In this document: piece by piece, positions 1 to 64,000 of the stretch | Layout of the letters: every line of letters starts with the position of its first letter | Position numbering within the stretch: position 1 is the first letter of the stretch | NCBI RefSeq assembly: GCF_011801145.1 | Contig: NZ_CP046172.1 | Span: 1,550,001-1,614,000 of the forward strand | Origin: Nocardia arthritidis | Lineage (GTDB): Bacteria > Actinomycetota > Actinomycetes > Mycobacteriales > Mycobacteriaceae | Length of the DNA stretch: 64,000 nucleotides | Direction of reading: 5' to 3' | Notes under the pieces: model-generated | Told to the model about the DNA's origin: nothing | Seen by the model: the letters and a program-made list of their open reading frames with translations, nothing else | The model's database searches: none | Program-made: the position numbers and the translations under genes

Positions 1-42
1 GGCCGGTGACGCGGAGGCGAGTACCAGGCGCGGTTCCGGCAC
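1..42 (-). CDS. maf: Maf-like nucleotide pyrophosphatase, N-terminal fragment
   Basis: Partial gene leaving the window on the left. A GTG at 42 opens a frame reading VPEPRLVLASASPA. The RLVLASASPA segment is the characteristic N-terminus of the Maf/YhdE family, nucleoside triphosphate pyrophosphatases that hydrolyse non-canonical or methylated NTPs. The start lies three bases after the stop of the acyl-CoA carboxylase epsilon gene, so the two are probably co-transcribed. The order accD5–accE5–maf is also that of M. tuberculosis Rv3280–Rv3282. Only 14 codons are visible, so the call rests on this short motif plus synteny. Confidence 0.72.
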   Translation of the reverse strand, partial: MPEPRLVLASASPA

Positions 43-45
43 GGG

Positions 46-378
46 TCAGTCGCGCAGGTGCGACAGCTGCGGGAAGGCGTAGGGCGAGAAGGGTGTGGTG
101 CCCCGGTGCATCATGGTCGGACGGCCCCACATATCGATCGGGCCGGACGCGCCGGCCTGCTCGCCGCCGGCGGCGGCCGCGGTGAGCACACAAACCAGTG
201 CGGCGATCTCCAGATCGCTCGGGTTGCCCTTCACGATCTTGATGAACGGCTGCCCGTCGACGGTCGGCACGACCGCCTCCAGATCGGCAACGGTCGGCAC
301 GATCTCGTCGGTGATCGGGTCGACTGTGAGATCCAGTTCGGCGGCGGTCAACACATCTTCTTCTGCCACGGCTGTCAC
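46..378 (-). CDS. accE5: Acyl-CoA carboxylase epsilon subunit (AccE5-like)
   Basis: A 110-residue protein starting at GTG 378. The first ~45 residues are acidic and poorly conserved. The C-terminal half carries the family signature IKIVKGNPSDLEIAALVCVL, followed by WGRP and FSPYAFP. In the acyl-CoA carboxylases of mycolic-acid bacteria this small subunit stabilises the AccA3–AccD5 complex that carboxylates propionyl-/acetyl-CoA to methylmalonyl-/malonyl-CoA in the cytoplasm. It lies 191 bp downstream of accD5 on the same strand and three bases before maf, matching Rv3281. Length and motifs agree with the family. Confidence 0.88.
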   Translation of the reverse strand: MTAVAEEDVLTAAELDLTVDPITDEIVPTVADLEAVVPTVDGQPFIKIVKGNPSDLEIAALVCVLTAAAAGGEQAGASGPIDMWGRPTMMHRGTTPFSPYAFPQLSHLRD

Positions 379-569
379 AGTGCCAGATCCTCTCTATAGC
401 CTTACTCGATGGCGGTGCTCGCCGGGCCCGTCACCTCGGGGCCCTCGGCTCACACCGCGATCGGGCGTGTTCTCGGACTGATGTCGAAAACCTGATGAGA
501 TCACCCTCTGACCCACTCATGGTCTCTGTCAACCATTGCCGGGTGTGGGATATCCGGGTTATCGCCTCA

Positions 570-2210
570 TCACAGCGGGATGTTGCCATGCTTCTTGGCC
601 GGCAGGGTCACCATCTTGCGTTCCAGCAGCCGCAGCGCGGAAACGATCTGACCGCGGGTGTGCGACGGCGGGATCACCGCGTCGACATAGCCACGCTCGG
701 CCGCGACGTACGGATTGACGAGGGTGTCCTCGTACTCATTCTGCAGCTCGAGGCGCAGCGCGTCGACATCCGCGCCGTCCTTGGCGGCCTGCTGCAACTG
801 CTTGCGATAGACGAAACCGACCGCCCCGGACGCACCCATGACCGCGATCTGCGCGGTCGGCCAGGCCAGGTTCACATCGGCGCCCATGTGCTTGGACCCC
901 ATGACGTCGTATGCGCCGCCGTAGGCCTTGCGGGTGATGACGGTGATCTTTCCCACAGTGGCCTCGCCGTAGGCGTACAGCAGCTTCGCGCCGCGGCGAA
1001 TGATGCCGTTGTACTCCTGACCGGTGCCCGGGAGGAAGCCGGGCACGTCGACCAGGGTGAGGATCGGGATGTTGAACGCGTCGCAGGTGCGCACGAACCG
1101 CGCGGCCTTCTCCGAGGCGTCGATATCCAGACAGCCGGCGAACTGGGTCGGCTGGTTTGCCACGATGCCGACGCTGCGGCCATCGATGCGCCCGAAGCCG
1201 ACGATGATGTTCATCGCGCGCTCGGCCTGCACCTCGAGGAATTCGTCGTCGTCGAGCAGGCGATGGATCACCTCGTGCATGTCGTACGGCTGGTTCGGCG
1301 AATCCGGGATGATCGTGTCCAGCTCGCGGTCCTCATCGGTGAGCGAATCCTCGATCGCGCCGTCGATCGGATCGGTCGCCGGGTAGCGCGGCGGCTCGGC
1401 GCGGTTGTTGCTGGGCAGGTAGGACAGCAGATCCTTGACGTAGTCCAGCGCGTCCTGCTCGCCCGAGGCGACATAGTGCGCCACACCGGATTTCACCATG
1501 TGCGTGTGCGCGCCGCCCAGGTCCTCCATAGTGACCTCTTCACCGGTCACCGTCTTGATGACGTCCGGTCCGGTGACGAACATCTGGCTGGTCTGGTCGA
1601 CCATGACGACGAAGTCCGTGAGCGCGGGCGAGTACACGTGGCCACCCGCGGCCGGGCCCATGATCAGCGAGATCTGGGGAATTACGCCAGACGCCTGCAC
1701 ATTTCGATGGAAGATTTCACCGTAGAGGCCCAGCGAGACGACGCCCTCCTGGATGCGCGCGCCCGCGCCCTCGTTGATGCCGATCAGCGGCCTGCCGGTC
1801 TTGAGTGCCAGATCCATGACCTTGACGATCTTTTCGCCGTACACCTCGCCGAGGCTGCCGCCGAATACGGTGACGTCCTGGGAGAAGATGCACACGTCGC
1901 GGCCGTCGATGGTGCCGTAACCGGTGACGACGCCGTCGCCGAGCGGGCGGTTGTGCTCCAGGCCGAAGTTGACGCTGCGATGTTTGGCCAGCGCGTCCAA
2001 TTCGACGAACGAGCCCTCGTCCAGCAGGGCCAGGATGCGCTCGCGGGCGGTCAGCTTGCCCTTGGCGTGCACCTTGTCCGTCGCGGCCTCACCCATCGGG
2101 TGCTTGGCCTCTTCCAGCCGATTCCGCAGATCAGCCAGTTTCCCGGCGGTGGTGTGGATATCGGGGGAGCCCGCCGGACCTGACGCGGGCTGCTGCTGGA
2201 CACTCGTCAT
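570..2210 (-). CDS. accD5: Acyl-/propionyl-CoA carboxylase beta subunit AccD5
   Basis: A 546-aa carboxyltransferase of the usual length for the family. It carries biotin-dependent carboxyltransferase signatures: the oxyanion-hole stretch [14 protein letters not shown] near residue 205 and the second-half motif [18 protein letters not shown] near 440. [19 protein letters not shown] is the conserved CoA-site segment. It transfers CO2 from carboxybiotin (on an AccA-type alpha subunit encoded elsewhere) to propionyl- or acetyl-CoA, feeding fatty-acid and mycolate synthesis. Position next to accE5 and close to the biotin ligase gene, which is divergent, mirrors Rv3280. The epsilon-subunit neighbour favours the AccD5/AccD4 class over other AccD paralogues. 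Confidence 0.93.
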
Positions 2211-2407
2211 GGCTCCGGAGTGTAACCAGTGCCGCCGGATCGCTCGAACCGAGCATCCGCTACCGATGGGTAGAAAAGCCCAGCTAGATCATATTGCGCC
2301 AGGTGCGTTCAAACCGAAATCCGCTGGTGGGCAATAACTCGTGCGATGGGTGGGTCGCGCGGAAAATCGGTATCGCCCGATATCCCGGTGCCGGTAGGGT
2401 TGTGGGC

Positions 2408-2707
2408 GTCCCGAGTTCGTGCTTCAGGGGAGTGGCCGACGTTCTGGGAAGGGGAGTGATTCGGTTATGTGGGAATGGAGCAGATCAGTCGCCGAACGTG
2501 CCGCTGCCGCGTCGTTCGTGAGCGGTCGAGCCGAGGTCGCCGAGCCGCGATTCCGCGATCCGGTGCCATGGCTGGAACGCGATCGCGAGGTGGCGGATCC
2601 GGGCGAGGAATACATGCTGGCCGGATAGAAATGCCGGGGAAATTCGGGTCGCGCGGTGCGGCGTGGCCCGGATATCCTGGGAGAGTCCCGTTTTCGTGCT
2701 TCAGGGG
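2408..2707 (+). repeat. Direct repeat pair in the accD5–birA intergenic region
   Basis: The 566-bp gap between the divergent accD5 and birA genes holds two copies of a 23-bp sequence, GTCCCGnnTTCGTGCTTCAG plus GGG, at 2408–2430 and 2685–2707. They differ only at the two n positions. Each is followed by purine-rich, RBS-like sequence and an ATG: the first by a 53-codon frame at 2467, the second by a 9-codon frame at 2717–2746 that stops 30 bp before birA. The repeat may be a shared 5' regulatory or leader element. Function unknown. Confidence 0.5.
2467..2628 (+). CDS. Small hypothetical protein (53 aa)
   Basis: A possible small gene between accD5 and birA. ATG 2467 is preceded at about 10 nt by a GGGAAGGGGAG ribosome-binding-like run. 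The product starts MWEWSRSVAERA and ends in an acidic tail, DREVADPGEEYMLAG. No signal peptide, membrane segment or recognisable domain is visible. It lies downstream of the first copy of the 23-bp direct repeat. The purine-rich leader and balanced composition favour a real gene, but nothing confirms expression. Confidence 0.35.
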   Translation: MWEWSRSVAERAAAASFVSGRAEVAEPRFRDPVPWLERDREVADPGEEYMLAG

Positions 2708-2776
2708 GGAGCTTCTATGTTCGATCGTTCCGACCAAGTCGGATAACGCGCCCGCGGCCCGGTAGCCTCTGCCCTC

Positions 2777-3577
2777 GTGCAAAGGCCACCGTTGGATGCA
2801 GAGCAGCTGCGGCGCAGCGTCGTCGAAACGCCCGAGTTGTCGTTCTTCTCCCACATCGACGTGGTGGAGTCGACCGGGTCCACCAACGCGGACCTGATCG
2901 CGCGAGCCGGTGAACCGGATATCGATCGCGTGGTACTCCTTGCAGAGGCGCAGGAGCAGGGGCGCGGACGACACGCACGCACCTGGATCAGCCCGCCGCG
3001 GGCCCAGATCTCGATGTCGATGCTGGTGCGATTGGGTGGGATCGCCCCGGAGTCGCTCGGCTGGCTGCCGCTGCTCACCGGCATCGCCGTGGTCGACGCG
3101 CTGCGTGCGACGGCCGGTGTCGCCGCGAACCTCAAATGGCCCAACGATGTGCTCATTGATGGCCGCAAAGTGGCGGGCATCCTCGCCGAGGTCGCGGCCG
3201 CCGGCCCCGCGCCCGTCGTCGTCATCGGCATCGGGATCAACGTGAGCCTCACCGAGGCGGAATTGCCGGTGCCGCATGCCATTTCGCTGACGCTGGCGCA
3301 GGCGAAGGTGACCGATCGCACCGAGCTGGTGCGATCGCTGCTCGCCGAATTCGCCAGGCGCTTCACCGCTTGGCGTGATTGTGGTTGGGACACAACCGAT
3401 TTGGCCGCCGCATACCGGGAACGCTGCTCGACCATCGGTGCGCGGGTTCGCGCCGAACTGCCGGGCGGACAGACGCTCACCGGCGTCGCGACGGATGTCG
3501 ACGCATCGGGACGGTTGCTGATCGGCGATCGGCCGGTCTCCGCGGGCGATGTCACGCATCTGCGCGCGGAGTACTGA
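2777..3577 (+). CDS. birA: Biotin–[acetyl-CoA carboxylase] ligase BirA
   Basis: A 266-aa monofunctional biotin protein ligase without the N-terminal winged-helix repressor domain of E. coli BirA. It activates biotin with ATP and attaches it to the lysine of acyl-CoA carboxylase alpha subunits. Visible motifs are STGSTN near the N-terminus, the adenylate loop GRGRHARTW (about residues 65–73), KWPNDVL with RKVAGILAE (about 120–140), and GIGINV. The GTG start at 2777 lies 8 nt after a TAGCCT −10-like hexamer, so the transcript is probably leaderless. It is the functional partner of the adjacent carboxylase genes and corresponds to Rv3279c. Confidence 0.93.
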   Translation: MQRPPLDAEQLRRSVVETPELSFFSHIDVVESTGSTNADLIARAGEPDIDRVVLLAEAQEQGRGRHARTWISPPRAQISMSMLVRLGGIAPESLGWLPLLTGIAVVDALRATAGVAANLKWPNDVLIDGRKVAGILAEVAAAGPAPVVVIGIGINVSLTEAELPVPHAISLTLAQAKVTDRTELVRSLLAEFARRFTAWRDCGWDTTDLAAAYRERCSTIGARVRAELPGGQTLTGVATDVDASGRLLIGDRPVSAGDVTHLRAEY

Positions 3578-3607
3578 CACCGGCGTGTAGGACTTCGACT
3601 CCCGCAA

Positions 3608-3657
3608 AGCGTTCGGCTTCCCGCGCCGGTCAATTGCGGGCGCGGGAGCCAAACGCT
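3608..3657. terminator. Bidirectional terminator-like hairpin between birA and desA
   Basis: A near-perfect 20-bp inverted repeat (arms 3608–3627 and 3638–3657, two mismatches, 10-nt loop) sits between the convergent birA and desaturase genes. There is no long T-run, so it is an I-shaped actinobacterial-type terminator usable from both sides. Confidence 0.7.
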
Positions 3658-3727
3658 ATGCGGAACGGTGTTGTCCGGGTTCTGACCGCTGGATGCCTTG
3701 GGCCCCAATGCGACTTGTCGGATCGGC

Positions 3728-4681
3728 TCAGGCGGGCTGTAATCCGGCGCGGGCGGCCTCGCGTGCCAGCAGCCGGTCGCGCTGCTCCTCGAACTTGATC
3801 ACGTCCTGGGCCAGCTTCTCCAGGAACAGCCCGAGCTCCTCCCGCGCCCGCTCACCGCGAGGCCCGAAATCGCTGCGGTCGAACACATTCCACTGCTTCA
3901 GCACCGGCTGCAGCACCTCCTCCAGATGCTGGCGCATGTCGTAGATGCCGTGCTTGGCCATGAGCACACCGTTGCGGCGGAAGTTCGGCATACCGGTGCC
4001 CGGCATGACGAAATGCGTGACGATCCGGGTGATGGCCTCCATCGCCTGGTCGGGCACCAGGTCCAGGGCCGCGCCGCACATGGTGCGGTAGAAGATCATG
4101 TGCAGGTTCTCGTCCGCGGCGATGCGCTGCAGCATTCGGTCGGCGACGGGGTCGTCGCAGACCTTGCCGGTGTTGCGATGCGCGACGCGGGTCGCCAACT
4201 CCTGGAAGGTCACATAGGCGACGTTCAGGAGGAATCCGTGCCAATTGTCGGGCGAGTGCGCGCCGTTCGTCATGTGGATCATCCGGGCCTGCTCCAGGGC
4301 GACCGGATCGACGCCGCGGGTGACCACCAGATAGTCGCGGATCACGATGCCGTGCCGGTTCTCCTCGGCGGTCCACCGGCCGACCCAGGTGCCCCATGCG
4401 CCGTCGCGGGAGAAGTTCTCCGCGATCTCACGGTGGTAGGAGGGTAGGTTGTCCTCGGTGAGCAGGTTGGTGATCATCGCCGCCTTGGCGACCTCGCTCA
4501 GCTTGGATTGTGCTGGGTCCCAATCGATTCCACCCATCGCCGCGAAATTGCGGCCGAGGTCCCACGGCACGTAGTCGTGCGGGTACCAATCCTTGGCCAT
4601 GGACAGGTGGCGGTTCAGGTTCTGTTCGGCGATCGGCTCCAGCTCGGTCAGGATTTCCAGCTGAGTCAGGTCCTTGTTCAC
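3728..4681 (-). CDS. desA1: Acyl-[acyl-carrier-protein] desaturase (DesA1-like)
   Basis: A ferritin-like diiron desaturase, about 317 aa from the chosen GTG at 4681, which has GGAGG four bases upstream. A longer in-frame ATG at 4747 would add 22 residues unlike the family. Diiron ligands are visible in the two conserved helices, as TEDNLPSYHRE, WTAEENRHG and ISADENLH-type IAADENLHMIFYR. The start NKDLTQLEILTELEP and the HLSMAKDWYPHDYVPW segment match mycobacterial DesA1 rather than DesA2. It introduces a double bond into an ACP-bound acyl chain, a step required for mycolate-type lipids. It is convergent with birA and divergent from the PH-domain gene. Confidence 0.9.
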   Translation of the reverse strand: MNKDLTQLEILTELEPIAEQNLNRHLSMAKDWYPHDYVPWDLGRNFAAMGGIDWDPAQSKLSEVAKAAMITNLLTEDNLPSYHREIAENFSRDGAWGTWVGRWTAEENRHGIVIRDYLVVTRGVDPVALEQARMIHMTNGAHSPDNWHGFLLNVAYVTFQELATRVAHRNTGKVCDDPVADRMLQRIAADENLHMIFYRTMCGAALDLVPDQAMEAITRIVTHFVMPGTGMPNFRRNGVLMAKHGIYDMRQHLEEVLQPVLKQWNVFDRSDFGPRGERAREELGLFLEKLAQDVIKFEEQRDRLLAREAARAGLQPA

Positions 4682-4796
4682 ACGGCCTCCAGGTATGCGG
4701 GCGTAATTGCGGGCAGGGCGTCGGTCATGCGAGCGGAGATGGGGCACGGCAGGATTCGTCGGCCTGCGGCACCCCTCGCAAAAGGATGATTGTGCA

Positions 4797-4814
4797 ACAC
4801 GATCCGGCTCGTGT
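4797..4814. promoter_or_regulatory. 18-bp palindrome between divergent desA and PH-domain genes
   Basis: ACACGA–TCCGGC–TCGTGT is a perfect 6-bp inverted repeat in the short divergent promoter region. Its size and position suit a dimeric repressor site, for example a TetR-type lipid regulator, but no regulator is identified. Confidence 0.35.
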
Positions 4815-4851
4815 CATCTGACACACCTCTCACACACGGTAGGGTGCGCTC

Positions 4852-5400
4852 ATGGGTTATCCGGAGGATGTGCTCGCGCCGGACGAGCATCTGATACTCC
4901 ATCGTCATCCGCACTGGAAGATGCTGTTCTGGCCGGTCGTCACGCTCGTCGTCGTGACGGCGCTGGCCGGTTTCGGTGAGGGGCTCGCATCCCGCAAGAT
5001 CGAGGGCGGCGCCCGCATGCCGGTGTTGATCGCGATACTCGCGGTGTGGTTGATCATCGTCGTATGGCGTTGTGCCGCAAGGATTATCAGCTGGAAGTCG
5101 ACGCACTTCATCATCACCGACCGGCGGGTGCTCATCCGGCAGGGCGTGCTCACGCACACCGGAATCGATATCCCGATCAGCCGCATATCGAGTGTTCAGT
5201 TCCGGCACGGGCTGTTCGACCGGATGCTCGGCACCGGCACCCTGATCATCGAATCCGCCTCGGTCGAGCCGCTGGAGTACGACGACATCCCGAATGTGGA
5301 GAAGGTGCACGCGCTGCTCTACCACCAGGTCTTCGACACCGATCGGGCATACGACAACGGCGGCCGCCGGACGCGCGACGACAACGGTGGATATCGGTGA
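4852..5400 (+). CDS. PH-domain (bPH2/DUF304) membrane protein
   Basis: A 182-aa protein with two adjacent hydrophobic segments (about residues 25–42 and 60–78) followed by a bacterial PH domain, STHFIITDRRVLIRQGVLTH and DIPISRISSVQFRHG, typical of the YdbS/YdbT family. The role in the family is unknown; it is membrane-anchored with a cytoplasmic beta-sandwich. The start at 4852 is preceded by TAGGGT and a 6-nt gap, which suggests leaderless translation. Rv3278c occupies the equivalent position next to birA. The C-terminus is a short charged tail without motif. Confidence 0.85.
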   Translation: MGYPEDVLAPDEHLILHRHPHWKMLFWPVVTLVVVTALAGFGEGLASRKIEGGARMPVLIAILAVWLIIVVWRCAARIISWKSTHFIITDRRVLIRQGVLTHTGIDIPISRISSVQFRHGLFDRMLGTGTLIIESASVEPLEYDDIPNVEKVHALLYHQVFDTDRAYDNGGRRTRDDNGGYR

Positions 5401-5440
5401 CCGCTACGGCAAATCCGGCACTCTTCACTAATCTGGGCAT

Positions 5441-6118
5441 ATGACCGCAGTGCTCCTGGCCGAAGACGACGAGGCAATCGCCGCGCCGCTGTCGCGTGCG
5501 CTGGGCCGCGAGGGCTACTCGGTCACCGTCGAACGCTTCGGCCCCGCCGTGCTGGAGCGTGCGCTGGAGGGCGACCACGACCTGCTCATCCTGGACCTGG
5601 GCCTGCCCGGGATGGACGGACTGGAGGTGTGCCGCCAGGTGCGCGCCCGCGGGGCCGATCTGGCCGTGCTGATGCTCACCGCGCGCACCGACGAGGTGGA
5701 TTTCGTGGTCGGGCTGGACGCGGGCGCCGACGACTACGTCGGCAAACCGTTCCGCCTGGCCGAACTGCTGGCCCGGGTGCGAGCGCTGTTGCGGCGCAGC
5801 GGAATCGGCGACGACACCGTCGAGGTCGGCGGGATCCGGTTGGAACCGGCGGCGCGCCGGGTGCTGGTCAACGGCGTCGAGGTCGGATTGGCCAACAAGG
5901 AGTACGAGCTGCTCAAGGTGCTCATCGATCGGGCGGGCCAGGTGGTGCCGCGCGAGACGATCCTGCGCGAGGTGTGGGGCGACGCGGAACTGCGCGGCTC
6001 CAAAACACTGGACATGCACATGTCCTGGCTGCGCCGCAAGATCGGCGACGAGGGCCCGATGGCCGAGCGGCGCATCGTCACCGTGCGCGGTGTCGGCTTC
6101 CGGTTGAACACCGACTGA
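5441..6118 (+). CDS. OmpR/PhoB-family response regulator
   Basis: A 225-aa two-domain regulator. Receiver domain, residues 1–115: acidic pocket E8/D9/D10, phospho-acceptor D52 in LLILDLGLPGMDG, and conserved lysine in VGKPF. C-terminal winged helix, about 130–225, with LLKVLIDRAGQVV and a final HMSWLRRKIG recognition region. The start lies 6 nt after TAATCT, so the gene is probably leaderless. The next gene, a histidine kinase, begins at 6120, two bases after this stop, so the pair form one operon. No specific stimulus can be assigned. Confidence 0.93.
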   Translation: MTAVLLAEDDEAIAAPLSRALGREGYSVTVERFGPAVLERALEGDHDLLILDLGLPGMDGLEVCRQVRARGADLAVLMLTARTDEVDFVVGLDAGADDYVGKPFRLAELLARVRALLRRSGIGDDTVEVGGIRLEPAARRVLVNGVEVGLANKEYELLKVLIDRAGQVVPRETILREVWGDAELRGSKTLDMHMSWLRRKIGDEGPMAERRIVTVRGVGFRLNTD

Positions 6119-6119
6119 C

Positions 6120-7427
6120 GTGCGGCGCAGAATTCTGCGATCCATCCTCACCGTGCTCACCCTGACCACGGTGGTGCTCGGCCTTCCGCTGACGTACACG
6201 GCCTGGCTGTGGGTGGAGGACATCACCCGCACCGATCTGCGCAACCGATTGGACTCCATCTCGCGGGTGATCATCGATCAGGAGCACGGTGACGGGACGG
6301 TGCCCGGCGTGCTCGATCTGCGTTCGATCAAGCCGCTGGTGCCGAGGGACGGCAAGCTGACCATCGTCTACCCGGCCTCGCAGGGCACGCCGTCGGAGAT
6401 GTTCGTCGGCAGCGCGAATGTCACCGATCCGCTCGTCGAATCGCTGTCGCTGGGCACCTCGGTATCGCTGCGGCTGGAGATACCGTCCGCGCCGATGCAC
6501 GCCATGCAGCGGCAGGCCGTCGCGGTGGTCGGGCTGGCGGTGCTGGCCTCGCTCGGCGCCGCGGTGTCGGTGGCGATGGTCACCGCGCGGCGGGTCGCCG
6601 ATCCGCTGCGCGATGTCGCGGCCAGGGCGGCGCGGCTGGCGATGGGTGATTTCCGTCCCGATCCGCGCAGGCACGGCATCTCCGAGCTGGACCGGGTTTC
6701 CGATGTGCTGGATTCGGCGACGGTCGAGATCGCCGGGCGGCTGCAGCGCGAACACGCGCTGGTCGCCGACGTCTCGCATCAGCTGCGCAGCAGGCTGACC
6801 GCCGTGCGGCTGCGGCTGGACGAACTGTCCGCGCACGATGATCCGGATGTGGTGCACGAGGCCGAGGAGGCGATGGCGCAGGTCGACCGGCTCACCGACG
6901 CGATCGACGAGCTGGTTCGCGCCTCCCGCGACGAGGACGCCGCCGACCGCGACCCGGTGCCGGTGATGGCGGAGCTGCGCGGCGTCGTCGCCGAGTGGAT
7001 GCATCCGTTCAACGAGGCGGGCCGGGCGCTGACGCTGATCGGTGACGAATCGCTCACCGCGCCGATCACCGGATCCCGGTTGCGCGAGGCGGTGGCCGTA
7101 CTCGTCGACAACGCGCTGATGCACGGCGGCGGGACGTGCACGGTGTCGGTGCGGACCGTGGTGCCGGGCGGTGGCCGGGAACCGCTGGTGTGCGTCGAGG
7201 TGGCCGACGAGGGCGACGGCGTGCGCGACGAACTGGCGCCGCACATTTTCGATAGGGGTTTCTCGGCCGGTGGATCCACCGGTGTCGGGCTGGCGCTGGC
7301 CCGCGCGCTGGTCGAGGCCGATGGCGGGCGTCTCGAACTGCAGCGACGCCGCCCCGCGTCCTTCGCCGTCTTCCTGGGGTCCTCAGCGTCCCGGTCGACG
7401 AACTCCTGGGTCGCCGAGCCGAGGTGA
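6120..7427 (+). CDS. Sensor histidine kinase, partner of the upstream regulator
   Basis: A 435-aa membrane kinase starting at GTG 6120. An N-terminal transmembrane helix (about 8–30), an extracytoplasmic loop of roughly 110 residues and a second helix (about 135–158) precede a HAMP segment. The HisKA domain has the phospho-accepting histidine in VADVSHQLRSRLTAVRLRL near residue 220. The ATPase domain shows DNALMHGG (N box), ADEGDGV (G1) and GGSTGVGLALA (G2). The loop has no recognised ligand domain, so the signal is unknown. It should autophosphorylate and pass phosphate to D52 of the co-encoded regulator. Confidence 0.92.
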   Translation: MRRRILRSILTVLTLTTVVLGLPLTYTAWLWVEDITRTDLRNRLDSISRVIIDQEHGDGTVPGVLDLRSIKPLVPRDGKLTIVYPASQGTPSEMFVGSANVTDPLVESLSLGTSVSLRLEIPSAPMHAMQRQAVAVVGLAVLASLGAAVSVAMVTARRVADPLRDVAARAARLAMGDFRPDPRRHGISELDRVSDVLDSATVEIAGRLQREHALVADVSHQLRSRLTAVRLRLDELSAHDDPDVVHEAEEAMAQVDRLTDAIDELVRASRDEDAADRDPVPVMAELRGVVAEWMHPFNEAGRALTLIGDESLTAPITGSRLREAVAVLVDNALMHGGGTCTVSVRTVVPGGGREPLVCVEVADEGDGVRDELAPHIFDRGFSAGGSTGVGLALARALVEADGGRLELQRRRPASFAVFLGSSASRSTNSWVAEPR

Positions 7428-7428
7428 C

Positions 7429-7968
7429 TCAGCTGTGGCCGAGCTCTTCCTCGATGAGGTCCTTCAGCTCGGCCTCGATCTCGTTCATCTCGTCGGGGAA
7501 GACCCAGCGGCGCATCGCCCAGAAACGGAACGCCATTTGCAGCAGGTTGCCGATGATGTAGGCGCTGACGAAGTCGGCGATGTTCTCGACGGTGAAGCTG
7601 ACGTTGGGCTGACGCAGGTCGAAGACGTAGCTCGACACCCACAGCGGCAGGAAGCTCAGCACCACGCCGCCGCCGCTGACCACGAAGAACAGCAGCGCCT
7701 CGTGATGCTTCTCCCGGCCACCGCGGTGCTTGAAGGACCACTCGCGGTTCAGGATGTAGGACGCGATGACCGCGACGATGCCGGAGATGATCTTGGCGGT
7801 GACCGGCTTCTGCTGGAGCACGGTCCACTTGAGTATGTAGAAGATCCCGCTGTCGATCACGAAGGTCGTTGCGCCGACGATGGCGAACTTGATCAGCTCG
7901 TGATGGCGGTACGCGATCTCCCGGAGGGGTTTGGGGAGGACGTTGACCACGTCGTCGACGAATGACAC
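7429..7968 (-). CDS. GtrA-family membrane protein
   Basis: A four-helix GtrA/DPMS-like protein, about 179 aa from GTG 7968; upstream in-frame GTGs exist and the start is not certain. It has the family pattern LIKFAIVGATTFVIDSGIFY, a second helix ending SYILNREWSFKHRG, and two further helices, the last before FRFWAMRRWVFP. GtrA-type proteins are thought to move polyprenyl-linked sugars across the membrane for cell-wall glycans. Divergent from purK, as Rv3277 is in M. tuberculosis. The acidic C-terminal tail, MNEIEAELKDLIEEELGHS, is a possible short coiled coil. Convergent with the histidine kinase gene, one base apart. Confidence 0.85.
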   Translation of the reverse strand: MSFVDDVVNVLPKPLREIAYRHHELIKFAIVGATTFVIDSGIFYILKWTVLQQKPVTAKIISGIVAVIASYILNREWSFKHRGGREKHHEALLFFVVSGGGVVLSFLPLWVSSYVFDLRQPNVSFTVENIADFVSAYIIGNLLQMAFRFWAMRRWVFPDEMNEIEAELKDLIEEELGHS

Positions 7969-8075
7969 AGGGTCCGAGTGTACCGGTACCGGTGATTGCC
8001 GCCCGACATGACAAGATTCCTTCACATGAGGGAGCGCAGCGAGCGAACAATAGACACAGCACCCTTGGGGTGTTC

Positions 8076-8105
8076 GGCCGAGCCGAGCGCCAGCGAGGCT
8101 CGGCC
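8076..8105. promoter_or_regulatory. Hairpin abutting the purK GTG start
   Basis: A perfect 9-bp inverted repeat, GGCCGAGCC (8076–8084) and GGCTCGGCC (8097–8105), with a 12-nt loop. It ends directly against the GTG at 8106 and encloses the only GAGG-like ribosome site. In RNA it would mask that start. Either translation begins at ATG 8136 or the hairpin modulates purK translation. Confidence 0.45.
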
Positions 8106-9308
8106 GTGACACCCCGCTCGTTCGATCCTTCAGCCATGCCCACCGTGACGATGGTCGGTGGCGGTCAGTTGGCGCGTATGACGCATCAGGCGGCGATAGC
8201 GCTGGGGCAGCGGCTGCGCGTGCTCGCCGAGAATCCGGACGATCCGGCCGCGCAGGTGAGCCCTGATGTGGTGCTCGGCAGTCACACGGATCTGACCGCG
8301 CTGCGCAAGGCCGCGGTCGGCTCGCACGCGCTGACCTTCGATCACGAGCATGTGCCCGCCGAACATCTAGCGGCGCTGGTCGCGGAGGGCGTCAATGTGC
8401 AGCCGCCGCCCGAGGCGCTGATCTACGCGCAGGACAAACTCGTGATGCGCACCAAGCTGGCCGAGCTCGGGCTGCCGGTGCCCGCGTTCGCCGCAGTGGC
8501 CGAGCCTGGCGACGCGGTGCGCTTCGGTGACGCGAACGGCTGGCCGATGGTGTTGAAGGCGGTGCGCGGCGGTTACGACGGACGCGGCGTCTGGATGCCC
8601 GAATCCGCCGCTGCCGCAACGGAAATCGTCACCGATCAGCTGGCGCGCGGGGTTCAGCTGCTCGCGGAGGCGAAAGTGCCGCTGCGGCGCGAACTTTCGG
8701 CGATGGTCGCGCGTTCGCCGTACGGGCAGGCGGCGGCCTGGCCGGTGGTGGAGACGGTGCAGCGCAACGGCCAGTGCGCGGTGGTGATCGCGCCCGCGCC
8801 CGATCTGTCGGACGAACTCGCAACCGGCGCAGAGGCTTTGGCGTTGAACCTGGCCGAGGGGCTCGGCGTCGTCGGCGCGATGGCGGTGGAGCTGTTCGAG
8901 ACCACCGATGGGCGGCTGCTGGTGAACGAGCTGGCCATGCGCCCGCACAACTCTGGGCACTGGGGGATGGACGGCGCCCGCACCGGGCAGTTCGAACAGC
9001 ACCTGCGCGCGGTGCTCGACTATCCGCTCGGCGATACCACGCCGCTGGCCCCGGTCACCGTGATGGCGAATATCCTTGGCGCGCAACAGGCTCCGGCGAT
9101 GTCGATAGACGAGCGGCTGCATCACCTGTTCGCCAGGATGCCGGAGGCGAAGGTGCACCTGTACGGCAAGGGCGAGCGCCCGGACCGCAAGATCGGGCAT
9201 ATCAACGTGCTCGGCGACGATGTCGCGGTGGTGCGGGAGAAGGCGGAGCGGGCGGCGCACTGGATGTCGCACGCGGTATGGACCGATGGATGGGATCCAC
9301 ATGACTGA
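8106..9308 (+). CDS. purK: 5-(carboxyamino)imidazole ribonucleotide synthase PurK
   Basis: An ATP-grasp enzyme that makes N5-CAIR from AIR, bicarbonate and ATP in purine synthesis. It has the N-terminal dinucleotide-like motif [21 protein letters not shown], the ATP-grasp segment [15 protein letters not shown], and the catalytic end [14 protein letters not shown]. About 400 aa from GTG 8106; ATG 8136 is an alternative ten codons later. It overlaps purE by 8 bp, so the two are translated as a unit. Synteny with Rv3276c–Rv3275c supports the call. Confidence 0.94.
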
Positions 9309-9804
9309 ACCGCAGGTCGGCCTGATCATGGGCAGCGACTCCGACTGGCCGACCATGGAGGCGGCGGCGGATGCGTTGGCGGAGTTCGGAATTCGCTTCG
9401 AGGTGGGGGTGGTTTCGGCGCACCGCACACCGCAGCGGATGCTCGACTACGCGCGGGCCGCCGCCGGCCGTGGCATCAAGGTGATCATCGCGGGCGCGGG
9501 CGGTGCCGCCCATCTGCCCGGCATGGTCGCCTCGGCGACCCCGCTGCCGGTGATCGGTGTCCCGGTGCCGCTGAAGTATCTCGACGGCATGGATTCGCTG
9601 CTGTCGATCGTGCAGATGCCCGCGGGCGTCCCGGTGGCGACGGTCTCGATCGGCGGCGCCCGCAACGCGGGCCTGCTCGCCGTCCGCATCCTGGCCGCCG
9701 CCGACGCGGACCTGCGCGCCCGGATGGAAGAGTTCCAGGCGGGTCTGGAACAACTGGTCCTGGAGAAGGACGACGCCCTCCGCCGCAAACTGCTGGGCTC
9801 GTAA
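9301..9804 (+). CDS. purE: 5-(carboxyamino)imidazole ribonucleotide mutase PurE (class I)
   Basis: A 167-aa class I PurE that converts N5-CAIR to CAIR, the step after PurK. Start ATG 9301 lies inside the purK stop region (8-bp overlap). The signature residues are all present: GSDSDWPTM at the phosphate-binding N-terminus, [13 protein letters not shown] with the catalytic histidine, and [15 protein letters not shown]. Length is typical. The adjacent purK shows that the organism uses the two-enzyme N5-CAIR route rather than class II PurE. Confidence 0.96.
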
Positions 9805-9849
9805 CCGTTGCCGCGCGGCAAGATTCCCGCCTCGGGCTACGGTGCACGG

Positions 9850-10515
9850 ATGACTCCCGAGGCCAGCGCTGACGCGGCCAGGTTCCGGTTGACCGTTGTC
9901 GATCAGGCGTTGCGGTTGTTCGCCGAGAAGGGGTATGAGGCGACGACCGTTGACGAGATCGCGGAGGCGGCCGGGATTTCGCGGCGCACCTTCTTCCGGC
10001 AGTTCCGGTCGAAGGAGGATGTGATCTTCGCCGACCACGAGTCGCAGCTGTCGCAGGCGGCGGCGTATCTGGCCGCGGCGCACGAGGATCCGTGGGAGGC
10101 GGTGTGCGCCGCGGTGGTTCAGGTCTTCGAGCGATTCACGCAGTGGCGCGAGATCGCGGCGCGGCGGTATCAGGTGGTGCGCCGGGTGCCCGCGCTGCGC
10201 GAGCGCGAGATCGTGACGGTGTTCCGGTACGAGCGGTTGTTCACCGACTATCTGCGCAGGCGGCTGCCCGATGTGCCGGATCTGGCGCGGGTGCAGTTCA
10301 CGGCCGCGGTCACCGCGACGCACAACTATTTGCTGCGGCGGATGGTGCGCGGGGAATCGGATGCGGGTGCGATGGATCTGCGGGCGGAACTGGCCGCGAT
10401 TCCGCGCGGGCCGGCGGCGCACTCGTCCGATGAGGTGGTCGTCGCGGTCTTTCCCAGGGATATGCCGCCGCGGCAGCTCGCCGAGCTGCTGAGCAGCAGG
10501 CTGGGTAATCTGTGA
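9850..10515 (+). CDS. TetR-family transcriptional regulator
   Basis: A 221-aa regulator with an N-terminal HTH: FAEKGYEATTVDEIAEAAG, then ISRRTFFRQFRSKEDVIFAD. The ligand-binding half has no diagnostic motif. ATG 9850 is chosen because a TACGGT −10-like box ends 6 nt before it; an in-frame extension upstream would begin inside the purE 3' flank. It lies between purE and fadE25 on the same strand, so it may control acyl-CoA dehydrogenase or fatty-acid genes, but this is inferred from position only. Confidence 0.85.
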   Translation: MTPEASADAARFRLTVVDQALRLFAEKGYEATTVDEIAEAAGISRRTFFRQFRSKEDVIFADHESQLSQAAAYLAAAHEDPWEAVCAAVVQVFERFTQWREIAARRYQVVRRVPALREREIVTVFRYERLFTDYLRRRLPDVPDLARVQFTAAVTATHNYLLRRMVRGESDAGAMDLRAELAAIPRGPAAHSSDEVVVAVFPRDMPPRQLAELLSSRLGNL

Positions 10516-10652
10516 GCTGAATCATCACCGCCCTGACACTCGGTGCCAATAAATAGGGCCAAGTAGGGACGTATACTCGGTCAGGATGTGGCACTGAGTG
10601 CCGATTAGCTGGACGGCAGCGATCACCACCGACGAACCCAGGAGCGTGCCCT

Positions 10653-11810
10653 ATGGCGGGAAATCCGGATTTCGACCTGTTCAAACTCGAGGACTTCCAC
10701 GAGGAACTGCGCGCGGCCATCCGCGGCCTGGCGGAGAAGGAAATCGCACCGCACGCCAAGGACGTCGACGGCAACTCCCGCTTCCCGGAGGAGGCGCTCA
10801 CCGCGCTCAACGCCGCGGGCTTCAACGCGGTGCACGTGCCCGAGGCATACGGCGGCCAGGGCGCCGACTCGGTCGCCACCTGCATCGTGATCGAGGAGGT
10901 CGCCCGGGTCTGCGGTTCGTCCTCGCTGATCCCGGCGGTCAACAAGCTCGGCACCATGGGCCTGATCCTCAACGGCTCCGAGGAGCTCAAGCAGAAGGTG
11001 CTGCCGGATATCGTCGAGGGGCAGATGGCCTCCTACGCGCTGTCCGAGCGCGAGGCCGGCTCCGATGCGGCCAGCATGCGCACCCGGGCCAAGCAGGAGG
11101 GTGACGACTGGATCATCAACGGCTCCAAGTGCTGGATCACCAACGGCGGCAAGTCTTCCTGGTACACCGTCATGGCCGTGACCGATGCGGACAAGGGCGC
11201 CAACGGTATTTCGGCGTTCCTGGTCCACAAGGACGACGAGGGCTTCGTGGTCGGCCCGCTGGAACACAAGCTCGGCATCAAGGGATCGCCAACGGCCGAA
11301 CTGTATTTCGAGAACTGCCGGGTGCCGGGTGACCGGATCATCGGCGAGCCGGGCACCGGTTTCAAGACCGCGCTGCAGACCCTGGACCACACCCGCCCGA
11401 CCATCGGCGCGCAGGCGGTCGGCCTGGCGCAGGGCGCGCTGGACGCGGCCATCGCATATACCAAGGACCGCAAGCAGTTCGGCAAGTCCATCGCCGACTT
11501 CCAGAACACCCAGTTCATGCTCGCCGATATGGCGATGAAGGTCGAGGCCGCCCGCCTGATGGTGTACACCTCGGCCGCGCGCGCCGAGCGTGGTGAAAAG
11601 AACCTCGGCTTCATCTCCGCTGCCGCAAAGTGTTTCGCCTCCGACGTGGCCATGGAGGTCACCACCAACGCGGTGCAGCTGTTCGGCGGCGCGGGCTACA
11701 CCACCGACTTCCCGGTGGAGCGGATGATGCGCGACGCCAAGATCACCCAGATCTACGAGGGCACCAACCAGATCCAGCGCGTGGTGATGTCGCGGGCGCT
11801 GCTGCGCTGA
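10653..11810 (+). CDS. fadE25: Acyl-CoA dehydrogenase FadE25
   Basis: A 385-aa FAD-dependent acyl-CoA dehydrogenase performing the first step of beta-oxidation. Motifs: YALSEREAGSDAASM and WITNGGKS for flavin/substrate binding, RKQFGKSIADFQ, and the C-terminal QIYEGTNQIQRVVMSRALLR with the catalytic base E369. A GGAG ribosome site precedes ATG 10653. The last 24 codons lie in a 72-bp sequence duplicated at 23387–23458: the gene's 3' end is the attachment site of the integrated element and stays functional because the element carries an identical copy. Its natural terminator now lies beyond the element at 23497. Confidence 0.95.
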   Translation: MAGNPDFDLFKLEDFHEELRAAIRGLAEKEIAPHAKDVDGNSRFPEEALTALNAAGFNAVHVPEAYGGQGADSVATCIVIEEVARVCGSSSLIPAVNKLGTMGLILNGSEELKQKVLPDIVEGQMASYALSEREAGSDAASMRTRAKQEGDDWIINGSKCWITNGGKSSWYTVMAVTDADKGANGISAFLVHKDDEGFVVGPLEHKLGIKGSPTAELYFENCRVPGDRIIGEPGTGFKTALQTLDHTRPTIGAQAVGLAQGALDAAIAYTKDRKQFGKSIADFQNTQFMLADMAMKVEAARLMVYTSAARAERGEKNLGFISAAAKCFASDVAMEVTTNAVQLFGGAGYTTDFPVERMMRDAKITQIYEGTNQIQRVVMSRALLR

Positions 11811-11811
11811 G
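11740..11811 (+). other. Left attachment site (core overlaps fadE25 3' end)
   Basis: A 72-bp core identical to 23387–23458. It starts at the second base of fadE25 codon 363 and ends one base after the TGA, so it encodes the catalytic-glutamate motif YEGTNQIQR. The int stop codon begins two bases beyond it. Confidence 0.92.
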
Positions 11812-11812
11812 G

Positions 11813-13120
11813 TCAAGCGCTGTTTTTCTCGATCGGAGGATGTTCGGGCACCGCTTGTTGGCTCTCGTCAGGCCGTCTCCAGGCCGTCAGGGACTCAGGC
11901 CGTCGCTCGAACATCCTCTGAATCGCCGCACGGGCACGTTGGTAGCTGGACGGGACCAGGTGCGTATAAGTGCGCAGCGTGAACCCCGGATCCCAGTGAC
12001 CGAGATATTCGGCGAGTTCCTTGATCGAGCAGCCGTCCGCGAGCAGACGCGACGCGAACAGGTGCCGCAGTGCGTGCATGCCGTCGGCGCGCTTACGGTA
12101 CTCCAACCCTGCGGTACGAAATGCTTTCTGCCACACGACTTTTGTGAACAGATCCCCGGTATAGACACGGCCATTCTCACCGGTTATCAACAGCAGAACC
12201 GTCACCGATTCACCGTCAGGCTTCCCCCATGGCAGCGTCACCGGGACCGCCGGATACGCGTTCCCGTGGCCATCGATCGAATCCAAGAGATCATCGGCTA
12301 CGGGCACCTCGCGAGTCTTGCCGCCCTTCGGAAGCGCGAACATCATGATGCCCTTTACGGTCTTGATCTGCCGTTCAACCCTGATCACTTTCCTCTCGCG
12401 GTCAACATCATCGGGGGAGAAACCCAAAATCTCGCCCTGGCGAAGTCCAGCGCCACTACCGAGTTCGGCGGCAATCTGAAACCGATGACCGAGCCCAGTC
12501 ATCACCATGTGTAGCCGATCCTCGTGCCACACAACGATTTTCGGGCTGTTCGATGTCGGCCGCCGAATAGTCTTTGCCTTGCAAGGGTTCTGGCGAATTA
12601 CTCGATCCTCGACCGCAGCCTCACACACCGACGACACGATCGTGAACAACGCGGTCTTGTAGTTATCCGACAGACCCTGTTCGTCCAGCCAGCCAAGCCA
12701 ATCACGAATGGTCGACGGCTTCTCAATCTTCTTGAACGTCAGATCACCCAGCTTCGGATAAATCTGACGTTCGAGACGACTACGGAGGATCTCCCGAGTG
12801 GCTGGGTCCGGCGACTGACCCTTGTACCAGTTCTCGGCCTGTTGCCGAAACTTCTTGGTCGCCGCGCGCGGATCGACGTACTTGCCTTCGCGCTTGTCGG
12901 ATTCGACCTCAATGAGGAAGTTGTCAGCCTTCTTCTTCTCGCGGTCCCCGAACGACTTCGAACGCTCAACGCCATCCGGATCGATATAGCGAACCCGGTA
13001 GCGCAAACCACGGCCGTACAGCTCGGTCTTCTCCATCACCGGTTTACCGCGACCGTTGACGATAACCTTGCCATCCTCATCACGCTTCGGACGCCACCAC
13101 CGGTCATCGATGTGCGCCAT
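11813..13120 (-). CDS. int: Tyrosine site-specific integrase of the AICE
   Basis: A 435-aa tyrosine recombinase. An N-terminal SAM-like core-binding region (about 85–190) precedes the catalytic domain. The catalytic set is R227 (GLRQGE), H349 and R352 (HALR), H375 (LGHWDP) and the nucleophile Y385 (RTYTHL). It integrates and, with Xis, excises the element at the fadE25 core. Start ATG 13120 overlaps the xis stop as TGATG, so translation is coupled. The gene ends two bases from the attachment core, the usual AICE arrangement. The C-terminal ~40 residues are charged and also contain the three arm-like repeats in DNA. Confidence 0.95.
   Translation of the reverse strand: MAHIDDRWWRPKRDEDGKVIVNGRGKPVMEKTELYGRGLRYRVRYIDPDGVERSKSFGDREKKKADNFLIEVESDKREGKYVDPRAATKKFRQQAENWYKGQSPDPATREILRSRLERQIYPKLGDLTFKKIEKPSTIRDWLGWLDEQGLSDNYKTALFTIVSSVCEAAVEDRVIRQNPCKAKTIRRPTSNSPKIVVWHEDRLHMVMTGLGHRFQIAAELGSGAGLRQGEILGFSPDDVDRERKVIRVERQIKTVKGIMMFALPKGGKTREVPVADDLLDSIDGHGNAYPAVPVTLPWGKPDGESVTVLLLITGENGRVYTGDLFTKVVWQKAFRTAGLEYRKRADGMHALRHLFASRLLADGCSIKELAEYLGHWDPGFTLRTYTHLVPSSYQRARAAIQRMFERRPESLTAWRRPDESQQAVPEHPPIEKNSA
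11869..11904 (+). promoter_or_regulatory. Putative integrase/Xis arm sites, left end
   Basis: Three copies of CAGGCCGTC at 11869–11877, 11880–11888 and 11896–11904. The first two are 11 bp apart, about one helical turn. The same pair, CAGGCCGTCTnCAGGCCGTC, recurs at 23263–23282 near the right end. These sites lie within the int 3' coding region, 57 bp from the core. Confidence 0.6.
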
Positions 13121-13308
13121 CAGGCAGCCTCATCGGCTTGATCAGCCCACGCGCGCACCTTGACCGGGTTGTACCGCAGGTGACGCCCCATCTTCCGAAC
13201 CGGTGGTCCCTCACCCAACCACTTCCACTGGTAGAGCGTTTTCACCGGCACGCCGAGGAAGTACGAGACTTCCTCCACAGTCCACAGTCGATCATCCGGT
13301 AGTTCCAT
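13120..13308 (-). CDS. xis: Excisionase (HTH_17/MerR-like), Xis
   Basis: A 62-aa DNA-binding protein of the AlpA/Xis type. The single winged-HTH reads LWTVEEVSYFLGVPVKTLYQ followed by a RKMGRHLRYNP wing. ATG 13308 has a strong GGGGAGG ribosome site; upstream in-frame codons overlap rep and are not used. It is translated between rep and int, with a TGATG overlap into int. It should bend the att region and steer the integrase toward excision. Confidence 0.9.
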   Translation of the reverse strand: MELPDDRLWTVEEVSYFLGVPVKTLYQWKWLGEGPPVRKMGRHLRYNPVKVRAWADQADEAA

Positions 13309-13316
13309 TGCCTCCC

Positions 13317-15002
13317 CTATGCCGCTTTCTCTATTGCCGAATGTTCTTGTGTCCCTGGTGGACTGGCCGCGAGTAGCGCGTTGAGGTATTCGGCGCGGTC
13401 GCGTGTTCGTTGAGCGATGGCGGCCGTGATCAGGTGTTCGCGAGGCGGGCAATGCTGGTCTCCGGGTTCGACCGGCGTGATCCGCAGGTGTGTGGTGTCG
13501 GGTTTGCTGATGCCGACCGCTGCGAGGAGTTGCCGAACGAATTCGGTGCGGTCGGCGCGATGGTCGGGCAGGGTCTTGCCGGTCCAGCGGCGCGAGACCA
13601 GCACGCGACGACCGGGCAGGCCGAGGGTGTCTCGGCGGTGTGCCTTACCGCGGCAGCGACCCGGGATCGTTTTCGCGGTCGCGCCTTTGGGGACGATGCC
13701 GTAGCGCAGCCACACCCCGCAGCGGGGCGAACACGGCGTGTGGCACAGTTCGGCGTGTAGCCGGTCGTAGTGTTCGGCGGCGCGAACCGATTGCGGTTCA
13801 ACGATTTCCGCGATCGACTTGGTCAGGTATTTGGTGACGTAGCGGATGGCCTTGTCGGCCTGCTCGCCAGCGATGACGCCCCGGATGTGGCGGGGATCGA
13901 TCTGGACGCCGAAGCGGACCTCATGTGCGGGTTCCAGGACGTCGACCGCGTCCATGGCATCGAGGGCGGCGTCCCAGCCGGTCAACGGGCGGTGCGTGCG
14001 GGGATCGACGAACGTGCCCACTTTCTCGTCCCAGACCGGCATGTTGGCGCTGGTGTAGACCTCGTGGTCGAAGTGTGGCCACCACACTTGGTGGTAGGTG
14101 GCTTCGGTGACCTTGACGACCAGTTCCCGGGGCAGATCGGTGCGGATCAGCACATGCAGGTGCGGGGCGCCGCGACGCTGCGGTTCGACCACCGCGAAGT
14201 ACTGGAGATCACGGCCGACCGCGCGGCGCATGTTCTGAATCCACCGGTCGAACAATCGGCCGACGTGAACGATGTCGCGGGCGGCACGGGTGTAGTCGTA
14301 GTCCTGCGGTCGGCACGGTGAACCGTCCGAACACACCTTGCCGTCAGCGTCGCGGGCGCCATCGCGGTTGATCCGCCCGTAGGACGGCATGGTCAAGGTG
14401 ATCAACATGCCGGGACGGTGGCCGCCCGCATAGGCGTCGCGGATCGTGTTGCGTGACACCGTCTTTCGTGGCAGGTCCGGAACATCCTGGCGACGGCGCG
14501 TCGAACGGGTCCGGCGCTTGCGCGGTCGAGGTTCCAGCGGCGGCAACGGACCGCGCACCCCGGTCTCGCGCAATTCAGCGTCGATGTCCTGAATCACCTC
14601 GACGAAACCGGCGGCGAGTTCTTCGTCCCCGGCTGCCGTGGCCTTGTGGTAGCCGTCGACGAGATCGGCTCGGGCGGTGAGCAATTCACGTTGCCACTCA
14701 GACGGTTCCCGCTTCTCCTGCACCGGTTCGTGATCGAGATGCCAGCCCTCGCGGCATTGGGTCATCCGCACGTAGCGGGCTTGCGCGGCGCACGCCGGGC
14801 ACACCGAGGCGATCGTGGACTTGCACGGCGTCGCGATGTAGGACACGGTCCAGGTTTTCGGGTCTTCCACCCGCATCGGGACCGGCCGCTTGCACACCCC
14901 GAACTTCTCGGCCGTAGTTTGGGCGATCTCCAGGAACGACGGCTTGGCGCGACGGTCGGCCGCCGTCTCCCGAACAGGCTTGCCGCTCTGCGGGTCGGTC
15001 AC
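13317..15002 (-). CDS. repSA: Replication initiator protein (RepSA/RepAM-type, HUH endonuclease-like)
   Basis: A 561-aa protein from GTG 15002, preceded by GGGAGG at 6 nt. An N-terminal zinc-ribbon-like stretch carries CPACAAQARYVRMTQC. The central HUH-type motif is RRGAPHLHVLIR (about residue 280), and the tyrosine/lysine motif RYVTKYLTKS lies near 390. These match rolling-circle initiators of actinobacterial integrative elements, which nick a double-strand origin to replicate the excised circle. The gene overlaps the upstream 120-aa gene as GTGA. It ends 8 bp before xis. Confidence 0.88.
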   Translation of the reverse strand: MTDPQSGKPVRETAADRRAKPSFLEIAQTTAEKFGVCKRPVPMRVEDPKTWTVSYIATPCKSTIASVCPACAAQARYVRMTQCREGWHLDHEPVQEKREPSEWQRELLTARADLVDGYHKATAAGDEELAAGFVEVIQDIDAELRETGVRGPLPPLEPRPRKRRTRSTRRRQDVPDLPRKTVSRNTIRDAYAGGHRPGMLITLTMPSYGRINRDGARDADGKVCSDGSPCRPQDYDYTRAARDIVHVGRLFDRWIQNMRRAVGRDLQYFAVVEPQRRGAPHLHVLIRTDLPRELVVKVTEATYHQVWWPHFDHEVYTSANMPVWDEKVGTFVDPRTHRPLTGWDAALDAMDAVDVLEPAHEVRFGVQIDPRHIRGVIAGEQADKAIRYVTKYLTKSIAEIVEPQSVRAAEHYDRLHAELCHTPCSPRCGVWLRYGIVPKGATAKTIPGRCRGKAHRRDTLGLPGRRVLVSRRWTGKTLPDHRADRTEFVRQLLAAVGISKPDTTHLRITPVEPGDQHCPPREHLITAAIAQRTRDRAEYLNALLAASPPGTQEHSAIEKAA

Positions 15003-15361
15003 GCGGTACCTCCCTCGGTGAACGGATCTGGTTGGTAGAACAGCAGTTCCACCGTTGCCGGGCCGACGAGCGTTGCGTGGCAGCGGGTTGCGCCGAACGC
15101 TGCCGCGAGTCGGGTGGTGCGGTTTTCCCAGTCGGCGGGGCACTGGCCCGGCAGCATGCCGACGAGCACGCGGTCGATGCCGTCGCCGATCTCAATGCGC
15201 AGCCGGGGTGGGATCATGCGGGTCTCGGCCGGGCCGATGGTGAGGTGGCAGGTGGTGAGCTGGCGGGTCCAGCGGCGGCCGTAGCGCCACCACCCGATCA
15301 GCCGGGTACGCGGCCAGCGGGTCAGCCACTGGTCGGCGGTGGTGGTGGTCGAGGTGTTCAC
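14999..15361 (-). CDS. 120-aa protein resembling the pre-ATPase region of TraB/FtsK transfer proteins
   Basis: A small protein with RWPRTRLIGWWRYGRRW near the N-terminus and GDGIDRVLVGMLPGQCPADW, then LAAAFGATRCHA. This pattern of a basic WWRYGRRW segment and a GQCPADW…LAAAFG domain is what I know from the region just before the ATPase domain of many actinobacterial TraB/FtsK transfer proteins. Here it stands alone. The actual TraB at 16765–18036 has its own version (LMLAGQRRKDW…IANILGVPKV). It may be a split-off or duplicated regulatory domain. ATGA overlap with the methylase upstream and GTGA overlap with rep downstream. Confidence 0.6.
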   Translation of the reverse strand: MNTSTTTTADQWLTRWPRTRLIGWWRYGRRWTRQLTTCHLTIGPAETRMIPPRLRIEIGDGIDRVLVGMLPGQCPADWENRTTRLAAAFGATRCHATLVGPATVELLFYQPDPFTEGGTA

Positions 15362-16053
15362 GCGGCCCTCTCCATGGTGGTGTCGAAGAGGGTGAGTTGT
15401 TCACCGGTCGGGTCGGTGAGGTGTGTAAGTAGTTGCTGGCCAATGTGTTCGGTGTAGGCGGGTGGGATCGCTTGGCACAGTTCGTCACCGGTCATCCAGT
15501 CGATGCCCATCGCGGCCGGACCGACGTAGCGGCCCACGTCCCCGGTGACCGAGATGTTCCAGCCCTGCGCCCAGCGTTCCCGACGCCGTCGTGTCGCGGT
15601 CGGCACATCATGCCGTGGATGCGTCGGCGCCCGTAACGGAACACGGGACTCGAAACGGCGATGCCGATAGGTGCGTAGCCCGAACATGGCGCCGCACAAG
15701 GTGATCGACCGCGTCCGTGCCAGCGGGGCGGACATGACGTTCTCGATGACGTAGGGGCGTCCGGAGATGTCGAGCGAGACCCGGACCGCGGCGATCAGGT
15801 CCGGGTATGTCCGGTCCGGGGAAAGCGCGCGCAGCGGGCTGTACGCCTGACAGGGTGGGGAGGCGTGTACCGCGTCGAACTCGTGACCGTGTTCGGTGAG
15901 GAATTCGATCGCGTCGGCGCGGTGGAACTCGAAGGGGTAGTTCGGTTGTGGCTCGATATCGACGCCAACGACATCGAATCCCGCGGCGTGGTAGCCCATC
16001 GCGGCGCCACCAGCCTTGCAGCATAAGTCGAGCAGTCGCGGCCTGCGGCTCAT
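15358..16053 (-). CDS. C5-cytosine DNA methyltransferase-like protein
   Basis: A 231-aa SAM-dependent methylase. It has a DLCCKAGGAAMGY SAM-binding loop, VVGVDIEPQPNYPF, the catalytic ASPPCQAYSPL with the PCQ cysteine, and IENVMSAPL, the ENV motif of C5-methylases. It lacks a large target-recognition region, like the short methylases of actinophages. The likely role is modification of the element's DNA to avoid host restriction; no cognate nuclease is nearby. ATG 16053 overlaps the upstream gene's stop as TGATG (GTG 16056 is also possible), and the stop overlaps the next start as ATGA. Confidence 0.75.
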   Translation of the reverse strand: MSRRPRLLDLCCKAGGAAMGYHAAGFDVVGVDIEPQPNYPFEFHRADAIEFLTEHGHEFDAVHASPPCQAYSPLRALSPDRTYPDLIAAVRVSLDISGRPYVIENVMSAPLARTRSITLCGAMFGLRTYRHRRFESRVPLRAPTHPRHDVPTATRRRRERWAQGWNISVTGDVGRYVGPAAMGIDWMTGDELCQAIPPAYTEHIGQQLLTHLTDPTGEQLTLFDTTMERAA

Positions 16054-16436
16054 CACTTCCTCCGAACCGGTGTCTCGAACAACGCCAACTGGTTGTCATC
16101 GGCGCGTTTACGGCGCGGGCGGGGCTTGGTCGCCGCGGCGGCCACGATCGGGTTGATCCGCCGCGCCGGGGCGGCCGGGCGGGCGACCTTGAGGCGGGCG
16201 TCGGTGTCGACGAGGCGGGAGAATCGGGAGTTGGGTGGTTGCGGCACCAGCTCCCAGCCCTCCGGGGTGTGCCGGGCCGAATCGGCCGGCGTGTGCCGAG
16301 CCTGCGCCAGCTGGAAGGCGCCACCGCGGATCGGCCGGTCGTTGATCTCATACAGCAGGTCACCGGGGCGGACCTGGTTCGGTGCGATCAGATAGAAGTG
16401 CAGCGTCTCCACCGGCTGCGCGGGATCGGTGGTCAT
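16053..16436 (-). CDS. Hypothetical AICE protein (127 aa)
   Basis: Not recognised. From ATG 16436 the product begins MTTDPAQPVETLHFYLIAPN, followed by QVRPGDLLYEINDRPI, a beta-strand-rich stretch that could be a small fold binding ligand or nucleic acid. The C-terminal half is basic and Ala/Pro/Arg-rich (KPRPRRKRADDNQ), consistent with nucleic-acid contact. It overlaps the zinc-ribbon gene upstream (ATGA) and the methylase downstream (TGATG), so it is translated as part of the transfer/replication operon. Confidence 0.65.
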   Translation of the reverse strand: MTTDPAQPVETLHFYLIAPNQVRPGDLLYEINDRPIRGGAFQLAQARHTPADSARHTPEGWELVPQPPNSRFSRLVDTDARLKVARPAAPARRINPIVAAAATKPRPRRKRADDNQLALFETPVRRK

Positions 16437-16768
16437 GGTTGGGTTTCCACCTCGTAGATCCCGCAGTGTTCGCAGTGGCGCCGCGACAGGGAATGGCGGA
16501 CGCCGTCGCGGAACCAATGCGTCCACGACCAGCCCGACCATTCGTGACCGTTCGCGGCGCAGTGCGCGGCGGCGAGGCAGCCGTCGCAGGTGAGCGTCGC
16601 GCCGTCGAATTCCCAACCCGTGGACAGGGTTTCGTCAGCGAAGTAGGCGGCGGCTTCCTCGGCGGTGCGGAACAGCGCGGGACCGATCTCACCATCGGCG
16701 GGATACGGGTCGCCGCAGCCGTGGCAGTAGGCCACGATGAATGTCTCGGCCACGAATCCGGTCTTCAT
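16433..16768 (-). CDS. Zinc-ribbon-like hypothetical protein (111 aa)
   Basis: Not assigned to a family. Three CxxC pairs are spread through the chain: YCHGCGDPYP, TCDGCLAAAHC and HCEHCGIYE. This indicates one or two zinc sites. The tryptophan-rich centre GHEWSGWSWTHWF is unusual. ATG 16768 overlaps the TraB stop (ATGA), and its own stop overlaps the next start. Small Cys-rich proteins are common in actinobacterial mobile elements, often of unknown role. Confidence 0.65.
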   Translation of the reverse strand: MKTGFVAETFIVAYCHGCGDPYPADGEIGPALFRTAEEAAAYFADETLSTGWEFDGATLTCDGCLAAAHCAANGHEWSGWSWTHWFRDGVRHSLSRRHCEHCGIYEVETQP

Positions 16769-18036
16769 GCCACTCGCCCCCGCTCCGGGAAATCGGCGAG
16801 GTTGATCGGACGCGGACGCGGCCGGAACCGTTCGGCGATCCGTGCCATATCCTCGGGTGTCACCTGGTAGACGCGGGCGCGGCGGAAACCGGCGGTGCCG
16901 TCCTCCTGCACGTAGCAGACTCCTGGTGTGGTGTGCGGGATCTCGTCGCAGCGTGAACCGCGGTCGCGGGCGCCGTGGCCGTGGATCATGGCGACCTGGG
17001 TTGGTTCGGCCATCCGCAGCCCGATCCGGTAGGGCAGCAATTGGCGTTGGGGCACATTGTCTTTCGACGGATCGATCACCGTTTCGATGACCGAGAACAG
17101 CGGCGCCCGCCCCTGGGACAGCAACAGGCCATGCGCGCGTGCGTAGCGGGCCATCAGCTGTGGGTCGGTGAACGCCGCAAGCGTGGCCGCCTCATCGATG
17201 ATCGTGACGACCAGCGGGTTGTCCGGTGTCGGGATCGGTTTGTCGGTCCCCGCGGCGCGGTAGCCGAGGGCGGCTTCCTGCATGTCGGTGACCGTCTCCT
17301 CCAACAACCCGATCATCAATTCCGGTGTGGTGCATTCGAATCGGGTGCACAGCTGCTCCAGCCAACCCAAGCCCATGCCGCCCTTCGGGTCGATCACGCG
17401 CAGTTCCACCCGTCCGGACGCGATCGCTGGACCCATGCCGTTGACCAGGGCGCCGAGGAAACCGGTTTTGCCTGAACCCATTTCGCCGCCGACCAGGACA
17501 TGGCGCCCTTGCACGGGGACGGTCCAGTCGGTGCCGTCTTCGAAGATTCCGGTGGGTACGGCTGTGAGGTCCACGTCATCGGGGACCACCGTCGGCAACG
17601 CTGCCGAGGTAGCGAGGGTGTCGAATACCCGCACCTCCAACCGCATCCACCCCGGCGACGGCACGACCGCCGTCACCTTCGGCACACCGAGGATGTTCGC
17701 GATCGCATCCAAGGTGTCCTCGCTGGCCCAGTCCTTACGCCGCTGACCTGCCAGCATCAGGAAATCCACGTCCAGTCCGTGCGGGGTGTAGGCGTAGGCA
17801 TCCAGGACCGGGAAACCCTTCTCCACCGACCCGAGCCCGACCGCGGACAGCATCAGGTCCGTTTGCACCGGGTCGGCCAGCACGAACACCGCCGTCCACA
17901 GCTCCACCGGAGCCGCGGCCACGATGGACTCGACAGCGACCAGGTCAGGTTCACGAAACTTCAGGCAGGACAACGCGATCGGTGTGATGAGCCCGGTCAC
18001 GGCGCCAGCCGCCAGCATGGTGGGCAGGATCGACAT
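16765..18036 (-). CDS. traB: TraB/FtsK-type conjugative DNA translocase
   Basis: A 423-aa ATPase from ATG 18036 (GGAGG at 7 nt). An N-terminal hydrophobic stretch (about residues 1–20) suggests membrane anchoring. A small domain with LMLAGQRRKDW is followed by the RecA-like motor: Walker A GGEMGSGKTGFLGAL (near 195) and Walker B LVVTIIDEAATLAAF. Such proteins form hexamers that pump double-stranded DNA between mycelial cells, the single-protein conjugation typical of AICEs. No clear C-terminal winged-helix gamma-like domain could be identified by eye. Both gene ends overlap their neighbours. Confidence 0.9.
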   Translation of the reverse strand: MSILPTMLAAGAVTGLITPIALSCLKFREPDLVAVESIVAAAPVELWTAVFVLADPVQTDLMLSAVGLGSVEKGFPVLDAYAYTPHGLDVDFLMLAGQRRKDWASEDTLDAIANILGVPKVTAVVPSPGWMRLEVRVFDTLATSAALPTVVPDDVDLTAVPTGIFEDGTDWTVPVQGRHVLVGGEMGSGKTGFLGALVNGMGPAIASGRVELRVIDPKGGMGLGWLEQLCTRFECTTPELMIGLLEETVTDMQEAALGYRAAGTDKPIPTPDNPLVVTIIDEAATLAAFTDPQLMARYARAHGLLLSQGRAPLFSVIETVIDPSKDNVPQRQLLPYRIGLRMAEPTQVAMIHGHGARDRGSRCDEIPHTTPGVCYVQEDGTAGFRRARVYQVTPEDMARIAERFRPRPRPINLADFPERGRVA

Positions 18037-18260
18037 CACACCACCTCCATCAGTGGAGCCAGGGCCAGGGCGATGCTGTGTTCGGCCAGCACGTTCGGCA
18101 GCACTTCGGCGAGCGTGCGGGCATCCGTGAGGGATAGCCGGATCTCGTTGTCGCCCACCAGGAACGACACCAGTGCGGAGGTTTCGACCGGCCGGAATCG
18201 GGACGCGGCAACGTATTTCACGTTCCGCAGCCCACCGCCGAGGACAGGGTTCGTGGGCAT
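18036..18260 (-). CDS. Small hypothetical protein (74 aa), paralogue of 19394–19633
   Basis: Not recognised by family name. It reads VSFLVGDNEIRLSLTDARTL followed by AEVLPNVLAEH. This aligns over its core with the 80-aa protein encoded at 19394–19633 (VSFFLGATRIVLDIGDAHDL then SEALPNVLAQH). The two are paralogues inside one operon. The pattern, two beta strands then an amphipathic helix, suggests a small domain that may dimerise. TGATG overlaps connect it to both neighbours. Confidence 0.65.
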   Translation of the reverse strand: MPTNPVLGGGLRNVKYVAASRFRPVETSALVSFLVGDNEIRLSLTDARTLAEVLPNVLAEHSIALALAPLMEVV

Positions 18261-18580
18261 CAGTGATCACCCTTCCAACCTGGTTCGACGCAGAACATCA
18301 GGCACTGACCGAGCTTTGGCGGTGCGGGAGTAGGTGTCGGCATGACCGGCGGGCAATTGGCTACGCAGTCCACCCCGGCATAGGACGGGACAGGCCCCGG
18401 CGCCGGATCGCAGAACATCACGCAGCCGCCAGCGTGGACGCTCGTGAGATGAGCGACCGGGCGCGGCGTGCGATCGGTCGTCAGCATCAGCACGCCGGTC
18501 GTGACGGCGAATATCGGGACCGCGACCAAGGCGGCGATAGCGGGTTTGCGGGACGGGACAGGAGTCATTGGGATAGGCAT
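18260..18580 (-). CDS. Small membrane/secreted protein with three Cys motifs (106 aa)
   Basis: An N-terminal hydrophobic helix (AIAALVAVPIFAVTTGVLML, about residues 14–33) is followed by a Pro-rich exported tail with three similar cysteine motifs: GGCVMFCDPAPG, VDCVANCPPV and GQCLMFCVEPG. Each is CxxxC, probably disulfide-bonded outside the cell. No family recognised. Its TGATG junction into the 74-aa gene is normal, but the upstream DUF2637-like frame runs over it out of phase, see that entry. The coherent anchor-plus-motif architecture argues that this is the real frame here. Confidence 0.6.
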   Translation of the reverse strand: MPIPMTPVPSRKPAIAALVAVPIFAVTTGVLMLTTDRTPRPVAHLTSVHAGGCVMFCDPAPGPVPSYAGVDCVANCPPVMPTPTPAPPKLGQCLMFCVEPGWKGDH

Positions 18581-19394
18581 CAGGCACCCCGAGGGCGGGC
18601 ATTGCGAGCGGCAGCATGGCCTGCACGGGCCGCTCAGGACGAACAGGATGAACCGGGGCAGCAGTGGGCGCGGTGACGCGGGGTTGCGCGGTCCGCTCCA
18701 CCACCGGTTTGGGCGCGTACTTCGCGGCCGTGGTGGCCGAGATATTCAGCGCCGCAGCGATTTCGGTGTAGGTGGCACCTTCGGCGCGCATCGCGACCGC
18801 ACGCGCTATCAGGCTCGGGTCACGCCGAGGCGTCCGCCGCTTCACCGGCACGGGCACCGGAACCGCGGCCGGTTCGGGCACCGGACCAGTGTCCGGAACC
18901 GGTTCGGGTGCAACGGTTTCCGGTACGTCGTCGTCTCGGCTGATCATGTGGGCCAGGGTCGCGCCCATTCCCAAAACGGTCGGTGGGATGCAGGCGACCA
19001 GCACGACGACCGGCCACGGCGCGGTAGACCAATGTGCGGCCTGCATCAGGTGATAGGCCACCTGCCCGACACCACCGAGGGCCAGCGCGCCCAGCGCGGA
19101 CCATTTGGCGTAGCCACGGGTTCCGGCCGAGCGAATGCGGCCGTTGAGCCACACGTGCAGGGCGTAGGAGGCGTAGGTTTCCATCCCGATCGGCAGCGTC
19201 ACCGCCGTATTGATCGAGAACTGATCCCAGATCCCCGGCAGTGGTTGCACCGGCCCGAACCCGGTCATCTTGCCCAGGCCGACCCAGCCGGACCAGATCG
19301 CGACGAACGCCGGAAGCGCCAGCAACAGCACAGGCCACGAGCGAATACGCTTGTCCGCCTTACCATTCTGGCCCAGCTTGGATCGGCCGAACAT
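18267..19394 (-). CDS. DUF2637-like membrane protein with C-terminal HTH, probable 3' frameshift
   Basis: Three hydrophobic helices (about 19–40, 95–113, 124–150), a Pro/Val-rich linker, then an HTH-like segment, MRAEGATYTEIAAALNISA (about 205–225). This is the layout of DUF2637/Spd-like transfer-associated proteins. From ATG 19394 the open frame continues to 18267, but its last ~100 residues are Arg/His-rich and antiphase to the 106-aa gene. Adding one G to the CCCC run at 18587–18590 (GGGG in the gene) would end the protein at a TGA forming TGATG with ATG 18580, exactly like every other junction here. So the intended protein is probably ~271 aa. Confidence 0.7.
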   Translation of the reverse strand: MFGRSKLGQNGKADKRIRSWPVLLLALPAFVAIWSGWVGLGKMTGFGPVQPLPGIWDQFSINTAVTLPIGMETYASYALHVWLNGRIRSAGTRGYAKWSALGALALGGVGQVAYHLMQAAHWSTAPWPVVVLVACIPPTVLGMGATLAHMISRDDDVPETVAPEPVPDTGPVPEPAAVPVPVPVKRRTPRRDPSLIARAVAMRAEGATYTEIAAALNISATTAAKYAPKPVVERTAQPRVTAPTAAPVHPVRPERPVQAMLPLAMPALGVPDAYPNDSCPVPQTRYRRLGRGPDIRRHDRRADADDRSHAAPGRSSHERPRWRLRDVLRSGAGACPVLCRGGLRSQLPAGHADTYSRTAKARSVPDVLRRTRLEG

Positions 19395-19633
19395 CACGCC
19401 ACCGACCTCGATTCGTCGGACAGGAACTCGGCGTAGTCGTGCTGGGCCAGCACATTCGGCAACGCTTCCGAAAGATCGTGTGCGTCACCGATATCCAGCA
19501 CGATCCGAGTCGCACCGAGAAAGAACGAAACCTGCGGCGGAAGCGCAGAACCCAAGCGGCCCTTGCGGTTCGGCTCATACTTCAAACCGTGCAGCTCTCC
19601 ACCCACGGTCGGGATGTTCACGAACGACGACAT
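19394..19633 (-). CDS. Small hypothetical protein (79 aa), paralogue of 18036–18260
   Basis: Starts at ATG 19633 in a TGATG overlap with the pra-like gene and ends in another TGATG overlap at 19394. The core, VSFFLGATRIVLDIGDAHDL plus SEALPNVLAQH, aligns with the 74-aa protein five hundred bases away after two intervening genes. An LKYE motif precedes it, as LRNVKYV does in the paralogue. Function unknown; a small dimerising domain or regulator is possible. Confidence 0.65.
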   Translation of the reverse strand: MSSFVNIPTVGGELHGLKYEPNRKGRLGSALPPQVSFFLGATRIVLDIGDAHDLSEALPNVLAQHDYAEFLSDESRSVA

Positions 19634-20100
19634 CACGCAGCCGCCTTCCCATTACGCGGCGCCGCAGCCGAATGATCCCCAGGCGCAACCGATCCCGACT
19701 TGTCGCCCTTGAACCCGGTCGCGCGGACCGTCCAACCGATCGACTTGAACTCCCCCGAACCGATCAGCCTCGGCTTGACCATCAACCCCTCCAGCTCAAC
19801 CGGCGTCACGCCCGGAGCGATCTCCACCGCCGGAGGAACCGGGCACGTATCCGCCACGAAAATCACGTCGTAGCTGGTGTGCTTGGCATTGGTCTCAGCT
19901 CCCGAGGGATCAGTGATGGTGGCCTTCCACAGGCGCTTTCCGGTGCCCTTCCCCTCGTAGTCGAGGTCAACCTTCTGAATCGCCGGGGTGTTCCGATCAC
20001 GCTGGAACTCCGTCACCGGCTGAACACTCCCGAACAGGTACGTGCCCTTCGGGAAAAACTCACTCGCCTCAGCCCGCAACCACACATTGCTCGAAGGCAT
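19633..20100 (-). CDS. pra: Pra-like activator of replication, integration and excision
   Basis: A 155-aa protein from ATG 20100 (AAGGAG at 6 nt). It matches the layout of pSAM2-type Pra proteins: FFPKGTYLFGSVQPVTEF, QKVDLDYEGKGTGKRLWKA, then DTCPVPP…VTPVELEGLMVKPR and IGWTVRATGF. In pSAM2, Pra positively controls the rep–xis–int operon. Here it is the first gene of the 13-gene minus-strand operon and faces a divergent HTH gene across a 191-bp region full of TAAACTC-type sites. The C-terminus is a short basic/Ala tail. Confidence 0.78.
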   Translation of the reverse strand: MPSSNVWLRAEASEFFPKGTYLFGSVQPVTEFQRDRNTPAIQKVDLDYEGKGTGKRLWKATITDPSGAETNAKHTSYDVIFVADTCPVPPAVEIAPGVTPVELEGLMVKPRLIGSGEFKSIGWTVRATGFKGDKSGSVAPGDHSAAAPRNGKAAA

Positions 20101-20179
20101 CCTGAACTCCTTGTCTTCATTGAGGTTTCGATTCATTCGGCACGTTTGCGCCGACTTGTGCCCGAAGTCCATTCGGAGA

Positions 20180-20285
20180 TTTAGCCCCCCTAAACTCCGT
20201 TGGGTCATCGAACCAAGAAATGTTTAGAGGGTATAAACTCAAGGGTACGCCCGCCGCGTGCCGAGAGTCAAGACCCTCTAAACTC
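20180..20285. promoter_or_regulatory. Operator cluster between divergent AICE operons
   Basis: TAAACTC occurs three times in direct orientation (20191–20197, 20234–20240, 20279–20285; steps of 43 and 45 bp). Inverted partners give TTTAG–CCCCCC–CTAAA at 20180–20194 and a perfect 10-bp inverted repeat, TTTAGAGGGT (20223–20232) with ACCCTCTAAA (20273–20282). The last copy coincides with a TAAACT −10-like box 7 nt before GTG 20292. A repressor binding here could silence both the pra operon and the HTH gene. The likeliest ligand is the adjacent HTH protein (inference). Confidence 0.6.
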
Positions 20286-20291
20286 GAATCT

Positions 20292-21131
20292 GTGGCTGAC
20301 GTTGATGACTTTGAGCAGGTCCGGAACGACCCGGACCCAATCCGACGTGGCCAGCGAGCAACCGACTTGATGACCGTCTATCAGCAGCGCGCCACGGAAC
20401 TCGCTCGCCTGCGCAAAGCGGCGATCGAAGAGGCTCATCGTGTACGAGGTATGAGCTATACAGAGATCGCTGAGCAGTTGGGGCTTACGAAGGGGCGGAT
20501 CAGTCAGATTCGAACTACAGCGCCACGGCCGGAGCGCGCCTTCTTCGGCGTCGGACCGGTGGCTATAGGGATTCCGCGGCGCTTCGGCTTCGAGGAAGGC
20601 CGGGAACGTCCGTTCTTCGATGCCAATGATCAGGCCACCCAGGAATCGATCGAAGCCATACTCACCCGATTGTCATTGACCACCAACCGTTTTGCGATCG
20701 ACCCTGATCGTGAGGACATGCCGTCCGGAGATGCGGTCATCATCTGCGGCCCCAAGTCTGCCCCGATCGCGCGTCGGCTATTGGAACGAGATCCGATCTT
20801 GAATTTCGAACGGACCGACGAAGGATGGTGGATTACCGACGCCAGTACCGGCCAACGGCATCAATCGCCCTATCGCCGGGACGACGTGACGCGCACCGAC
20901 ATCGGCTACTTCTCCCGACGCGTTGAAGACAATCGCGTTCTTGTGCATATAGCTGGCATTATGAGCGTTGGCTCTCATGGCGTGGCACAGTGGCTCGACC
21001 GCCATCTACCCGAGGTCTATGACGAGTCAGCGACCTTTGTGAGTGGAATCATCGAGTGCGACTTCACCGCGGACTTCGCTGTGACGGACAGTCGCCTGTT
21101 GGTCGGCCCTTACGCCACCGCCCTGGTATGA
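20292..21131 (+). CDS. Sigma-70-region-4-like HTH protein with unknown C-terminal domain
   Basis: About 279 aa from GTG 20292, which follows TAAACT by 7 nt; the longer frame from 20220 would include the operators. A basic helix, then HTH VRGMSYTEIAEQLGLTKGRI and SQIRTTAPRPERAFFG (about 75–110). The C-terminal half is a distinct domain with SGDAVIICGPKSAPIARRLL, GWWITDASTG, RVLVHIAGIMSVGSHGVAQW and VSGIIECDF; it looks like an alpha/beta ligand-binding or sensor domain I cannot name. It overlaps the phosphatase gene by ATGA. Base composition is visibly less GC-rich than the chromosome. Confidence 0.75.
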   Translation: MADVDDFEQVRNDPDPIRRGQRATDLMTVYQQRATELARLRKAAIEEAHRVRGMSYTEIAEQLGLTKGRISQIRTTAPRPERAFFGVGPVAIGIPRRFGFEEGRERPFFDANDQATQESIEAILTRLSLTTNRFAIDPDREDMPSGDAVIICGPKSAPIARRLLERDPILNFERTDEGWWITDASTGQRHQSPYRRDDVTRTDIGYFSRRVEDNRVLVHIAGIMSVGSHGVAQWLDRHLPEVYDESATFVSGIIECDFTADFAVTDSRLLVGPYATALV

Positions 21132-21919
21132 AAATCGCTGTTGCCCGTCTCCCGATGCGATCAGGCGACGACCGCGTATTCACCACTGATAGGGGAGCGA
21201 TAATCCTTGATGGTGCAACGTCATTCGATCCCGACGTTCCATCCGCCAGTGAATATGTTGACGTTCTCGGAGCAGAACTACTTCGGCGGCTCGATGGGGC
21301 TGACGACTTAGAGACCATACTCGCCGACGCCATCTCGACGACGGCACGTCGACTCAAGCTCGACTGCGGTTCAGCGCCATCGAGTACGGTCGCGCTAGTG
21401 CGCATCGGCAATGACGCAATAGACGTTCTAGTACTTGGTGATTCATCCGTCGTAGTAGGTCGAAATGATCAGTCGTATCGGGTCGTCACGGATGAACGCC
21501 TTGCCGGGTTGAACCTGCCGGAAACGGATCAGTACCGAGCACGTCTGAAGTCCGGCGGCGGCTATGACGAAACCCATCGAGCTTTACTACGCGCCCTTCA
21601 GAATCGCCAACGCGGTCGACGCAATCATGACGGCGGCTATTGGATCGCGGAGGCCGATCCTGGAGCAGCGAAACATGCATTCCGTCAACGCTTTTCGGTC
21701 GACGAGACCAGCTGGATCGTGATGGCTACCGATGGTGTGTCTAATCTACTTGCCCCGCTAAAGGTTTCATGGCCCGAGGTTGCGCAACTTGACGACGATA
21801 ACCTTGCGCGCCTTCTCGCATGGTGTCACGAATGGGAAGCAGTCACAGACCCCAACGGGCAGCAACAACCGCGCGCGAAACGACATGACGACAAGGCGCT
21901 TGCTGTCATCCGGCTCTAG
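21128..21919 (+). CDS. PP2C-type protein phosphatase
   Basis: A 263-aa metal-dependent phosphatase from ATG 21128. PP2C motifs are in order: ILDGATSF (first metal aspartate), SSTVALVRIGNDAIDVLVLG with GDSSVVV, VMATDGVSNL and the final HDDKALAVIRL. The metal-binding aspartates are therefore kept, and activity on phospho-Ser/Thr is expected. No membrane or sensor segment is attached. Translationally coupled to the upstream HTH gene (ATGA overlap), so the two are a functional unit, perhaps a phospho-regulated switch for the element. No kinase is encoded in the element. Confidence 0.8.
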   Translation: MKIAVARLPMRSGDDRVFTTDRGAIILDGATSFDPDVPSASEYVDVLGAELLRRLDGADDLETILADAISTTARRLKLDCGSAPSSTVALVRIGNDAIDVLVLGDSSVVVGRNDQSYRVVTDERLAGLNLPETDQYRARLKSGGGYDETHRALLRALQNRQRGRRNHDGGYWIAEADPGAAKHAFRQRFSVDETSWIVMATDGVSNLLAPLKVSWPEVAQLDDDNLARLLAWCHEWEAVTDPNGQQQPRAKRHDDKALAVIRL

Positions 21920-22002
21920 GTCAGCACCCCGATTTCTGTAGCGCCCTATCACCATCCGCGACTCGTTGCCGAATTTGGCCATACAGGATCAAGAGCGGCG
22001 GC

Positions 22003-22095
22003 CCTGGCGGGCCGCCGCCGCGCGTGCGCCGCGCGGCGCAGTTTCCTACGCACGCTCCGGACTGCGGCGCGTCGGCGCGTCGGCGGCCCGCCAGG
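22003..22095. repeat. 15-bp perfect inverted repeat, long GC-rich hairpin
   Basis: CCTGGCGGGCCGCCG (22003–22017) and its exact complement at 22081–22095 enclose 63 bp that is itself GC-rich and partly self-complementary. It lies 84 bp after the phosphatase stop. It could terminate that operon or serve as a replication or transfer structure of the element. Confidence 0.6.
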
Positions 22096-22107
22096 ACATG
22101 CCGACTT

Positions 22108-22385
22108 CCGGTCGAGGCGATTGACGGCACTGATCATCTGGCGGTGGTGGCGGTCGCAGCCCCGAAGTCGCCCCGCCCGGTGACGTGGCTGGTGTCGTCG
22201 TCGTAGCCGCAGCGGTAGTGGGACAGGTCGCCGCCGGTCCCGGTCGGCCCCTCCGGTCCGCGTGTTCAGGTGGCCCCAGGCGTAGACGCCCTGGCAGTGC
22301 CCGCAGGCCAGGAAGCCCGGAATCGGCCCCTTGGTTGCGTTCTGCCGCAGGTGGGGTTGCTGCCCCGAATTCCGTTGCCGGTCAC
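22108..22385 (-). pseudogene. Degenerate inverted copy of the zinc-ribbon gene at 22558
   Basis: Read on the minus strand from a GTG at 22385, this region keeps stretches of the 113-aa neighbour: SNPTC, CQGVYAWGHLNT, a DLSHYRCGYDDDTSH equivalent and CDRHHRQMIS. They are joined by scrambled or out-of-frame sequence, so no intact product is possible. The shared 5' flank (AGATCACCGCGACAGGGAGA, present in both copies) shows that the duplication includes the promoter/RBS region. Confidence 0.8.
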
Positions 22386-22850
22386 CAAGGTTCCTCTCCC
22401 TGTCGCGGTGATCTGCCGAAGGCGTACCACACCACCGGGGTACTCCAAAGGGCGCTTCGCGTCACTTCGTGATGGGCATTCGCCCACCCTTTTCCGCACC
22501 CCGGCGGCGTGGTCCGGGCTGAGCCCAGATCACCGCGACAGGGAGAGGAACCCCGAAATGACCAGCACCTACGGCATCCGATGCAGCAACCCCACCTGCG
22601 ACAGCATCGATACCACCGACATCGAGGGCGCTGACTTCCCGCTCTGCGAGAACTGCCAGGGCGTCTACGCCTGGGGCCACCTGAACACGCTCGTCTCCCT
22701 CGGCCGCTTCGAAACCGCCTGCGACCTGTCCCACTACCGCTGCGGCTACGACGACGACACCAGCCACGCCACCTACTACCCGCAGTGGCAGCTCCAGCTC
22801 TGCGACCGCCACCACCGCCAGATGATCAGCACCGTCAACCTCCTCGACCT
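22108..22850. repeat. Large imperfect inverted repeat carrying gene and pseudogene
   Basis: Arms about 22108–22445 and 22500–22850 share the 5' flank and most of the coding sequence of the zinc-ribbon gene in opposite orientation, around a ~50-bp centre. Identity is patchy: near-perfect blocks alternate with diverged ones. This gap between the phosphatase and 22558 therefore holds a duplicated, decayed gene rather than a new one. Confidence 0.75.
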
Positions 22851-22899
22851 CGACATCCAGGCCTTCGAACAGGGCCAGCTGAACTTGTCCGACCTCTAG
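22558..22899 (+). CDS. Zinc-ribbon-like hypothetical protein (113 aa)
   Basis: ATG 22558, with GGGAGAGGAA upstream. Cysteine/histidine pairs suggest zinc binding: RCSNPTCDS, LCENCQGVYAWGH, then CGYDDDTSH and CDRHHRQM. No family recognised. It is the intact copy of an inverted duplication; the other copy (22108–22385, minus strand) is decayed. It lies at the right end of the element, away from the main operon, with hairpins following its stop. Confidence 0.65.
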   Translation: MTSTYGIRCSNPTCDSIDTTDIEGADFPLCENCQGVYAWGHLNTLVSLGRFETACDLSHYRCGYDDDTSHATYYPQWQLQLCDRHHRQMISTVNLLDLDIQAFEQGQLNLSDL

Positions 22900-22931
22900 G
22901 CCGGAGGCACCGGGCAACGAGGCCCGGCAGC

Positions 22932-22953
22932 GAGCCGACAACGCCGTCGGCTC
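22932..22953. terminator. Hairpin after the zinc-ribbon gene
   Basis: GAGCCGAC (22932–22939) and GTCGGCTC (22946–22953), a perfect 8-bp stem with a 6-nt loop, 33 bp after the stop codon. No T-run follows. Confidence 0.5.
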
Positions 22954-22970
22954 CCAGCCTCCTACTGGAC

Positions 22971-23011
22971 GTGCCCGCACAGCCACATTCCTCTCCCGGC
23001 TGTGCGGGCAC
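22971..23011. repeat. 14-bp perfect inverted repeat
   Basis: GTGCCCGCACAGCC (22971–22984) and GGCTGTGCGGGCAC (22998–23011) with a 13-nt loop. No T-run follows. It could be a terminator or part of the element's structured right end. Confidence 0.55.
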
Positions 23012-23083
23012 TCCGGTTGCTACGCAACACCTTTCAGCGGACGACTGCCGAATCCCTCTATATAGGTATTGAATACAGCTTCT

Positions 23084-23222
23084 CCCTGCTTCCTCATTGC
23101 CCGATTGTCTCGCTCCACTCGGACGAGTCAAGGGCGCTCCTTCGTCGCGTCGCTACGCGATGCCTACGGCACCCTTGACACGCCCTCCCTCCGCTGAGGG
23201 CGGCAAGTATGAGGAAGCAGGG
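23084..23222. other. Nested multi-stem structure near attR (candidate sso/clt or ncRNA)
   Basis: A perfect 14-bp outer stem (23084–23097 with 23209–23222) encloses an 8-bp stem (23127–23134/23172–23179) with an inner TCGCGT–CGCT–ACGCGA hairpin (23145–23160), and a separate 7-bp hairpin (23181–23187/23196–23202). No plausible coding frame covers it. The AT-rich CTATATAG lies just upstream. Nested foldback DNA of this kind is expected of single-strand origins or cis-acting transfer loci; a structured RNA is the alternative. Confidence 0.45.
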
Positions 23223-23262
23223 ATGGAAGTAGGTGGCGGATAGGCGATCTATCCGCGCGAGC

Positions 23263-23282
23263 CAGGCCGTCTACAGGCCGTC
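23263..23282 (+). promoter_or_regulatory. Putative integrase/Xis arm sites, right end
   Basis: Two CAGGCCGTC copies at 23263–23271 and 23274–23282, 11 bp apart. The 20-bp pair differs at one base from 11869–11888 inside the left end. It lies 104 bp from the core at 23387. Confidence 0.6.
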
Positions 23283-23386
23283 GCATGCCCGAAACGGCTC
23301 AGAACGGCCGAGAAGTAGCGAGTCGAATACGGGCAGGTGGCACCAGCTTTCGGCGGCATCCGGCCAGCTCGACCGAAAACCTTGAG

Positions 23387-23458
23387 AGATCACCCAGATC
23401 TACGAGGGCACCAACCAGATCCAGCGCGTGGTGATGTCGCGGGCGCTGCTGCGCTGAG
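23387..23458 (+). other. Right attachment site (fadE25 3'-end copy)
   Basis: Seventy-two bases identical to 11740–11811, including the TGA stop of fadE25. It has no upstream gene, so it is a remnant of the split attB. What follows is the chromosomal flank that used to adjoin fadE25. Confidence 0.92.
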
Positions 23459-23496
23459 CGAGCGCCGTTGCGGCAATGACCGCGCGGCGAAATTGG

Positions 23497-23539
23497 ACAG
23501 GGCGGTTCGGGGTTTCGACCCCGAACCGCCCTGTTTTTT
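23497..23539 (+). terminator. Strong intrinsic terminator, originally of fadE25
   Basis: A perfect 16-bp stem (23497–23512 with 23519–23534), a 6-nt TTTCGA loop and a run of Ts ending at 23539. It lies 39 bp after the duplicated fadE25 stop, where that gene's terminator would sit without the element. From here to 23871 there is no gene; I see only AT-richer sequence, a TTGACT at 23825 and a CACGT-A-ACGTG palindrome at 23848–23858, probably the NRPS operon promoter region. Confidence 0.9.
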
Positions 23540-23847
23540 ACTCACCGGCCGATCGATCCGAAATGGAATCGAGGCCGACGGGTTGTGTTCCACTGTTGAT
23601 ATTGACGGATTCGTTATCGGCTCGGACGCTTATTGTCACGATTGCGGTTTCGGGGGAAGATGGCCGGATCGCCGGGTTCTAATCACTGATCTGCGCAGAT
23701 CAGAGCCGGTGTAGCGGTGAATGGGCATTATCGATAAAACTGACCCGTGTGTTAACGAATTTCACCATTGGATTGCCATGTGGTAGTCCCCGGAAATTGG
23801 GTACTAATTACTCGTGAAATTTTGTTGACTTTTGGTGGATACTCGGA

Positions 23848-23858
23848 CACGTAACGTG
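23848..23858. promoter_or_regulatory. Palindrome upstream of the NRPS operon
   Basis: CACGT-A-ACGTG, a perfect 5-bp inverted repeat 13 bp before ATG 23872 and 18 bp after TTGACT (23825–23830). It may be an operator or overlap the −10 region of the NRPS operon. Weak evidence. Confidence 0.3.
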
Positions 23859-23871
23859 ACGAGGTGAGCTC

Positions 23872-24588
23872 ATGACCAAGATCGTTATCGGACCGCGGTC
23901 GGGGATGAATTGGATCCCGCTGTCCAGTATCGAGAAACCGTGCCCATTCGCCGGATCCGCCGTTGGGGTGGTACGGGCGTGGGTCGAAGATCATTTGACG
24001 AGCAGTGCGCCGGAGCTCGGGCGCGATGGGCCCATCTGTCCGTACGTCGGGCCGTCGATTCGCCGAGATCTCATGTGGGTCGGCCGGATTCCGGGTATCC
24101 GGCCGCTGCCGGACTTCGTGCGCCTGGTGCTTGCCGATGCGCTGGAGGTCTTTCCGAGGCTGCCGCCCGTCGACGGCGGGGCGGCGGTGCTGCGCACGCT
24201 GATCACCGCACTGCCGGATCTGTGCGACCACTCGCTGATCGACGAGCTGCATGCCGAACTCAAGACCGAATTCGTCGCGCGCGCAACGATGCTCGGCCAG
24301 TTCTACCCCGGCTGCGCGCAACCGGGCCTGTGGAACAAGGATTTTCACCCGCTGGACGCGCCGATCCCGATGCTGGTGGTGCGCAGCATGATGGCCACCG
24401 ATTTTCCCTTCCTGCTGGAGCGGCCGGAGTGGATGTCGGCCTATGTCAAGAAGTTCGCACCCGCGCTGCCCGCACACGTGCGACATGCGGTGGTGCGCCG
24501 GTTGACGGCGAATCCGGACACGAAGGTGGCGGCCTACCGCGCCGCGCCGGACGACGAGCCGATGCCCGCCGGGCGCCGCGCCGACTGA
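23872..24588 (+). CDS. DUF6875-like protein, NRPS-associated
   Basis: A 238-aa soluble protein with [14 protein letters not shown] near the N-terminus and [20 protein letters not shown] in the middle, features I associate with the DUF6875 group often found beside natural-product genes. Function is not known. The GAGGTG ribosome site is 4 nt before ATG. It ends 16 bp before the giant NRPS gene, so the two are one operon and it probably serves that pathway. No cofactor motif or signal peptide is evident. Confidence 0.6.
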
Positions 24589-24604
24589 TGCAAGGAAAAT
24601 CGTT

Positions 24605-27600
24605 ATGACGCACGGTGTTTCGACATCGGAATTTCCGCTGTCACCGGCCCAGCTCGGCATGTGGTATGCCCAGCAACTCGATCCCGGCGTGCCGCTGTAC
24701 GAGGCGCAATATATCGAGATGGACGGACCGCTCGATATCTCCGTGCTGCGGGAGGTTTCGGTGCGGGCGGCGCGGGAGTTCGGCTCCGGGCTGCTGCGGC
24801 TGACCGAAAGAGACGGTCGGCCATGGCAGGTCGTGGCCGAGGATGTCGAGCAGCGGATGGCCTATCTGGATCTCAGCGATGCCGCCGATCCCGACGCCGA
24901 GGCGCTGCGCTGGATGCGCGCGGATGTGGCCGCTCCGATCGATCTGCTGCGTGACCCGCTCGGCATGTCCGCGCTGATCCGGGTCGGTCCGCAACGGGTG
25001 CTGTGGTATTCGCGGTGCCATCACATCCTGCTCGACGGGTTCGGGTCGGCGAGCCTGCTGTACCGGGTCGCCGACCTGTACAACGCCGCGGTATCCGAAA
25101 CCGAGACGAAAACCGCTGCGGCCATGAGCCTCTCGGAGATCCACGAAGCGGAGATGAGCTACCGCGGCTCGCCCCGATTCGCGAGCGACGCCGCGTACTG
25201 GGCCGAACGCACGGCGGGCATGCCGCGCCGGTGCAGCCTGGTCGATGCGTACGCACCGGCGCATGCGCTGGGACGTACGCATCGAATTACATTGTCCGAC
25301 ACCGTTGTCGACCGACTGAACGCGGCGGAAACCCGATTCGGGACCGGTGCGCCCGCGCTGGTGCTGGCCGCGCTCGCGCTCTATTACGCCAGGCTGACCG
25401 GGCGGCGGGAGGTGGTGCTCAGCCTCCCGGTATCCGGGCGCACCACCGCGATGTTGCGGCGCTCGGGCGGCATGCTGGCGAATGTGGTGCCGCTGCGGAT
25501 TTCGGTGACCGACGACAGCACCGTCGCCGATATCGTCGCCGCGATCCGGGTCGAGGTGTCAGGGGCGCTGCGGCACCAGCGATTCCGGCACGAGGAAATG
25601 CGCCAGGACGAGTCGGTCGGGCGCGGGTTCGTCGGGCCGGTGGTGAACATCATGCTGTTCCCTGCCGAGGTGAACTTCACCGGCGTGCGGACGAATCTGC
25701 ACGTGCTCACCTCGGGTCCGATCGAGGATCTGTTCGTCAACCTGTACCAGCACGGAGCCGGCGCGCCGATCCATGTCGACTTCACCGCGAATCCGGATCT
25801 CTACGACGCGGATTCCCTTGCCCGCCATCACAACCGGTTCATGCTGCTGTTCGAGTCGCTGCTCGGCGCCGAGGCAGGTACTCCGGTGGCCGCACTCGAC
25901 TACTTCCTCGACGAGGACCGGCGGCTGCTGGCCGGGGTGCCGGGTCCGGTGGTGCCGTCGCCGCGGCTGCTGCCGGAGATCCTGGACGCGGGTCTGCGCG
26001 CGGCCGGGCCCTCGGCTGTCGCCGTGCTGTCGGGTGGGCGCACGCTGACCTACGGAGAACTGGATCGGCTGTCGGATCGACTGGCGCGGGCACTGCTCGC
26101 CCGCGGCGCCGGGCCGGAGACGAGTGTGCTTGTCGCGCTGCCCCGTTCGGTGGAGTCCGTGGTGGCGCTGTGGGGTATCGCGCGATCAGGGGCGACGTAT
26201 GTGCCCGTCGGCGCCGGAGTTCCGGTCGAGCGGGTGGCGAGGATGGCCGCGGAATGCGGTGCTCGGCTGGGGATTACGTCCGCCGACGCGGTGGCCGAAC
26301 TGCCGGGCGCGGTGTCGTGGATCGTCCCTTCGGAGTTGCTGCCGAGCAAAGGCGATGTGCGGCGGGCGATTCGGCCCGAGCATCCCGCCTATGCGGTATT
26401 CACCTCCGGATCGACCGGTGTGCCGAAGGGGGTTGTCGTCACCCATGCCGGACTGGCCGGGTTGGTAGCCGCGGTGCGCGACGCATATGGGGCAGGGCCG
26501 GGGTCGCGGGTATTGCACTGTCTCAACCCGGGATTCGATGCGTCGATCCTGGAGCTCTTGCTGGCCTTCAGTTCCGGCGCGACGTTGGTGATCGCGGCGG
26601 GCGACGCGGTGGCCGATAGCGGGCTCGCGAGCGCGATAGCGGAGTTCGGCATCACCCAATTGTGTTCCACACCAGCCGTTCTGGCCACGCTGCCGAGCGG
26701 AGCGCTCGATGGTGTTCGCGCCGTGTCCACCGGAGGAGAAGCCTGCCCGCCGGAGCTTGTCGCGCGTTTCGGGGCGGGGCGCAAACTGGTGAATTCGTAT
26801 GGGCCGTCGGAGGCGACGATCGCCGCGACCTTCACCGAGGGACTGACGCCCGGCCTGGTCGCCGGCATCGGCAGGCCGGTGCCGGGGATGCGGCTGTTGG
26901 TGCTGGACCGGTTGCTGCGGCCGGTGCCGGTCGGCATGCCGGGCGAGCTCTATCTGGCCGGCCCCGGCTTGGCCCGCGGCTACGCCGGGCGGCGGGGGCC
27001 GACCGCCGAGCGATTCGTCGCGAATCCGTTCGGGCCGAGGGGAACTCGGATGTACCGGACCGGCGATCTGGTTCGGTGGTACGCGGCGCCGGACGGTCCG
27101 GTGCTCGAATACCTCGGCCGCACCGACTTCCAGGTGAAACTGCGCGGAATGCGGGTCGAGCCGGGCGAAGTGGATATCGTGCTCGCCGCGCATCCCGCCA
27201 TCGAGATCGCGGTGACCGTGCCGCGCCGGACCGCGGCGGGCGGTTCCGCGCTTGCCTCGTATGTGGTTCCGGTGGATCGTGACGGGCCGGGGCCGGACCT
27301 GGCCGAGCTGACCGAATTCTGCGCCGAGCGGCTGCCCGGCCACATGGTGCCCGCCACCATCACCGTGCTCGCCGCGCTGCCCCTCACCGGCAACGGAAAG
27401 ATCGACCGGCGGGCCCTACCCGAACCGGAACCGGTTGCCCACGAGGCGATCCGGGCCGCCGGAACAGAGACCGAACGCGCGCTGTGCGCACTCTTCGGCG
27501 AACTGCTCGGCAGCGGACCGGTCGGCGCCGAATCGTCGTTCTTCACCCTCGGCGGCGATTCGATCATGGCGATCCAACTGGTCTCCCGCGCCCGCGCGGC

Positions 27601-30600
27601 GGGCTTGGTCTTCTCGGCCCGCGACGTCTTCGAACATCCAACCCCCGCGGCCCTGGCCAGAGTCGTCACCGCACCGCCGACCGAACGCCCTGTGCTGCAA
27701 GAGATTCCCGGCGGCGCGACCGGCCGGATGCCGCACACCCCGATAGTCGCCTGGCTACTCGAAAACCCAACGGGCTGGGAACATTTCAGCCAATCGATGG
27801 TCCTGGGGCTCCCCATCGGCATCGATCGGCCACGTCTTGCCCAGGTGCTGCAAGCCGTCATCGATCGCCACGACATGCTCCGTGCCCGCCTCATCGATGG
27901 AGAACTCGAGGTCCTACCGGTAGGCGCGGTGGACGCCGACAAGCTGATCCATCGAATCGACGCCGCAGTGCATGAGTCCGCGTCGTGGCGATACGACCAT
28001 GCCGCCGCGACCGAAGATGCCGCGCCGAGATCAGTGCCCGAGCCGGCCAGAGATTCAACTGCGGTCGAGAATGCCGCACGGCCGCCCAGGTCCGAACTCT
28101 GCGAGGGTTCGGCGATAGACGCCGTAACGCAGTTCACGCCCGAACGGTATGAAGATTCGGCGACGGTCGCGGATGCTGCGCGGCGGCTTGGACCTGATCA
28201 AGGGGTGAATTCGGTCGAGGTCGCGGATGTCTCGCCGGGGCGCGCATCTGAGCGGGCGGCTGGTCGGTCCCGGGGACTGGGCGGCGCGCAGGAGTCCGCC
28301 TCTGATCCGGATGAGTGTTCGGTCATCGCTGTGGATGCGGCGGTGCGGCTCGCGCCTGAACCGGGTGCGGCTTCGGTGACGGACATGGATGCCGCGCCGG
28401 GCTCAGCGCCCGAACTGGGCAGAGATTCAACCGCGGTCGAGGATGCCGCACGGCCGCCCAGGTCCGAACTCTGCGACGGTTCGGCGATGGACGCCGCGCC
28501 GCCCGCATCCGAGCGAACCGACGATGAGGCTGCGGTCGCGGATGCCGTGCGACGGCTCGGGTCCGAGTGTGGCGAGGATTCGGCGGAGGTCGCGGATGTC
28601 CCGCCGGGATGTGCACCTGAGCGGCGGGCTGGTTCGGCCGAAGCCATGGACGGCGGTCCGGCCGTCGTCGTGGCCGCAGCGGGGCCGTCCGGGTTCGAAC
28701 TTGGCGACGATTCGGCGATGGTCGCGGATGCCGCGCGGCGGCTCGCGCCTGCTAGCGGCGTGATGTTCGCGGTTACTTGGGTGGATGCCGGGGCGGAGGC
28801 GCCGGGGCGGTTGGTGTTGGTGGCGCATCATCTGGTGTTCGATGCGGTGTCGTGGCGGATCGTGATCGGCGATCTGATTGCGGCGTGGGGGCAGGTTGCG
28901 GCTGGGGTGGAGCCGCTTCTGCCAGCGGTCGGGACTTCGATGCGGACTTGGGCGCATGCGCTTTCCGGTGCGGCACTTGATGATTCGCGGGGCACGGAGG
29001 TCGGGTACTGGGCCGATGTGTTGGCCGGTCCCGCAGCGGTACTGGGGCGGCGGGCGCTGGATCCGGCGCGAGATCTGCGGCGTGACACCGGGCGAATCGA
29101 GGTGCGGCTGCCGGTGGAGACGATGCGGCCGCTGCTGGAGCGGATGCCGGTGGCGTTCCGGGCCGGGGTCGAGGACGCGCTGCTCGCGGCGCTCGCGGTT
29201 GCCGTCGCGCGGTGGCGGCCGGGTATGGATTCCGCGCTGGTGATGGTGGAGCGGCACGGTCGTGATGAGGCAGCGGTGCCCGGGGCCGATCTTTCGCGCA
29301 CAGTTGGCTGGTTCACCAATCAGTTCCCGCTGCGGCTCGACCTGCCACGCATGACGCCGGGCGTGAACTATCGCTCGCGTCCCGACACGTCGCGTGCGGT
29401 GCCGGATGCGGATAGCGGTGTGCTCCAGGGCTCGTTGCCGCAACTCGATGGAGCGTCGAATTGTGCTGTGCCGCAATATGAGCGCGCTTTCATGACTGCT
29501 GCTCTGAAAGCGGTCAAGGAGCGGATTCGTGAGGTGCCGAGGGGCGGTATCGGGTTCGGGGTTCTGCGTTATCTCAACAAGGATGCCGGTGCGCGATTGC
29601 GTCGGGTTCCGGAGTTCGGGTTCAACTATCTCGGGCAGGTGCCGGGCGGTGGATCCGGGCCGTGGTTGCCGGTCGCGGTCGGCGCGGAATTGGGTGGTCT
29701 CGGTGATGCCGATCTGCCTGCCGCCGCGGTGGTTTCGCTCGATGCGGTGACGGTGGAGACCGCGGCGGGGCCGCGGCTGCACGCGCTTTGGCGGTTCGCG
29801 TCCGGGGTGATCGATCGCGAGGATGTCGAAGAGCTGGTGCGGCAGTGGGTTTCGGCTCTGGACGCGATCGCGCGCCTGCTCGCCGAGCCGCACGCGGGTG
29901 GGCTGACACCCTCGGATCTGCCGCTGGTGGCGGCGACACAGGCGCGGATCGACGAGTGGGAGTCCCGCTATCGCGGTGTCACCGATGTGTGGCCGCTGGC
30001 GCCGCTGCAGCGCGGACTGCTGTTCCATGCGCAGTTGGCGGAGCACCGATCCGACGGATATTCGGTGCAGGCGGTGATCGATCTGGAAGGGGAGGTGGAT
30101 CTCGACCGGATGGCGTCGGCCGCACGAATCCTGTTGCGGCGCCACGATGCCCTGCGTACCGCGTTCCACATCGGTGATGCGCCGGTGCAGGTGGTGCTCG
30201 AGGAGGTGGAGCTGCCGTGGCGGTGCGTGACGGCTGATCCGCACGACGGTGCGGCCTTGGCGGATGCGGAACTGGCCGAACCGTTCCGGCTGGATCGGCC
30301 GCCGCTCATTCGATTCCTGTGCCTGCGTCGCGGGGCACACGAGGTCCAGTTGGTGATCACCAATCACCATGTGGTGCTGGACGGCTGGTCGATGCCGCTG
30401 CTGTTCGCCGAACTGCTCGCGATCTACGAAACCGGCGACGATTCCGCGCTCGATACCCCGGTCTCCTTCCGGCGGTACCTGGAATGGCTTGCAGTACAGG
30501 ATCATTCCGCAATGCGCGCGGCCTGGTTCGCCGCCATGGCCGGGCTGGCCGGGCCGACGCTGGTGGCCGCGGCTCGCCCGCCCGCCGCGCGGGTGCCCGG

Positions 30601-33600
30601 CCCGGATGCCCCGGCGCTGAGTTCGGATGTGCCCCTGCCGGGGCCGACCGCATCGGCCTTGGCGCGCACCGCGGCCGAGCGCGGCGTCACGCTGAACACC
30701 GTGGTGCAGGTGGCCTGGGCGCTGCTGCTGGCCGAACTCACCGGCGGCAACGATATCGTCTTCGGTGCGACGGTTTCCGTGCGTCCACCGGAAATACCGC
30801 ATGTGCGCCGCATGGTGGGGATGCTGGTGAACACCATTCCGGTGCGCATCCGGCTCGAACCCGCGGAGGAAATCGGCGAGCTGCTGGCGAGGGTGAGCCG
30901 TGAGCAGGGTGCGCTCATCGCACATCATGCGCTGGGGCTCAACGATATTCAGGCCGTGGCGGGCGTCGGCGCGCTGTTCGATACCGCCACCGTCTTCGAG
31001 TCGTATCCGGTGGACACCGCGGCACTTTCGGCGGCGACCGGCCGGGCCGGGTTGCGGGTCAAGGAATTCCGCGGTCGCGACGGCACGCACTATCCGCTCT
31101 CGTTGGCGGCCTATGCCAGGGATGGCTTGCGGCTGGTGCTCAACTATTCGCCGTGGCTGTTCGAGGACGACGAGGCGGTCGGCCTGGCCGAACGATTGGC
31201 CAGGATCCTGGCGCGGCTCGCGGCGGATCCGCGCCAGCGCACCAGGCAGGTGCGCGGCGGTGCGGCGGGTGACTATCCGGGTGTGCTGCGTGCGCGTCCG
31301 GAACCGCTGCGACTACTGCCGGACCTGCTCGTCAACGGAGCAGACGCGAGCGGTATCGCGGTGCGTGCAGTGCTGCCGGGCGGCGCGACGGTCGAAATCG
31401 GTTATGCCGACCTGGATCGCCGCTCGAATCAACTGGCCCGCCTGCTCATCGCCGCGGGCGCCGGACCGGAATCGGCTGTGTTGCTGGCGCTTCCGCGTTC
31501 GGCGGAGTGGTTCGTCGCGGTGTCGGCGATCGCCAGGTCCGGCGCGGCGTTCGTCCCGGTGGATATCGCCGATCCGGCCGGGCGGATCGCGGATATCGCG
31601 GCCGGATGCGGTGCCCTGCTCGGGATTTCGAACACGGCGTGGCAAGACAAACTGCCCGATACCGTCGCTTGGCGGCTGCTCGACGATCCGGCGGTTCGCG
31701 AATGCTGGGAAGGCTTTGCGCCCGAGGCGATCACGGCCGCCGAGCGACCGCCGCTGCGCGCGGGGCATCCGGCCTACATCGTCCACACTTCGGGTTCGAC
31801 CGGCGCGCCCAAAGGGGTCGTTGTTACCCATGCCGGTTTGTCCGGCCTGGTCGCCGGGCTCTGCGCGCGCACCGGAGTCGGCCCGGGTGATCGCGTATTA
31901 CATTGTCTGAACCCGAATTTCGACGCATCGACGCTGGTCTGGCTGACCACCTTCGCGACCGGTGCGACCCTGGTGGTCGCCGGGCCGGACCACACAGTGG
32001 GCGAGGCGGTGCTCGAAACCGCCGCCACCCAACTGGTCGCGACGCCGGGGATGCTGGCCACCGTGCCACGGGCGGATCTGTCCGGCGTCCGGGTGATCCT
32101 CACCGGCGGCGAGGCATTCCCACCGGAGCTGTCCGCTCGGCTGGGCGCCGGTCGGGCGCTGCTGAATTCATACGGTCCGGCCGAGGCCACCGTCGCCGCG
32201 ACCTGCTCGGCGCCGCTGGCCCCCGGCGACCCGATCGGAATCGGCGCACCGCTGCCCGGTGCCGGGCTCGCCGTGCTCGATCCGTGGTTGCGGCCGGTTC
32301 CGCTCGGCGCGCTCGGCGAACTCTATTTGATGGGCCCGGGTTTGGCCCGCGGCTATGCCGGACAGTCCGGACCTACCGCGGAACGGTTCGTGGCGAACCC
32401 GTTCGGGACCGCGGGCAGCCGCATGTACCGCACCGGAGATGTGGTGCGCCGCGTCTCACATACGCGACTGGATTTCCTGGGCCGCAACGACGCTCAGGCC
32501 AAGGTGCGCGGAATCCGGGTCGAGCCGGGCGAGGTCGATGCGGTGCTGCGCGCCGGACCGGGAATCGCCATGTCGGCGACCGTGATTCGGGACGGCGCGG
32601 CGGGCGGCAAGGTGCTGGCCAGCTATGTGGTCCCGGCGGCCGGAGCCGCGCCGACACCGGCGCGCGTCCTCGAATATCTCGGTGCACGACTGCCGCGACA
32701 TCTCGTCCCCGCGACGGTAACGGTGCTCGCGGCGCTGCCGCTGAACGCGAACGGAAAGGTGGACAGGCGCGCGCTGCCGGAACCTGAACGGACGCTGGCG
32801 GATTACCTGGAGCCGGTCGGTGCGCAACGGGCGGTCGCGGCCGCATTCGGCGCGGTGCTCGGACACGAGCGGGTCGGCGCGGCCGACGATTTCTTCGCAC
32901 TGGGCGGCGATTCGCTGTCCGCGACCCGGGTCGCCGCGCGGATCGGCGACGCGCTCGGCGCGCGGGTGCCGGTGCGGCTGATCTTCGATGCGCCGACGGT
33001 GCGTGAGCTGGCCGCGCGGATCGGCGCGGATGCGCAGGCGGACGGCCCACGGCGGATGCCGCGACCCGCACTGGTACCGCTTTCGCCCGCGCAGCAACGG
33101 ATGTGGTTGATCAACCGCTACGATCCGGCCTCCGGCGCCTACAACATCCCGGTCGCGCTGCGTTTGACCGGATCGCTCGATATCGCGGCCATGCGCGCCG
33201 CGCTGGGCGATGTGCTGGACCGGCACGAAGCGCTGCGCACCGTGTACCCGGATCGGGACGGCGTCGGGCATCAGGTGATCCTGCCGGCGAACTCCGTTGT
33301 GCCGCCGCTTGATCCGGAGTCGATCAATGATGGCGATCTGCCTACCGCAGTACTCGACTGTGTCACTGCGGGATTCACGGTGACTGCCGAGATTCCGGTG
33401 CGGGCGCGGCTTTTCCGGCTCGGTCCGGACGAGTATGTGCTGGTGCTGGTCGTACATCACATCGCCGCCGACGGATTCTCGATGGGTCCGCTGGCCGCCG
33501 ATCTGATGACGGCATACGGGATGCGCAAGCAGGGCCGCGCACCCGAATGGCGGCCGCTGCCGGTGCAGTATGCGGATTACACCCTGTGGCAGCACGAACG

Positions 33601-36600
33601 GCTCGGTACGACGGACGACCCGGACTCACTGCTCAGCGCGCAGATACGGTACTGGCGCACGACATTGGCCGGTCTACCGGACCAACTGGCGCTGCCCACC
33701 GACCGGCCGCGTCCGGCCACGGCGTCGCTGCGGGCGGGCACGGTCGCGGTCGAGCTGGATCCCGGTCTCACCGCGGCGGCGGCCGCGCTGGCGCGGACCG
33801 GGCAGAGCACGCTGTTCATGGTGTTGCACGGTGCGCTCGCCGCGGTGCTCGCCCGGCTCGCCGTGAGCACCGATATCGCGCTCGGCACGCCGGTCGCGGG
33901 GCGTGGAGCGGCCGAACTCGACGGTGTGGTCGGCATGTTCGTCAACACGGTGGTGCTGCGCACCGAGGTGCGCCCTGCCGAATCGTTCACCGCCCTACTG
34001 GAGCGGGTGCGCCGCGCCGACCTGGATGCGTTCGCGCACAGCGATGTTCCGTTCGAGCGGCTGGTCGACGTGCTCGACCCGGTGCGGTCGGCGGCGCGCC
34101 ACCCATTGGTCCAGGTGATGTTGGTCTTCCAGAATCTGCCGCCGGTCTCCTTCGAGTTGCCCGAATTACGAGTGGCGGCAATGGAACTCGACCAGCGGGC
34201 GATCCGCTTCGACTTGAGCGTGACCGTGTCCGAGACCGATGCCGGACTCTCGGCGCGATTCACCTATGCCACCGACCTTTTCGATGCGGAAACGATCGAA
34301 CTGCTGGCCCGGCGCTGGATCCGGCTGCTGCGCGCGGTGGTTCGCGATCCGGGATGCCCGGTGGGCGATATCGAACTACTCGAATCCGCCGAACGATCGG
34401 CGCTGCTGGCGCCGGGCGCACCGCCGATCGCCGAGCCTCGGGCACTGCCGAACCTGCTCGCCGCCGCGGTGGCCGCGAACCCGGACGGTATCGCGATCAC
34501 CGACGGAACCACCGCCCTGACCTACCGCGAACTCGACCGACGCTCGAACCGGTTGGCCAGAACGCTGATTCGCGCCGGAGCGGGACCGGAGCGTACGGTC
34601 GCGCTAGCGTTGCCCCGGTCCATCGAGTCGGTACTCGCGGTATGGGCGGTCGCCAAATCCGGAGCCGCGTTCGTCCCTATCGATCCCACCTACCCGGCCG
34701 AGCGGATCACTCAAATACTCACCGATTCCGGTGCCACACTGGGGATCACCAATGGCCCAGCCGCCGCGAGGTTGTTCGGCGAGGCACGCTCGTCAGTCCT
34801 CGACAACCCGGGAATGGCCGGAATGCCCTCGGGTGCTGCGGCGGCCACTGGTGCGCCGCTCGACCAGGTGCGCAGGCCAGTACTCGACCACCCGGACGCA
34901 GCCGAGGGACCTTCAGCCGCTGGGACGGCTGCCGGGAGGCTGTGCAGCGAGACATGCGAACCGATCATCGGTGACCCGCGCTCGGCCAAGGTACTTTTGG
35001 CCACCGACGACAGGACGCTATCTGTCTCGATGCGCTGGCTGGTGCTCGACGACCTCGATATGGTCGCGGCCGACGGGGGCCTGTCCGGCGAGATGCGTTG
35101 GCCGGTGCCGAATAGCCGGGACCCGGTTGAGATGCCTGTGGCCACTGGACTGGAAACCCGCTCGGTGTGTTGGCTTTCGACCGACGACGCCGACACGGCC
35201 GCGGTGCGTTCGGTCACCGACTCCGCGATAGGCGACGATGAGCGGCCGCCGCTGCGGCCCGATAATCCGGCCTACCTCATCTTCACCTCCGGATCGACGG
35301 GTCGGCCGAAGGGCGTGGTGGTGACCCATGCGGGCCTGGCGAATGTGGCTGCGCTGCAACGGGAACGCCTCGGCACCGATAAGTCGTCCCGAATAGCCCA
35401 CCTGGCCTCGCCGAGTTTCGACGCCTCGGTGCTCGAGCTGCTCATGGCGATCGGACCCGCCGGGACCATGGTGATCGCCGGACCGACCGCATACGGCGGC
35501 GCGGAACTAGCGGAACTTCTGGTCCGGCAACGGGTTACGCACCTAGCGCTGACACCGTCGGCCCTCGCGTCGGTCGAGCCGTCGGCCGTCGCCGGGGGCG
35601 AGCTCGCGGCGATAATCACCGGTGGCGAGGAATGCCCGCCGGACCTGGTCGCCCGGTGGGCGGCGCCGGGGCGTCGGCATTTCAACGATTACGGCCCCAC
35701 CGAGGCGACGATTTGGGCCACCGGAAAGGCGATGCGGCCGGGTGCCGAGATCACCATCGGCATGCCGGTGCCGGGCGTCACCGCACTGGTGCTCGATGAG
35801 CGGCTGCACCCGGTGCCGGAGGGCGTGATCGGCGAGCTCTACCTCGCCGGAATCGCTTTGGCCCGTGGCTATCACGGCCAAGGTGGGCTCACCGCGACGC
35901 GGTTCGTCGCCCATCCGTGCGGCGCGCCGGGGGAGCGGATGTACCGCACCGGTGACCTGGTGCGCCGCAAGCGCGGTGAGTTGCACTATTTCGGCCGTGC
36001 CGATTCGCAGGTCAAGTTGCGCGGGCTGCGCATCGAACTCGGCGAGGTCGCCTCCGCACTGCTGGCCGATCCGTCGGTGGAGCAGGCGGTGGCCGATATC
36101 TACACCGATCCGGCGGTCGGCGAACTGTTGGTCGGCTATGTGGTTCCGGCCGAACCGGACGATTTCGCGCCGGAACGCTTGAAAGACCGCATATCCCAGC
36201 GGCTTCCGTCATATCTGGTGCCCGCCGCGATCGTGTCGCTCGCCGCCGTGCCGCGCACCGCCAACGGCAAACTCGATCGTAAGGCGCTGCCCGCGCCCGA
36301 TATCCGGTCCGGCCGGTATCGCGCTCCGCGGACGCCGTCACAGCGCGCCGTCGCCGCGATCTTCGCCGATTTGCTCGGCATCGAGCGAATCGGCCTGGAC
36401 GACAATTTCTTCGCGCTCGGCGGCAATTCGCTGATCGCGACCAGGGTCGCCGCTCGGGTGGGCGCGGCGCTCGACATCAGGGTCCCGGTGCGCACCGTCT
36501 TCGACGCACCCACCGTCGCGGCCCTGGTCGAGGCGGTGCGCGACGCGACATCGCCGCCCGGACCCCGGCCAGGCCCTCGGCAACGGCCGCAACGGATTCC

Positions 36601-39010
36601 GCTGTCGGCGGCCCAGCACCGGATGTGGTTCCTCAACCGCTACGACCCGGACTCACCCGCGCACAATGTTCCCGGCGTCTTCGAGGTCATCGGCGATCTG
36701 GACGAGGAGGTGCTGCGTGCGGCCATCGCCGATGTGCTGGCACGGCACGAGTCGCTGCGGACCGTCTACCCCGTCGACGATGGGGGAGAGCCGTATCAGC
36801 ACATCGTTCCGATATCAGAAGTGATTGTGCCGCTACAGGTTTCGACACACTCCATGGGCAACGCCCTGGAGCGAGCGATGCGGTCGGCGGCCGCCGGCTT
36901 CGACCTCACCCGCGAGCTGCCGATACGGATCCGGTTGCTGCGACCGGATTCCGGGCCCGCCCTGCTGGTGGTCGTCACCCATCACATCGCCGCCGACGGC
37001 TGGTCGCTCGCGCCGCTGACCCGGGATGTCATGGTGGCCTGGGCCGCTCGGCGATCCGGAGCCGCGCCGCGATGGACGCCGCTGCCGTTGCAGTACGCGG
37101 ATTACACGCTGTGGCAGCGGGAATCGCTCGGCGCCGAAGACGATGCCGGCAGCGTCGCGCATCGGCAGTTGACGTACTGGCGCGCCGCGCTGGCCGGTCT
37201 GCCGGACGCGCCGACGCTGCCGACCGACCATCCGCGGCCCGCGGTGCGGTCCGAGCGCGCCGGATCCGTCGACTTCCGGATCAGTGCCGCGGGGCAGCAA
37301 CGGATCCAGGAGCTCGCGCGCGGATACGGCGTCAGCGTCTTCATGGTCGCGCACGCCGCGCTGGCGATCCTGCTGTCCCGGCTGTCGGGACGCGACGATA
37401 TTGCCATCGGCACGGTGACGGCCGGGCGCGGTGACGGCGAACTCGACGACCTCGTCGGCATGTTCGTCGGCACGCTGGTGTTGCGCACCCGCGTCGATCA
37501 AAGGGCCACCTTCGAAAACCTCTTGGCGGCAACGAAAGACAGCGATCTGGACGCCTTCGGTAATGCCGACCTGCCGTTCGAGCGATTGGTCGAGCTGCTC
37601 GCGCCCGCCCGCTCGACGGCCTATCACCCGCTGTTCCAGGTGCTGCTGGTGCTACAGAACTTCGAGCGGCAGCCGATAAATTTCGCGGGGCTGGAGCTGC
37701 GGCCGGTCGAAACACCCACCGTCGGCGCGAAATTCGAGCTGGAGTGGATGCTGATGGAGGAGTTCGACGCCGACGGTGCGCCCGCCGGTGTGCGCGGCAC
37801 CCTCATCTTCGCCCGCGACCTGTTCGAACCCTCGACCGCGGAGGCCATGGCGCGGCGCTATGTCGAGGTGGTCGAGGCGGTGACGGCGCATCCGGGCGTG
37901 GCGGTCGGTGCGCTGGAAGTGACCGCTCCGCCAGGGGCTTTCACCTATGAACCGCCGGAAGTAACGGTGCCCCAGGCGAACCTGCCCTACCGGCCACCGG
38001 TGACAACGGCCGAGCACGCCGTCGTCGCCGCATTCGAGGAAGTACTCGGTGCGGAGCGAATCGGCTTGGACGACAACTTCTTCGAGCTCGGCGGCAACTC
38101 GATGGTGGCGATCCGGCTGGTCGCCGCCGTCCGGGCGCGAACCGGATGCCACCTGCCGGTGCAGTGGATATTCGGTGATCCGACGCCGGGCGCGCTGGCC
38201 CGACGTATCGCCGAGGGCGGCGGTGCCGACCCCGCGCTGCGGCCGGTGCTGCCGCTGCGCCGGACGGGTGCTGGTCCCGCGCTGTTCTGTATTCATCCGG
38301 CCATCGGATTGGCGTGGGGCTACGCGGGTTTGGTGCGGTACCTCGACCCGGACCATCCGGTGTACGGCCTGCAATCGCCCGGCGTGACGACCGAGGTGGC
38401 ACCGCGCCGCCTCGTCGAACGCGCCGCCGACTATGCCGACGAGATCGAACGAACTCAACCGCTGGGCCCCTATTGCCTGCTCGGCTACTCGGCGGGCGGT
38501 CCGATCGCACACGCGGTCGCCGTCGAACTGCAACGCCGCGGCGCGCAGGTATCCGCGCTGATCATCATCGACGGACGCGCCGACATCGCACCCGAAAGCG
38601 CAACGGAGGCACCGTCGCCCGAGTACCTGCTGGCCGAATTCGGCGGCATCGACCCGGCGGCGCTCGTCGATGACCAACCGGCGGACACCACGCTCGCCGA
38701 ACGCGCCGCGGCCCTGCTGCGCACCACCGATGGTCCCTCCCTCACCGCCGACACCTTGAACCGGCTATACGCCGACTATCTCGAGCTCGTTCGCGAGGCC
38801 GCCGACCATCGACCCGCCCGCTTCACCGGTGACCTGCTGTTCTTCAGCAGCACCGACTCCACGGCGGCGGGCACGCCCAATGCCGACACCTGGCTCCCGT
38901 ACATCGATGGAGAACTCGTCGACCACGAAATTCCGTACGAACACAACAAACTCACCGCGCCGGAGTCCTTCGCGCTGATCGGTCCGATCGTCGCCGCATA
39001 TCTGCGCTAG
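24605..39010 (+). CDS. Four-module non-ribosomal peptide synthetase, C-A-T-E-C-A-T-C-A-T-C-T-TE
   Basis: A 4801-aa synthetase. C1 (7–430), EntF-like, with CHHILLDG; A1 (458–930); T1 (LGGDSIM, ~982); E (1039–1765, [10 protein letters not shown] at ~1407); C2 (1792–2208, HHVVLDG); A2 (2235–2732); T2 (LGGDSLS); C3 (2818–3265, HHIAADGFS); A3 (3275–3898); T3 (LGGNSLI, ~3940); C4 (3995–4442, HHIAADGWS); T4 (LGGNSMV, ~4500); TE (4548–4801, GYSAGG, late His in EHNKL). Each A domain has TSGSTG and a terminal NGK lysine. E makes residue 1 D-configured. The last module has no A domain. By-eye pocket residues are D-A-L-C-S-G-S-I-A, D-A-L-V-L-G-S-V-A and D-A-L-A-I-G-D-I-W; no substrate is claimed. Two repeat insertions are listed separately. 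AAGGAA precedes ATG 24605. Confidence 0.93.
28040..28750 (+). repeat. 54-bp tandem repeat array inside the NRPS epimerization domain
   Basis: About 13 imperfect units of 18 codons (residues 1146–1382), in frame. Consensus: [18 protein letters not shown]. Units one and eight share nearly identical DNA over ~80 bp (starting at 28048 and 28426). The array sits between the first strand of the E domain and the strand before [10 protein letters not shown], where other E domains have a loop of ordinary length. It is acidic and likely disordered or loosely helical. Confidence 0.85.
34785..35230 (+). repeat. Repeat-like insertion inside NRPS adenylation domain 3
   Basis: About 145 residues (3394–3540) inserted just before the TSGSTG loop of A3. 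Six diverged units of 21–28 residues each restart a strand like [44 protein letters not shown] and CWLSTDD. A1 and A2 have a single short linker at this place. It appears to be an expansion of the normal WLVLDDP strand and loop. Confidence 0.75.
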
Positions 39011-39194
39011 CCTTCCGCGCATTGCCGATCGCCCGGAAACTTTACGGGTCAATGGCAAATCACTGTGACGCTAACCGGAGCAGAAAGCCCGGAATCGCAA
39101 ACGCCTGTACGGGATCCGCGGCGCATGGCCGAAAAGCCGTCGGCCGATGAAAGTTCCGGGGCAGAATTGGCGCGCATCCGAGAGGAGTATTGCG

Positions 39195-39725
39195 ATGCGT
39201 GGACGAATTATCGTGTCCCTGGCCATAATTGCCGCCGCGGGTGTGTTCGCCGGTCCGGCGGAGGCGGATACCGGGGGCCCGGTCGTCACCCACCCAGGAT
39301 CCACACCGTTCGATTATCCGGCGGGTGAGGTGTGCGCGTTTCCCGCGCACGTGGAGTTCCCGGTGAGCGATTTGACCGAACAGGTCTGGTACGACGGCGC
39401 GGGTCGACCCGTATTCGGCACGGAGACAGGCGCTTTGGTGATTCGGATAACGAATACCGACACTGGACGGACAGTGGACCGGAACATATCCGGCGACGGC
39501 ACGCTGGTCTATCCCACACTCGACCCGGACGACTTCGTACTGAGCGGCGGTGATTGGTCGGCCGGACTCCACGGCTCCGACTTGCCCGCCTCCGCCCGGC
39601 ACCACTGGTACATCTCCCACGGCCTCATGTCGGTGCGGGTGACGAGGCAGGGCGGTCAGGTCACGCGGCAACTGCTGGCTCTGGTGGGCCCCTACGAGGA
39701 CATGTGCGAGGTCCTCGCGGGTTAG
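39195..39725 (+). CDS. Secreted hypothetical protein (176 aa)
   Basis: ATG 39195 has GAGGAG upstream and gives a clean signal peptide, MRGRIIVSLAIIAAAGVFAG then PAEAD (cleavage near AEA-D). The mature ~150 residues contain two cysteines (EVCAFP near the start, DMCEVL near the end) that could form one disulfide, and beta-rich sequence such as ALVIRITNTDTGRTVDRNI. No family recognised; similar small secreted proteins are numerous in Nocardia. It follows the NRPS by 184 bp without an obvious terminator between. Confidence 0.75.
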   Translation: MRGRIIVSLAIIAAAGVFAGPAEADTGGPVVTHPGSTPFDYPAGEVCAFPAHVEFPVSDLTEQVWYDGAGRPVFGTETGALVIRITNTDTGRTVDRNISGDGTLVYPTLDPDDFVLSGGDWSAGLHGSDLPASARHHWYISHGLMSVRVTRQGGQVTRQLLALVGPYEDMCEVLAG

Positions 39726-39897
39726 GCGTACCTCCGCATTCGCTCCGGCCGTGCGCGGTCTGCGGACGACTTCGTCGACAGCGCCCATTGGGCGGTGACG
39801 GCCGGATGATCTATCGATGATGCCGAGATATTCCATTTGTCGAGCTCATCGGTAGATTTGCGCGCGGGTCGGGCCTTCGATTGGAGTTGATTCAGTT

Positions 39898-40263
39898 ATG
39901 CGCATGCGTCGCCAGGTGGCAGTCGGCCTTGGTATCGCTGCTCTGTTCGGAAGTGCGGTGGGCGTGCTGGCGCCACAGGCCGCCGCGCAGGAATTGGCGC
40001 CCGGTGTTTCGTGCGACGGATTCACCTGCCGCAACGACACCGACGATACCTATCGGGTAGAGGGCGTCGGGCAGTGCACGGACTTCGGCCAGAACCGCAT
40101 CACCGGGCAGGTGGTGGTGCGGCAGCGTGTCCGCCCGCACTCGACCGAAAACATCAGCGTCAGCTGCACCCGTCCGGGCGAGCTGTGGCGCGATCCGATC
40201 TGGATCGATTACCGCAGCGCGGTAGTCGACAACTCCAGGCCGCCAACGGGTTCCGCCGGATAG
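39898..40263 (+). CDS. Small secreted protein (121 aa)
   Basis: A signal peptide, MRMRRQVAVGLGIAALFGSA followed by VGVLAPQAAAQ, with cleavage after AAA. The mature ~90 residues have four cysteines (SCDGFTCRN, GQCTDFG, VSCTRPG), probably two disulfides. No enzymatic motif. Similar in style, not sequence, to the secreted protein just upstream. Followed by a GC-rich hairpin. Confidence 0.72.
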   Translation: MRMRRQVAVGLGIAALFGSAVGVLAPQAAAQELAPGVSCDGFTCRNDTDDTYRVEGVGQCTDFGQNRITGQVVVRQRVRPHSTENISVSCTRPGELWRDPIWIDYRSAVVDNSRPPTGSAG

Positions 40264-40279
40264 TAGCGATCGGACGCAA

Positions 40280-40312
40280 GGCCACGACGCGGGAGCCCCG
40301 GGCGTCGTGGCC
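40280..40312 (+). terminator. Hairpin terminator after the small secreted gene
   Basis: Perfect 11-bp stem GGCCACGACGC/GCGTCGTGGCC with an 11-nt loop, 17 bp after the stop codon. No T-run. Confidence 0.65.
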
Positions 40313-40444
40313 GCCACCCACTCGGCACCGTCACGGGTCTGCGGTCAAAATCGGTTGTGCGGGTGACGGTCCCACCGCACACTGGATCCTGCTGCGCTGA
40401 ACATCCTTGGTAGATAAGGTTTCCGATTCGCGGAGGTAGCGATC

Positions 40445-42019
40445 GTGGGGGAAAGCGTGCCGGTACTCGTCGTCGGCGCCGGGCTGGCCGGACTGTCCAG
40501 CGCGATGTTCCTGGCCCGGCGCGGAGTCGGCGTGCTGCTGGTCGAGCGGCACACCGGAACATCGCTGTTCCCGAGGGCGGTCGGGCAGAACCAGCGCACG
40601 ATGGAACTGCTCGGATATGGCGGTATCGCGGCCGACATCCCGACGATCACCCCGAAAACCCCTGGGCTCCGGGTGCGGATGGCGGCCACTCTGGCGGGAC
40701 CAGCCTTCCATGAGGAGCCGCCCGAGACCGTCGCCGAAAACCTGAGCACCCTTTCCCCGGCCGGGGTCGGCACGCTCGGCCAGGACAAGCTGGAGCCGCT
40801 ATTGCGAACGCGCGCTGCCGAATTCGGCGCGGAACTGCGTTTCGGCACCGAGCTGGTGTCCTTCACCCAGGATGACGACGGGGTGACGGCCCTACTCCGC
40901 GGACCCGAGCGGACCAGCCGGGTGCGCGCGGATTACCTCGTCGCCGCCGACGGCAACCGCAGCGGCGTGCGCGCGCAGCTCGGCATTGACCGGCACGGCA
41001 GCGAAAGCCTGGGCCACAGCGTGAGCATCATCTTCGATGCCGATCTCGGCGATCTGCTGGACCGGGAGCGGCGGGCCCTGCATGTGCTGCACAACGAACG
41101 GATACACGGCTACGGCATATTCGTCACCGTCGACCACGCCATCGATCGGCATGTGTTCAGCATCGGCTACGACCCGGCCGCCGGACAGTCGCCTGCGGAC
41201 TTCACCACCGAGCGGTGCACTGAACTGATCCGGCTGATCACCGAATCGCCGGAGCTCGAACCGGAGATCCTGGCCGTGCGGCCGTGGGAAATGGCGGCGA
41301 CGGTGGCGGACCGGTTCCGGGTGGGGCGGGTGTTGCTCGCGGGTGATGCCGCGAAGGTGACGCCGCCCAGCGGCGGATTCGGCGGCAACACCGCGATCGG
41401 CGATGCGTACGACCTGGCATGGAAGCTCGCCGCGGTACTCGACTCGTCGGCGGGGCCCGAACTGCTCGACACCTATGACGACGAGCGCCGCCCGATCGCC
41501 GAGCGGGTCGTCGCCGAGGCGCTGCGATTGGTGGCCGGTCGCGGGCCGGGGGCGCAGCCCGACGCCGATGGGATCCCCGATCGTCAGCGCGCCGCCGAGC
41601 TGACGCTCGGTTTCCGCTACCGCTCGTCCGCGGTGCTCATCGATGACGACGATCGCGCCGACGCCGAGGACCCGTACCGGCCGAGTGGGCGCCCCGGATT
41701 CCGCGCACCGCACGTTCGGCTGCATCGCAATGGCGAAAAGCTTTCCACCATCGACCTTTTCGGCCGCGACTTCGTATTGCTGTCCGGTGCGGACGGCGGA
41801 TTCTGGTCCGGTATCGCCGAGCGTCGCGGCCTGCGCACTCACACGATCGGCAGGGAATTGACCGACACGGATGGTGAATTCCGCGCCCGCTACGGGATCG
41901 GCCCGTCGGGTGCGAGCCTGGTGCGGCCGGACGGCATCGTCGCCTGGCGCACCGTCGACGCCCCGAGCGACCCGGAGCGAGCCCTGCACGACGCACTCGG
42001 GCTGATCCTGGCCAGATGA
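40445..42019 (+). CDS. FAD-dependent monooxygenase (aromatic hydroxylase type)
   Basis: A 524-aa class A flavoprotein monooxygenase. GTG 40445 has GGAGG at 9 nt. FAD-binding motif VLVVGAGLAGLSSAMFLARR at the N-terminus, a DG-type VAADGNRSGVR, and GDAAKVTPPSGGFGGNTAIG near residue 300. The C-terminal ~120 residues form the thioredoxin-like domain typical of the PgaE/RdmE polyketide hydroxylases. It uses NADPH and O2 to hydroxylate an aromatic or polyketide substrate, which cannot be named. It is separated from the NRPS by two secreted genes, so a role in that pathway is only possible. Confidence 0.88.
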   Translation: MGESVPVLVVGAGLAGLSSAMFLARRGVGVLLVERHTGTSLFPRAVGQNQRTMELLGYGGIAADIPTITPKTPGLRVRMAATLAGPAFHEEPPETVAENLSTLSPAGVGTLGQDKLEPLLRTRAAEFGAELRFGTELVSFTQDDDGVTALLRGPERTSRVRADYLVAADGNRSGVRAQLGIDRHGSESLGHSVSIIFDADLGDLLDRERRALHVLHNERIHGYGIFVTVDHAIDRHVFSIGYDPAAGQSPADFTTERCTELIRLITESPELEPEILAVRPWEMAATVADRFRVGRVLLAGDAAKVTPPSGGFGGNTAIGDAYDLAWKLAAVLDSSAGPELLDTYDDERRPIAERVVAEALRLVAGRGPGAQPDADGIPDRQRAAELTLGFRYRSSAVLIDDDDRADAEDPYRPSGRPGFRAPHVRLHRNGEKLSTIDLFGRDFVLLSGADGGFWSGIAERRGLRTHTIGRELTDTDGEFRARYGIGPSGASLVRPDGIVAWRTVDAPSDPERALHDALGLILAR

Positions 42020-42304
42020 TTACCCGACCAGGTCGCCGTACTCGCTGTGTTCGGCGATGAACTTGTCCACATACCAGCAGGTGGGGATGACCGAAAACCC
42101 TTGGGCGCGCGAATCCGCCAGCGCGAACTCGACCACCTTGGCGGCGATGCCCTGGCCGCGGAACTCCGGAAAGGTCATGGTGTGGTGGAAATCCCGGACC
42201 TTGGGCTCCGTGCGCTCGGCGTAGTCGGCGTAACCGGCCAGAACGTCGTCGACATAGATTTCGAAACGGGTGTCGGCGGCATTGTGCTCGAGCCTGGTCG
42301 TCAT
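42020..42304 (-). CDS. GNAT-like N-acetyltransferase (YjdJ type)
   Basis: A 94-aa minimal acetyltransferase of the YjdJ/GCN5-related group. It has the acetyl-CoA loop FRGQGIAAKVVEFAL and a conserved CWYVDKFI near the C-terminus. These one-domain proteins are usually uncharacterised. It starts at ATG 42304 with AGGAG upstream and is convergent with the monooxygenase, abutting its stop. It lies 36 bp after the oxidase gene on the same strand. Confidence 0.85.
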   Translation of the reverse strand: MTTRLEHNAADTRFEIYVDDVLAGYADYAERTEPKVRDFHHTMTFPEFRGQGIAAKVVEFALADSRAQGFSVIPTCWYVDKFIAEHSEYGDLVG

Positions 42305-42340
42305 ATCGGATGCAACTCCTGAGCGGGATCGATTGTTCCG

Positions 42341-43708
42341 TTAGAGGATCGAGCCGGGGTTGAGAATCCCGTGCGGATCGAGTGCGTCCTTGATCCGCCG
42401 GGTGAGCGCCATAACGTCGGGGCCGAGCTGATCGGGCAGCCACGCTTTCTTCAACCGTCCGACACCGTGCTCGCCGGTGATGGTACCGCCCAGCGCGATG
42501 GCCAGATCCATGATCTCGCCGAAGGCGCGATGCGCGCGCTCGGTGTTGTCCGGGTCGGTCGGGTCGTGCACGATCAGCGGGTGGGTGTTGCCGTCGCCCG
42601 CGTGCGCGATCACCGAGACGGTCACCTCGTTGCGCCGGCCGATCTCGGCGATGCCGGTGACCAGATCGCCGAGCCGGGGCAGCGGCACCCCGACATCCTC
42701 CAGTAGCAGCGGACCGATCTTCTCCACCGCCGGAATGGCGAAACGCCTTGCAGCGGTGAACGCCTCGCCCTCCTCCAGATCTTCGGTGTGGAAAACCTCT
42801 GTCGCACCGGCCTTTTCGCATGCGGCCAGCATGATCCCGGCCTCGTGCGCGGCGAATTCGCCTGGCGCGTCGGAGCGGGCGACCAGCAGCGCCGCCGCGT
42901 CGCGATCCAAACCCATCCGCATCGAATCCTCGACCGCGTTGATGGCGATCGAATCCATGAATTCCAGCATGGACGGCCGCAATTGGCCGGTGATGGACAG
43001 GATCGCCTCGGTGGCCGCCGTCAAGGTCGCGAAGCTGGCCACCACTGTGCTCTGCGGCGGCTGTGCGGGCAGCAGGCGCAGCGTGAGCTCGGTGATGACG
43101 CCCAAAGTGCCTTCGCTGCCGACGAACAGCTTGGTGAGCGAGAGCCCGGCCGAATCCTTCAACCGCGGCCCGCCGAGCCGCACCACCGCGCCGTCGGCCA
43201 GCACCACCTCCATGCCGAGCACGTAATCCGTTGTCACGCCGTACTTCACGCAGCACAGCCCGCCCGCGTTGGTGGCCGCGTTACCGCCGATCGAGCACAT
43301 CTCGAACGACGACGGATCCGGCGGATACCACAGACCGTGTTCCGCGACAGCGCGTTTCACCTCGGCGTTGAGCAGACCCGGTTGTACTACGGCGGTTCGC
43401 GTCACCGGATCGACGGTGATGGCACGCATGCGCTCGGTGCTGAGCACGATGCCGCCGTCGACCGCGGTCGCCCCGCCGGACAGCCCGGAACCGGCCCCGC
43501 GCGGCACCACCGGCACCCGGTGCTCATGCGCCCAGCGCAGCGTCGCGGCGACGTCCTCGGTGCCGGTCGCGCGGACCACCGCGAGCGGTGTGCCCGCGCC
43601 GGGGTCGCGCGCCCAGTCCTGGCGGTAATTCGCGAGAAGGTCCGGATCGGTGAGCACCGCGCCGTCGGGTAGTCGGGTGATCAGGTCATGCAGGTCCACG
43701 ACATTCAC
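42341..43708 (-). CDS. FAD-linked oxidase, glycolate oxidase GlcD/D-lactate dehydrogenase family
   Basis: About 455 aa from GTG 43708; ATG 43762 is an alternative. FAD-binding PCMH motifs VVPRGAGSGLSGGATAVDGG and IGGNAATNAGG, then the C-terminal domain ending in TGEHGVGRLKKAWLPDQLG, the conserved GEHGVG of the VAO superfamily. It oxidises a 2-hydroxy acid (glycolate or D-lactate) with electron transfer to a quinone or partner. No GlcE/GlcF partners are nearby, so a single-subunit D-lactate or 2-hydroxyglutarate-type dehydrogenase is likely. Confidence 0.88.
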   Translation of the reverse strand: MNVVDLHDLITRLPDGAVLTDPDLLANYRQDWARDPGAGTPLAVVRATGTEDVAATLRWAHEHRVPVVPRGAGSGLSGGATAVDGGIVLSTERMRAITVDPVTRTAVVQPGLLNAEVKRAVAEHGLWYPPDPSSFEMCSIGGNAATNAGGLCCVKYGVTTDYVLGMEVVLADGAVVRLGGPRLKDSAGLSLTKLFVGSEGTLGVITELTLRLLPAQPPQSTVVASFATLTAATEAILSITGQLRPSMLEFMDSIAINAVEDSMRMGLDRDAAALLVARSDAPGEFAAHEAGIMLAACEKAGATEVFHTEDLEEGEAFTAARRFAIPAVEKIGPLLLEDVGVPLPRLGDLVTGIAEIGRRNEVTVSVIAHAGDGNTHPLIVHDPTDPDNTERAHRAFGEIMDLAIALGGTITGEHGVGRLKKAWLPDQLGPDVMALTRRIKDALDPHGILNPGSIL

Positions 43709-43795
43709 GCTAGCGCTCTGCGGCCCGATCCGTCCTGAGGTGCGGGTTTGCCGGTTGATCATCTGGTGGACACCTGCCGCTGGCAGGCTGGCCGG

Positions 43796-44305
43796 GTGTC
43801 TGATCATCCCCGGATCGAAACCGTCGCGGATCGCTTCTCCCGCTGGTGCGCGGCCGTGGTGGCGCGGCTGCCGCTGGGGCTGAATCGTCTTGTCGCACCG
43901 ACCTTCCTGGGTTTCGCGTTGATCAACGGATTCACCTTCGGGGTGGATCTGACGCTGCTCACGGTGCTGCACGGCGGGCTCGGCGTTCCGGTCTGGCTGG
44001 CGGTGACCGTGGCCTATATCTGCGCGTTCGGGCTGAGCTTCCTGCTCAACCGCACCTTCAACTTCCATTCGCACGCGCCGGTGGGCAGGCAGACGGCCGT
44101 CTACGTGATCGTTGTGGCGATCAACTATCTCGCGTTCATCATGGGCGTCGGCAGCGGGCTGGCGATGCTCGGCGTCGAATACCACCTGTCCCGGCTGCTG
44201 GCGGGTGGTTGCGAGGCGATCTACATGTACAGCGCGATGCGCTGGGTGGTGTTCCGCCGCCGGGACACCCCGGCCGAACCGGAACTAGCGACGGACGCGT
44301 ACTAG
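43796..44305 (+). CDS. GtrA-family membrane protein (second copy)
   Basis: A 169-aa GtrA protein from GTG 43796. Four helices, beginning PTFLGFALINGFTFGVDLTL and including SFLLNRTFNFHSH, the equivalent of the first copy's LNREWSFKHR. The end is SAMRWVVFRRRDTP. It presumably transports or flips polyprenyl-phosphate sugars. Sequence identity with the 7429–7968 copy is limited to these motifs. It is divergent from the FAD oxidase and followed 20 bp later by a GroES-like gene. Confidence 0.85.
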   Translation: MSDHPRIETVADRFSRWCAAVVARLPLGLNRLVAPTFLGFALINGFTFGVDLTLLTVLHGGLGVPVWLAVTVAYICAFGLSFLLNRTFNFHSHAPVGRQTAVYVIVVAINYLAFIMGVGSGLAMLGVEYHLSRLLAGGCEAIYMYSAMRWVVFRRRDTPAEPELATDAY

Positions 44306-44325
44306 TCGCCCGGTACACTCCGCCG

Positions 44326-44646
44326 GTGTCCGAAGCTCAACTCGAAATTCAGATGCTGCACGACCGGGTCATGATCCGGGTGACGCCCGAGGCGGGCGAA
44401 CGCCGTAGCAGCGGAGGAATTCTGATTCCGGCGACGGCGCAGGTTGCCAAGCGATTGACCTGGGGCCAGGTGTCCGGCGTAGGCGCGCACGTGCGCTCGG
44501 TCCGGGTCGGCGACCGGGTGCTGTTCAGCGCCGACGACCAGTACGAGGTCGAGATCAAGGGCCAGGCCTACCTGGTCCTGCGCGAACGCGACCTGCACGC
44601 GGTGGCCAGCGAACAACCCGAACACGGCACCGGCCTCTACCTCTGA
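44326..44646 (+). CDS. Orphan GroES-like co-chaperonin protein
   Basis: A 106-aa Cpn10-fold protein: LHDRVMIRVTPEAGERRSSG, then GILIPATA (the mobile-loop position), VRVGDRVLFSADDQYEVEIK and YLVLRERDLHAV. Fold order matches GroES, but the mobile loop and the roof differ and no GroEL gene is adjacent. The GTG start lies 6 nt after TACACT, so it is probably leaderless. It may be a GroES paralogue with a special client or another role. Confidence 0.8.
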   Translation: MSEAQLEIQMLHDRVMIRVTPEAGERRSSGGILIPATAQVAKRLTWGQVSGVGAHVRSVRVGDRVLFSADDQYEVEIKGQAYLVLRERDLHAVASEQPEHGTGLYL

Positions 44647-44650
44647 ACCC

Positions 44651-44681
44651 TTGCACCTCACGCGGCGTGAGGACCTACCGT
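44651..44681 (+). promoter_or_regulatory. MerR-type promoter/operator with 19-bp spacer
   Basis: TTGCAC (44651–44656), a 19-bp spacer and TACCGT (44676–44681). The spacer contains the palindrome CCTCACG-CGG-CGTGAGG (44656–44672). Long spacers with a central palindrome are the hallmark of promoters that MerR proteins untwist. The start codon follows by 7 nt, so the message is leaderless and autoregulated. Confidence 0.75.
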
Positions 44682-44688
44682 CGGATTC

Positions 44689-45483
44689 GTGGCGAAGACG
44701 AGCGAGTACGTCAAGGTCGGCGAGCTGGCCGCGGCCAGTGGGCTGACCGTCCGCACCCTGCACTACTACGACGAGATCGGGCTGCTCTCGCCCTCGGGCC
44801 GCAGCGGCGCCGGGCATCGGCTGTATTCGGGCGACGATGTGCAGCGGCTGTACCGCATCGGCCTGCTGCGCGGGCTCGGGCTGCGGCTGGACGAGGTGGC
44901 CGCCGCGCTCGACGATCCGGCGTGGGATCTGCGCGGAGTGCTGCACCGGCACATGGCCCAGCTCGACCATCGGCTGGCCGTCGGGCATCGGCTGCGCCAC
45001 CGGCTGACCGCGATGGTCGCCGCGATCACCGATCACCGCAGTCTCGAAACACCCGAGCTGCTGGGCACTTTGGAGGATATGGCCATGCTGGACACCAAGA
45101 TTCGACGCCGCATACCGACGCTGGTCTACCGCGACATCGCCGCCGCGCACGAATTCCTCACCACCGTCTTCGGTTTGGAGCCGGGTGAGCTGAGCCGCGG
45201 TGCGGATGGCACCGTGCACCACGGTGAGGTCACCGCGGGCGACGGGGTGATCTGGTTGCACGCGGTCTCCGAACAGTTCGGCCTGCAGTCGCCTGCGACG
45301 GTCGGCGCGTGCACCGAGGGCATGTCGATCGTGGTCGATGATGTCGACGCGCACTTCCGGCACGCGAAAGCCGGTGGCGCGGAAATACTTTACGAGCCGA
45401 CGGATCAGTTCTACGGCTACCGCGACTACAGCGCCCGCGACCCGGAGGGCCGCCTGTGGACCTTCATGTCGCCGTTGGCTTGA
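44689..45483 (+). CDS. MerR-family regulator fused to a VOC/glyoxalase-like domain
   Basis: A 264-aa fusion. N-terminal MerR HTH: YVKVGELAAASGLTVRTLHY then YDEIGLLSP and a dimerisation coiled coil to about residue 125. The C-terminal ~125 residues form a vicinal-oxygen-chelate domain of the bleomycin-resistance/glyoxalase type (YRDIAAAHEFLTTVFGLEPG … GGAEILYEPTDQFYGYRDY then DPEGRLWTF). The second domain likely senses an effector or binds a toxic ligand. The gene overlaps the convergent peptidase gene by 20 bp. Confidence 0.88.
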   Translation: MAKTSEYVKVGELAAASGLTVRTLHYYDEIGLLSPSGRSGAGHRLYSGDDVQRLYRIGLLRGLGLRLDEVAAALDDPAWDLRGVLHRHMAQLDHRLAVGHRLRHRLTAMVAAITDHRSLETPELLGTLEDMAMLDTKIRRRIPTLVYRDIAAAHEFLTTVFGLEPGELSRGADGTVHHGEVTAGDGVIWLHAVSEQFGLQSPATVGACTEGMSIVVDDVDAHFRHAKAGGAEILYEPTDQFYGYRDYSARDPEGRLWTFMSPLA

Positions 45484-46117
45484 TCAGTTCCTCGACTCGG
45501 GCGCCGTCTACCACGATGACATCGTCGTCGGTGAGCGCCCAGTGCGGGATGCCTTGGGCGCGAAGGCCTTCGGCGAATCGCTTGCACTCACCGTCGAAAT
45601 CGGTCGGTGAGTCGATATGGGGGACGATCGGGCGGTCGACCAATCCGAGGCCGTCCCAGCGGATTTCGCCGCCGCCGGCGGTCGCGACCTCGGCCGGATC
45701 GTCCACCGTCTCCAGGCCGTGCAGGTCGGGTGTCATGACGGCGGCGCCCGCGCTGTATCCGGCGTAGACCAGTGCGTCGTCGGCCAGCAGCCGGGTGAGC
45801 GCGAGATCGGCTCCGCTGCGGGCGAACTGGGCGCGCAGCACGAAGGTGTTGCCGCCGCGCACCAGCACCAGTGGATAATCCGCGAGCTTGCGCGTCAGTT
45901 CCGCACCGCGCCCGAGGTATTCGCGCAGATCGAGCACCTCGGGCGTGTAGCCGAGCCGCCGCAGCGGCACCAGATCGCTGGTCACCGCCGACGCCCAGGC
46001 CGCGGGCCAGGCGTCACAGGCGTTGGGAACAAGCGCGACCCGGCCCGGCGCGCCGGCCAACTCGACGAGCCGGTCGTGGTGCGCGCCGAACCGGTAGCTG
46101 GACAGGAATAGTCGCAT
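45464..46117 (-). CDS. Peptidase E-like protein (S51, class I glutamine amidotransferase-like)
   Basis: A 217-aa member of the S51 family: MRLFLSSYRFG, LVLVRGGNTFVLR, then the nucleophile elbow VYAGYSAGAAVM and PHIDSPTDFDGECKRF. Peptidase E (dipeptidase E) cleaves Asp-X dipeptides; many actinobacterial relatives are unassigned. It starts one base before the preceding isomerase-like gene's end (same strand), so they form an operon. Its 3' end overlaps the MerR-VOC gene by 20 bp. Confidence 0.85.
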   Translation of the reverse strand: MRLFLSSYRFGAHHDRLVELAGAPGRVALVPNACDAWPAAWASAVTSDLVPLRRLGYTPEVLDLREYLGRGAELTRKLADYPLVLVRGGNTFVLRAQFARSGADLALTRLLADDALVYAGYSAGAAVMTPDLHGLETVDDPAEVATAGGGEIRWDGLGLVDRPIVPHIDSPTDFDGECKRFAEGLRAQGIPHWALTDDDVIVVDGARVEELIKPTAT

Positions 46118-46957
46118 CTACAGCGTGAAGGCCAGGTTGTCGACGAGCCTGCGGCCCAGCTCCGCGTCACCGGTGATGGCGATCTCACCGAGGTGGTCGG
46201 CCGCCGCGGTGCGCCCGCCGCCGAGTCGCACGAAAAGCCCCGAATCCAAGCGTATTCCGACGGTTTCCGGCCCGTCGAAGGATTCGACATAAGCGGCCCG
46301 CCCGTCCACTTGAATGCGCAGCTCGCGCGCCAACGGACCGGTGAGCGTGACGGCGATCCGCGAACCCTGCGGCGCACCACCGCGTTTCACCACCACCCTG
46401 GGGATCGAACCGGCGAATTCGGCGAAGGCGAGTTCGGCCCGCGCACCGCCCTCGTCCACCGTGACACCCAGTGCGTCGGCGATATCGAGTTCGTGCATCC
46501 AGCAGTCGAACAGCCGCACCCGCATGAACCGGCCGTAGCTCACCTGCCCGATCGGTGACGGCGTCTCGGCCTGCCACTGCGCATCGTCCATGGCCGCCAA
46601 GGCCTTCCGGCGTCGATCGATCACCTCCCGGTACAGCTCGAGCAGCTGTGCGCCCGAGCGGGGCCGCAGCCGCTGCACCCAGATCTCGTTCAACGCGGCG
46701 GTGTCGTTGCGCACGTGCGGCAGCGTGCGCACATCGATCTTCTCGACCCCGTCCGGCAGCGCGGGCGGTTTCTCGCCGAGCAACCAGGATTCGGTGCCGA
46801 CAACGTGGGCCACCACGTCGAAAACCGTCCACCCCGGCAGCGGAGACGCTGTGCGCCAGCCGGTTTCGTCCAGGCCGGCGACCAGCGCGGCGATCGCGTC
46901 CCACTGCTCGGCGAGCCCGGCGATCAGCGGCGGACGCTCCAGGGTGCGGTCGGTCAT
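46118..46957 (-). CDS. Maleylpyruvate isomerase-family (mycothiol-dependent, DinB-like) protein
   Basis: A 279-aa protein with the N-terminal DinB/mycothiol-dependent fold: TASPLPGWTVFDVVAHVVGT (metal histidine HVVG), FDCWMHELDIADALG (second HxxD site) and a C-terminal SCP2-like half. The family includes mycothiol-dependent maleylpyruvate isomerase; the substrate here is unknown. Mycothiol is made by actinobacteria, which fits the host. It abuts the peptidase gene and lies 37 bp after the HIT gene. Confidence 0.82.
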   Translation of the reverse strand: MTDRTLERPPLIAGLAEQWDAIAALVAGLDETGWRTASPLPGWTVFDVVAHVVGTESWLLGEKPPALPDGVEKIDVRTLPHVRNDTAALNEIWVQRLRPRSGAQLLELYREVIDRRRKALAAMDDAQWQAETPSPIGQVSYGRFMRVRLFDCWMHELDIADALGVTVDEGGARAELAFAEFAGSIPRVVVKRGGAPQGSRIAVTLTGPLARELRIQVDGRAAYVESFDGPETVGIRLDSGLFVRLGGGRTAAADHLGEIAITGDAELGRRLVDNLAFTL

Positions 46958-46994
46958 GCGAATTCCTCTCTCGTCCAGCGGTATTCGGTCGAAC

Positions 46995-47426
46995 TCAGTC
47001 GGCGTCCAGCGCCGCGATGCCCGCGCGAATGGCGGCCGCGGTGGATTCGGGATCGTGCGGGCGGCGCAGCACCAGGCCCGTCGCGAAGCTCAATCTGTCG
47101 CCTTTGCGCCGCGGGATGACGTGCAGGTGCACGTGCGGAACCGTCTGGAAGGCCGCGGTGCCGTCGTTGAGCACCAGGTTCGCGCCGTTCGCGGCCAGGC
47201 TGCTGCGCCGGATGGCCAGCGCCAGCCGGTGCCCGGCGCGGAATATGTGCGCGCCCAGTTCGGCGTCCAGATCCTCCAGCTCGGTGGCGTGCCGCTTGGG
47301 AATCACCAGCGTGTGGCCGCGCACGATCGGCCGGATATCGAGGAACGCGCACAGCGTCTCGTCCTCGTAGACCTTGGTGGCGGGCGCCGCACCCGCCACG
47401 ATGCGGCAGAACACGCAGTCCTTCAC
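46995..47426 (-). CDS. HIT-family nucleotide hydrolase
   Basis: A 143-aa histidine-triad protein. N-terminal CVFCRIVAGAAPATKVYEDE, then GHTLVIPKRHATELEDLD and the catalytic HVHLHVIPRRKGD (HxHxH with the nucleophilic middle histidine). These Zn-binding proteins hydrolyse adenosine phosphoramidates and Ap4A-like substrates. First gene of a minus-strand set with the isomerase-like and peptidase genes; it faces the pnt operon across a 414-bp region. Confidence 0.9.
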   Translation of the reverse strand: MKDCVFCRIVAGAAPATKVYEDETLCAFLDIRPIVRGHTLVIPKRHATELEDLDAELGAHIFRAGHRLALAIRRSSLAANGANLVLNDGTAAFQTVPHVHLHVIPRRKGDRLSFATGLVLRRPHDPESTAAAIRAGIAALDAD

Positions 47427-47612
47427 AGGGCAGACCTTACGGCCTGGTCATGATCCGCGTCACTGTCCGGTTTTACACAGTACGGCCGACCTCGTCTCGA
47501 ACCTTTGAGTAAGTAAGCGACCCGTACGTTCGGTCTTGTTCGGCTCGCCCGAGCCGATCACCATCGAAATCGGCGATCGACCGATTCGCCAGGTACGGGT
47601 AGGAGGTGACCG

Positions 47613-47669
47613 ATGACGGCACTGCCGGGAGATTCGGGCATAACGCCGGAATCCGGCTCCCGTATGTGA
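47613..47669 (+). CDS. Possible 18-aa leader ORF upstream of pntAa
   Basis: Inside the 414-bp HIT–pntAa gap, AGGAGGT lies 5 nt before ATG 47613 and opens MTALPGDSGITPESGSRM with a TGA at 47667. The ribosome site is the strongest in the region. The remaining gap shows an AT-richer stretch at 47728–47748 that could be a promoter. Coding is unproven; it could be a leader peptide controlling the transhydrogenase operon or a small protein. Confidence 0.35.
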   Translation: MTALPGDSGITPESGSRM

Positions 47670-47840
47670 CGGGCATCTCAGATACGCTCACCGCGGGCCG
47701 GGTACAGTTTGCGAGATCCAGGCAACCTTACTCACAAGTAATAACGCTCAGGCCGACGACACAGCGCAGTCGGCGAACAGTAGATCGCCCCGGCCGTCTA
47801 TCGGTGGCTCGAAACTCAGCACGAGAAGGAAGTCAGACAA

Positions 47841-48959
47841 GTGGAGGCAACGCAGAGCGTAGGCGATTCGTCGCCGCGTGGCGCGCGTGTCGGAGTTGTT
47901 CGCGAGTCGAACGCGGGCGAACGACGTGTCGCATTGGTACCGAAGATCATTCCGAGTCTGGTCAAGCACGGTGTGGATGTGGTGATCGAGCCCGGCGCCG
48001 GCCTCGGCGCGCTCATCCCCGACGACGCCTACGTCGCGGCGGGCGCGACCATCGGCGATCCATGGTCGGCCGACGTCGTCGTCAAGGTCGCGCCGCCCAA
48101 CGACGCGGAGGTGGCCAAGCTGGCGGCCGGACAGACCCTCATCGGCTTCCTGGCCCCGCGCAATGCCGACAACCAGATCGCGAAACTGAAATCCGCTGGG
48201 GTGCAAGCCTTCGCGGTGGAGGCGATCCCGCGCATCTCGCGCGCCCAGGTGATGGACGCGCTCTCCTCACAGGCCAATGTCGCGGGCTATAAGGCCGTGC
48301 TGCTCGCCGCATCCGAATCGACCCGCTTCTTCCCGATGCTCACCACCGCCGCGGGCACCGTCAAACCCGCGACCGTGCTCGTGCTCGGCGTCGGCGTGGC
48401 CGGACTGCAGGCGCTGGCCACCGCGAAGCGGCTCGGCGGGCGCACCACCGGCTACGACGTGCGCCCCGAGGTCGCCGATCAGGTGCGCTCGGTCGGCGCG
48501 CAGTGGCTCGACCTCGGCATCGACGCCGCCGGTGAGGGCGGCTACGCCCGCGAGCTCACCGACGACGAAAAGGCAAGGCAGCAGCAGGCTTTGGAGGACG
48601 CGATCAAGGGCTTCGACGTGGTGATCACCACCGCGCTGGTGCCGGGTCGCCCCGCGCCGCGCCTGGTCACCGCCGCGGCCGTCGAGGGGATGAAGCCCGG
48701 CAGCGTGATCGTCGACCTGGCCGGCGAGACCGGCGGCAACTGCGAACTCACCGAACCCGGCAAAACCGTTGTCAAGCACGAGGTCACCATCGCCTCACCG
48801 CTGAACCTGCCGGCCACCATGCCCGAACACGCCAGCGAGCTGTACTCGAAAAACATTGCGGCACTGCTGGAACTGATGCTGGTGGACGGAAAACTGGCCC
48901 CGGACTTCAGCGATCAGGTGCTGGCGGATTCGTGCGTCACCCGTGAGGTGGAAAAGTAA
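47841..48959 (+). CDS. pntAa: NAD(P) transhydrogenase subunit alpha, NAD-binding part (PntAa)
   Basis: A 372-aa dI component of the proton-translocating transhydrogenase, from GTG 47841 with AAGGAAG upstream. It shares the alanine dehydrogenase fold: GVVRESNAGERRVALVPKII, AVEAIPRISRAQVMDALSSQ and the NAD-binding ATVLVLGVGVAGLQALATAK. It binds NAD(H) in the cytoplasm and works with PntAb and PntB to make NADPH at the expense of the proton gradient. The stop overlaps the pntAb start by one base, so it is the first gene of a three-gene operon. Confidence 0.94.
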   Translation: MEATQSVGDSSPRGARVGVVRESNAGERRVALVPKIIPSLVKHGVDVVIEPGAGLGALIPDDAYVAAGATIGDPWSADVVVKVAPPNDAEVAKLAAGQTLIGFLAPRNADNQIAKLKSAGVQAFAVEAIPRISRAQVMDALSSQANVAGYKAVLLAASESTRFFPMLTTAAGTVKPATVLVLGVGVAGLQALATAKRLGGRTTGYDVRPEVADQVRSVGAQWLDLGIDAAGEGGYARELTDDEKARQQQALEDAIKGFDVVITTALVPGRPAPRLVTAAAVEGMKPGSVIVDLAGETGGNCELTEPGKTVVKHEVTIASPLNLPATMPEHASELYSKNIAALLELMLVDGKLAPDFSDQVLADSCVTREVEK

Positions 48960-49258
48960 TGTACACAGAACTTCTCGCGAATATCGCGATCCTGGTGCTG
49001 TCCGGGTTCGTCGGATTCGCCGTGATCTCCAAGGTGCCCAACACCTTGCACACCCCGCTGATGTCGGGCACCAACGCCATTCACGGCATCGTCGTGCTCG
49101 GCGCGCTGGTCACGCTCGGCAATGTCAAGGATCCGTCGATCCTCACCCAGATCATCCTGTTCATCGCCGTCGTGTTCGGAACCCTCAACGTGATCGGCGG
49201 TTTCGTGGTCACCGACCGCATGCTCGGCATGTTCAAGAGCAAGAAGGCGGCCAAGTGA
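48959..49258 (+). CDS. pntAb: NAD(P) transhydrogenase subunit alpha, membrane part (PntAb)
   Basis: A 99-aa membrane subunit with three hydrophobic helices: LLANIAILVLSGFVGFAVIS, the middle IHGIVVLGALVTLG and the last IILFIAVVFGTLNVIGGFVV. In E. coli the same segment is the C-terminal half of PntA; in actinobacteria it is a separate gene. It contributes to the proton channel. ATG 48959 overlaps the pntAa stop, and its own TGA overlaps pntB as TGATG. Confidence 0.93.
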   Translation: MYTELLANIAILVLSGFVGFAVISKVPNTLHTPLMSGTNAIHGIVVLGALVTLGNVKDPSILTQIILFIAVVFGTLNVIGGFVVTDRMLGMFKSKKAAK

Positions 49259-50688
49259 TGCACACCTTCGACAATGTGACCTACCTGGTCAACGGGCTAT
49301 ATATCGTCGCGTTCGCGCTGTTCATCTACGGCCTGATGGGCCTGACCGGTCCGAAGACCGCGGTGCGCGGCAACCTGATCGCCGCGGCGGGCATGGTGAT
49401 CGCCGTTGTGGCGACGCTGATTTCGGTGCGGCACACCTCGAACTGGATCCTGATCATCGCGGGCGTCGTCGTCGGCGTACTGCTCGGCGTTCCGCCCGCC
49501 AAGTTCACCAAGATGACCGCGATGCCGCAGCTGGTGGCCGCGTTCAACGGTGTCGGCGGCGGCACCGTCGCGCTCATCGCCTGGTCGGAATTCATCAATT
49601 CCCAAGGCTTTTCGCACTTCGACGAGCAGCCGACGGTGCATATCGTCATCGGGTCGCTGTTCGCGGCGATCATCGGTTCGGTGTCGTTCTGGGGTTCGCT
49701 GATCGCCTTCGGCAAACTGCAGGAGATCCTGCCCGGCCGCCCGATCGGCATCGGGAAACTGCAGCAGCCGCTGAACCTGCTGCTGTTCGCGGGCGCCGTC
49801 GCGGCCGCGGTGGTGATCGGGGTCGGCGCCACCAAAGATGGTGTGTCCCAATTGTGGATGATCGCGGTGCTGGTGCTGGCCGGTGTGCTCGGGCTGATGG
49901 TGGTGCTGCCGATCGGCGGCGCCGATATGCCCGTGGTGATCTCGCTGCTCAACGCGTTGACCGGATTGTCGGCCGCCGCGGCGGGTCTGGCGCTGAACAA
50001 CACCGCGATGATCGTCGCGGGCATGATCGTCGGCGCGTCCGGTTCGATCCTGACCAACCTGATGGCCAAGGCGATGAACCGGTCCATCCCGGCCATCGTC
50101 GCGGGCGGCTTCGGCGGTGGCGGTGTCGCCGTCGGCGGCGCGGGCGGTGAGCAGAAGCAGGCCAAGGCCACCTCCGCGGCCGACGCCGCGATCCAGATGG
50201 CCTACGCGAACCAGGTGATCGTCGTCCCCGGCTACGGCATGGCGGTGGCGCAGGCCCAGCACGCGGTGAAGGAGATGGCCGCGCTGCTCGAGGCCAAGGG
50301 CGTCGAGGTCAAATACGCCATCCACCCGGTCGCGGGCCGCATGCCCGGCCATATGAACGTGCTGCTGGCCGAGGCCGAGGTGTCCTATGACGCGCTCAAG
50401 GAAATGGACGACATCAACGGCGAATTCGCCCGCACCGATGTGGCCCTGGTGATCGGCGCGAACGATGTCACCAATCCGGCGGCCCGCGAGGACAGCTCCA
50501 GCCCGATCTACGGCATGCCGGTGCTGAACGTGGACCAGGCCAAGAGCGTCATCGTGCTCAAGCGATCCATGAACAGCGGCTTCGCCGGAATCGACAACCC
50601 GCTGTTCTACGCCGACCACACCTCGATGCTGTTCGGCGACGCCAAGAAATCGGTGGGTGCGGTCACCGAGGAACTGAAGGCGCTGTAA
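49258..50688 (+). CDS. pntB: NAD(P) transhydrogenase subunit beta (PntB)
   Basis: A 476-aa subunit. About eight hydrophobic helices fill residues 10–265. The C-terminal NADP-binding dIII domain has VIVVPGYGMAVAQAQHAVKE, HPVAGRMPGHMNVLLAEAEV, IGANDVTNPAAREDSSSP and SMNSGFAGIDNPLF. It couples hydride transfer to NADP+ with inward proton movement. Third gene of the pnt operon, followed by a hairpin. An in-frame extension further upstream runs through pntAb and is not used. Confidence 0.95.
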   Translation: MHTFDNVTYLVNGLYIVAFALFIYGLMGLTGPKTAVRGNLIAAAGMVIAVVATLISVRHTSNWILIIAGVVVGVLLGVPPAKFTKMTAMPQLVAAFNGVGGGTVALIAWSEFINSQGFSHFDEQPTVHIVIGSLFAAIIGSVSFWGSLIAFGKLQEILPGRPIGIGKLQQPLNLLLFAGAVAAAVVIGVGATKDGVSQLWMIAVLVLAGVLGLMVVLPIGGADMPVVISLLNALTGLSAAAAGLALNNTAMIVAGMIVGASGSILTNLMAKAMNRSIPAIVAGGFGGGGVAVGGAGGEQKQAKATSAADAAIQMAYANQVIVVPGYGMAVAQAQHAVKEMAALLEAKGVEVKYAIHPVAGRMPGHMNVLLAEAEVSYDALKEMDDINGEFARTDVALVIGANDVTNPAAREDSSSPIYGMPVLNVDQAKSVIVLKRSMNSGFAGIDNPLFYADHTSMLFGDAKKSVGAVTEELKAL

Positions 50689-50695
50689 AACCGGC

Positions 50696-50737
50696 GACGG
50701 CCCGCCATTTCGCTTCGATGCGGAACGGCGGGCCGTC
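50696..50737 (+). terminator. Hairpin terminator after pntB
   Basis: Perfect 11-bp stem GACGGCCCGCC/GGCGGGCCGTC (50696–50706, 50727–50737) with a 20-nt loop, 8 bp after the pntB stop. No T-run. Confidence 0.7.
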
Positions 50738-50857
50738 TCACTGAGTGGGCAGTACGGGGCCGCCGGACAACTCGGGGATTGCATTCGGCTAGATTCTGCG
50801 TGGAGGTCGCCGGTCGAGAGGTACGACCGGATTTTCTCGGACCCGGGGAGGGATCAG

Positions 50858-51700
50858 ATGACCACACCACCGAACTATCCGAATTCCGGTCAGCCGCAGC
50901 CAGGTTGGGGCCAGCAGCCGGGATATCCGCCCGCCACACCGGGATACGGCCCGCCGCAACCCGAATCAGGCGCGCAGCTTGGTAATCCGGGGGGATATCC
51001 GCCCGCGCCGGGACAGCAGGCTCCCGCGGGAGGCTATCCACAGGGCGGATATCCGCCGCCCCCGTCGGGCGGCTACCAGCAGGGTGGCTTCCCGCCGCCG
51101 AATCAGCCTGGGCAGCAGGGGTTCCCGGGCCAGCAGCCGGGCGTTCCCGGCGTGCCGCCCGTCCCGTATTCGCCCACGCCGCCGCAGTCCGGCGGCAAAT
51201 CGGCGCTCAAGATCGTGATCGCGCTCGTGGTGCTGGTGGTGGTCGGTGGCGGGCTGTTCGGCGCCAGTCGGCTGCTGCGCTCGGATCCACAGAAGATCAA
51301 TGTCGGCCAGTGCGCGAAACTATCCGGAACCACCTACAAACCGGAGTTCGCGACCAAGGACTGCGGTGACGCCGAGGCGAATTACGTGGTGGCACAGCGG
51401 ATCGACAAATCCGACGCCGATTGCGCGACCAAGGACTACGCCAGCTACTACGAAACCGGCAAGGGCAACCATTACACGCTGTGCCTGCGCCTGAACGTCA
51501 AACAGGGCGACTGCGTCAAGACGTCGACACTCGGTGCGAGCACCAAGGTGGCCTGCACCTCCTCGGCCGACTTCAAGATCGGCCGGATAGTCACCGGTCA
51601 GGCGACGCCGAGCGCCTGCGGCAGTGATTACACCGAACGGGAGACGATCGTCTATCCGAAACCCGATCCGATGACGCTGTGCCTGGTCGAGCCGAAGTGA
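50858..51700 (+). CDS. LppU-like protein with Pro/Gly/Gln-rich N-terminus and one TM helix
   Basis: A 280-aa protein. Residues 1–110 are low-complexity Pro/Gly/Tyr/Gln repeats (PPGYPPATPGYGPPQP type), then a single transmembrane helix, ALKIVIALVVLVVVGGGLFG (about 115–134). The extracellular domain has cysteines in VGQCAKL, TKDCGDAE, DCATKDY, LCLRLN and GDCVKT, resembling the LppU/SCO3897 group. The topology is cytoplasmic Pro-rich tail and exported C-terminus. GGGAGGG precedes ATG. Function unknown; possibly envelope associated. Confidence 0.78.
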   Translation: MTTPPNYPNSGQPQPGWGQQPGYPPATPGYGPPQPESGAQLGNPGGYPPAPGQQAPAGGYPQGGYPPPPSGGYQQGGFPPPNQPGQQGFPGQQPGVPGVPPVPYSPTPPQSGGKSALKIVIALVVLVVVGGGLFGASRLLRSDPQKINVGQCAKLSGTTYKPEFATKDCGDAEANYVVAQRIDKSDADCATKDYASYYETGKGNHYTLCLRLNVKQGDCVKTSTLGASTKVACTSSADFKIGRIVTGQATPSACGSDYTERETIVYPKPDPMTLCLVEPK

Positions 51701-51736
51701 CGCCGTAAATTCGGTGGACAGCGGGCGGGCCCCGGG

Positions 51737-52918
51737 ATGATCATGGTCGGGGTGTCTGCACGAAATGAGCCGCTGCGGCTGATCGGTTCCGAAACACCCG
51801 CCCAGGGATCGTCGCCGGAGCCCGCCGCCGCGACCCGGCTTCCGTGGTCCGCCGCCATCGATTCCTCCTACACCACGCGGGATGCGCTGGACGCGCTCGC
51901 GCTGGCACCGTTCCTGCGTGGCGATCAGCCCTACGCGCGGACGATGCATTTGGAACGGGTCCGCTCGGACGCCACACTGCGTCCGGGCGGCGCCCGTGTG
52001 GTGCGGGCCGCCGAGGAGGACAACACCGGCGCCGTGCTCTCGGCCGGACCCGGCTGGACCCTGCGCTCGGTGCGCTGGTCCGGCGGTTCGGCCATGCTCG
52101 AAATCACGGCGGAGAGCGACGATCTCGCGCGTTCGGTGCTCGCCGAGGCGATCCGGGACGCCACCGAGACAACCGCGGCCACCGAAACCGTCGACATGGG
52201 TTTCTGGCATATGGACGTGCGCGGTTCGCGCCGCCGCGGCAGGGTGGTCTCCACTCCCGAATGGCCGGAGATCCGGGGCAATTACTCGGGCGCCGTCGCG
52301 GCGGCGATGGATCGGCTGATGGCGTTGACGGCGGCCGAGGTCACCGGCAGGCTCATCCTGCTGCACGGCCCGCCGGGCACCGGCAAGACCACCGCGCTGC
52401 GCGCACTCGCCCGCGCGTGGGCGTCCTGGTGTCAATTCGACTGCGTGCTCGACCCGGAGGTGCTGTTCACCAACCCCGGCTATCTCATGGAGGTGGCGGC
52501 GGGCGTCGACGCGGACGGCGAACACGGCCAGCGCTGGCGGCTGCTGGTGCTGGAGGACTGCGACGAGCTGATCCGCGGTGAAGCGAAAGAGACTGCGGGG
52601 CAGGGCCTTTCGCGTCTGCTCAACCTCACCGACGGCATACTCGGCCAGGGCCGCGACGTGCTGGTCGCGATCACCACCAACGAGGATCTGTCCCGGCTGC
52701 ATCCGGCCGTCATCCGCCCCGGGCGCTGCCTCGCGCAGATCGAGGTCGGCCGCCTGTCGCCCGCGGAGGCCGCCGCCTGGCTGGACCGGGCGGGTGCGCC
52801 GCGCCTCGACACCGTCGAATACGGTGCGACCCTTGCCGAATTGGTCGCGCACCGCGACGGTGAGGCGCGGATTCGTTCCGTCGCAAGCGATCCCGCGAGC
52901 CCAGGTATGTATCTGTAG
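51737..52918 (+). CDS. AAA-type ATPase (DUF5925-like)
   Basis: A 393-aa protein with an N-terminal ~190-residue domain of the DUF5925 type and a C-terminal AAA domain. Walker A LLHGPPGTGKTTALRALARA near residue 215; Walker B LLVLEDCDELI; sensor-like AITTNEDLSRLHPAVIRPGR, which includes the AAA arginine. The role is likely remodelling of a protein or complex, unknown which. It may share the promoter region with the upstream membrane gene (36-bp gap). ATG 51737 lacks a strong ribosome site; ATG 51743 is an alternative. Confidence 0.82.
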   Translation: MIMVGVSARNEPLRLIGSETPAQGSSPEPAAATRLPWSAAIDSSYTTRDALDALALAPFLRGDQPYARTMHLERVRSDATLRPGGARVVRAAEEDNTGAVLSAGPGWTLRSVRWSGGSAMLEITAESDDLARSVLAEAIRDATETTAATETVDMGFWHMDVRGSRRRGRVVSTPEWPEIRGNYSGAVAAAMDRLMALTAAEVTGRLILLHGPPGTGKTTALRALARAWASWCQFDCVLDPEVLFTNPGYLMEVAAGVDADGEHGQRWRLLVLEDCDELIRGEAKETAGQGLSRLLNLTDGILGQGRDVLVAITTNEDLSRLHPAVIRPGRCLAQIEVGRLSPAEAAAWLDRAGAPRLDTVEYGATLAELVAHRDGEARIRSVASDPASPGMYL

Positions 52919-52922
52919 CCGA

Positions 52923-54167
52923 TTACCGCTGTGGCGCAACGGCATCGGCGAGGAGGAAGCACAGCAGAACCGCGACCAGCGGCACCGTCATCGCGATGGT
53001 CAGCGGTACGAGAAGGGTGAACCAGCCGATCAGCGCCGGTCCCGCCAGCAGGCCGAAATAGCCGAGGCCGAAGACCCGCGACATATCGGTGGCCGCCGTC
53101 CGCGAGCCCAGATTGCCCGCGGCGGTGAAGATCTGCGGGACGACACCGGACAGGCCGAACCCGGCCATGGTCCAGCCGAGCAGCGTCAGCGGGATCCACA
53201 GCGATCCGATGATCAACGCGAAACCCGCTGCCGCCATGGCCGTTCCGTAGCGGACCACCGCGACCCGGCCGAATGCGCCGCTGATCCGGTCGGTGGCGAA
53301 CCGGCCGATGGTCATGGTGACCGAGAACGCGCCGAAAGCCAGTGCGGCGGTGGCATCGTCGGCGTTCAGGTGGTCGCGCATGTGCAGGGTGCTCCAGTCG
53401 TTGGCGACGCCCTCGGCGAGCAGCACCCCGAACGCGATCCCGGCCAGCGCGAGCACCTTTCGGATGCGTGCGGCTCCTGGCATCGGCGTGGAATCGCGGT
53501 GCGGCGCATCGCGATCGGCCGGTCCCGAATCCGCTCGGAAACCGGTATGCGAATCGGCCGGATCCGCGTCGGTCGGCTGAGTATCGCGGAGCAATCGGGG
53601 AACAAGGGCCGTCGTCAGCAGGATTCCCGCACCGGCCGCGATGGACAGGGTCAGGCGGGCGTCCCAGCCCGCGCGCAGCGTCGCCGCACCCAACAGCGAA
53701 CCGAGCAGGCCGCCGCCGGAGAACAGCGCGTGGAACGCCGCCATGATCGGGCGTCCGTACGCGCGTTCCACGTGCACCGCTTGGGTATTCATCGACACGT
53801 CCAGCGCGCCGTTGCCGAATCCGAAGCAGGACAGGGCGATCGCGAGGGTCAACGGGCTGTCGGCGAGTCCGGGGCCGAGCACGGCGACCGACGTGACGGT
53901 CGCGGCGGCGGCGACCAGCGTCCGGCTGCCGAACCGGTCGGCCAGCGGCCCCGCGACCCGCATCCCGACGATGGCCGCACCCGCCATCAACAGGATGAAG
54001 CTGCCGAGGGTGGCGGGATCGACGCCGGTGCGGTCGGTGATCACCGGAATGTGCACGACCCACATCGCCATCAGAAAGCCGTTGAGCGTGAAGACCGTGA
54101 ACACCGCACCGCGCGCGACGCGGGTGGGCCGATCCAGCGTTGTGGCAGACACCAATCGACGGTACAT
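52923..54167 (-). CDS. MFS transporter (YbjJ/FucP-like)
   Basis: About 414 aa from ATG 54167, with twelve hydrophobic helices. The first helix is VFTVFTLNGFLMAMWVVHIP, and LADRFGSRTLVAAAATVTS carries the MFS loop 2–3 motif. The family fold is that of YbjJ/FucP-type permeases; the substrate cannot be inferred. The central loop (residues about 200–225) is long and Asp/Pro-rich. Convergent with the AAA gene by 4 bp. The NmrA gene lies upstream on the same strand, 126 bp away. Confidence 0.85.
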   Translation of the reverse strand: MYRRLVSATTLDRPTRVARGAVFTVFTLNGFLMAMWVVHIPVITDRTGVDPATLGSFILLMAGAAIVGMRVAGPLADRFGSRTLVAAAATVTSVAVLGPGLADSPLTLAIALSCFGFGNGALDVSMNTQAVHVERAYGRPIMAAFHALFSGGGLLGSLLGAATLRAGWDARLTLSIAAGAGILLTTALVPRLLRDTQPTDADPADSHTGFRADSGPADRDAPHRDSTPMPGAARIRKVLALAGIAFGVLLAEGVANDWSTLHMRDHLNADDATAALAFGAFSVTMTIGRFATDRISGAFGRVAVVRYGTAMAAAGFALIIGSLWIPLTLLGWTMAGFGLSGVVPQIFTAAGNLGSRTAATDMSRVFGLGYFGLLAGPALIGWFTLLVPLTIAMTVPLVAVLLCFLLADAVAPQR

Positions 54168-54293
54168 ATGATCGCCTGCCGCCGCATCGAGCGACCGCGG
54201 GACCGGTGCCGAGGCGTCGTCGACCCGGCAGTGACCCGGTTGAATGGACCCCCTCGTCGCGGTCCAATCCCGCGGCACCTTCTTTCCAACTCC

Positions 54294-55142
54294 CTACTGC
54301 TCCTGAATATTCCATACTCCGGTCGCCGCGACGCCCTTCACGTAGTCGGCGAAATCTCTTGGCGCCCTTCCCAACGCACGCTGGACGCCATCGGCGGGCG
54401 CGGAATTCCTGCCGTCGAGCACGGTGGCGAACAGGTAGTCCAGCAGGCTCACCACGTCGGCGGGCACCTGGTATTCGGTCAGCGCCGCAACGAAATCCGT
54501 GCGCGAGATCGGGATGAAGGCGATCTCCCGGCCCGTGGCGGCCGCGATCTCGGCCACCGCCTCGGCGAAGGTCAGCGCGCGCGGCCCGGTGAGCTCGTAA
54601 ACCTGTCCGGTGTGGCCGTTCTCGGTGAGCGCGGCGACCGCGACATCGGCGATATCGTCGGCGTCGACGAACGGTTCCGGCACATCGCCGTTCGGCACCG
54701 CGAATTCGCCTGCCAGCACGTAGTCGACGAAGGCGCCCTCGCTGAAATTCTGCGCGAACCAGGCGCAGCGCACGATGGTCCATTCGAGACCCGAATCCCG
54801 CACGATCCCCTCGCAGACGGCGGCTTCCGGCTCGCCGCGACCGGACAGCAGCACCACCCGGCGCACCCCGGCCACTTTGGCCGCGGCGGTGAACGCGCGA
54901 ATGGTGTCCGGCGCGGTCGGCACCGCGATATCGGGTTGGTACGCGAGGTAGACGGCGGTGACTCCGGTGAGCGCCCGGGTCCAGGTGGTGCGGTCCTCCC
55001 AGTCGAACGGGATATCGGCCTTACGCGACCCGATCCGGACGGCGCGGCCCATGTCGGTGAGCCGGGCGGCGACGCGGCTGCCGGTCTTGCCGGTGCCGCC
55101 GGTGACGAGGACGAGGGGCTGGTTTGCGGTGTTTTTTGTCAT
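54294..55142 (-). CDS. NmrA-like NAD(P)-binding protein
   Basis: A 282-aa atypical SDR of the NmrA/HSCARG type. The N-terminal Rossmann motif is LVLVTGGTGKTGSRVAARL, with RRVVLLSGRGEPEAAVCEGI and WTIVRCAWFAQNFSEG further on. It lacks the catalytic YxxxK, as in redox-sensing NmrA relatives, and may be a reductase or sensor. ATG 55142 is chosen because an upstream frame overlaps the AraC gene on the other strand. It is divergent from the AraC-type gene across ~80 bp and probably regulated by it. Confidence 0.85.
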   Translation of the reverse strand: MTKNTANQPLVLVTGGTGKTGSRVAARLTDMGRAVRIGSRKADIPFDWEDRTTWTRALTGVTAVYLAYQPDIAVPTAPDTIRAFTAAAKVAGVRRVVLLSGRGEPEAAVCEGIVRDSGLEWTIVRCAWFAQNFSEGAFVDYVLAGEFAVPNGDVPEPFVDADDIADVAVAALTENGHTGQVYELTGPRALTFAEAVAEIAAATGREIAFIPISRTDFVAALTEYQVPADVVSLLDYLFATVLDGRNSAPADGVQRALGRAPRDFADYVKGVAATGVWNIQEQ

Positions 55143-55223
55143 GCCTCGAGTACACCGGTGCGCGCGTCGACAAAACATCGTCGAACGACTCGCGATCATT
55201 CGTAATCGTCTACCGTGGATCGG

Positions 55224-56171
55224 GTGGATGCGCTCGCCAGTCTCCTCGAAGGTCCACGTGCCCGCGGTGCGTTCGTGATGTGTTCGCTGCTGGATCCGCC
55301 GTGGTCGCTGCGGGTGCGCGACGAGGCGCCGCTGACCATCGTCGCGGTGGTGCGCGGCGGCGGGTGGATCGTCACCGACGACGGTGCGCCCCGGCAGGTC
55401 GGCGCCGGCGATGTCGCGATATTCCGCGGTCCGGACCACTACACGATGGCCGACGACCCGGCGACCGAGCCGCAGATCTTCGTCGAGCCGGGCAATGTCA
55501 CCAAAACTCCGGACGGCGAAATCGTCTGCGAGACACTGAGTCTCGGCCTGCGCCAATGGGGGACCAACCCGGACGGCAAGACCGTGCTGGTCACCGGGAC
55601 CTACGAGTCGGCGGGTGCGGCGAGCCAGCGCCTGTTGCGCGCGCTGCCGCCGCTTATCGTGTTGCAGCGCAGCGATTTCGACGCCAGGCTGCTGGAATTG
55701 CTTGTCGACGAGGCGGTTCGGGACGAGCCCGCGCAGAGTGTCGTGCTCGACCGCCTGCTCGATCTGGTGCTCATCGCCGCGCTGCGCGCCTGGTTCGCCC
55801 GCAACGACGCGCCCGCCTGGTACCACGCCTACGGTGATCCGTTGGTCGGCCGGGCGCTGCGGCTGCTGCAGCACAATCCGGCGCACGGCTGGACGGTCGG
55901 GGGCCTCGCCTCGGCCGTCGGGGTGTCCAGGGCCGCGCTGGCCAAACGATTCACCGATCTGGTCGGCGAACCGCCGATGTCCTTCCTCACCGAATGGCGG
56001 CTCGCGCTGGCGGCCGACCTGCTGCAGGAAAGCGATTCGACGGTTGAGTCGATCGCCAGGCAGGTCGGCTACGGCAGCGCGTTCGCGTTGAGCACCGCGT
56101 TCAAACGGCACTTCGGGGTGAGCCCGCGCGATCACCGGCACGGGGTGACTGGGCTATCGTCGGCCGGGTGA
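55224..56171 (+). CDS. AraC-family regulator with cupin-type ligand domain
   Basis: About 315 aa. N-terminal AraC_binding_2/cupin_6 domain (residues 15–115: PLTIVAVVRGGGWIVTDDGA … GDVAIFRGPDHYTM) and a C-terminal double HTH: WTVGGLASAVGVSRAALAKR and SIARQVGYGSAFALSTAFKR with FGVSPRDHR. GTG 55224 is preferred: TACCGT (55211–55216) ends 7 nt before it. The upstream GTG 55215 would lie inside the −10 box. It is divergent from the NmrA gene, its likely target, and overlaps the thioesterase start by GTGA. Confidence 0.88.
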   Translation: MDALASLLEGPRARGAFVMCSLLDPPWSLRVRDEAPLTIVAVVRGGGWIVTDDGAPRQVGAGDVAIFRGPDHYTMADDPATEPQIFVEPGNVTKTPDGEIVCETLSLGLRQWGTNPDGKTVLVTGTYESAGAASQRLLRALPPLIVLQRSDFDARLLELLVDEAVRDEPAQSVVLDRLLDLVLIAALRAWFARNDAPAWYHAYGDPLVGRALRLLQHNPAHGWTVGGLASAVGVSRAALAKRFTDLVGEPPMSFLTEWRLALAADLLQESDSTVESIARQVGYGSAFALSTAFKRHFGVSPRDHRHGVTGLSSAG

Positions 56172-56593
56172 CGCAGCAGCAATATCCGGTGCTCTGGCCG
56201 ATGCCGACCCGTTGGTCGGACAACGACCACTACGGTCACGTGAACAACGTGACGTATTACTCGTATTTCGATACCGCGGTCAATGGTTGGCTGATGCAGG
56301 CCACCGGCCGCGATATCCGCGAACTGCCCGCGCTCGGCGTCGTCGCCCAGACCTCCTGCCAGTTCCTCGGCTCGCTGAGCTTCCCGGACCAGCTGCGGGT
56401 CGGCCTGCGTATCTCCCGGCTCGGCCGCTCCAGCATCACCTATGATCTGGCGATCTTCCGCGACACCAACGGTTCGCTGGAGCTGGCCGCCACCGGCACC
56501 TTCGTCCACGTCTACGTGGATGCCGAAACCCGCAAACCCGTGGAGATTCCGGAGATCATCCGCACCGCCGCGGCCGCACTGGTCACCGACTAG
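56168..56593 (+). CDS. Acyl-CoA thioesterase (4HBT hotdog family)
   Basis: A 141-aa hotdog protein: WPMPTRWSDNDHYGHVNNVT with the catalytic aspartate in DNDHYGHVNN, then YYSYFDTAVNGWLM. It hydrolyses acyl-CoA or acyl-ACP; chain specificity unknown. GTG 56168 overlaps the AraC gene by 4 bp, so they are co-translated. Convergent with the RidA gene, one base apart. Confidence 0.9.
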   Translation: MTQQQYPVLWPMPTRWSDNDHYGHVNNVTYYSYFDTAVNGWLMQATGRDIRELPALGVVAQTSCQFLGSLSFPDQLRVGLRISRLGRSSITYDLAIFRDTNGSLELAATGTFVHVYVDAETRKPVEIPEIIRTAAAALVTD

Positions 56594-56594
56594 A

Positions 56595-56990
56595 TCAGCT
56601 GCCCAGCTGGGCGATCACATCGATCTCGATCTGCCAATCGGGCTGCGCCAGGCCCGCGACCTGCAGCAGGGTATCGGCGGGGTAGGGCTCGCTGAAGAAT
56701 TCGCGCCGCAGCTTGATGATCGTTTCCAGGTTGCTCATATCGGTGACCATGATGGTCGCCTTCACCACATCGGCCAGCGTGGCGCCCGCCTGGGCCAGCA
56801 CGGCCTCGATATTCGCGAACGCCTGCCGCGCCTGCGCCTCGAATCCGCCCGGTACCGTGGCGCCGCTCGCTTCGATCCCCGCCTGTCCGGACAGGAACAG
56901 CAGGTTGCCGCTGCGGATGCCCTGCGAGATCGCGTAGGGCTCGTAGTAGTCCTGCTCGATGGTGATGCGTTGGGCCGTATCGAGACTCAT
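56595..56990 (-). CDS. RidA-family protein (YjgF/YER057c)
   Basis: A 131-aa RidA protein from ATG 56990 (GGGAG upstream). GNLLFLSGQAGIEASG, QARQAFANIEAVLAQAGATL, VKATIMVTDMSNLETI and the final LAQPDWQIEIDVIAQ. Canonical RidA deaminates reactive enamines/imines using an Arg; here the position reads ATIMVTDMSN and the usual CNPRR-type Arg is not evident, so this may be a divergent subfamily. Monocistronic by position. Confidence 0.88.
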   Translation of the reverse strand: MSLDTAQRITIEQDYYEPYAISQGIRSGNLLFLSGQAGIEASGATVPGGFEAQARQAFANIEAVLAQAGATLADVVKATIMVTDMSNLETIIKLRREFFSEPYPADTLLQVAGLAQPDWQIEIDVIAQLGS

Positions 56991-57132
56991 GACAGCTCCC
57001 GTATTCGCTCGAAGATTGCTTGACGAACGTAGCTGTGCCCGAGCGAAAGTCGCGTCCACCTTTGGTAGGACCGGTCCGCGCGGACACATCACCGGCCAAC
57101 ATCCCCGCGCCGCCGATCCATTCCCGGTCGGT

Positions 57133-58557
57133 TCAGACGCGGCTGAGCAGAGTCAGCGGATCCTCCAGCAAACCCGCCGTCGTCGCGAGGAAGCGGGCGG
57201 CCAATTCGCCGTCGATGAGGCGGTGGTCGAAGCTCAGGGTCAGCGTCGTCACCCAGCGGATGGCCAGCTCATCGCGATAGACCCAGGGCTGCTTGCGAAT
57301 CGCGCCCAGGCAGAGAATGGCCGCCTCGCCCGGATTCACCAGCGGGATGCCGGTGTCGACGCCGAATACCCCGACATTGCTGATGGTGAACGTGCCGCCG
57401 CGCAGGTCGGTCGGGGTCGCGGCGCCGGAGCGCGCGGTGTCGACCAACCAGCCGATCTCCCGGCACAGGTCGCGCAGGTTGAGTGCCTGTGCCTCTTTGA
57501 TATTCGGCACCAGCAGGCCGCGATCGGCCGCGACGGCGATGCCGAGGTTCACGTAGTGCTTGGTGACGATCTGCTGATTCTGTTCGTCCCAGTACGCGTT
57601 GATGCCGGGAAACTCGGCGATGGCCGCGAGCACCGATTTGGCAACCAGCGCAAGGGGTGTCAGCGTCAGCTCGGCGAAAGCCTTTGTGCTGCGCAGGTGA
57701 TCGATCAATTCCATCGAGCCGGTGACGTCGACGGTGACCGCGGTGGCCGCCTGCGGGATGGTGCGGGCGCTGGCGATCATGGCGGCGGCGGTGCGCTTGC
57801 GGACGCCGGCGATCGGTGTGCGTTCCTCGCGAGCCGCCGGACGGACGACGCCGGAACCGGATTGGGTCCGCTGCGGCGGCGGCGCGGTGGGCGCGGCCTG
57901 CGGGGCCGGGACGCGCGGCTGCGAAACCGGTACGGCCCCACGGACATCCTCGACGGTGACCGCGCCGTCCGGACCCGAGCCCGCCACATACCAGAGGTCG
58001 ATACCTAGCTCGCGGGCGAGCTTGCGGGCGGCGGGCGTCGCCGCCGCACGATAGGCCTCCGGTGAATGTGTCTGGGCGGCAGTGTTATTCGCCGAATCCT
58101 CGGTTGTGGCCCGGTCCTCGACCGGCATTACGGTGCCATTGCTGACCTGCGCGCCGTTCGCGACCGGTCCGTCCTCGGTCGTCCGGCCCGGTCGCCGACG
58201 CCGACGAGACGCGGCCTCGGGTTCGGGCCCATAGCCCACCAGTACCGCACTTCGCTGCTGCTCGGAGCCCGAATCGGTGGTAGGTTCCGCATCGCTGGCC
58301 ACCCGGATCAGCGGCGCGCCCACCAGCACCGTCGCCCCCGGCTCGGCCAGCAATTCGACGACTCGCCCGGCGAACGGCGACGGCAGCGCGACCACCGCCT
58401 TGGCCGTCTCCACCTCGGCGATGGTCTGATTCAGTTCGACGGTGTCGCCGACCGCGACCGCCCATGACACCAGCTCGGCATCGGTGAGCCCCTCGCCGAG
58501 ATCCGGCAGCCGGAATTCCAGGATATTCGAATTCTGTTGCTGCGCAGTGTCTTCCAC
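57133..58557 (-). CDS. bkdC: 2-oxoacid dehydrogenase E2, dihydrolipoamide acyltransferase (BkdC-type)
   Basis: A 474-aa E2 from GTG 58557 (GAAGGG at 8 nt). One lipoyl domain (about 10–90) with the lipoyl lysine in ETAKAVVALPSPFAGRV; a Pro/Gln/Ser linker; peripheral-subunit-binding domain AARKLARELGIDLWYVAGSG; and a catalytic core ending SFDHRLIDGELAARFLA with the HxxxDG active site. It transfers branched acyl (or acetyl) groups to CoA. Third gene of an E1α–E1β–E2 operon; no E3 gene here, so lipoamide dehydrogenase is supplied from elsewhere. Confidence 0.92.
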   Translation of the reverse strand: MEDTAQQQNSNILEFRLPDLGEGLTDAELVSWAVAVGDTVELNQTIAEVETAKAVVALPSPFAGRVVELLAEPGATVLVGAPLIRVASDAEPTTDSGSEQQRSAVLVGYGPEPEAASRRRRRPGRTTEDGPVANGAQVSNGTVMPVEDRATTEDSANNTAAQTHSPEAYRAAATPAARKLARELGIDLWYVAGSGPDGAVTVEDVRGAVPVSQPRVPAPQAAPTAPPPQRTQSGSGVVRPAAREERTPIAGVRKRTAAAMIASARTIPQAATAVTVDVTGSMELIDHLRSTKAFAELTLTPLALVAKSVLAAIAEFPGINAYWDEQNQQIVTKHYVNLGIAVAADRGLLVPNIKEAQALNLRDLCREIGWLVDTARSGAATPTDLRGGTFTISNVGVFGVDTGIPLVNPGEAAILCLGAIRKQPWVYRDELAIRWVTTLTLSFDHRLIDGELAARFLATTAGLLEDPLTLLSRV

Positions 58558-58574
58558 GTGGCAAACCCTTCGGG

Positions 58575-59558
58575 TCAGGCGGCGAGCGAGCGATCGAGCG
58601 CGGCCAGGATACGGTCGGGATCGGGCAGGTGATGCTTTTCCAGTTTGGACGGCGGGTAGGGGATGGCGAATCCGCCCACCCGCAATACCGGCGCTTCCAG
58701 ATGGTAGAAGCAGCGTTCGGTGATGCGGGCGGCGATCTCCGCGCCCAGCCCGGCGAATACCGGCGCCTCGTGCGCGACGATCAATCGCCCGGTCTTGCGC
58801 ACCGACTCCTCGATGGTGTCGAAATCGATCGGGGAAAGGCTGCGCAGATCGATCACCTCGAGCGAATTGCCCTCCTCGGCGGCGATTTTCGCGGCAGTCA
58901 GCGCCGACGCGACGGTGCCGCCGTACGCGACGACCGTGGCGTCGGTGCCGGTCGCGCAGACGCGGGCCTGCTCCAGTGTCAGCTCGCCGCCCGCGTCGAG
59001 CGCCGCGAAATCGACATCGGCCTTGTCCCGGTAGCGGCGCTTGGGTTCGAAGAAGATCACCGGATCGTCGAGCGAAATCGACTGGCGGATCATCAGATAC
59101 GCGTCGGCCGGATTGCTCGGGCTGACCACCCGCAGCCCCGCGGTATGCGCGAAGTACGCCTCCGGTGATTCGGAATGGTGCTCCACCGAACCGATTCCGC
59201 CGCCGAACGGGATGCGGATCGTCAGCGGCGCGATGACCTTGCCCTGGGTGCGGTAGTGGATCTTGGCCACATGCGAGACGATCTGGTCGAAGGCCGGATA
59301 CACGAACCCGTCGAACTGGATCTCGCACACCGGCCGGTAGCCGCGCAGCGCCATCCCGAAAGCCGTTCCGACAATGCCGGATTCGGCCAGCGGGGTATCG
59401 ATCACGCGGTTGTTCCCGAAATCCTTCTGCAGTGTGTCGGTCACGCGGAAGACGCCGCCGAGCTTTCCGATGTCTTCGCCCATCAACAGCACCTTGGGAT
59501 CGTCCTCCAAGGCCCGGCGCATGCCGGTGTTGAGCGCGCCCGCGAAGGTGGTGATCAT
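58575..59558 (-). CDS. bkdB: 2-oxoacid dehydrogenase E1 beta subunit (BkdB-type)
   Basis: A 327-aa transketolase-like subunit: ALNTGMRRALEDDPKVLLMG followed by EDIGKLGGVFRVTD, then FGGGIGSVEHHSESPEAYFA and the C-terminal transketolase domain GGTVASALTAAKIA. It pairs with E1α to decarboxylate branched-chain 2-oxo acids (or pyruvate) with thiamine diphosphate. Its ATG abuts the E1α stop (TAA-ATG), so translation is coupled. The beta-plus-alpha split and single-lipoyl E2 favour the BCKADH type. Confidence 0.93.
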   Translation of the reverse strand: MITTFAGALNTGMRRALEDDPKVLLMGEDIGKLGGVFRVTDTLQKDFGNNRVIDTPLAESGIVGTAFGMALRGYRPVCEIQFDGFVYPAFDQIVSHVAKIHYRTQGKVIAPLTIRIPFGGGIGSVEHHSESPEAYFAHTAGLRVVSPSNPADAYLMIRQSISLDDPVIFFEPKRRYRDKADVDFAALDAGGELTLEQARVCATGTDATVVAYGGTVASALTAAKIAAEEGNSLEVIDLRSLSPIDFDTIEESVRKTGRLIVAHEAPVFAGLGAEIAARITERCFYHLEAPVLRVGGFAIPYPPSKLEKHHLPDPDRILAALDRSLAA

Positions 59559-60671
59559 TTACGGGACTCCTTCCGTTCGCGCGGTCGACTCGCCGGGATC
59601 GCCGGCCAAGTACGCCGCGTAGTCCCGCCGCTCTTCGGTGACAAGCGTGTGCGGGGTGGCATAGACATGTTCGAACAGTTCCATCGGATCCGGATCGAGC
59701 GTCTCGATGGTCGTGCGGCGCACCAGCGCGCCGATCTCGTCGGCGTGCGCCCGCACCCGGGCCTCGAACTCCTCGTCCAGATATCCCTCGCGGTCGAGCA
59801 GGCGGCGCAGCCGATCGATCGGATCGCGGCGCGCCCATTCCTCCAGCTCGGCGGCGGTGCGGTAGCGGGTCGGGTCGTCGGCGGTGGTGTGCGGGCCCAT
59901 CCGGTAGGTGATGGCCTCGATGAACGACGGCCCGCCGCCGCTGCGCGCCCGCTCGATCGCCTGCCTGGTGACCGCGAGCACGGCGAGCGCGTCATTGCCG
60001 TCGACCTGGACGCCCGGAATCCCGTACCCGTAGGCGCGCCGCACGATCGGGGTCTGGCTCTGCACCCGCACCGGTTCGCTGATCGCCCACTGGTTGTTCT
60101 GGCACAGGAATACGACCGGCGCGCTCCACGCGGATGCGAAGCCGAGCGCCTCGGCGATATCGCCCTGGCTGCTGGCGCCGTCACCGAAGTACGTGAGCAC
60201 GGCGATCTCCGCGCCGTCCAGATGCGCCGCGTAGGCGTAACCCGTCGCGTGCAGGCCCTGCGAGCCGACGATGATGTTCGGGTTGGTCATATTGATCGCA
60301 TTCGGATCCCAGCACGAGTGCGCGACGCCGCGCCAGAGCCTGGTGATCGATGCGGGATCGGCGCCGCGGCAATAGGCTACGGCCGCCTCGCGATAACTGC
60401 AGAACACGTAGTCGTCCGGATGCAGAGCGTGTGCCGAGCCCACCTGGGTGGCCTCCTGTCCTAGGAGCGGCGCCCACAGGCCGAGCTGGCCCTGGCGCTG
60501 CAGCGCGGTGCCCTCGGCATCGATGCGCCGCGCGACCACCATGTCCTCATATAGTCGGCGCAGCTGCTCCGGGCCGACGTCGGCTACCAGCGCGGCATTC
60601 TCCCGGTCGAGCACGCGGCGGCCGTCCGGCTGTATCAATTGGACCGGGTAGATGGGCTTTTCCGGCATCAT
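59559..60671 (-). CDS. bkdA: 2-oxoacid dehydrogenase E1 alpha subunit (BkdA-type)
   Basis: About 370 aa from ATG 60671 (GAGGAGG upstream; ATG 60668 alternative). The thiamine-diphosphate-binding motif is LTYFGDGASSQGDIAEALGF with CQNNQWAISEP, and AYGYGIPGVQVDGND is the conserved beta-interaction segment. It starts the operon with E1β and E2. The divergent Lrp/AsnC gene, as in Streptomyces bkd loci, suggests the complex handles branched-chain 2-oxo acids that prime iso/anteiso fatty acids; pyruvate is not excluded. Confidence 0.93.
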   Translation of the reverse strand: MMPEKPIYPVQLIQPDGRRVLDRENAALVADVGPEQLRRLYEDMVVARRIDAEGTALQRQGQLGLWAPLLGQEATQVGSAHALHPDDYVFCSYREAAVAYCRGADPASITRLWRGVAHSCWDPNAINMTNPNIIVGSQGLHATGYAYAAHLDGAEIAVLTYFGDGASSQGDIAEALGFASAWSAPVVFLCQNNQWAISEPVRVQSQTPIVRRAYGYGIPGVQVDGNDALAVLAVTRQAIERARSGGGPSFIEAITYRMGPHTTADDPTRYRTAAELEEWARRDPIDRLRRLLDREGYLDEEFEARVRAHADEIGALVRRTTIETLDPDPMELFEHVYATPHTLVTEERRDYAAYLAGDPGESTARTEGVP

Positions 60672-60802
60672 CGACCGCCTCCTCGCCACGGGGCCGAACG
60701 CACATGTGTCCTATACCACACAGCTTCCACGAGAATGCGCTCTGCGCAAGTGATCGACACACGCATGAGCAGAATGCCCAATTTCGACCGCATCCATGGT
60801 GT

Positions 60803-60818
60803 CATACTGCGTCGTATG
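60803..60818. promoter_or_regulatory. Candidate Lrp/BkdR operator and leaderless promoter
   Basis: CATAC-TGCGTC-GTATG (60803–60807, 60814–60818) overlaps the regulator's −10-like CATACT and its ATG 60816, 7 nt apart. A palindrome CACATGTG (60701–60708) lies nearer the E1α start. Lrp-type dimers could bind these to autoregulate and control the bkd operon. Confidence 0.45.
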
Positions 60819-61328
60819 AGCAGTCGAGAATCCGTCGACATGACACTGGACGCGACCGACGCACGCCTGTTGCTGGAACTGGTCGCGAACCCCAGGGCCA
60901 CCGGTGTAGAACTGGCCGCCCGGCTCGGGCTTTCGCGCAATACCGTGCAGGCCAGGCTGGCGCGGTGGGAGGCGGGCGGGGTGCTCGGCAGCTTCGAACG
61001 ACGGGTGCGGCCGCGGGCGCTCGGCTATCCGCTGTCGGCGTTCGTCGCGGTGGTCGTCGATCAGCATCAGCTGGATTCGGTGGTGGACGAGCTCGCCGAG
61101 GTGCCGGAGGTGACCGAGGTCTGCGGCATGACCGGGCTCACCGATCTCACCGTCCGGGTGGTCGCCCAGGACGCCGACGACCTGTATCGGATCGCCGGGC
61201 AGATCCTGAAGATCCCTGGCGTCGAACGCACCAATATGGCGCTGGTGATGCGCGAGTTGGTCGGCCCGCGCACCGCACCGCTGCTGCACCGGCTGGCCCG
61301 CTCGCATCGCGCTACCGAATCCTCTTGA
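60816..61328 (+). CDS. bkdR: Lrp/AsnC-family regulator (BkdR-like)
   Basis: About 170 aa from ATG 60816; ATG 60840 is an alternative. N-terminal HTH TDARLLLELVANPRATGVEL then LGLSRNTVQARLARWEAGG; C-terminal RAM domain (VCGMTGLTDLTVRVVAQDAD) that binds an amino acid. Divergent from the bkd genes across about 145 bp, the same arrangement as BkdR in other bacteria, so it probably senses a branched-chain amino acid and controls that operon. Earlier in-frame codons lie within the bkdA leader and are rejected. Confidence 0.87.
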   Translation: MSSRESVDMTLDATDARLLLELVANPRATGVELAARLGLSRNTVQARLARWEAGGVLGSFERRVRPRALGYPLSAFVAVVVDQHQLDSVVDELAEVPEVTEVCGMTGLTDLTVRVVAQDADDLYRIAGQILKIPGVERTNMALVMRELVGPRTAPLLHRLARSHRATESS

Positions 61329-61411
61329 CCGGCAATAAGTTCCGGGACGGTCGCGGTGCCGTTTCGGCAACGGCCCTGGGCCGCGGGTGCGCCGCGCACT
61401 AGGGTGCGGGA

Positions 61412-62218
61412 ATGGAGATTTCGGGCAAGGTTGCCATTGTCACGGGTGCCGGGGCGGGGATCGGGGCGGCGCTGGCGCGGCGGCTCGTCGCCGACGGGGC
61501 CCGGGTGGTCGTCGCGGATATCGCCGGGGAGGCCGCGGCACAGGTTGCGGCGTCGATCGGGGACGGTGCGATCGCGGCGGCGGGCGATGCCGCAGACGCG
61601 GCGGCGATCCACTCGCTGATCGTGCGGGCCGAGGCCGAATTCGGGCCGGTGGACCTGTATTTCGCGAATGCGGGCATCGGCGGTGGCGCCGGGCTGAACA
61701 GCACCGACGAGCAGTGGGCCGCCGCGTTCGAGGTCAATGTCATGGCCCATGTGCGGGCCGCGCGGCTGCTGATGCCCGGGTGGCTGCGGCGCGGCAGCGG
61801 GTATTTCGTATCGACCGCGTCGGCGGCCGGACTGCTCACCCAGCTCGGGTCCGCGCCGTATTCGGTATCCAAGCACGCGGCTGTCGGATTCGCGGAATGG
61901 TTGTCGGTGACATACGGCGACAAGGGAATTCGAGTCAGCTGCGTATGCCCGATGGGTGTCGATACCCAACTGCTGCACGGTGGGCTGGTGCCGGCCGAGG
62001 ATGCGGCCGAGGCGGAACTGGCGATCAAGGCGGTGACGACGGCGGGCGAGGTGCTCACCCCGGATCAGGTCGCCGAGGTGATCGTCGCGGGGCTCGCGGC
62101 CGAACACTTCCTGATCCTGCCGCATCCGGAGGTGCTGAAGATGTACCGCCACAAGGGATCCGACTACGACCGCTGGCTCGGCGGCATGCGGCGGTTCCAG
62201 AGCGCGCTCGGCGGCTGA
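61412..62218 (+). CDS. Short-chain dehydrogenase/reductase
   Basis: A 268-aa classical SDR: cofactor motif VTGAGAGIGAALARR, VADIAGEA after strand 2 (aspartate, NAD-preferring), FANAGIGGG, the catalytic serine in STASAAG and YSVSK (Tyr/Lys). Substrate unknown. Probably leaderless: TAGGGT (61400–61405) ends 6 nt before ATG 61412. It shares orientation with the permease gene 86 bp downstream. Confidence 0.92.
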   Translation: MEISGKVAIVTGAGAGIGAALARRLVADGARVVVADIAGEAAAQVAASIGDGAIAAAGDAADAAAIHSLIVRAEAEFGPVDLYFANAGIGGGAGLNSTDEQWAAAFEVNVMAHVRAARLLMPGWLRRGSGYFVSTASAAGLLTQLGSAPYSVSKHAAVGFAEWLSVTYGDKGIRVSCVCPMGVDTQLLHGGLVPAEDAAEAELAIKAVTTAGEVLTPDQVAEVIVAGLAAEHFLILPHPEVLKMYRHKGSDYDRWLGGMRRFQSALGG

Positions 62219-62304
62219 GCCCGGCGCTCGGGCGGGTGATATATCTCCCACGTCACCTGGCCGAAACACGGGACACGCTTCCCGTAAAGAACGGGGGCTA
62301 GTTC

Positions 62305-63669
62305 TTGAGCATGGCAGTAGCGCATCCCGTCGATACCCGGTTGCCGTTCGCGCGGCAGCTGGTGTTCGGCATCCAGCACGTTTTGATCATGTACACCGGC
62401 TGTGTCACGGTGCCGCTGGTATTCGGCGCCGCGGCCGGGCTGGACCGGGCCACCGTCGGGTTGCTGGTGAGCGCCGACCTGCTGGTCGCCGGGCTGGTGA
62501 CGCTGGTACAGAGCGTCGGCATCGGCAAACTGGCCGGGGTGCGGCTGCCGATCGTCTGCGGTGCCACCTTCGTCGGGTTGAACCCGATGATCCTCATCGC
62601 CAAGGAGTACGGGCTCGACGCGGTGTACGGATCGATGCTGGCGGGCGGTGTCGTCGGAATCGCGCTGGCCTGGCCGTTCGCCAAGGTGGTTCGCTTCTTT
62701 CCGCCGCTGGTCACCGGGACCGTGCTCACCGTTGTCGGGATCTCACTTATCGGCGTCGCGGGCGGTTTGATCGTCGGCTCCGACCCGAAAGCGGAATCCT
62801 TTGCCGTGCCTGGGAATATCGGCCTGGCCGCGGTGGTGGTCGCGATCGCCGTCGGATTCATCTGCCTCGGGCGCGGGGTGTGGTCGCAGCTCGGCGTGCT
62901 GATCGCGCTGCTGGTCGGCATCCTGATCGCAGTGCCGATGGGTTTGCTGCACGATTCGGGTTCCGATGCGGCGTGGGTCGGGTTGCCACGGCCATTCCAT
63001 TTCGGCGCACCGCATTTCCCGGTGACCGCGGTCGTCGCGATGAGCATCGTGATGGCGGTGGCGTTCGCGGAGTCGACGGCGAGCATGCTCGCGGTCAGCG
63101 AGATCACCGGAAAGCCCTTGCGTGACGCGGATTTGGCGCGCGGCCTGATCGGCGACGGCCTGTCCGGTGTGCTCGGCGGCGTATTCACCGCGTTCATCGA
63201 CACGATTTTCAACCAGAACGTCGGCTCGGTGGCGGCCACCCGGGTGTTCAGCCGGTATGTCACCGCGACGAGCGGGGTGATCCTGGTAATCCTCGGTGTG
63301 CTACCGCGTTTCGGCGCGCTGGTGGCCGCGGTGCCGAGCCCGGTGATCGGCGGCGTCGGGCTGGTGCTGTTCGCGACCGTCACCGTGGTCGGCGTCGACA
63401 CCCTGCGCCGCGCCGAACTTTCGGACCGGGTCAACGCCACCATCGTCGCGGTCGCCGTCGGCATCGGATTGCTGCCGGTAATGGTGCCCGGCATGTTCGC
63501 GAAATTCCCCACCGCCGCCCAGATCCTGTTGACCAGCGGCGTAACACTCGGAGCGGCAACGGCTTTCACGTTGAACCTGCTGCTCAACCACACCCGGTTG
63601 GGCGCATTCGCACGCGGCACGAAGCCCTCCGAGCCGAGCGCTGTTCCGCCAGCACGAGTTCACGCATAG
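62305..63669 (+). CDS. Nucleobase:cation symporter-2 (xanthine/uracil permease)
   Basis: A 454-aa NCS2 carrier from TTG 62305, which has GGGGG at 7 nt; ATG 62311 is the alternative. About 14 helices. The first is RQLVFGIQHVLIMYTGCVTV with the QH signature, and the substrate-site region has VAFAESTASMLAVSEITGKP, LIGDGLSGVLGG and the NQNVGSVAATRV motif (helix 10, NxG). Such symporters take up xanthine, uric acid or uracil. A short ACGGGA–TCCCGT hairpin (62268–62285) precedes the start. Confidence 0.9.
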   Translation: MSMAVAHPVDTRLPFARQLVFGIQHVLIMYTGCVTVPLVFGAAAGLDRATVGLLVSADLLVAGLVTLVQSVGIGKLAGVRLPIVCGATFVGLNPMILIAKEYGLDAVYGSMLAGGVVGIALAWPFAKVVRFFPPLVTGTVLTVVGISLIGVAGGLIVGSDPKAESFAVPGNIGLAAVVVAIAVGFICLGRGVWSQLGVLIALLVGILIAVPMGLLHDSGSDAAWVGLPRPFHFGAPHFPVTAVVAMSIVMAVAFAESTASMLAVSEITGKPLRDADLARGLIGDGLSGVLGGVFTAFIDTIFNQNVGSVAATRVFSRYVTATSGVILVILGVLPRFGALVAAVPSPVIGGVGLVLFATVTVVGVDTLRRAELSDRVNATIVAVAVGIGLLPVMVPGMFAKFPTAAQILLTSGVTLGAATAFTLNLLLNHTRLGAFARGTKPSEPSAVPPARVHA

Positions 63670-63710
63670 CAATCGGCTTCTCGCGCGGGCCATTGCCTGA
63701 GATGATCCGA

Positions 63711-63774
63711 CCCGTCACCCCGGCGGAAGCCGGGACCGAGGGCGGGTGATCCCGGCCTCCGCGAGAGTGACGGG
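63711..63774. repeat. REP-like palindromic element between convergent genes
   Basis: A 64-bp dyad: CCCGTCAC (63711–63718) with GTGACGGG (63767–63774) outside, GCCGGGA (63729–63735) with TCCCGGC (63750–63756) inside. The style (GTCACCCCGG…AAGCCGGGA) resembles dispersed REP/MITE palindromes. It separates the convergent permease and BenE genes and may end both transcripts. Confidence 0.6.
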
Positions 63775-63783
63775 CCGCCGGAA

Positions 63784-64000
63784 TCATTCGCGCCGGGCCA
63801 ACAGCCGGTGCGCGACCAGCCCGACCAACAATGCCCAAAATGCCGCTCCGACACCGAGGAATCCGACGCCGGATGCCGCGATGACGAAGGTGAGCACCCC
63901 GGCCTCGCGATGCTCCTCCGCGCGCAGCGCACCGGTCAGCGCGGCCGCGAGCGTGCCCAACAGGGCAAGTCCGGCAACGGTTTCCAGCGTTCCGGCCGGG
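63784..64000 (-). CDS. BenE-like benzoate/H+ symporter, C-terminal fragment
   Basis: Partial gene running off the right edge. The last 72 codons read ETVAGLALLGTLAAALTGAL, EEHREAGVLTFVIAASGV, GFLGVGAAFWALLVGLVAHR and end LLARRE. The AGLALLG…REAGVLTFVIAASG…GVGAAFW pattern is the C-terminus of BenE-family benzoate transporters, the last two helices. The stop is TGA at 63786–63784. It is convergent with the NCS2 permease. The substrate is unproven. Confidence 0.75.
   Translation of the reverse strand, partial: PAGTLETVAGLALLGTLAAALTGALRAEEHREAGVLTFVIAASGVGFLGVGAAFWALLVGLVAHRLLARRE

Follow-up and report, generated by a model that had tools for sequence, protein, structure and literature searches.

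The window, that is, the whole stretch of 64,000 nucleotides that was analysed, contains an 11.6-kb element which is enclosed by a 72-bp repeat at the 3' end of fadE25. We judge it to be a genuine AICE whose architecture is ordinary, but whose targets form a new and coherent family. The best explanation of the data as a whole, which we regard as highly probable, is an AICE with a tyrosine integrase that acts on attP and on the 3' portion of an acyl-CoA dehydrogenase (ACAD) gene and recombines the two. As judged from the compared loci, fadE25 is just one among several ACAD targets of this integrase clade. The features of the locus are compiled in Table 1.

Table 1. Features of the fadE25 locus and the integrated element (positions of the window)
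Feature	Position	Strand	Evidence
fadE25-type ACAD, 385 aa; target gene	10653..11810	+	Pfam Acyl-CoA_dh N/M/C; best solved match 3pfd_A 2.3e-212
attL, gene-side att repeat, 72 bp	11740..11811	+	direct repeat; left edge common to 16 other att pairs
Putative 7-bp overlap CACCCAG (strand-exchange region), left edge of identity	11744..11750; counterpart 23391-23397	+	17/17 left edges; 7-bp-spaced inverted repeat
GAG codon of Glu369, YEGT motif, within att repeat	11757..11759	+	sequence; residue offsets to solved ACADs
int, tyrosine recombinase, 435 aa	11813..13120	-	PF00589 Phage_integrase 4.5e-14; PHROG integrase 6.7e-42; adjoins gene-side att copy
Three AGGCCGTC repeats (11870, 11881, 11897), candidate P' arm-type integrase sites	11870..11904	+	inside int 3' end; similar positions in sister elements
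xis-like HTH_17 protein, 110 aa; putative excisionase beside int	13120..13452	-	PF12728 5.5e-8; PHROG excisionase/regulator 5.5e-8
RepSA-type replication initiator, 608 aa	13317..15143	-	PF20199 RepSA 2.4e-101
DNA methyltransferase-like protein, 232 aa	15358..16056	-	PHROG 363, 4e-39; PADLOC MTase_II 1.1e-7; no Pfam match
TraB-like FtsK/SpoIIIE DNA translocase, 501 aa	16765..18270	-	PF01580 FtsK_SpoIIIE 5.3e-8; homologues in sister elements
HTH-containing protein, 376 aa	18267..19397	-	PF13384 1.3e-4, under its cut-off; weak PHROG DNA-binding matches
191-aa protein, possibly the pra of the earlier note	19633..20208	-	conserved in sister elements
Cargo: sigma-70 region 4/HTH protein	20220..21131	+	PF04545 1.4e-5; 73% homologue in G101 element
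Cargo: PP2C-like phosphatase	21056..21919	+	PF13672 5.5e-6; 52% homologue in G101 element
Two AGGCCGTC repeats (23264, 23275), candidate P arm-type integrase sites	23264..23282	+	123 and 112 bp left of far repeat
attR, far-side att repeat; presumed displaced host fadE25 3' end	23387..23458	+	direct repeat; host origin seen in sister case G082/G083

Gene content and boundaries of the element

The element has the build of an AICE: an integrase at one end, att direct repeats, a xis-like gene beside int, Rep and a single FtsK/SpoIIIE-type transfer protein. An earlier note on this DNA had assigned to it a full pra-traB-rep-xis-int set. Pfam matches confirmed the AICE-type genes int, xis-like, RepSA-type rep and FtsK/TraB-like, and pra was not confirmed, as the 191-aa protein matched nothing in Pfam, NCBIfam, PADLOC or PHROG. 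Of the 39 loci searched, 9 contain homologues of this protein with 25-57% identity; L125 among these is not ACAD-linked. A search for a Pra/KorSA-like regulator gave weak HTH matches only for the 376-aa protein and none for the 191-aa protein; such a regulator is common in AICEs, though not universal. Among those ORFs of the element that were searched, a part of the total, no further transfer or secretion protein was matched. The Rep protein reached 28.1 bits against the NCBIfam RepSA equivalog with its cut-off of 700 and is therefore a RepSA relative, not RepSA itself. The integrase residues R227, H349, R352, H375 and Y385, which we take to be catalytic, were identical in 13 of 13 relatives compared.

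Both att copies agree at 100% over 72 nt, with a start-to-start spacing of 11,647, and the gene-side copy extends from base 2 of fadE25 codon 363 to one base past the stop. The perfect duplication from codon 363 to stop, including YEGT and E369, had been described correctly in the earlier note. The residue E369 is presumably the catalytic base, based on the numbering of SCAD (Glu368), MCAD (Glu376) and butyryl-CoA dehydrogenase (Glu367), which is consistent with the offsets at which 1jqi, 3mdd and 1buc match. A search of the 10.01-Mb single-contig host genome revealed no third full copy of the repeat; the only other matches were 32 bp at 97% and 41 bp at 85%, both located in ACAD paralogues. 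Chance as the origin of the repeat is excluded. Insertion linked to a tRNA was rejected, as the window contains no tRNA gene and none was present about 1.5 kb either side of int in 29 loci of this class.

To the right of attR the first ~400 bp of the window's genome (G000) could not be aligned to relatives. Similarity (about 74%) begins only at +398 to +555 and in only three loci (G077, G012 and G147), and the right flank is not shared by the nearest relatives by fadE25 (G076, G011, G068 and G113). Because the adjoining ~400 bp are without alignment, the exact right junction rests on the repeat and on the sister elements.

Empty sites and origin of the gene tail

The sister element in G082 could be compared with an empty site in a close species, G083. 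Right of the att core, beginning with the first flank base, both sequences are 97.8% identical over 1,011 bp. The displaced tail of G082 corresponds base for base to the native 3' end in G083, and the gene-side tail of G082 differs. At the level of sequence this shows that in G082 the displaced tail is the host's own and that the working tail arrived with the element. We infer the same for the window, where the fadE25 tail right of the crossover would be element-derived; the earlier proposal that the element supplies a replacement tail keeping the protein intact is thus shown in the sister case and likely here.

The earlier note had also suggested a search of related genomes for empty loci and for int homologues beside ACAD genes, and both were found. 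Single-copy att sites are present in relatives, and the right flanks of elements at a second ACAD paralogue match empty loci (for example G122 versus L205, 92% over 1,110 bp). The same note had regarded a duplicate without the element as evidence against insertion. This touches two loci with two att copies, G063 with only a 30-aa int remnant and G062 with no int found, both of which we read as relics.

Related integrases share the ACAD target

A related integrase (E<=1e-30) was identified in 23 of 150 same-genus genomes, with an ACAD 3' end adjacent in 18. The targets of these 18 cases are fadE25 (8, window included), the second paralogue (9) and a third paralogue (1); the remaining five integrases have no intact ACAD gene adjacent. 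The far att copy was not found in four of the 18, two of which lie at contig ends (G102, G107) and two of which were examined over ~37 kb on the element side (G121, G010). We compared 17 att pairs, located at three ACAD paralogues of this genus and, in two pairs from other families, at related ACAD genes. In all 17 the identity starts on the left no more than 3 nt from codon I364, and in each pair an integrase or int remnant adjoins the gene-side copy. In G537 the identity begins at index 2 of this codon; its int contains two in-frame stops within the matched stretch. The insertion in the fadE25 3' end that the earlier note had claimed is upheld.

For the integrase tree seven sequences shorter than 250 aa were dropped beforehand. 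The 15 ACAD-linked integrases (15/15 beside ACADs) formed one clade with support of 100/97 and with paralogue switches inside. The users of the second paralogue were grouped (99/94), and the user of the third paralogue was nested among fadE25 users (99/97).

Crossover and arm sites

The 17-pair comparison confined the crossover to ~33 bp (11744-11776), not 72 bp. The 72 bp is, on this evidence, the length of identity and not the recombination core, and the remainder would be replacement gene tail. Crossover probably occurs at the 7 bp at the left edge of identity. The inverted repeat around this overlap, with its 7-bp spacer, is only moderately unusual: the fraction of gene positions at least as good was 0.026-0.056 for fadE25, 0.007-0.030 for the second paralogue and 0.001-0.044 for the third, three genes that are not independent.

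Of 16 att pairs, 15 have copies of AGGCCGTC on the P side, between -111 and -126. In these 16 pairs the motif reached 5.1 per kb near the cores and 0.16 per kb in the interior of the elements. This enrichment is post hoc, as the count was prompted by a visual impression from a few alignments. The motif was not found beside the core or int of G786, which is outside the 16-pair count. We infer that the repeats around the cores are integrase arm sites.

Perfect copies could also stem from a recent event independent of integration, in which the end of the gene was duplicated in tandem or segmentally. However, the left edge shared by all 17 pairs with an integrase or its remnant beside each gene-side copy, the single-copy sites in relatives and the arm repeats at fixed distances argue against it. 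Tandem duplication was rejected on the 17 pairs and the empty sites and is, being largely refuted by the sister elements, exceedingly improbable.

According to the integration mechanism that we propose, the integrase would bind the AGGCCGTC repeats on both arms and join attP to the 3' part of an ACAD gene, with strand exchange inside the overlap CACCCAG (codons I364-Q366). The resulting attL would combine the host's first 363 codons with an element-borne tail carrying the catalytic Glu, and the protein would be restored. Xis and Int would reverse integration to give an 11,647-bp circle, which would replicate via Rep and then be transferred as double-stranded DNA via TraB.

The element may have entered by this route and have since lost the ability to excise or transfer. 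Decay is common in the family, with partial, split or stop-bearing integrases in G147, G070, G010, G067, G077 and G121 and with the att pair of G063 next to its int remnant. For G000 we consider such a fixed relic rather unlikely, as the int, xis, rep and traB frames are open, the integrase has kept its conserved residues, both sides bear arm repeats and the att copies are still identical over 72 bp.

Conservation of the target segment and choice of target

The earlier note had proposed a conserved segment as target. This applies to codons 363-375 around the catalytic Glu, the most conserved 13-codon DNA window of fadE25 (rank 1/373 in 70 genomes), and not to the whole repeat, the last 24 codons (rank 272/362). 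Other windows from codon 363 ranked 15/379 (7 codons), 2/376 (10 codons) and 38/370 (16 codons) in all 70 genomes, and the amino-acid conservation of codons 363-375 ranks only 38. The 70 genomes, taken from 148, comprise the 30 nearest, picked by 3'-end similarity, and 40 spread ones; with the 40 spread genomes alone the 13-codon window was again rank 1. The length of 13 codons was chosen after looking; the result is true for a length fitting the motif, not for every length.

The ACAD 3' segment would work as a target because, across many hosts, little of the gene's DNA varies less than codons 363-375. The paralogues share the motif, and the integrase clade could therefore shift between ACAD genes and stay harmless. 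These data suggest that the element family tracks an enzyme signature as docking site. In a wider reading, for which we see an even chance, the attachment site adopted by the integrase lineage is the ACAD catalytic motif (KI-x-x-I-[YF]-E-G-T) at the DNA level, and the lineage can switch paralogues, occurs across bacterial families and always rebuilds an enzyme whose catalytic Glu codon is element-borne; it could do so because the motif hardly varies in its DNA and recurs in the paralogues, and because the tail tolerates replacement.

Alternatively, the clade simply kept an inherited site, independent of motif conservation, and the paralogue differences are rare accidents. As the users of the second paralogue all fall into a single clade, the 15 integrases require few switches, and other relatives adjoin unrelated genes. 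The overlap is CACCCAG in fadE25 and CCTSGAC in the second paralogue, so that this switch needs a change of attP, and the third paralogue of the window's genome has GATGCAG at this position and therefore offers the element no alternative site. On the other side, the fadE25 overlap CACCCAG also occurs in the third paralogue in G116 and in several empty genomes, and G786, from another family, has a distant integrase (35% identity) on a separate branch that shares both the target class and the left edge. We take an ancestral target choice seriously and lean slightly against it.

The findings bear on the reasons for which elements insert into protein genes and on the way in which integrases acquire new targets. 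As targets, empty sites, arm repeats and likely overlaps of a compact clade can be read from sequence, target switching is directly testable. The clade may offer integrases with predictable attB in genomes having ACAD genes, and in annotation orphan 'acyl-CoA dehydrogenase' stumps are to be expected as attR scars.

Comparison with known systems

Elements at icd, of which we take phages 21 and e14 to be examples, use one gene and one site, whereas several ACAD paralogues are used here; we know of no spread of icd elements over paralogues. The phiC31 integrase, which can likewise use an ACAD gene, is a serine integrase. As described in main-text passages of PMC10111431, attP of islands and phages at icd likewise brings along a substitute 3' end for a metabolic dehydrogenase gene. 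The HE-PICI integrases of the same passages likewise form one clade with gene-class tropism and motifs at fixed spacing around the core, but their targets are different prophage late genes which are disrupted and receive no replacement sequence; here homologous codons of paralogues are used and the gene end is rebuilt. The phiC31 pseudo-attB in an ACAD gene of Streptomyces rimosus, in the passages of PMC7890619, reflects off-target vector integration and gene disruption.

In the main text of PMC3218068 the pSAM2-type AICEs of Streptomyces, Frankia and others share with the present element int-xis, a RepSA-type Rep, an FtsK/TraB translocase, att repeats and gene 3'-end insertion. The tyrosine-integrase AICEs of that survey are mostly at tRNA 3' ends, the pSLS subfamily excepted, in contrast to the set of ACAD genes here; by description, the non-tRNA target fits the pSLS subfamily. 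For functional ICEs and AICEs of Streptomyces the main text of PMC9513070 gives 36 insertion sites in tRNA genes, 14 in protein-coding genes and one intergenic site, so that the statement of the earlier note that AICEs insert mostly in tRNA genes holds for the majority, but protein-coding targets are less rare than implied. AICEs at rlmN and other protein-coding genes in that text likewise show target changes tied to integrase changes. The word 'dehydrogenase' has no occurrence in the main texts of PMC3218068 (whose separate site table S1 may hold an ACAD target) and PMC9513070 (site table S5 likewise separate). Main-text passages of the literature searched (including PMC3218068, PMC9513070, PMC8190616, PMC7890619, PMC12884075 and PMC10111431) contained no report of an AICE in an ACAD gene.

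Related integrases at other locations

Some related integrases adjoin unrelated genes and not an ACAD gene. Direct repeats were not found for the integrases beside an lpdA-like gene and in G588 (L125, L126), nor in G615 and G715 (L115, L116), and these non-ACAD targets are therefore leads only. Outside chromosomes no close int or att core was found: plasmids contained two Streptomyces integrases at 37-40%, phages none at E<=1e-20; the exact att core pattern occurred in 0 viral contigs, and a free attP was absent from these searches. The sole find of the contig scan was L001, from a Streptosporangiaceae MAG. Its int match of 46 aa and its ACAD gene point the same way; L001 thus differs in layout and was not counted. 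The same integrase ends enclose, in one genome, a 162-kb island whose genes look biosynthetic.

Structure of the element in fadE25

A search of the whole 10.01-Mb genome confirmed the perfect 72-bp duplication that the earlier note had claimed at the 3' end of the acyl-CoA dehydrogenase (ACAD) gene fadE25. The two copies are identical at 72 of 72 bases, and no third full copy was found. The part of fadE25 inside the repeat extends from the second base of codon 363 to one base beyond the stop. Judged from the sequence, gene content and order between the copies follow the AICE plan.

Features of the element and its right flank
Feature	Position	Strand	Remark
Gene-side copy (attL)	11740-11811		72-bp repeat
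int	11813-13120	-	leftmost gene between the att copies
xis-like HTH protein	13120-13452	-	
RepSA-type initiator	13317-15143	-	
DNA methyltransferase-like protein	15358-16056	-	between rep and traB; PHROG 363 (4e-39), PADLOC MTase_II (1.1e-7)
FtsK/SpoIIIE translocase	16765-18270	-	
HTH protein		-	next after the translocase, left to right
Conserved 191-aa protein		-	last of the minus-strand series
HTH + PP2C-like cargo pair	20220-21919	+	76-bp overlap
Inverted copies	22110-22849		
Far copy (attR)	23387-23458		72-bp repeat
Open frame, 4,801 aa	24605-39010		putatively NRPS-like

The G+C content is 0.576-0.580 at 12-13, 20-22 and 23-24 kb, three stretches of which the third also takes in flank; it is 0.64-0.69 in the remainder of the element, 0.65-0.70 to its left and 0.67-0.71 to its right. 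At 22110-22849 a stretch the size of a gene occurs twice in opposite orientations, and the arms are complementary over 60 nt (95%), 56 nt (91%), 34 nt (85%), 27 nt (100%) and 72 nt (81%); a small gene therefore seems to be folded back beside its own copy. The putative NRPS-like frame, judged from size and by eye, starts 1.1 kb right of the element.

Related integrases at acyl-CoA dehydrogenase genes

Homologues of int beside ACAD genes, which the earlier note had proposed to seek, were found. Among 150 genomes of the same genus, 23 had an integrase match at E <= 1e-30, and in 18 of these the 3' end of int converges on that of an ACAD gene. This gene is fadE25 in eight (G000, the genome studied here, and G028, G082, G145, G110, G010, G067 and G121; 91-100% protein identity), a second paralogue in nine (G128, G122, G115, G101, G102, G147, G070, G107 and G077; 34-37% identity to fadE25 over the aligned part, with another ACAD gene alongside) and a third paralogue (44%) in G116. 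Both fadE25 and the second paralogue are present in 148/148 genomes. The second-paralogue element of G101 also carries the HTH and PP2C-like pair (73% and 52%), from which cargo seems to move between elements of differing targets. An intact ACAD gene beside int was absent in five of the 23 (G058, G138, G134, G005 and G076; integrase identity 41-52%), with contig ends 147 bp away in G134 and about 1 kb away in G076. In G138 an orphan 3' fragment of another ACAD paralogue (locus L041, about 17620-17838) lies outside any open gene about 130 bp from the 44% integrase, possibly as the scar of yet another ACAD target.

Wider searches scored only four candidates per genome. In the family search (401 genomes from 31 genera) a single genus, that of the window, accounted for all 7 matches at 1e-50, and the class search (394 genomes) gave 39. 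An ACAD gene adjoins int in 4 of 29 new loci fetched from the latter; three belong to family f22 with a fadE25-like gene (64-66%), the fourth to family f19 with a distant integrase (35%). Among the matches listed, the gene ends beside the more distant integrases L087, L090, L092, L094, L095, L103, L106 and L109, read by eye from C-termini and known motifs, are presumably lpdA, histidinol-phosphatase-like, gpmA, murA and glnA as candidate targets. The wider integrase family may be specialised on 3' ends of protein genes.

A tree of 45 integrases unites 15 that are ACAD-linked in a single clade (100/97). Within the tree the second-paralogue users form one clade (99/94), and the G116 integrase groups with three fadE25 users (99/97). 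The integrase of G786 sits on a long branch far from the ACAD clade, so that ACAD targeting either has two or more origins or is of great age. In the accessible text of the open literature no AICE was found described with an ACAD gene as its target, and as far as that literature goes, a coherent clade of integrases spread over paralogues within a single enzyme family, with the homologous codon used in each, is new. The earlier statement that AICEs reside mostly in tRNA genes stands as the rule, and in the accessible parts of PMC3218068 and PMC9513070 insertion into protein genes is not rare. A replacement gene end carried by the element is standard, according to part of PMC10111431.

Att pairs, crossover and arm repeats

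Alignment of 17 att pairs on codon I364 demonstrated the shared position: identity begins 0-3 nt left of this codon in 16 pairs and at its third base in G537, and its right limit varies with the similarity of the two tails. Three pairs with broken integrases, G147, G077 and G070, show mismatches (indices 3, 8 and 23) and were set aside in bounding the crossover. In the others identity is unbroken from index 2 as far as index 34 or beyond, and the exchange thus falls within 11744-11776. Strand exchange would take place in a 7-bp overlap, CACCCAG (11744-11750); if this is right, the working gene owes its codon for the catalytic Glu369 to the element. The arm left of the core is common to the far copies; in this genus it mostly reads Y-G-A-G-A-G where the target is fadE25 or the third paralogue.

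The sequence AGGCCG[TC]C, counted on both strands in 16 pairs, occurs 5.1 times per kb up to 350 bp from the cores versus 0.16 per kb inside. To the left of the far core, 15/16 pairs have one or two copies at a distance of 111-126 bp; to the right of the gene-side core, likewise in 15/16, there are one to three, at 117-158 bp (fadE25 and third paralogue) or 188-233 bp (second paralogue). The copies, mostly 11 bp apart, fit candidate arm-type sites of a lambda-like integrase and may act as such. Some outgroup integrases (L088, L109) have a pair near their 3' end, but most do not, and none was found at the G786 integrase. Excision would be Xis-dependent, with Rep and TraB predicted to be functional.

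Empty sites and replacement of the enzyme tail

Among the relatives, in which the earlier note had suggested looking for empty loci, the fadE25 end is single in G083 and G005. The sister genome G082 carries an element, and its far copy and flank correspond to G083 from the core rightward (flank 97.8% over 1,011 bp). The far copy encodes the tail ...RQLLR* as in G083, whereas the gene-side tail reads ...RQLLKG*. The displaced copy in G082 is therefore the host's own, and integration swapped the last residues of the enzyme. The claim that an element-brought tail keeps the protein intact thus holds for this sister; in the window, where both copies encode the same tail, the working one is presumably element-derived as well. 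The right flank of the element in the window matched only 3 of the compared fadE25 loci, namely the downstream regions in G077, G012 and G147 (about 74%, from +398 or +555). Second-paralogue right flanks of G122, G115, G128, G077 and G147 match empty loci; for that of G070 no match was found among them.

Conservation of the target

The proposed conservation of attB was examined in 70 fadE25 genes (30 nearest and 40 spread) and applies to part of the 72-bp repeat. K363-Q375 (KITQIYEGTNQIQ) is the most conserved 13-codon DNA window of the gene (rank 1/373; 0.970 versus a gene mean of 0.895), also in the 40-genome spread set alone (0.960 versus 0.887, rank 1), but the last 24 codons rank only 272/362. 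Other windows starting at codon 363 rank lower (15 for 7 codons, 2 for 10, 38 for 16), so that the 13-codon length is a favourable choice. Since K363-Q375 ranks 5th in third codon positions and 2nd in its share of mostly two-fold residues, but 38th in amino-acid identity, codon bias contributes much. The inferred overlap is exact in 56/70 genes. A stretch of 209 bp that has the far copy at its end also matches, through its core part, plasmid-borne ACAD genes (86 records) from other actinobacteria and from proteobacteria.

Duplicates, possible scars and a possible large island

A pattern scan of 148 genomes revealed, among the rows listed up to G099, two YEGT-type cores in G000, G028, G067, G063 and G062. 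G063 has a fadE25 att pair with a 30-aa int remnant and gave no int match in the 150-genome search; in G062 the second copy is a stump on another contig, its left arm resembles that of G063, and int was not found. Strictly, both are duplicates without an intact element, which the earlier note had held to speak against integration; they look like relics, and we read them as such. Further YEGT-type matches were a full ACAD paralogue in G122 and two stumps in G615, and G786 matched as well. The G615 stumps (L237; C1:4679680 and 4680559) are fadE25-type 3' ends 879 bp apart, enclose a 46-aa int remnant and lie 1.67 Mb from the int beside this genome's intact fadE25-like gene; they are scars either of lost elements or of rearrangement. 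G786 (L183, L193) has a full fadE25-like gene (62%) at C49:148087 and, 1.8 kb beyond it, an ACAD 3' stump of 29 aa (149901), which may be another scar at fadE25 in the family of G786; an int match was absent there.

In G116 the two third-paralogue att copies share a strand and are separated by 162 kb (C1:4613767-4775953; loci L189, L196, L231-L236, L118, L053 and L032). The interval contains no match to rep or traB of the window, and its right flank is unmatched in other third-paralogue loci. Some of its open frames look biosynthetic by eye from their N-termini (a 1914-aa PKS-like protein, oxidoreductases, transporters), and each end has arm repeats in their usual places. Either an integrase of the ACAD clade has moved the interval as a very large island, or a rearrangement has produced it.
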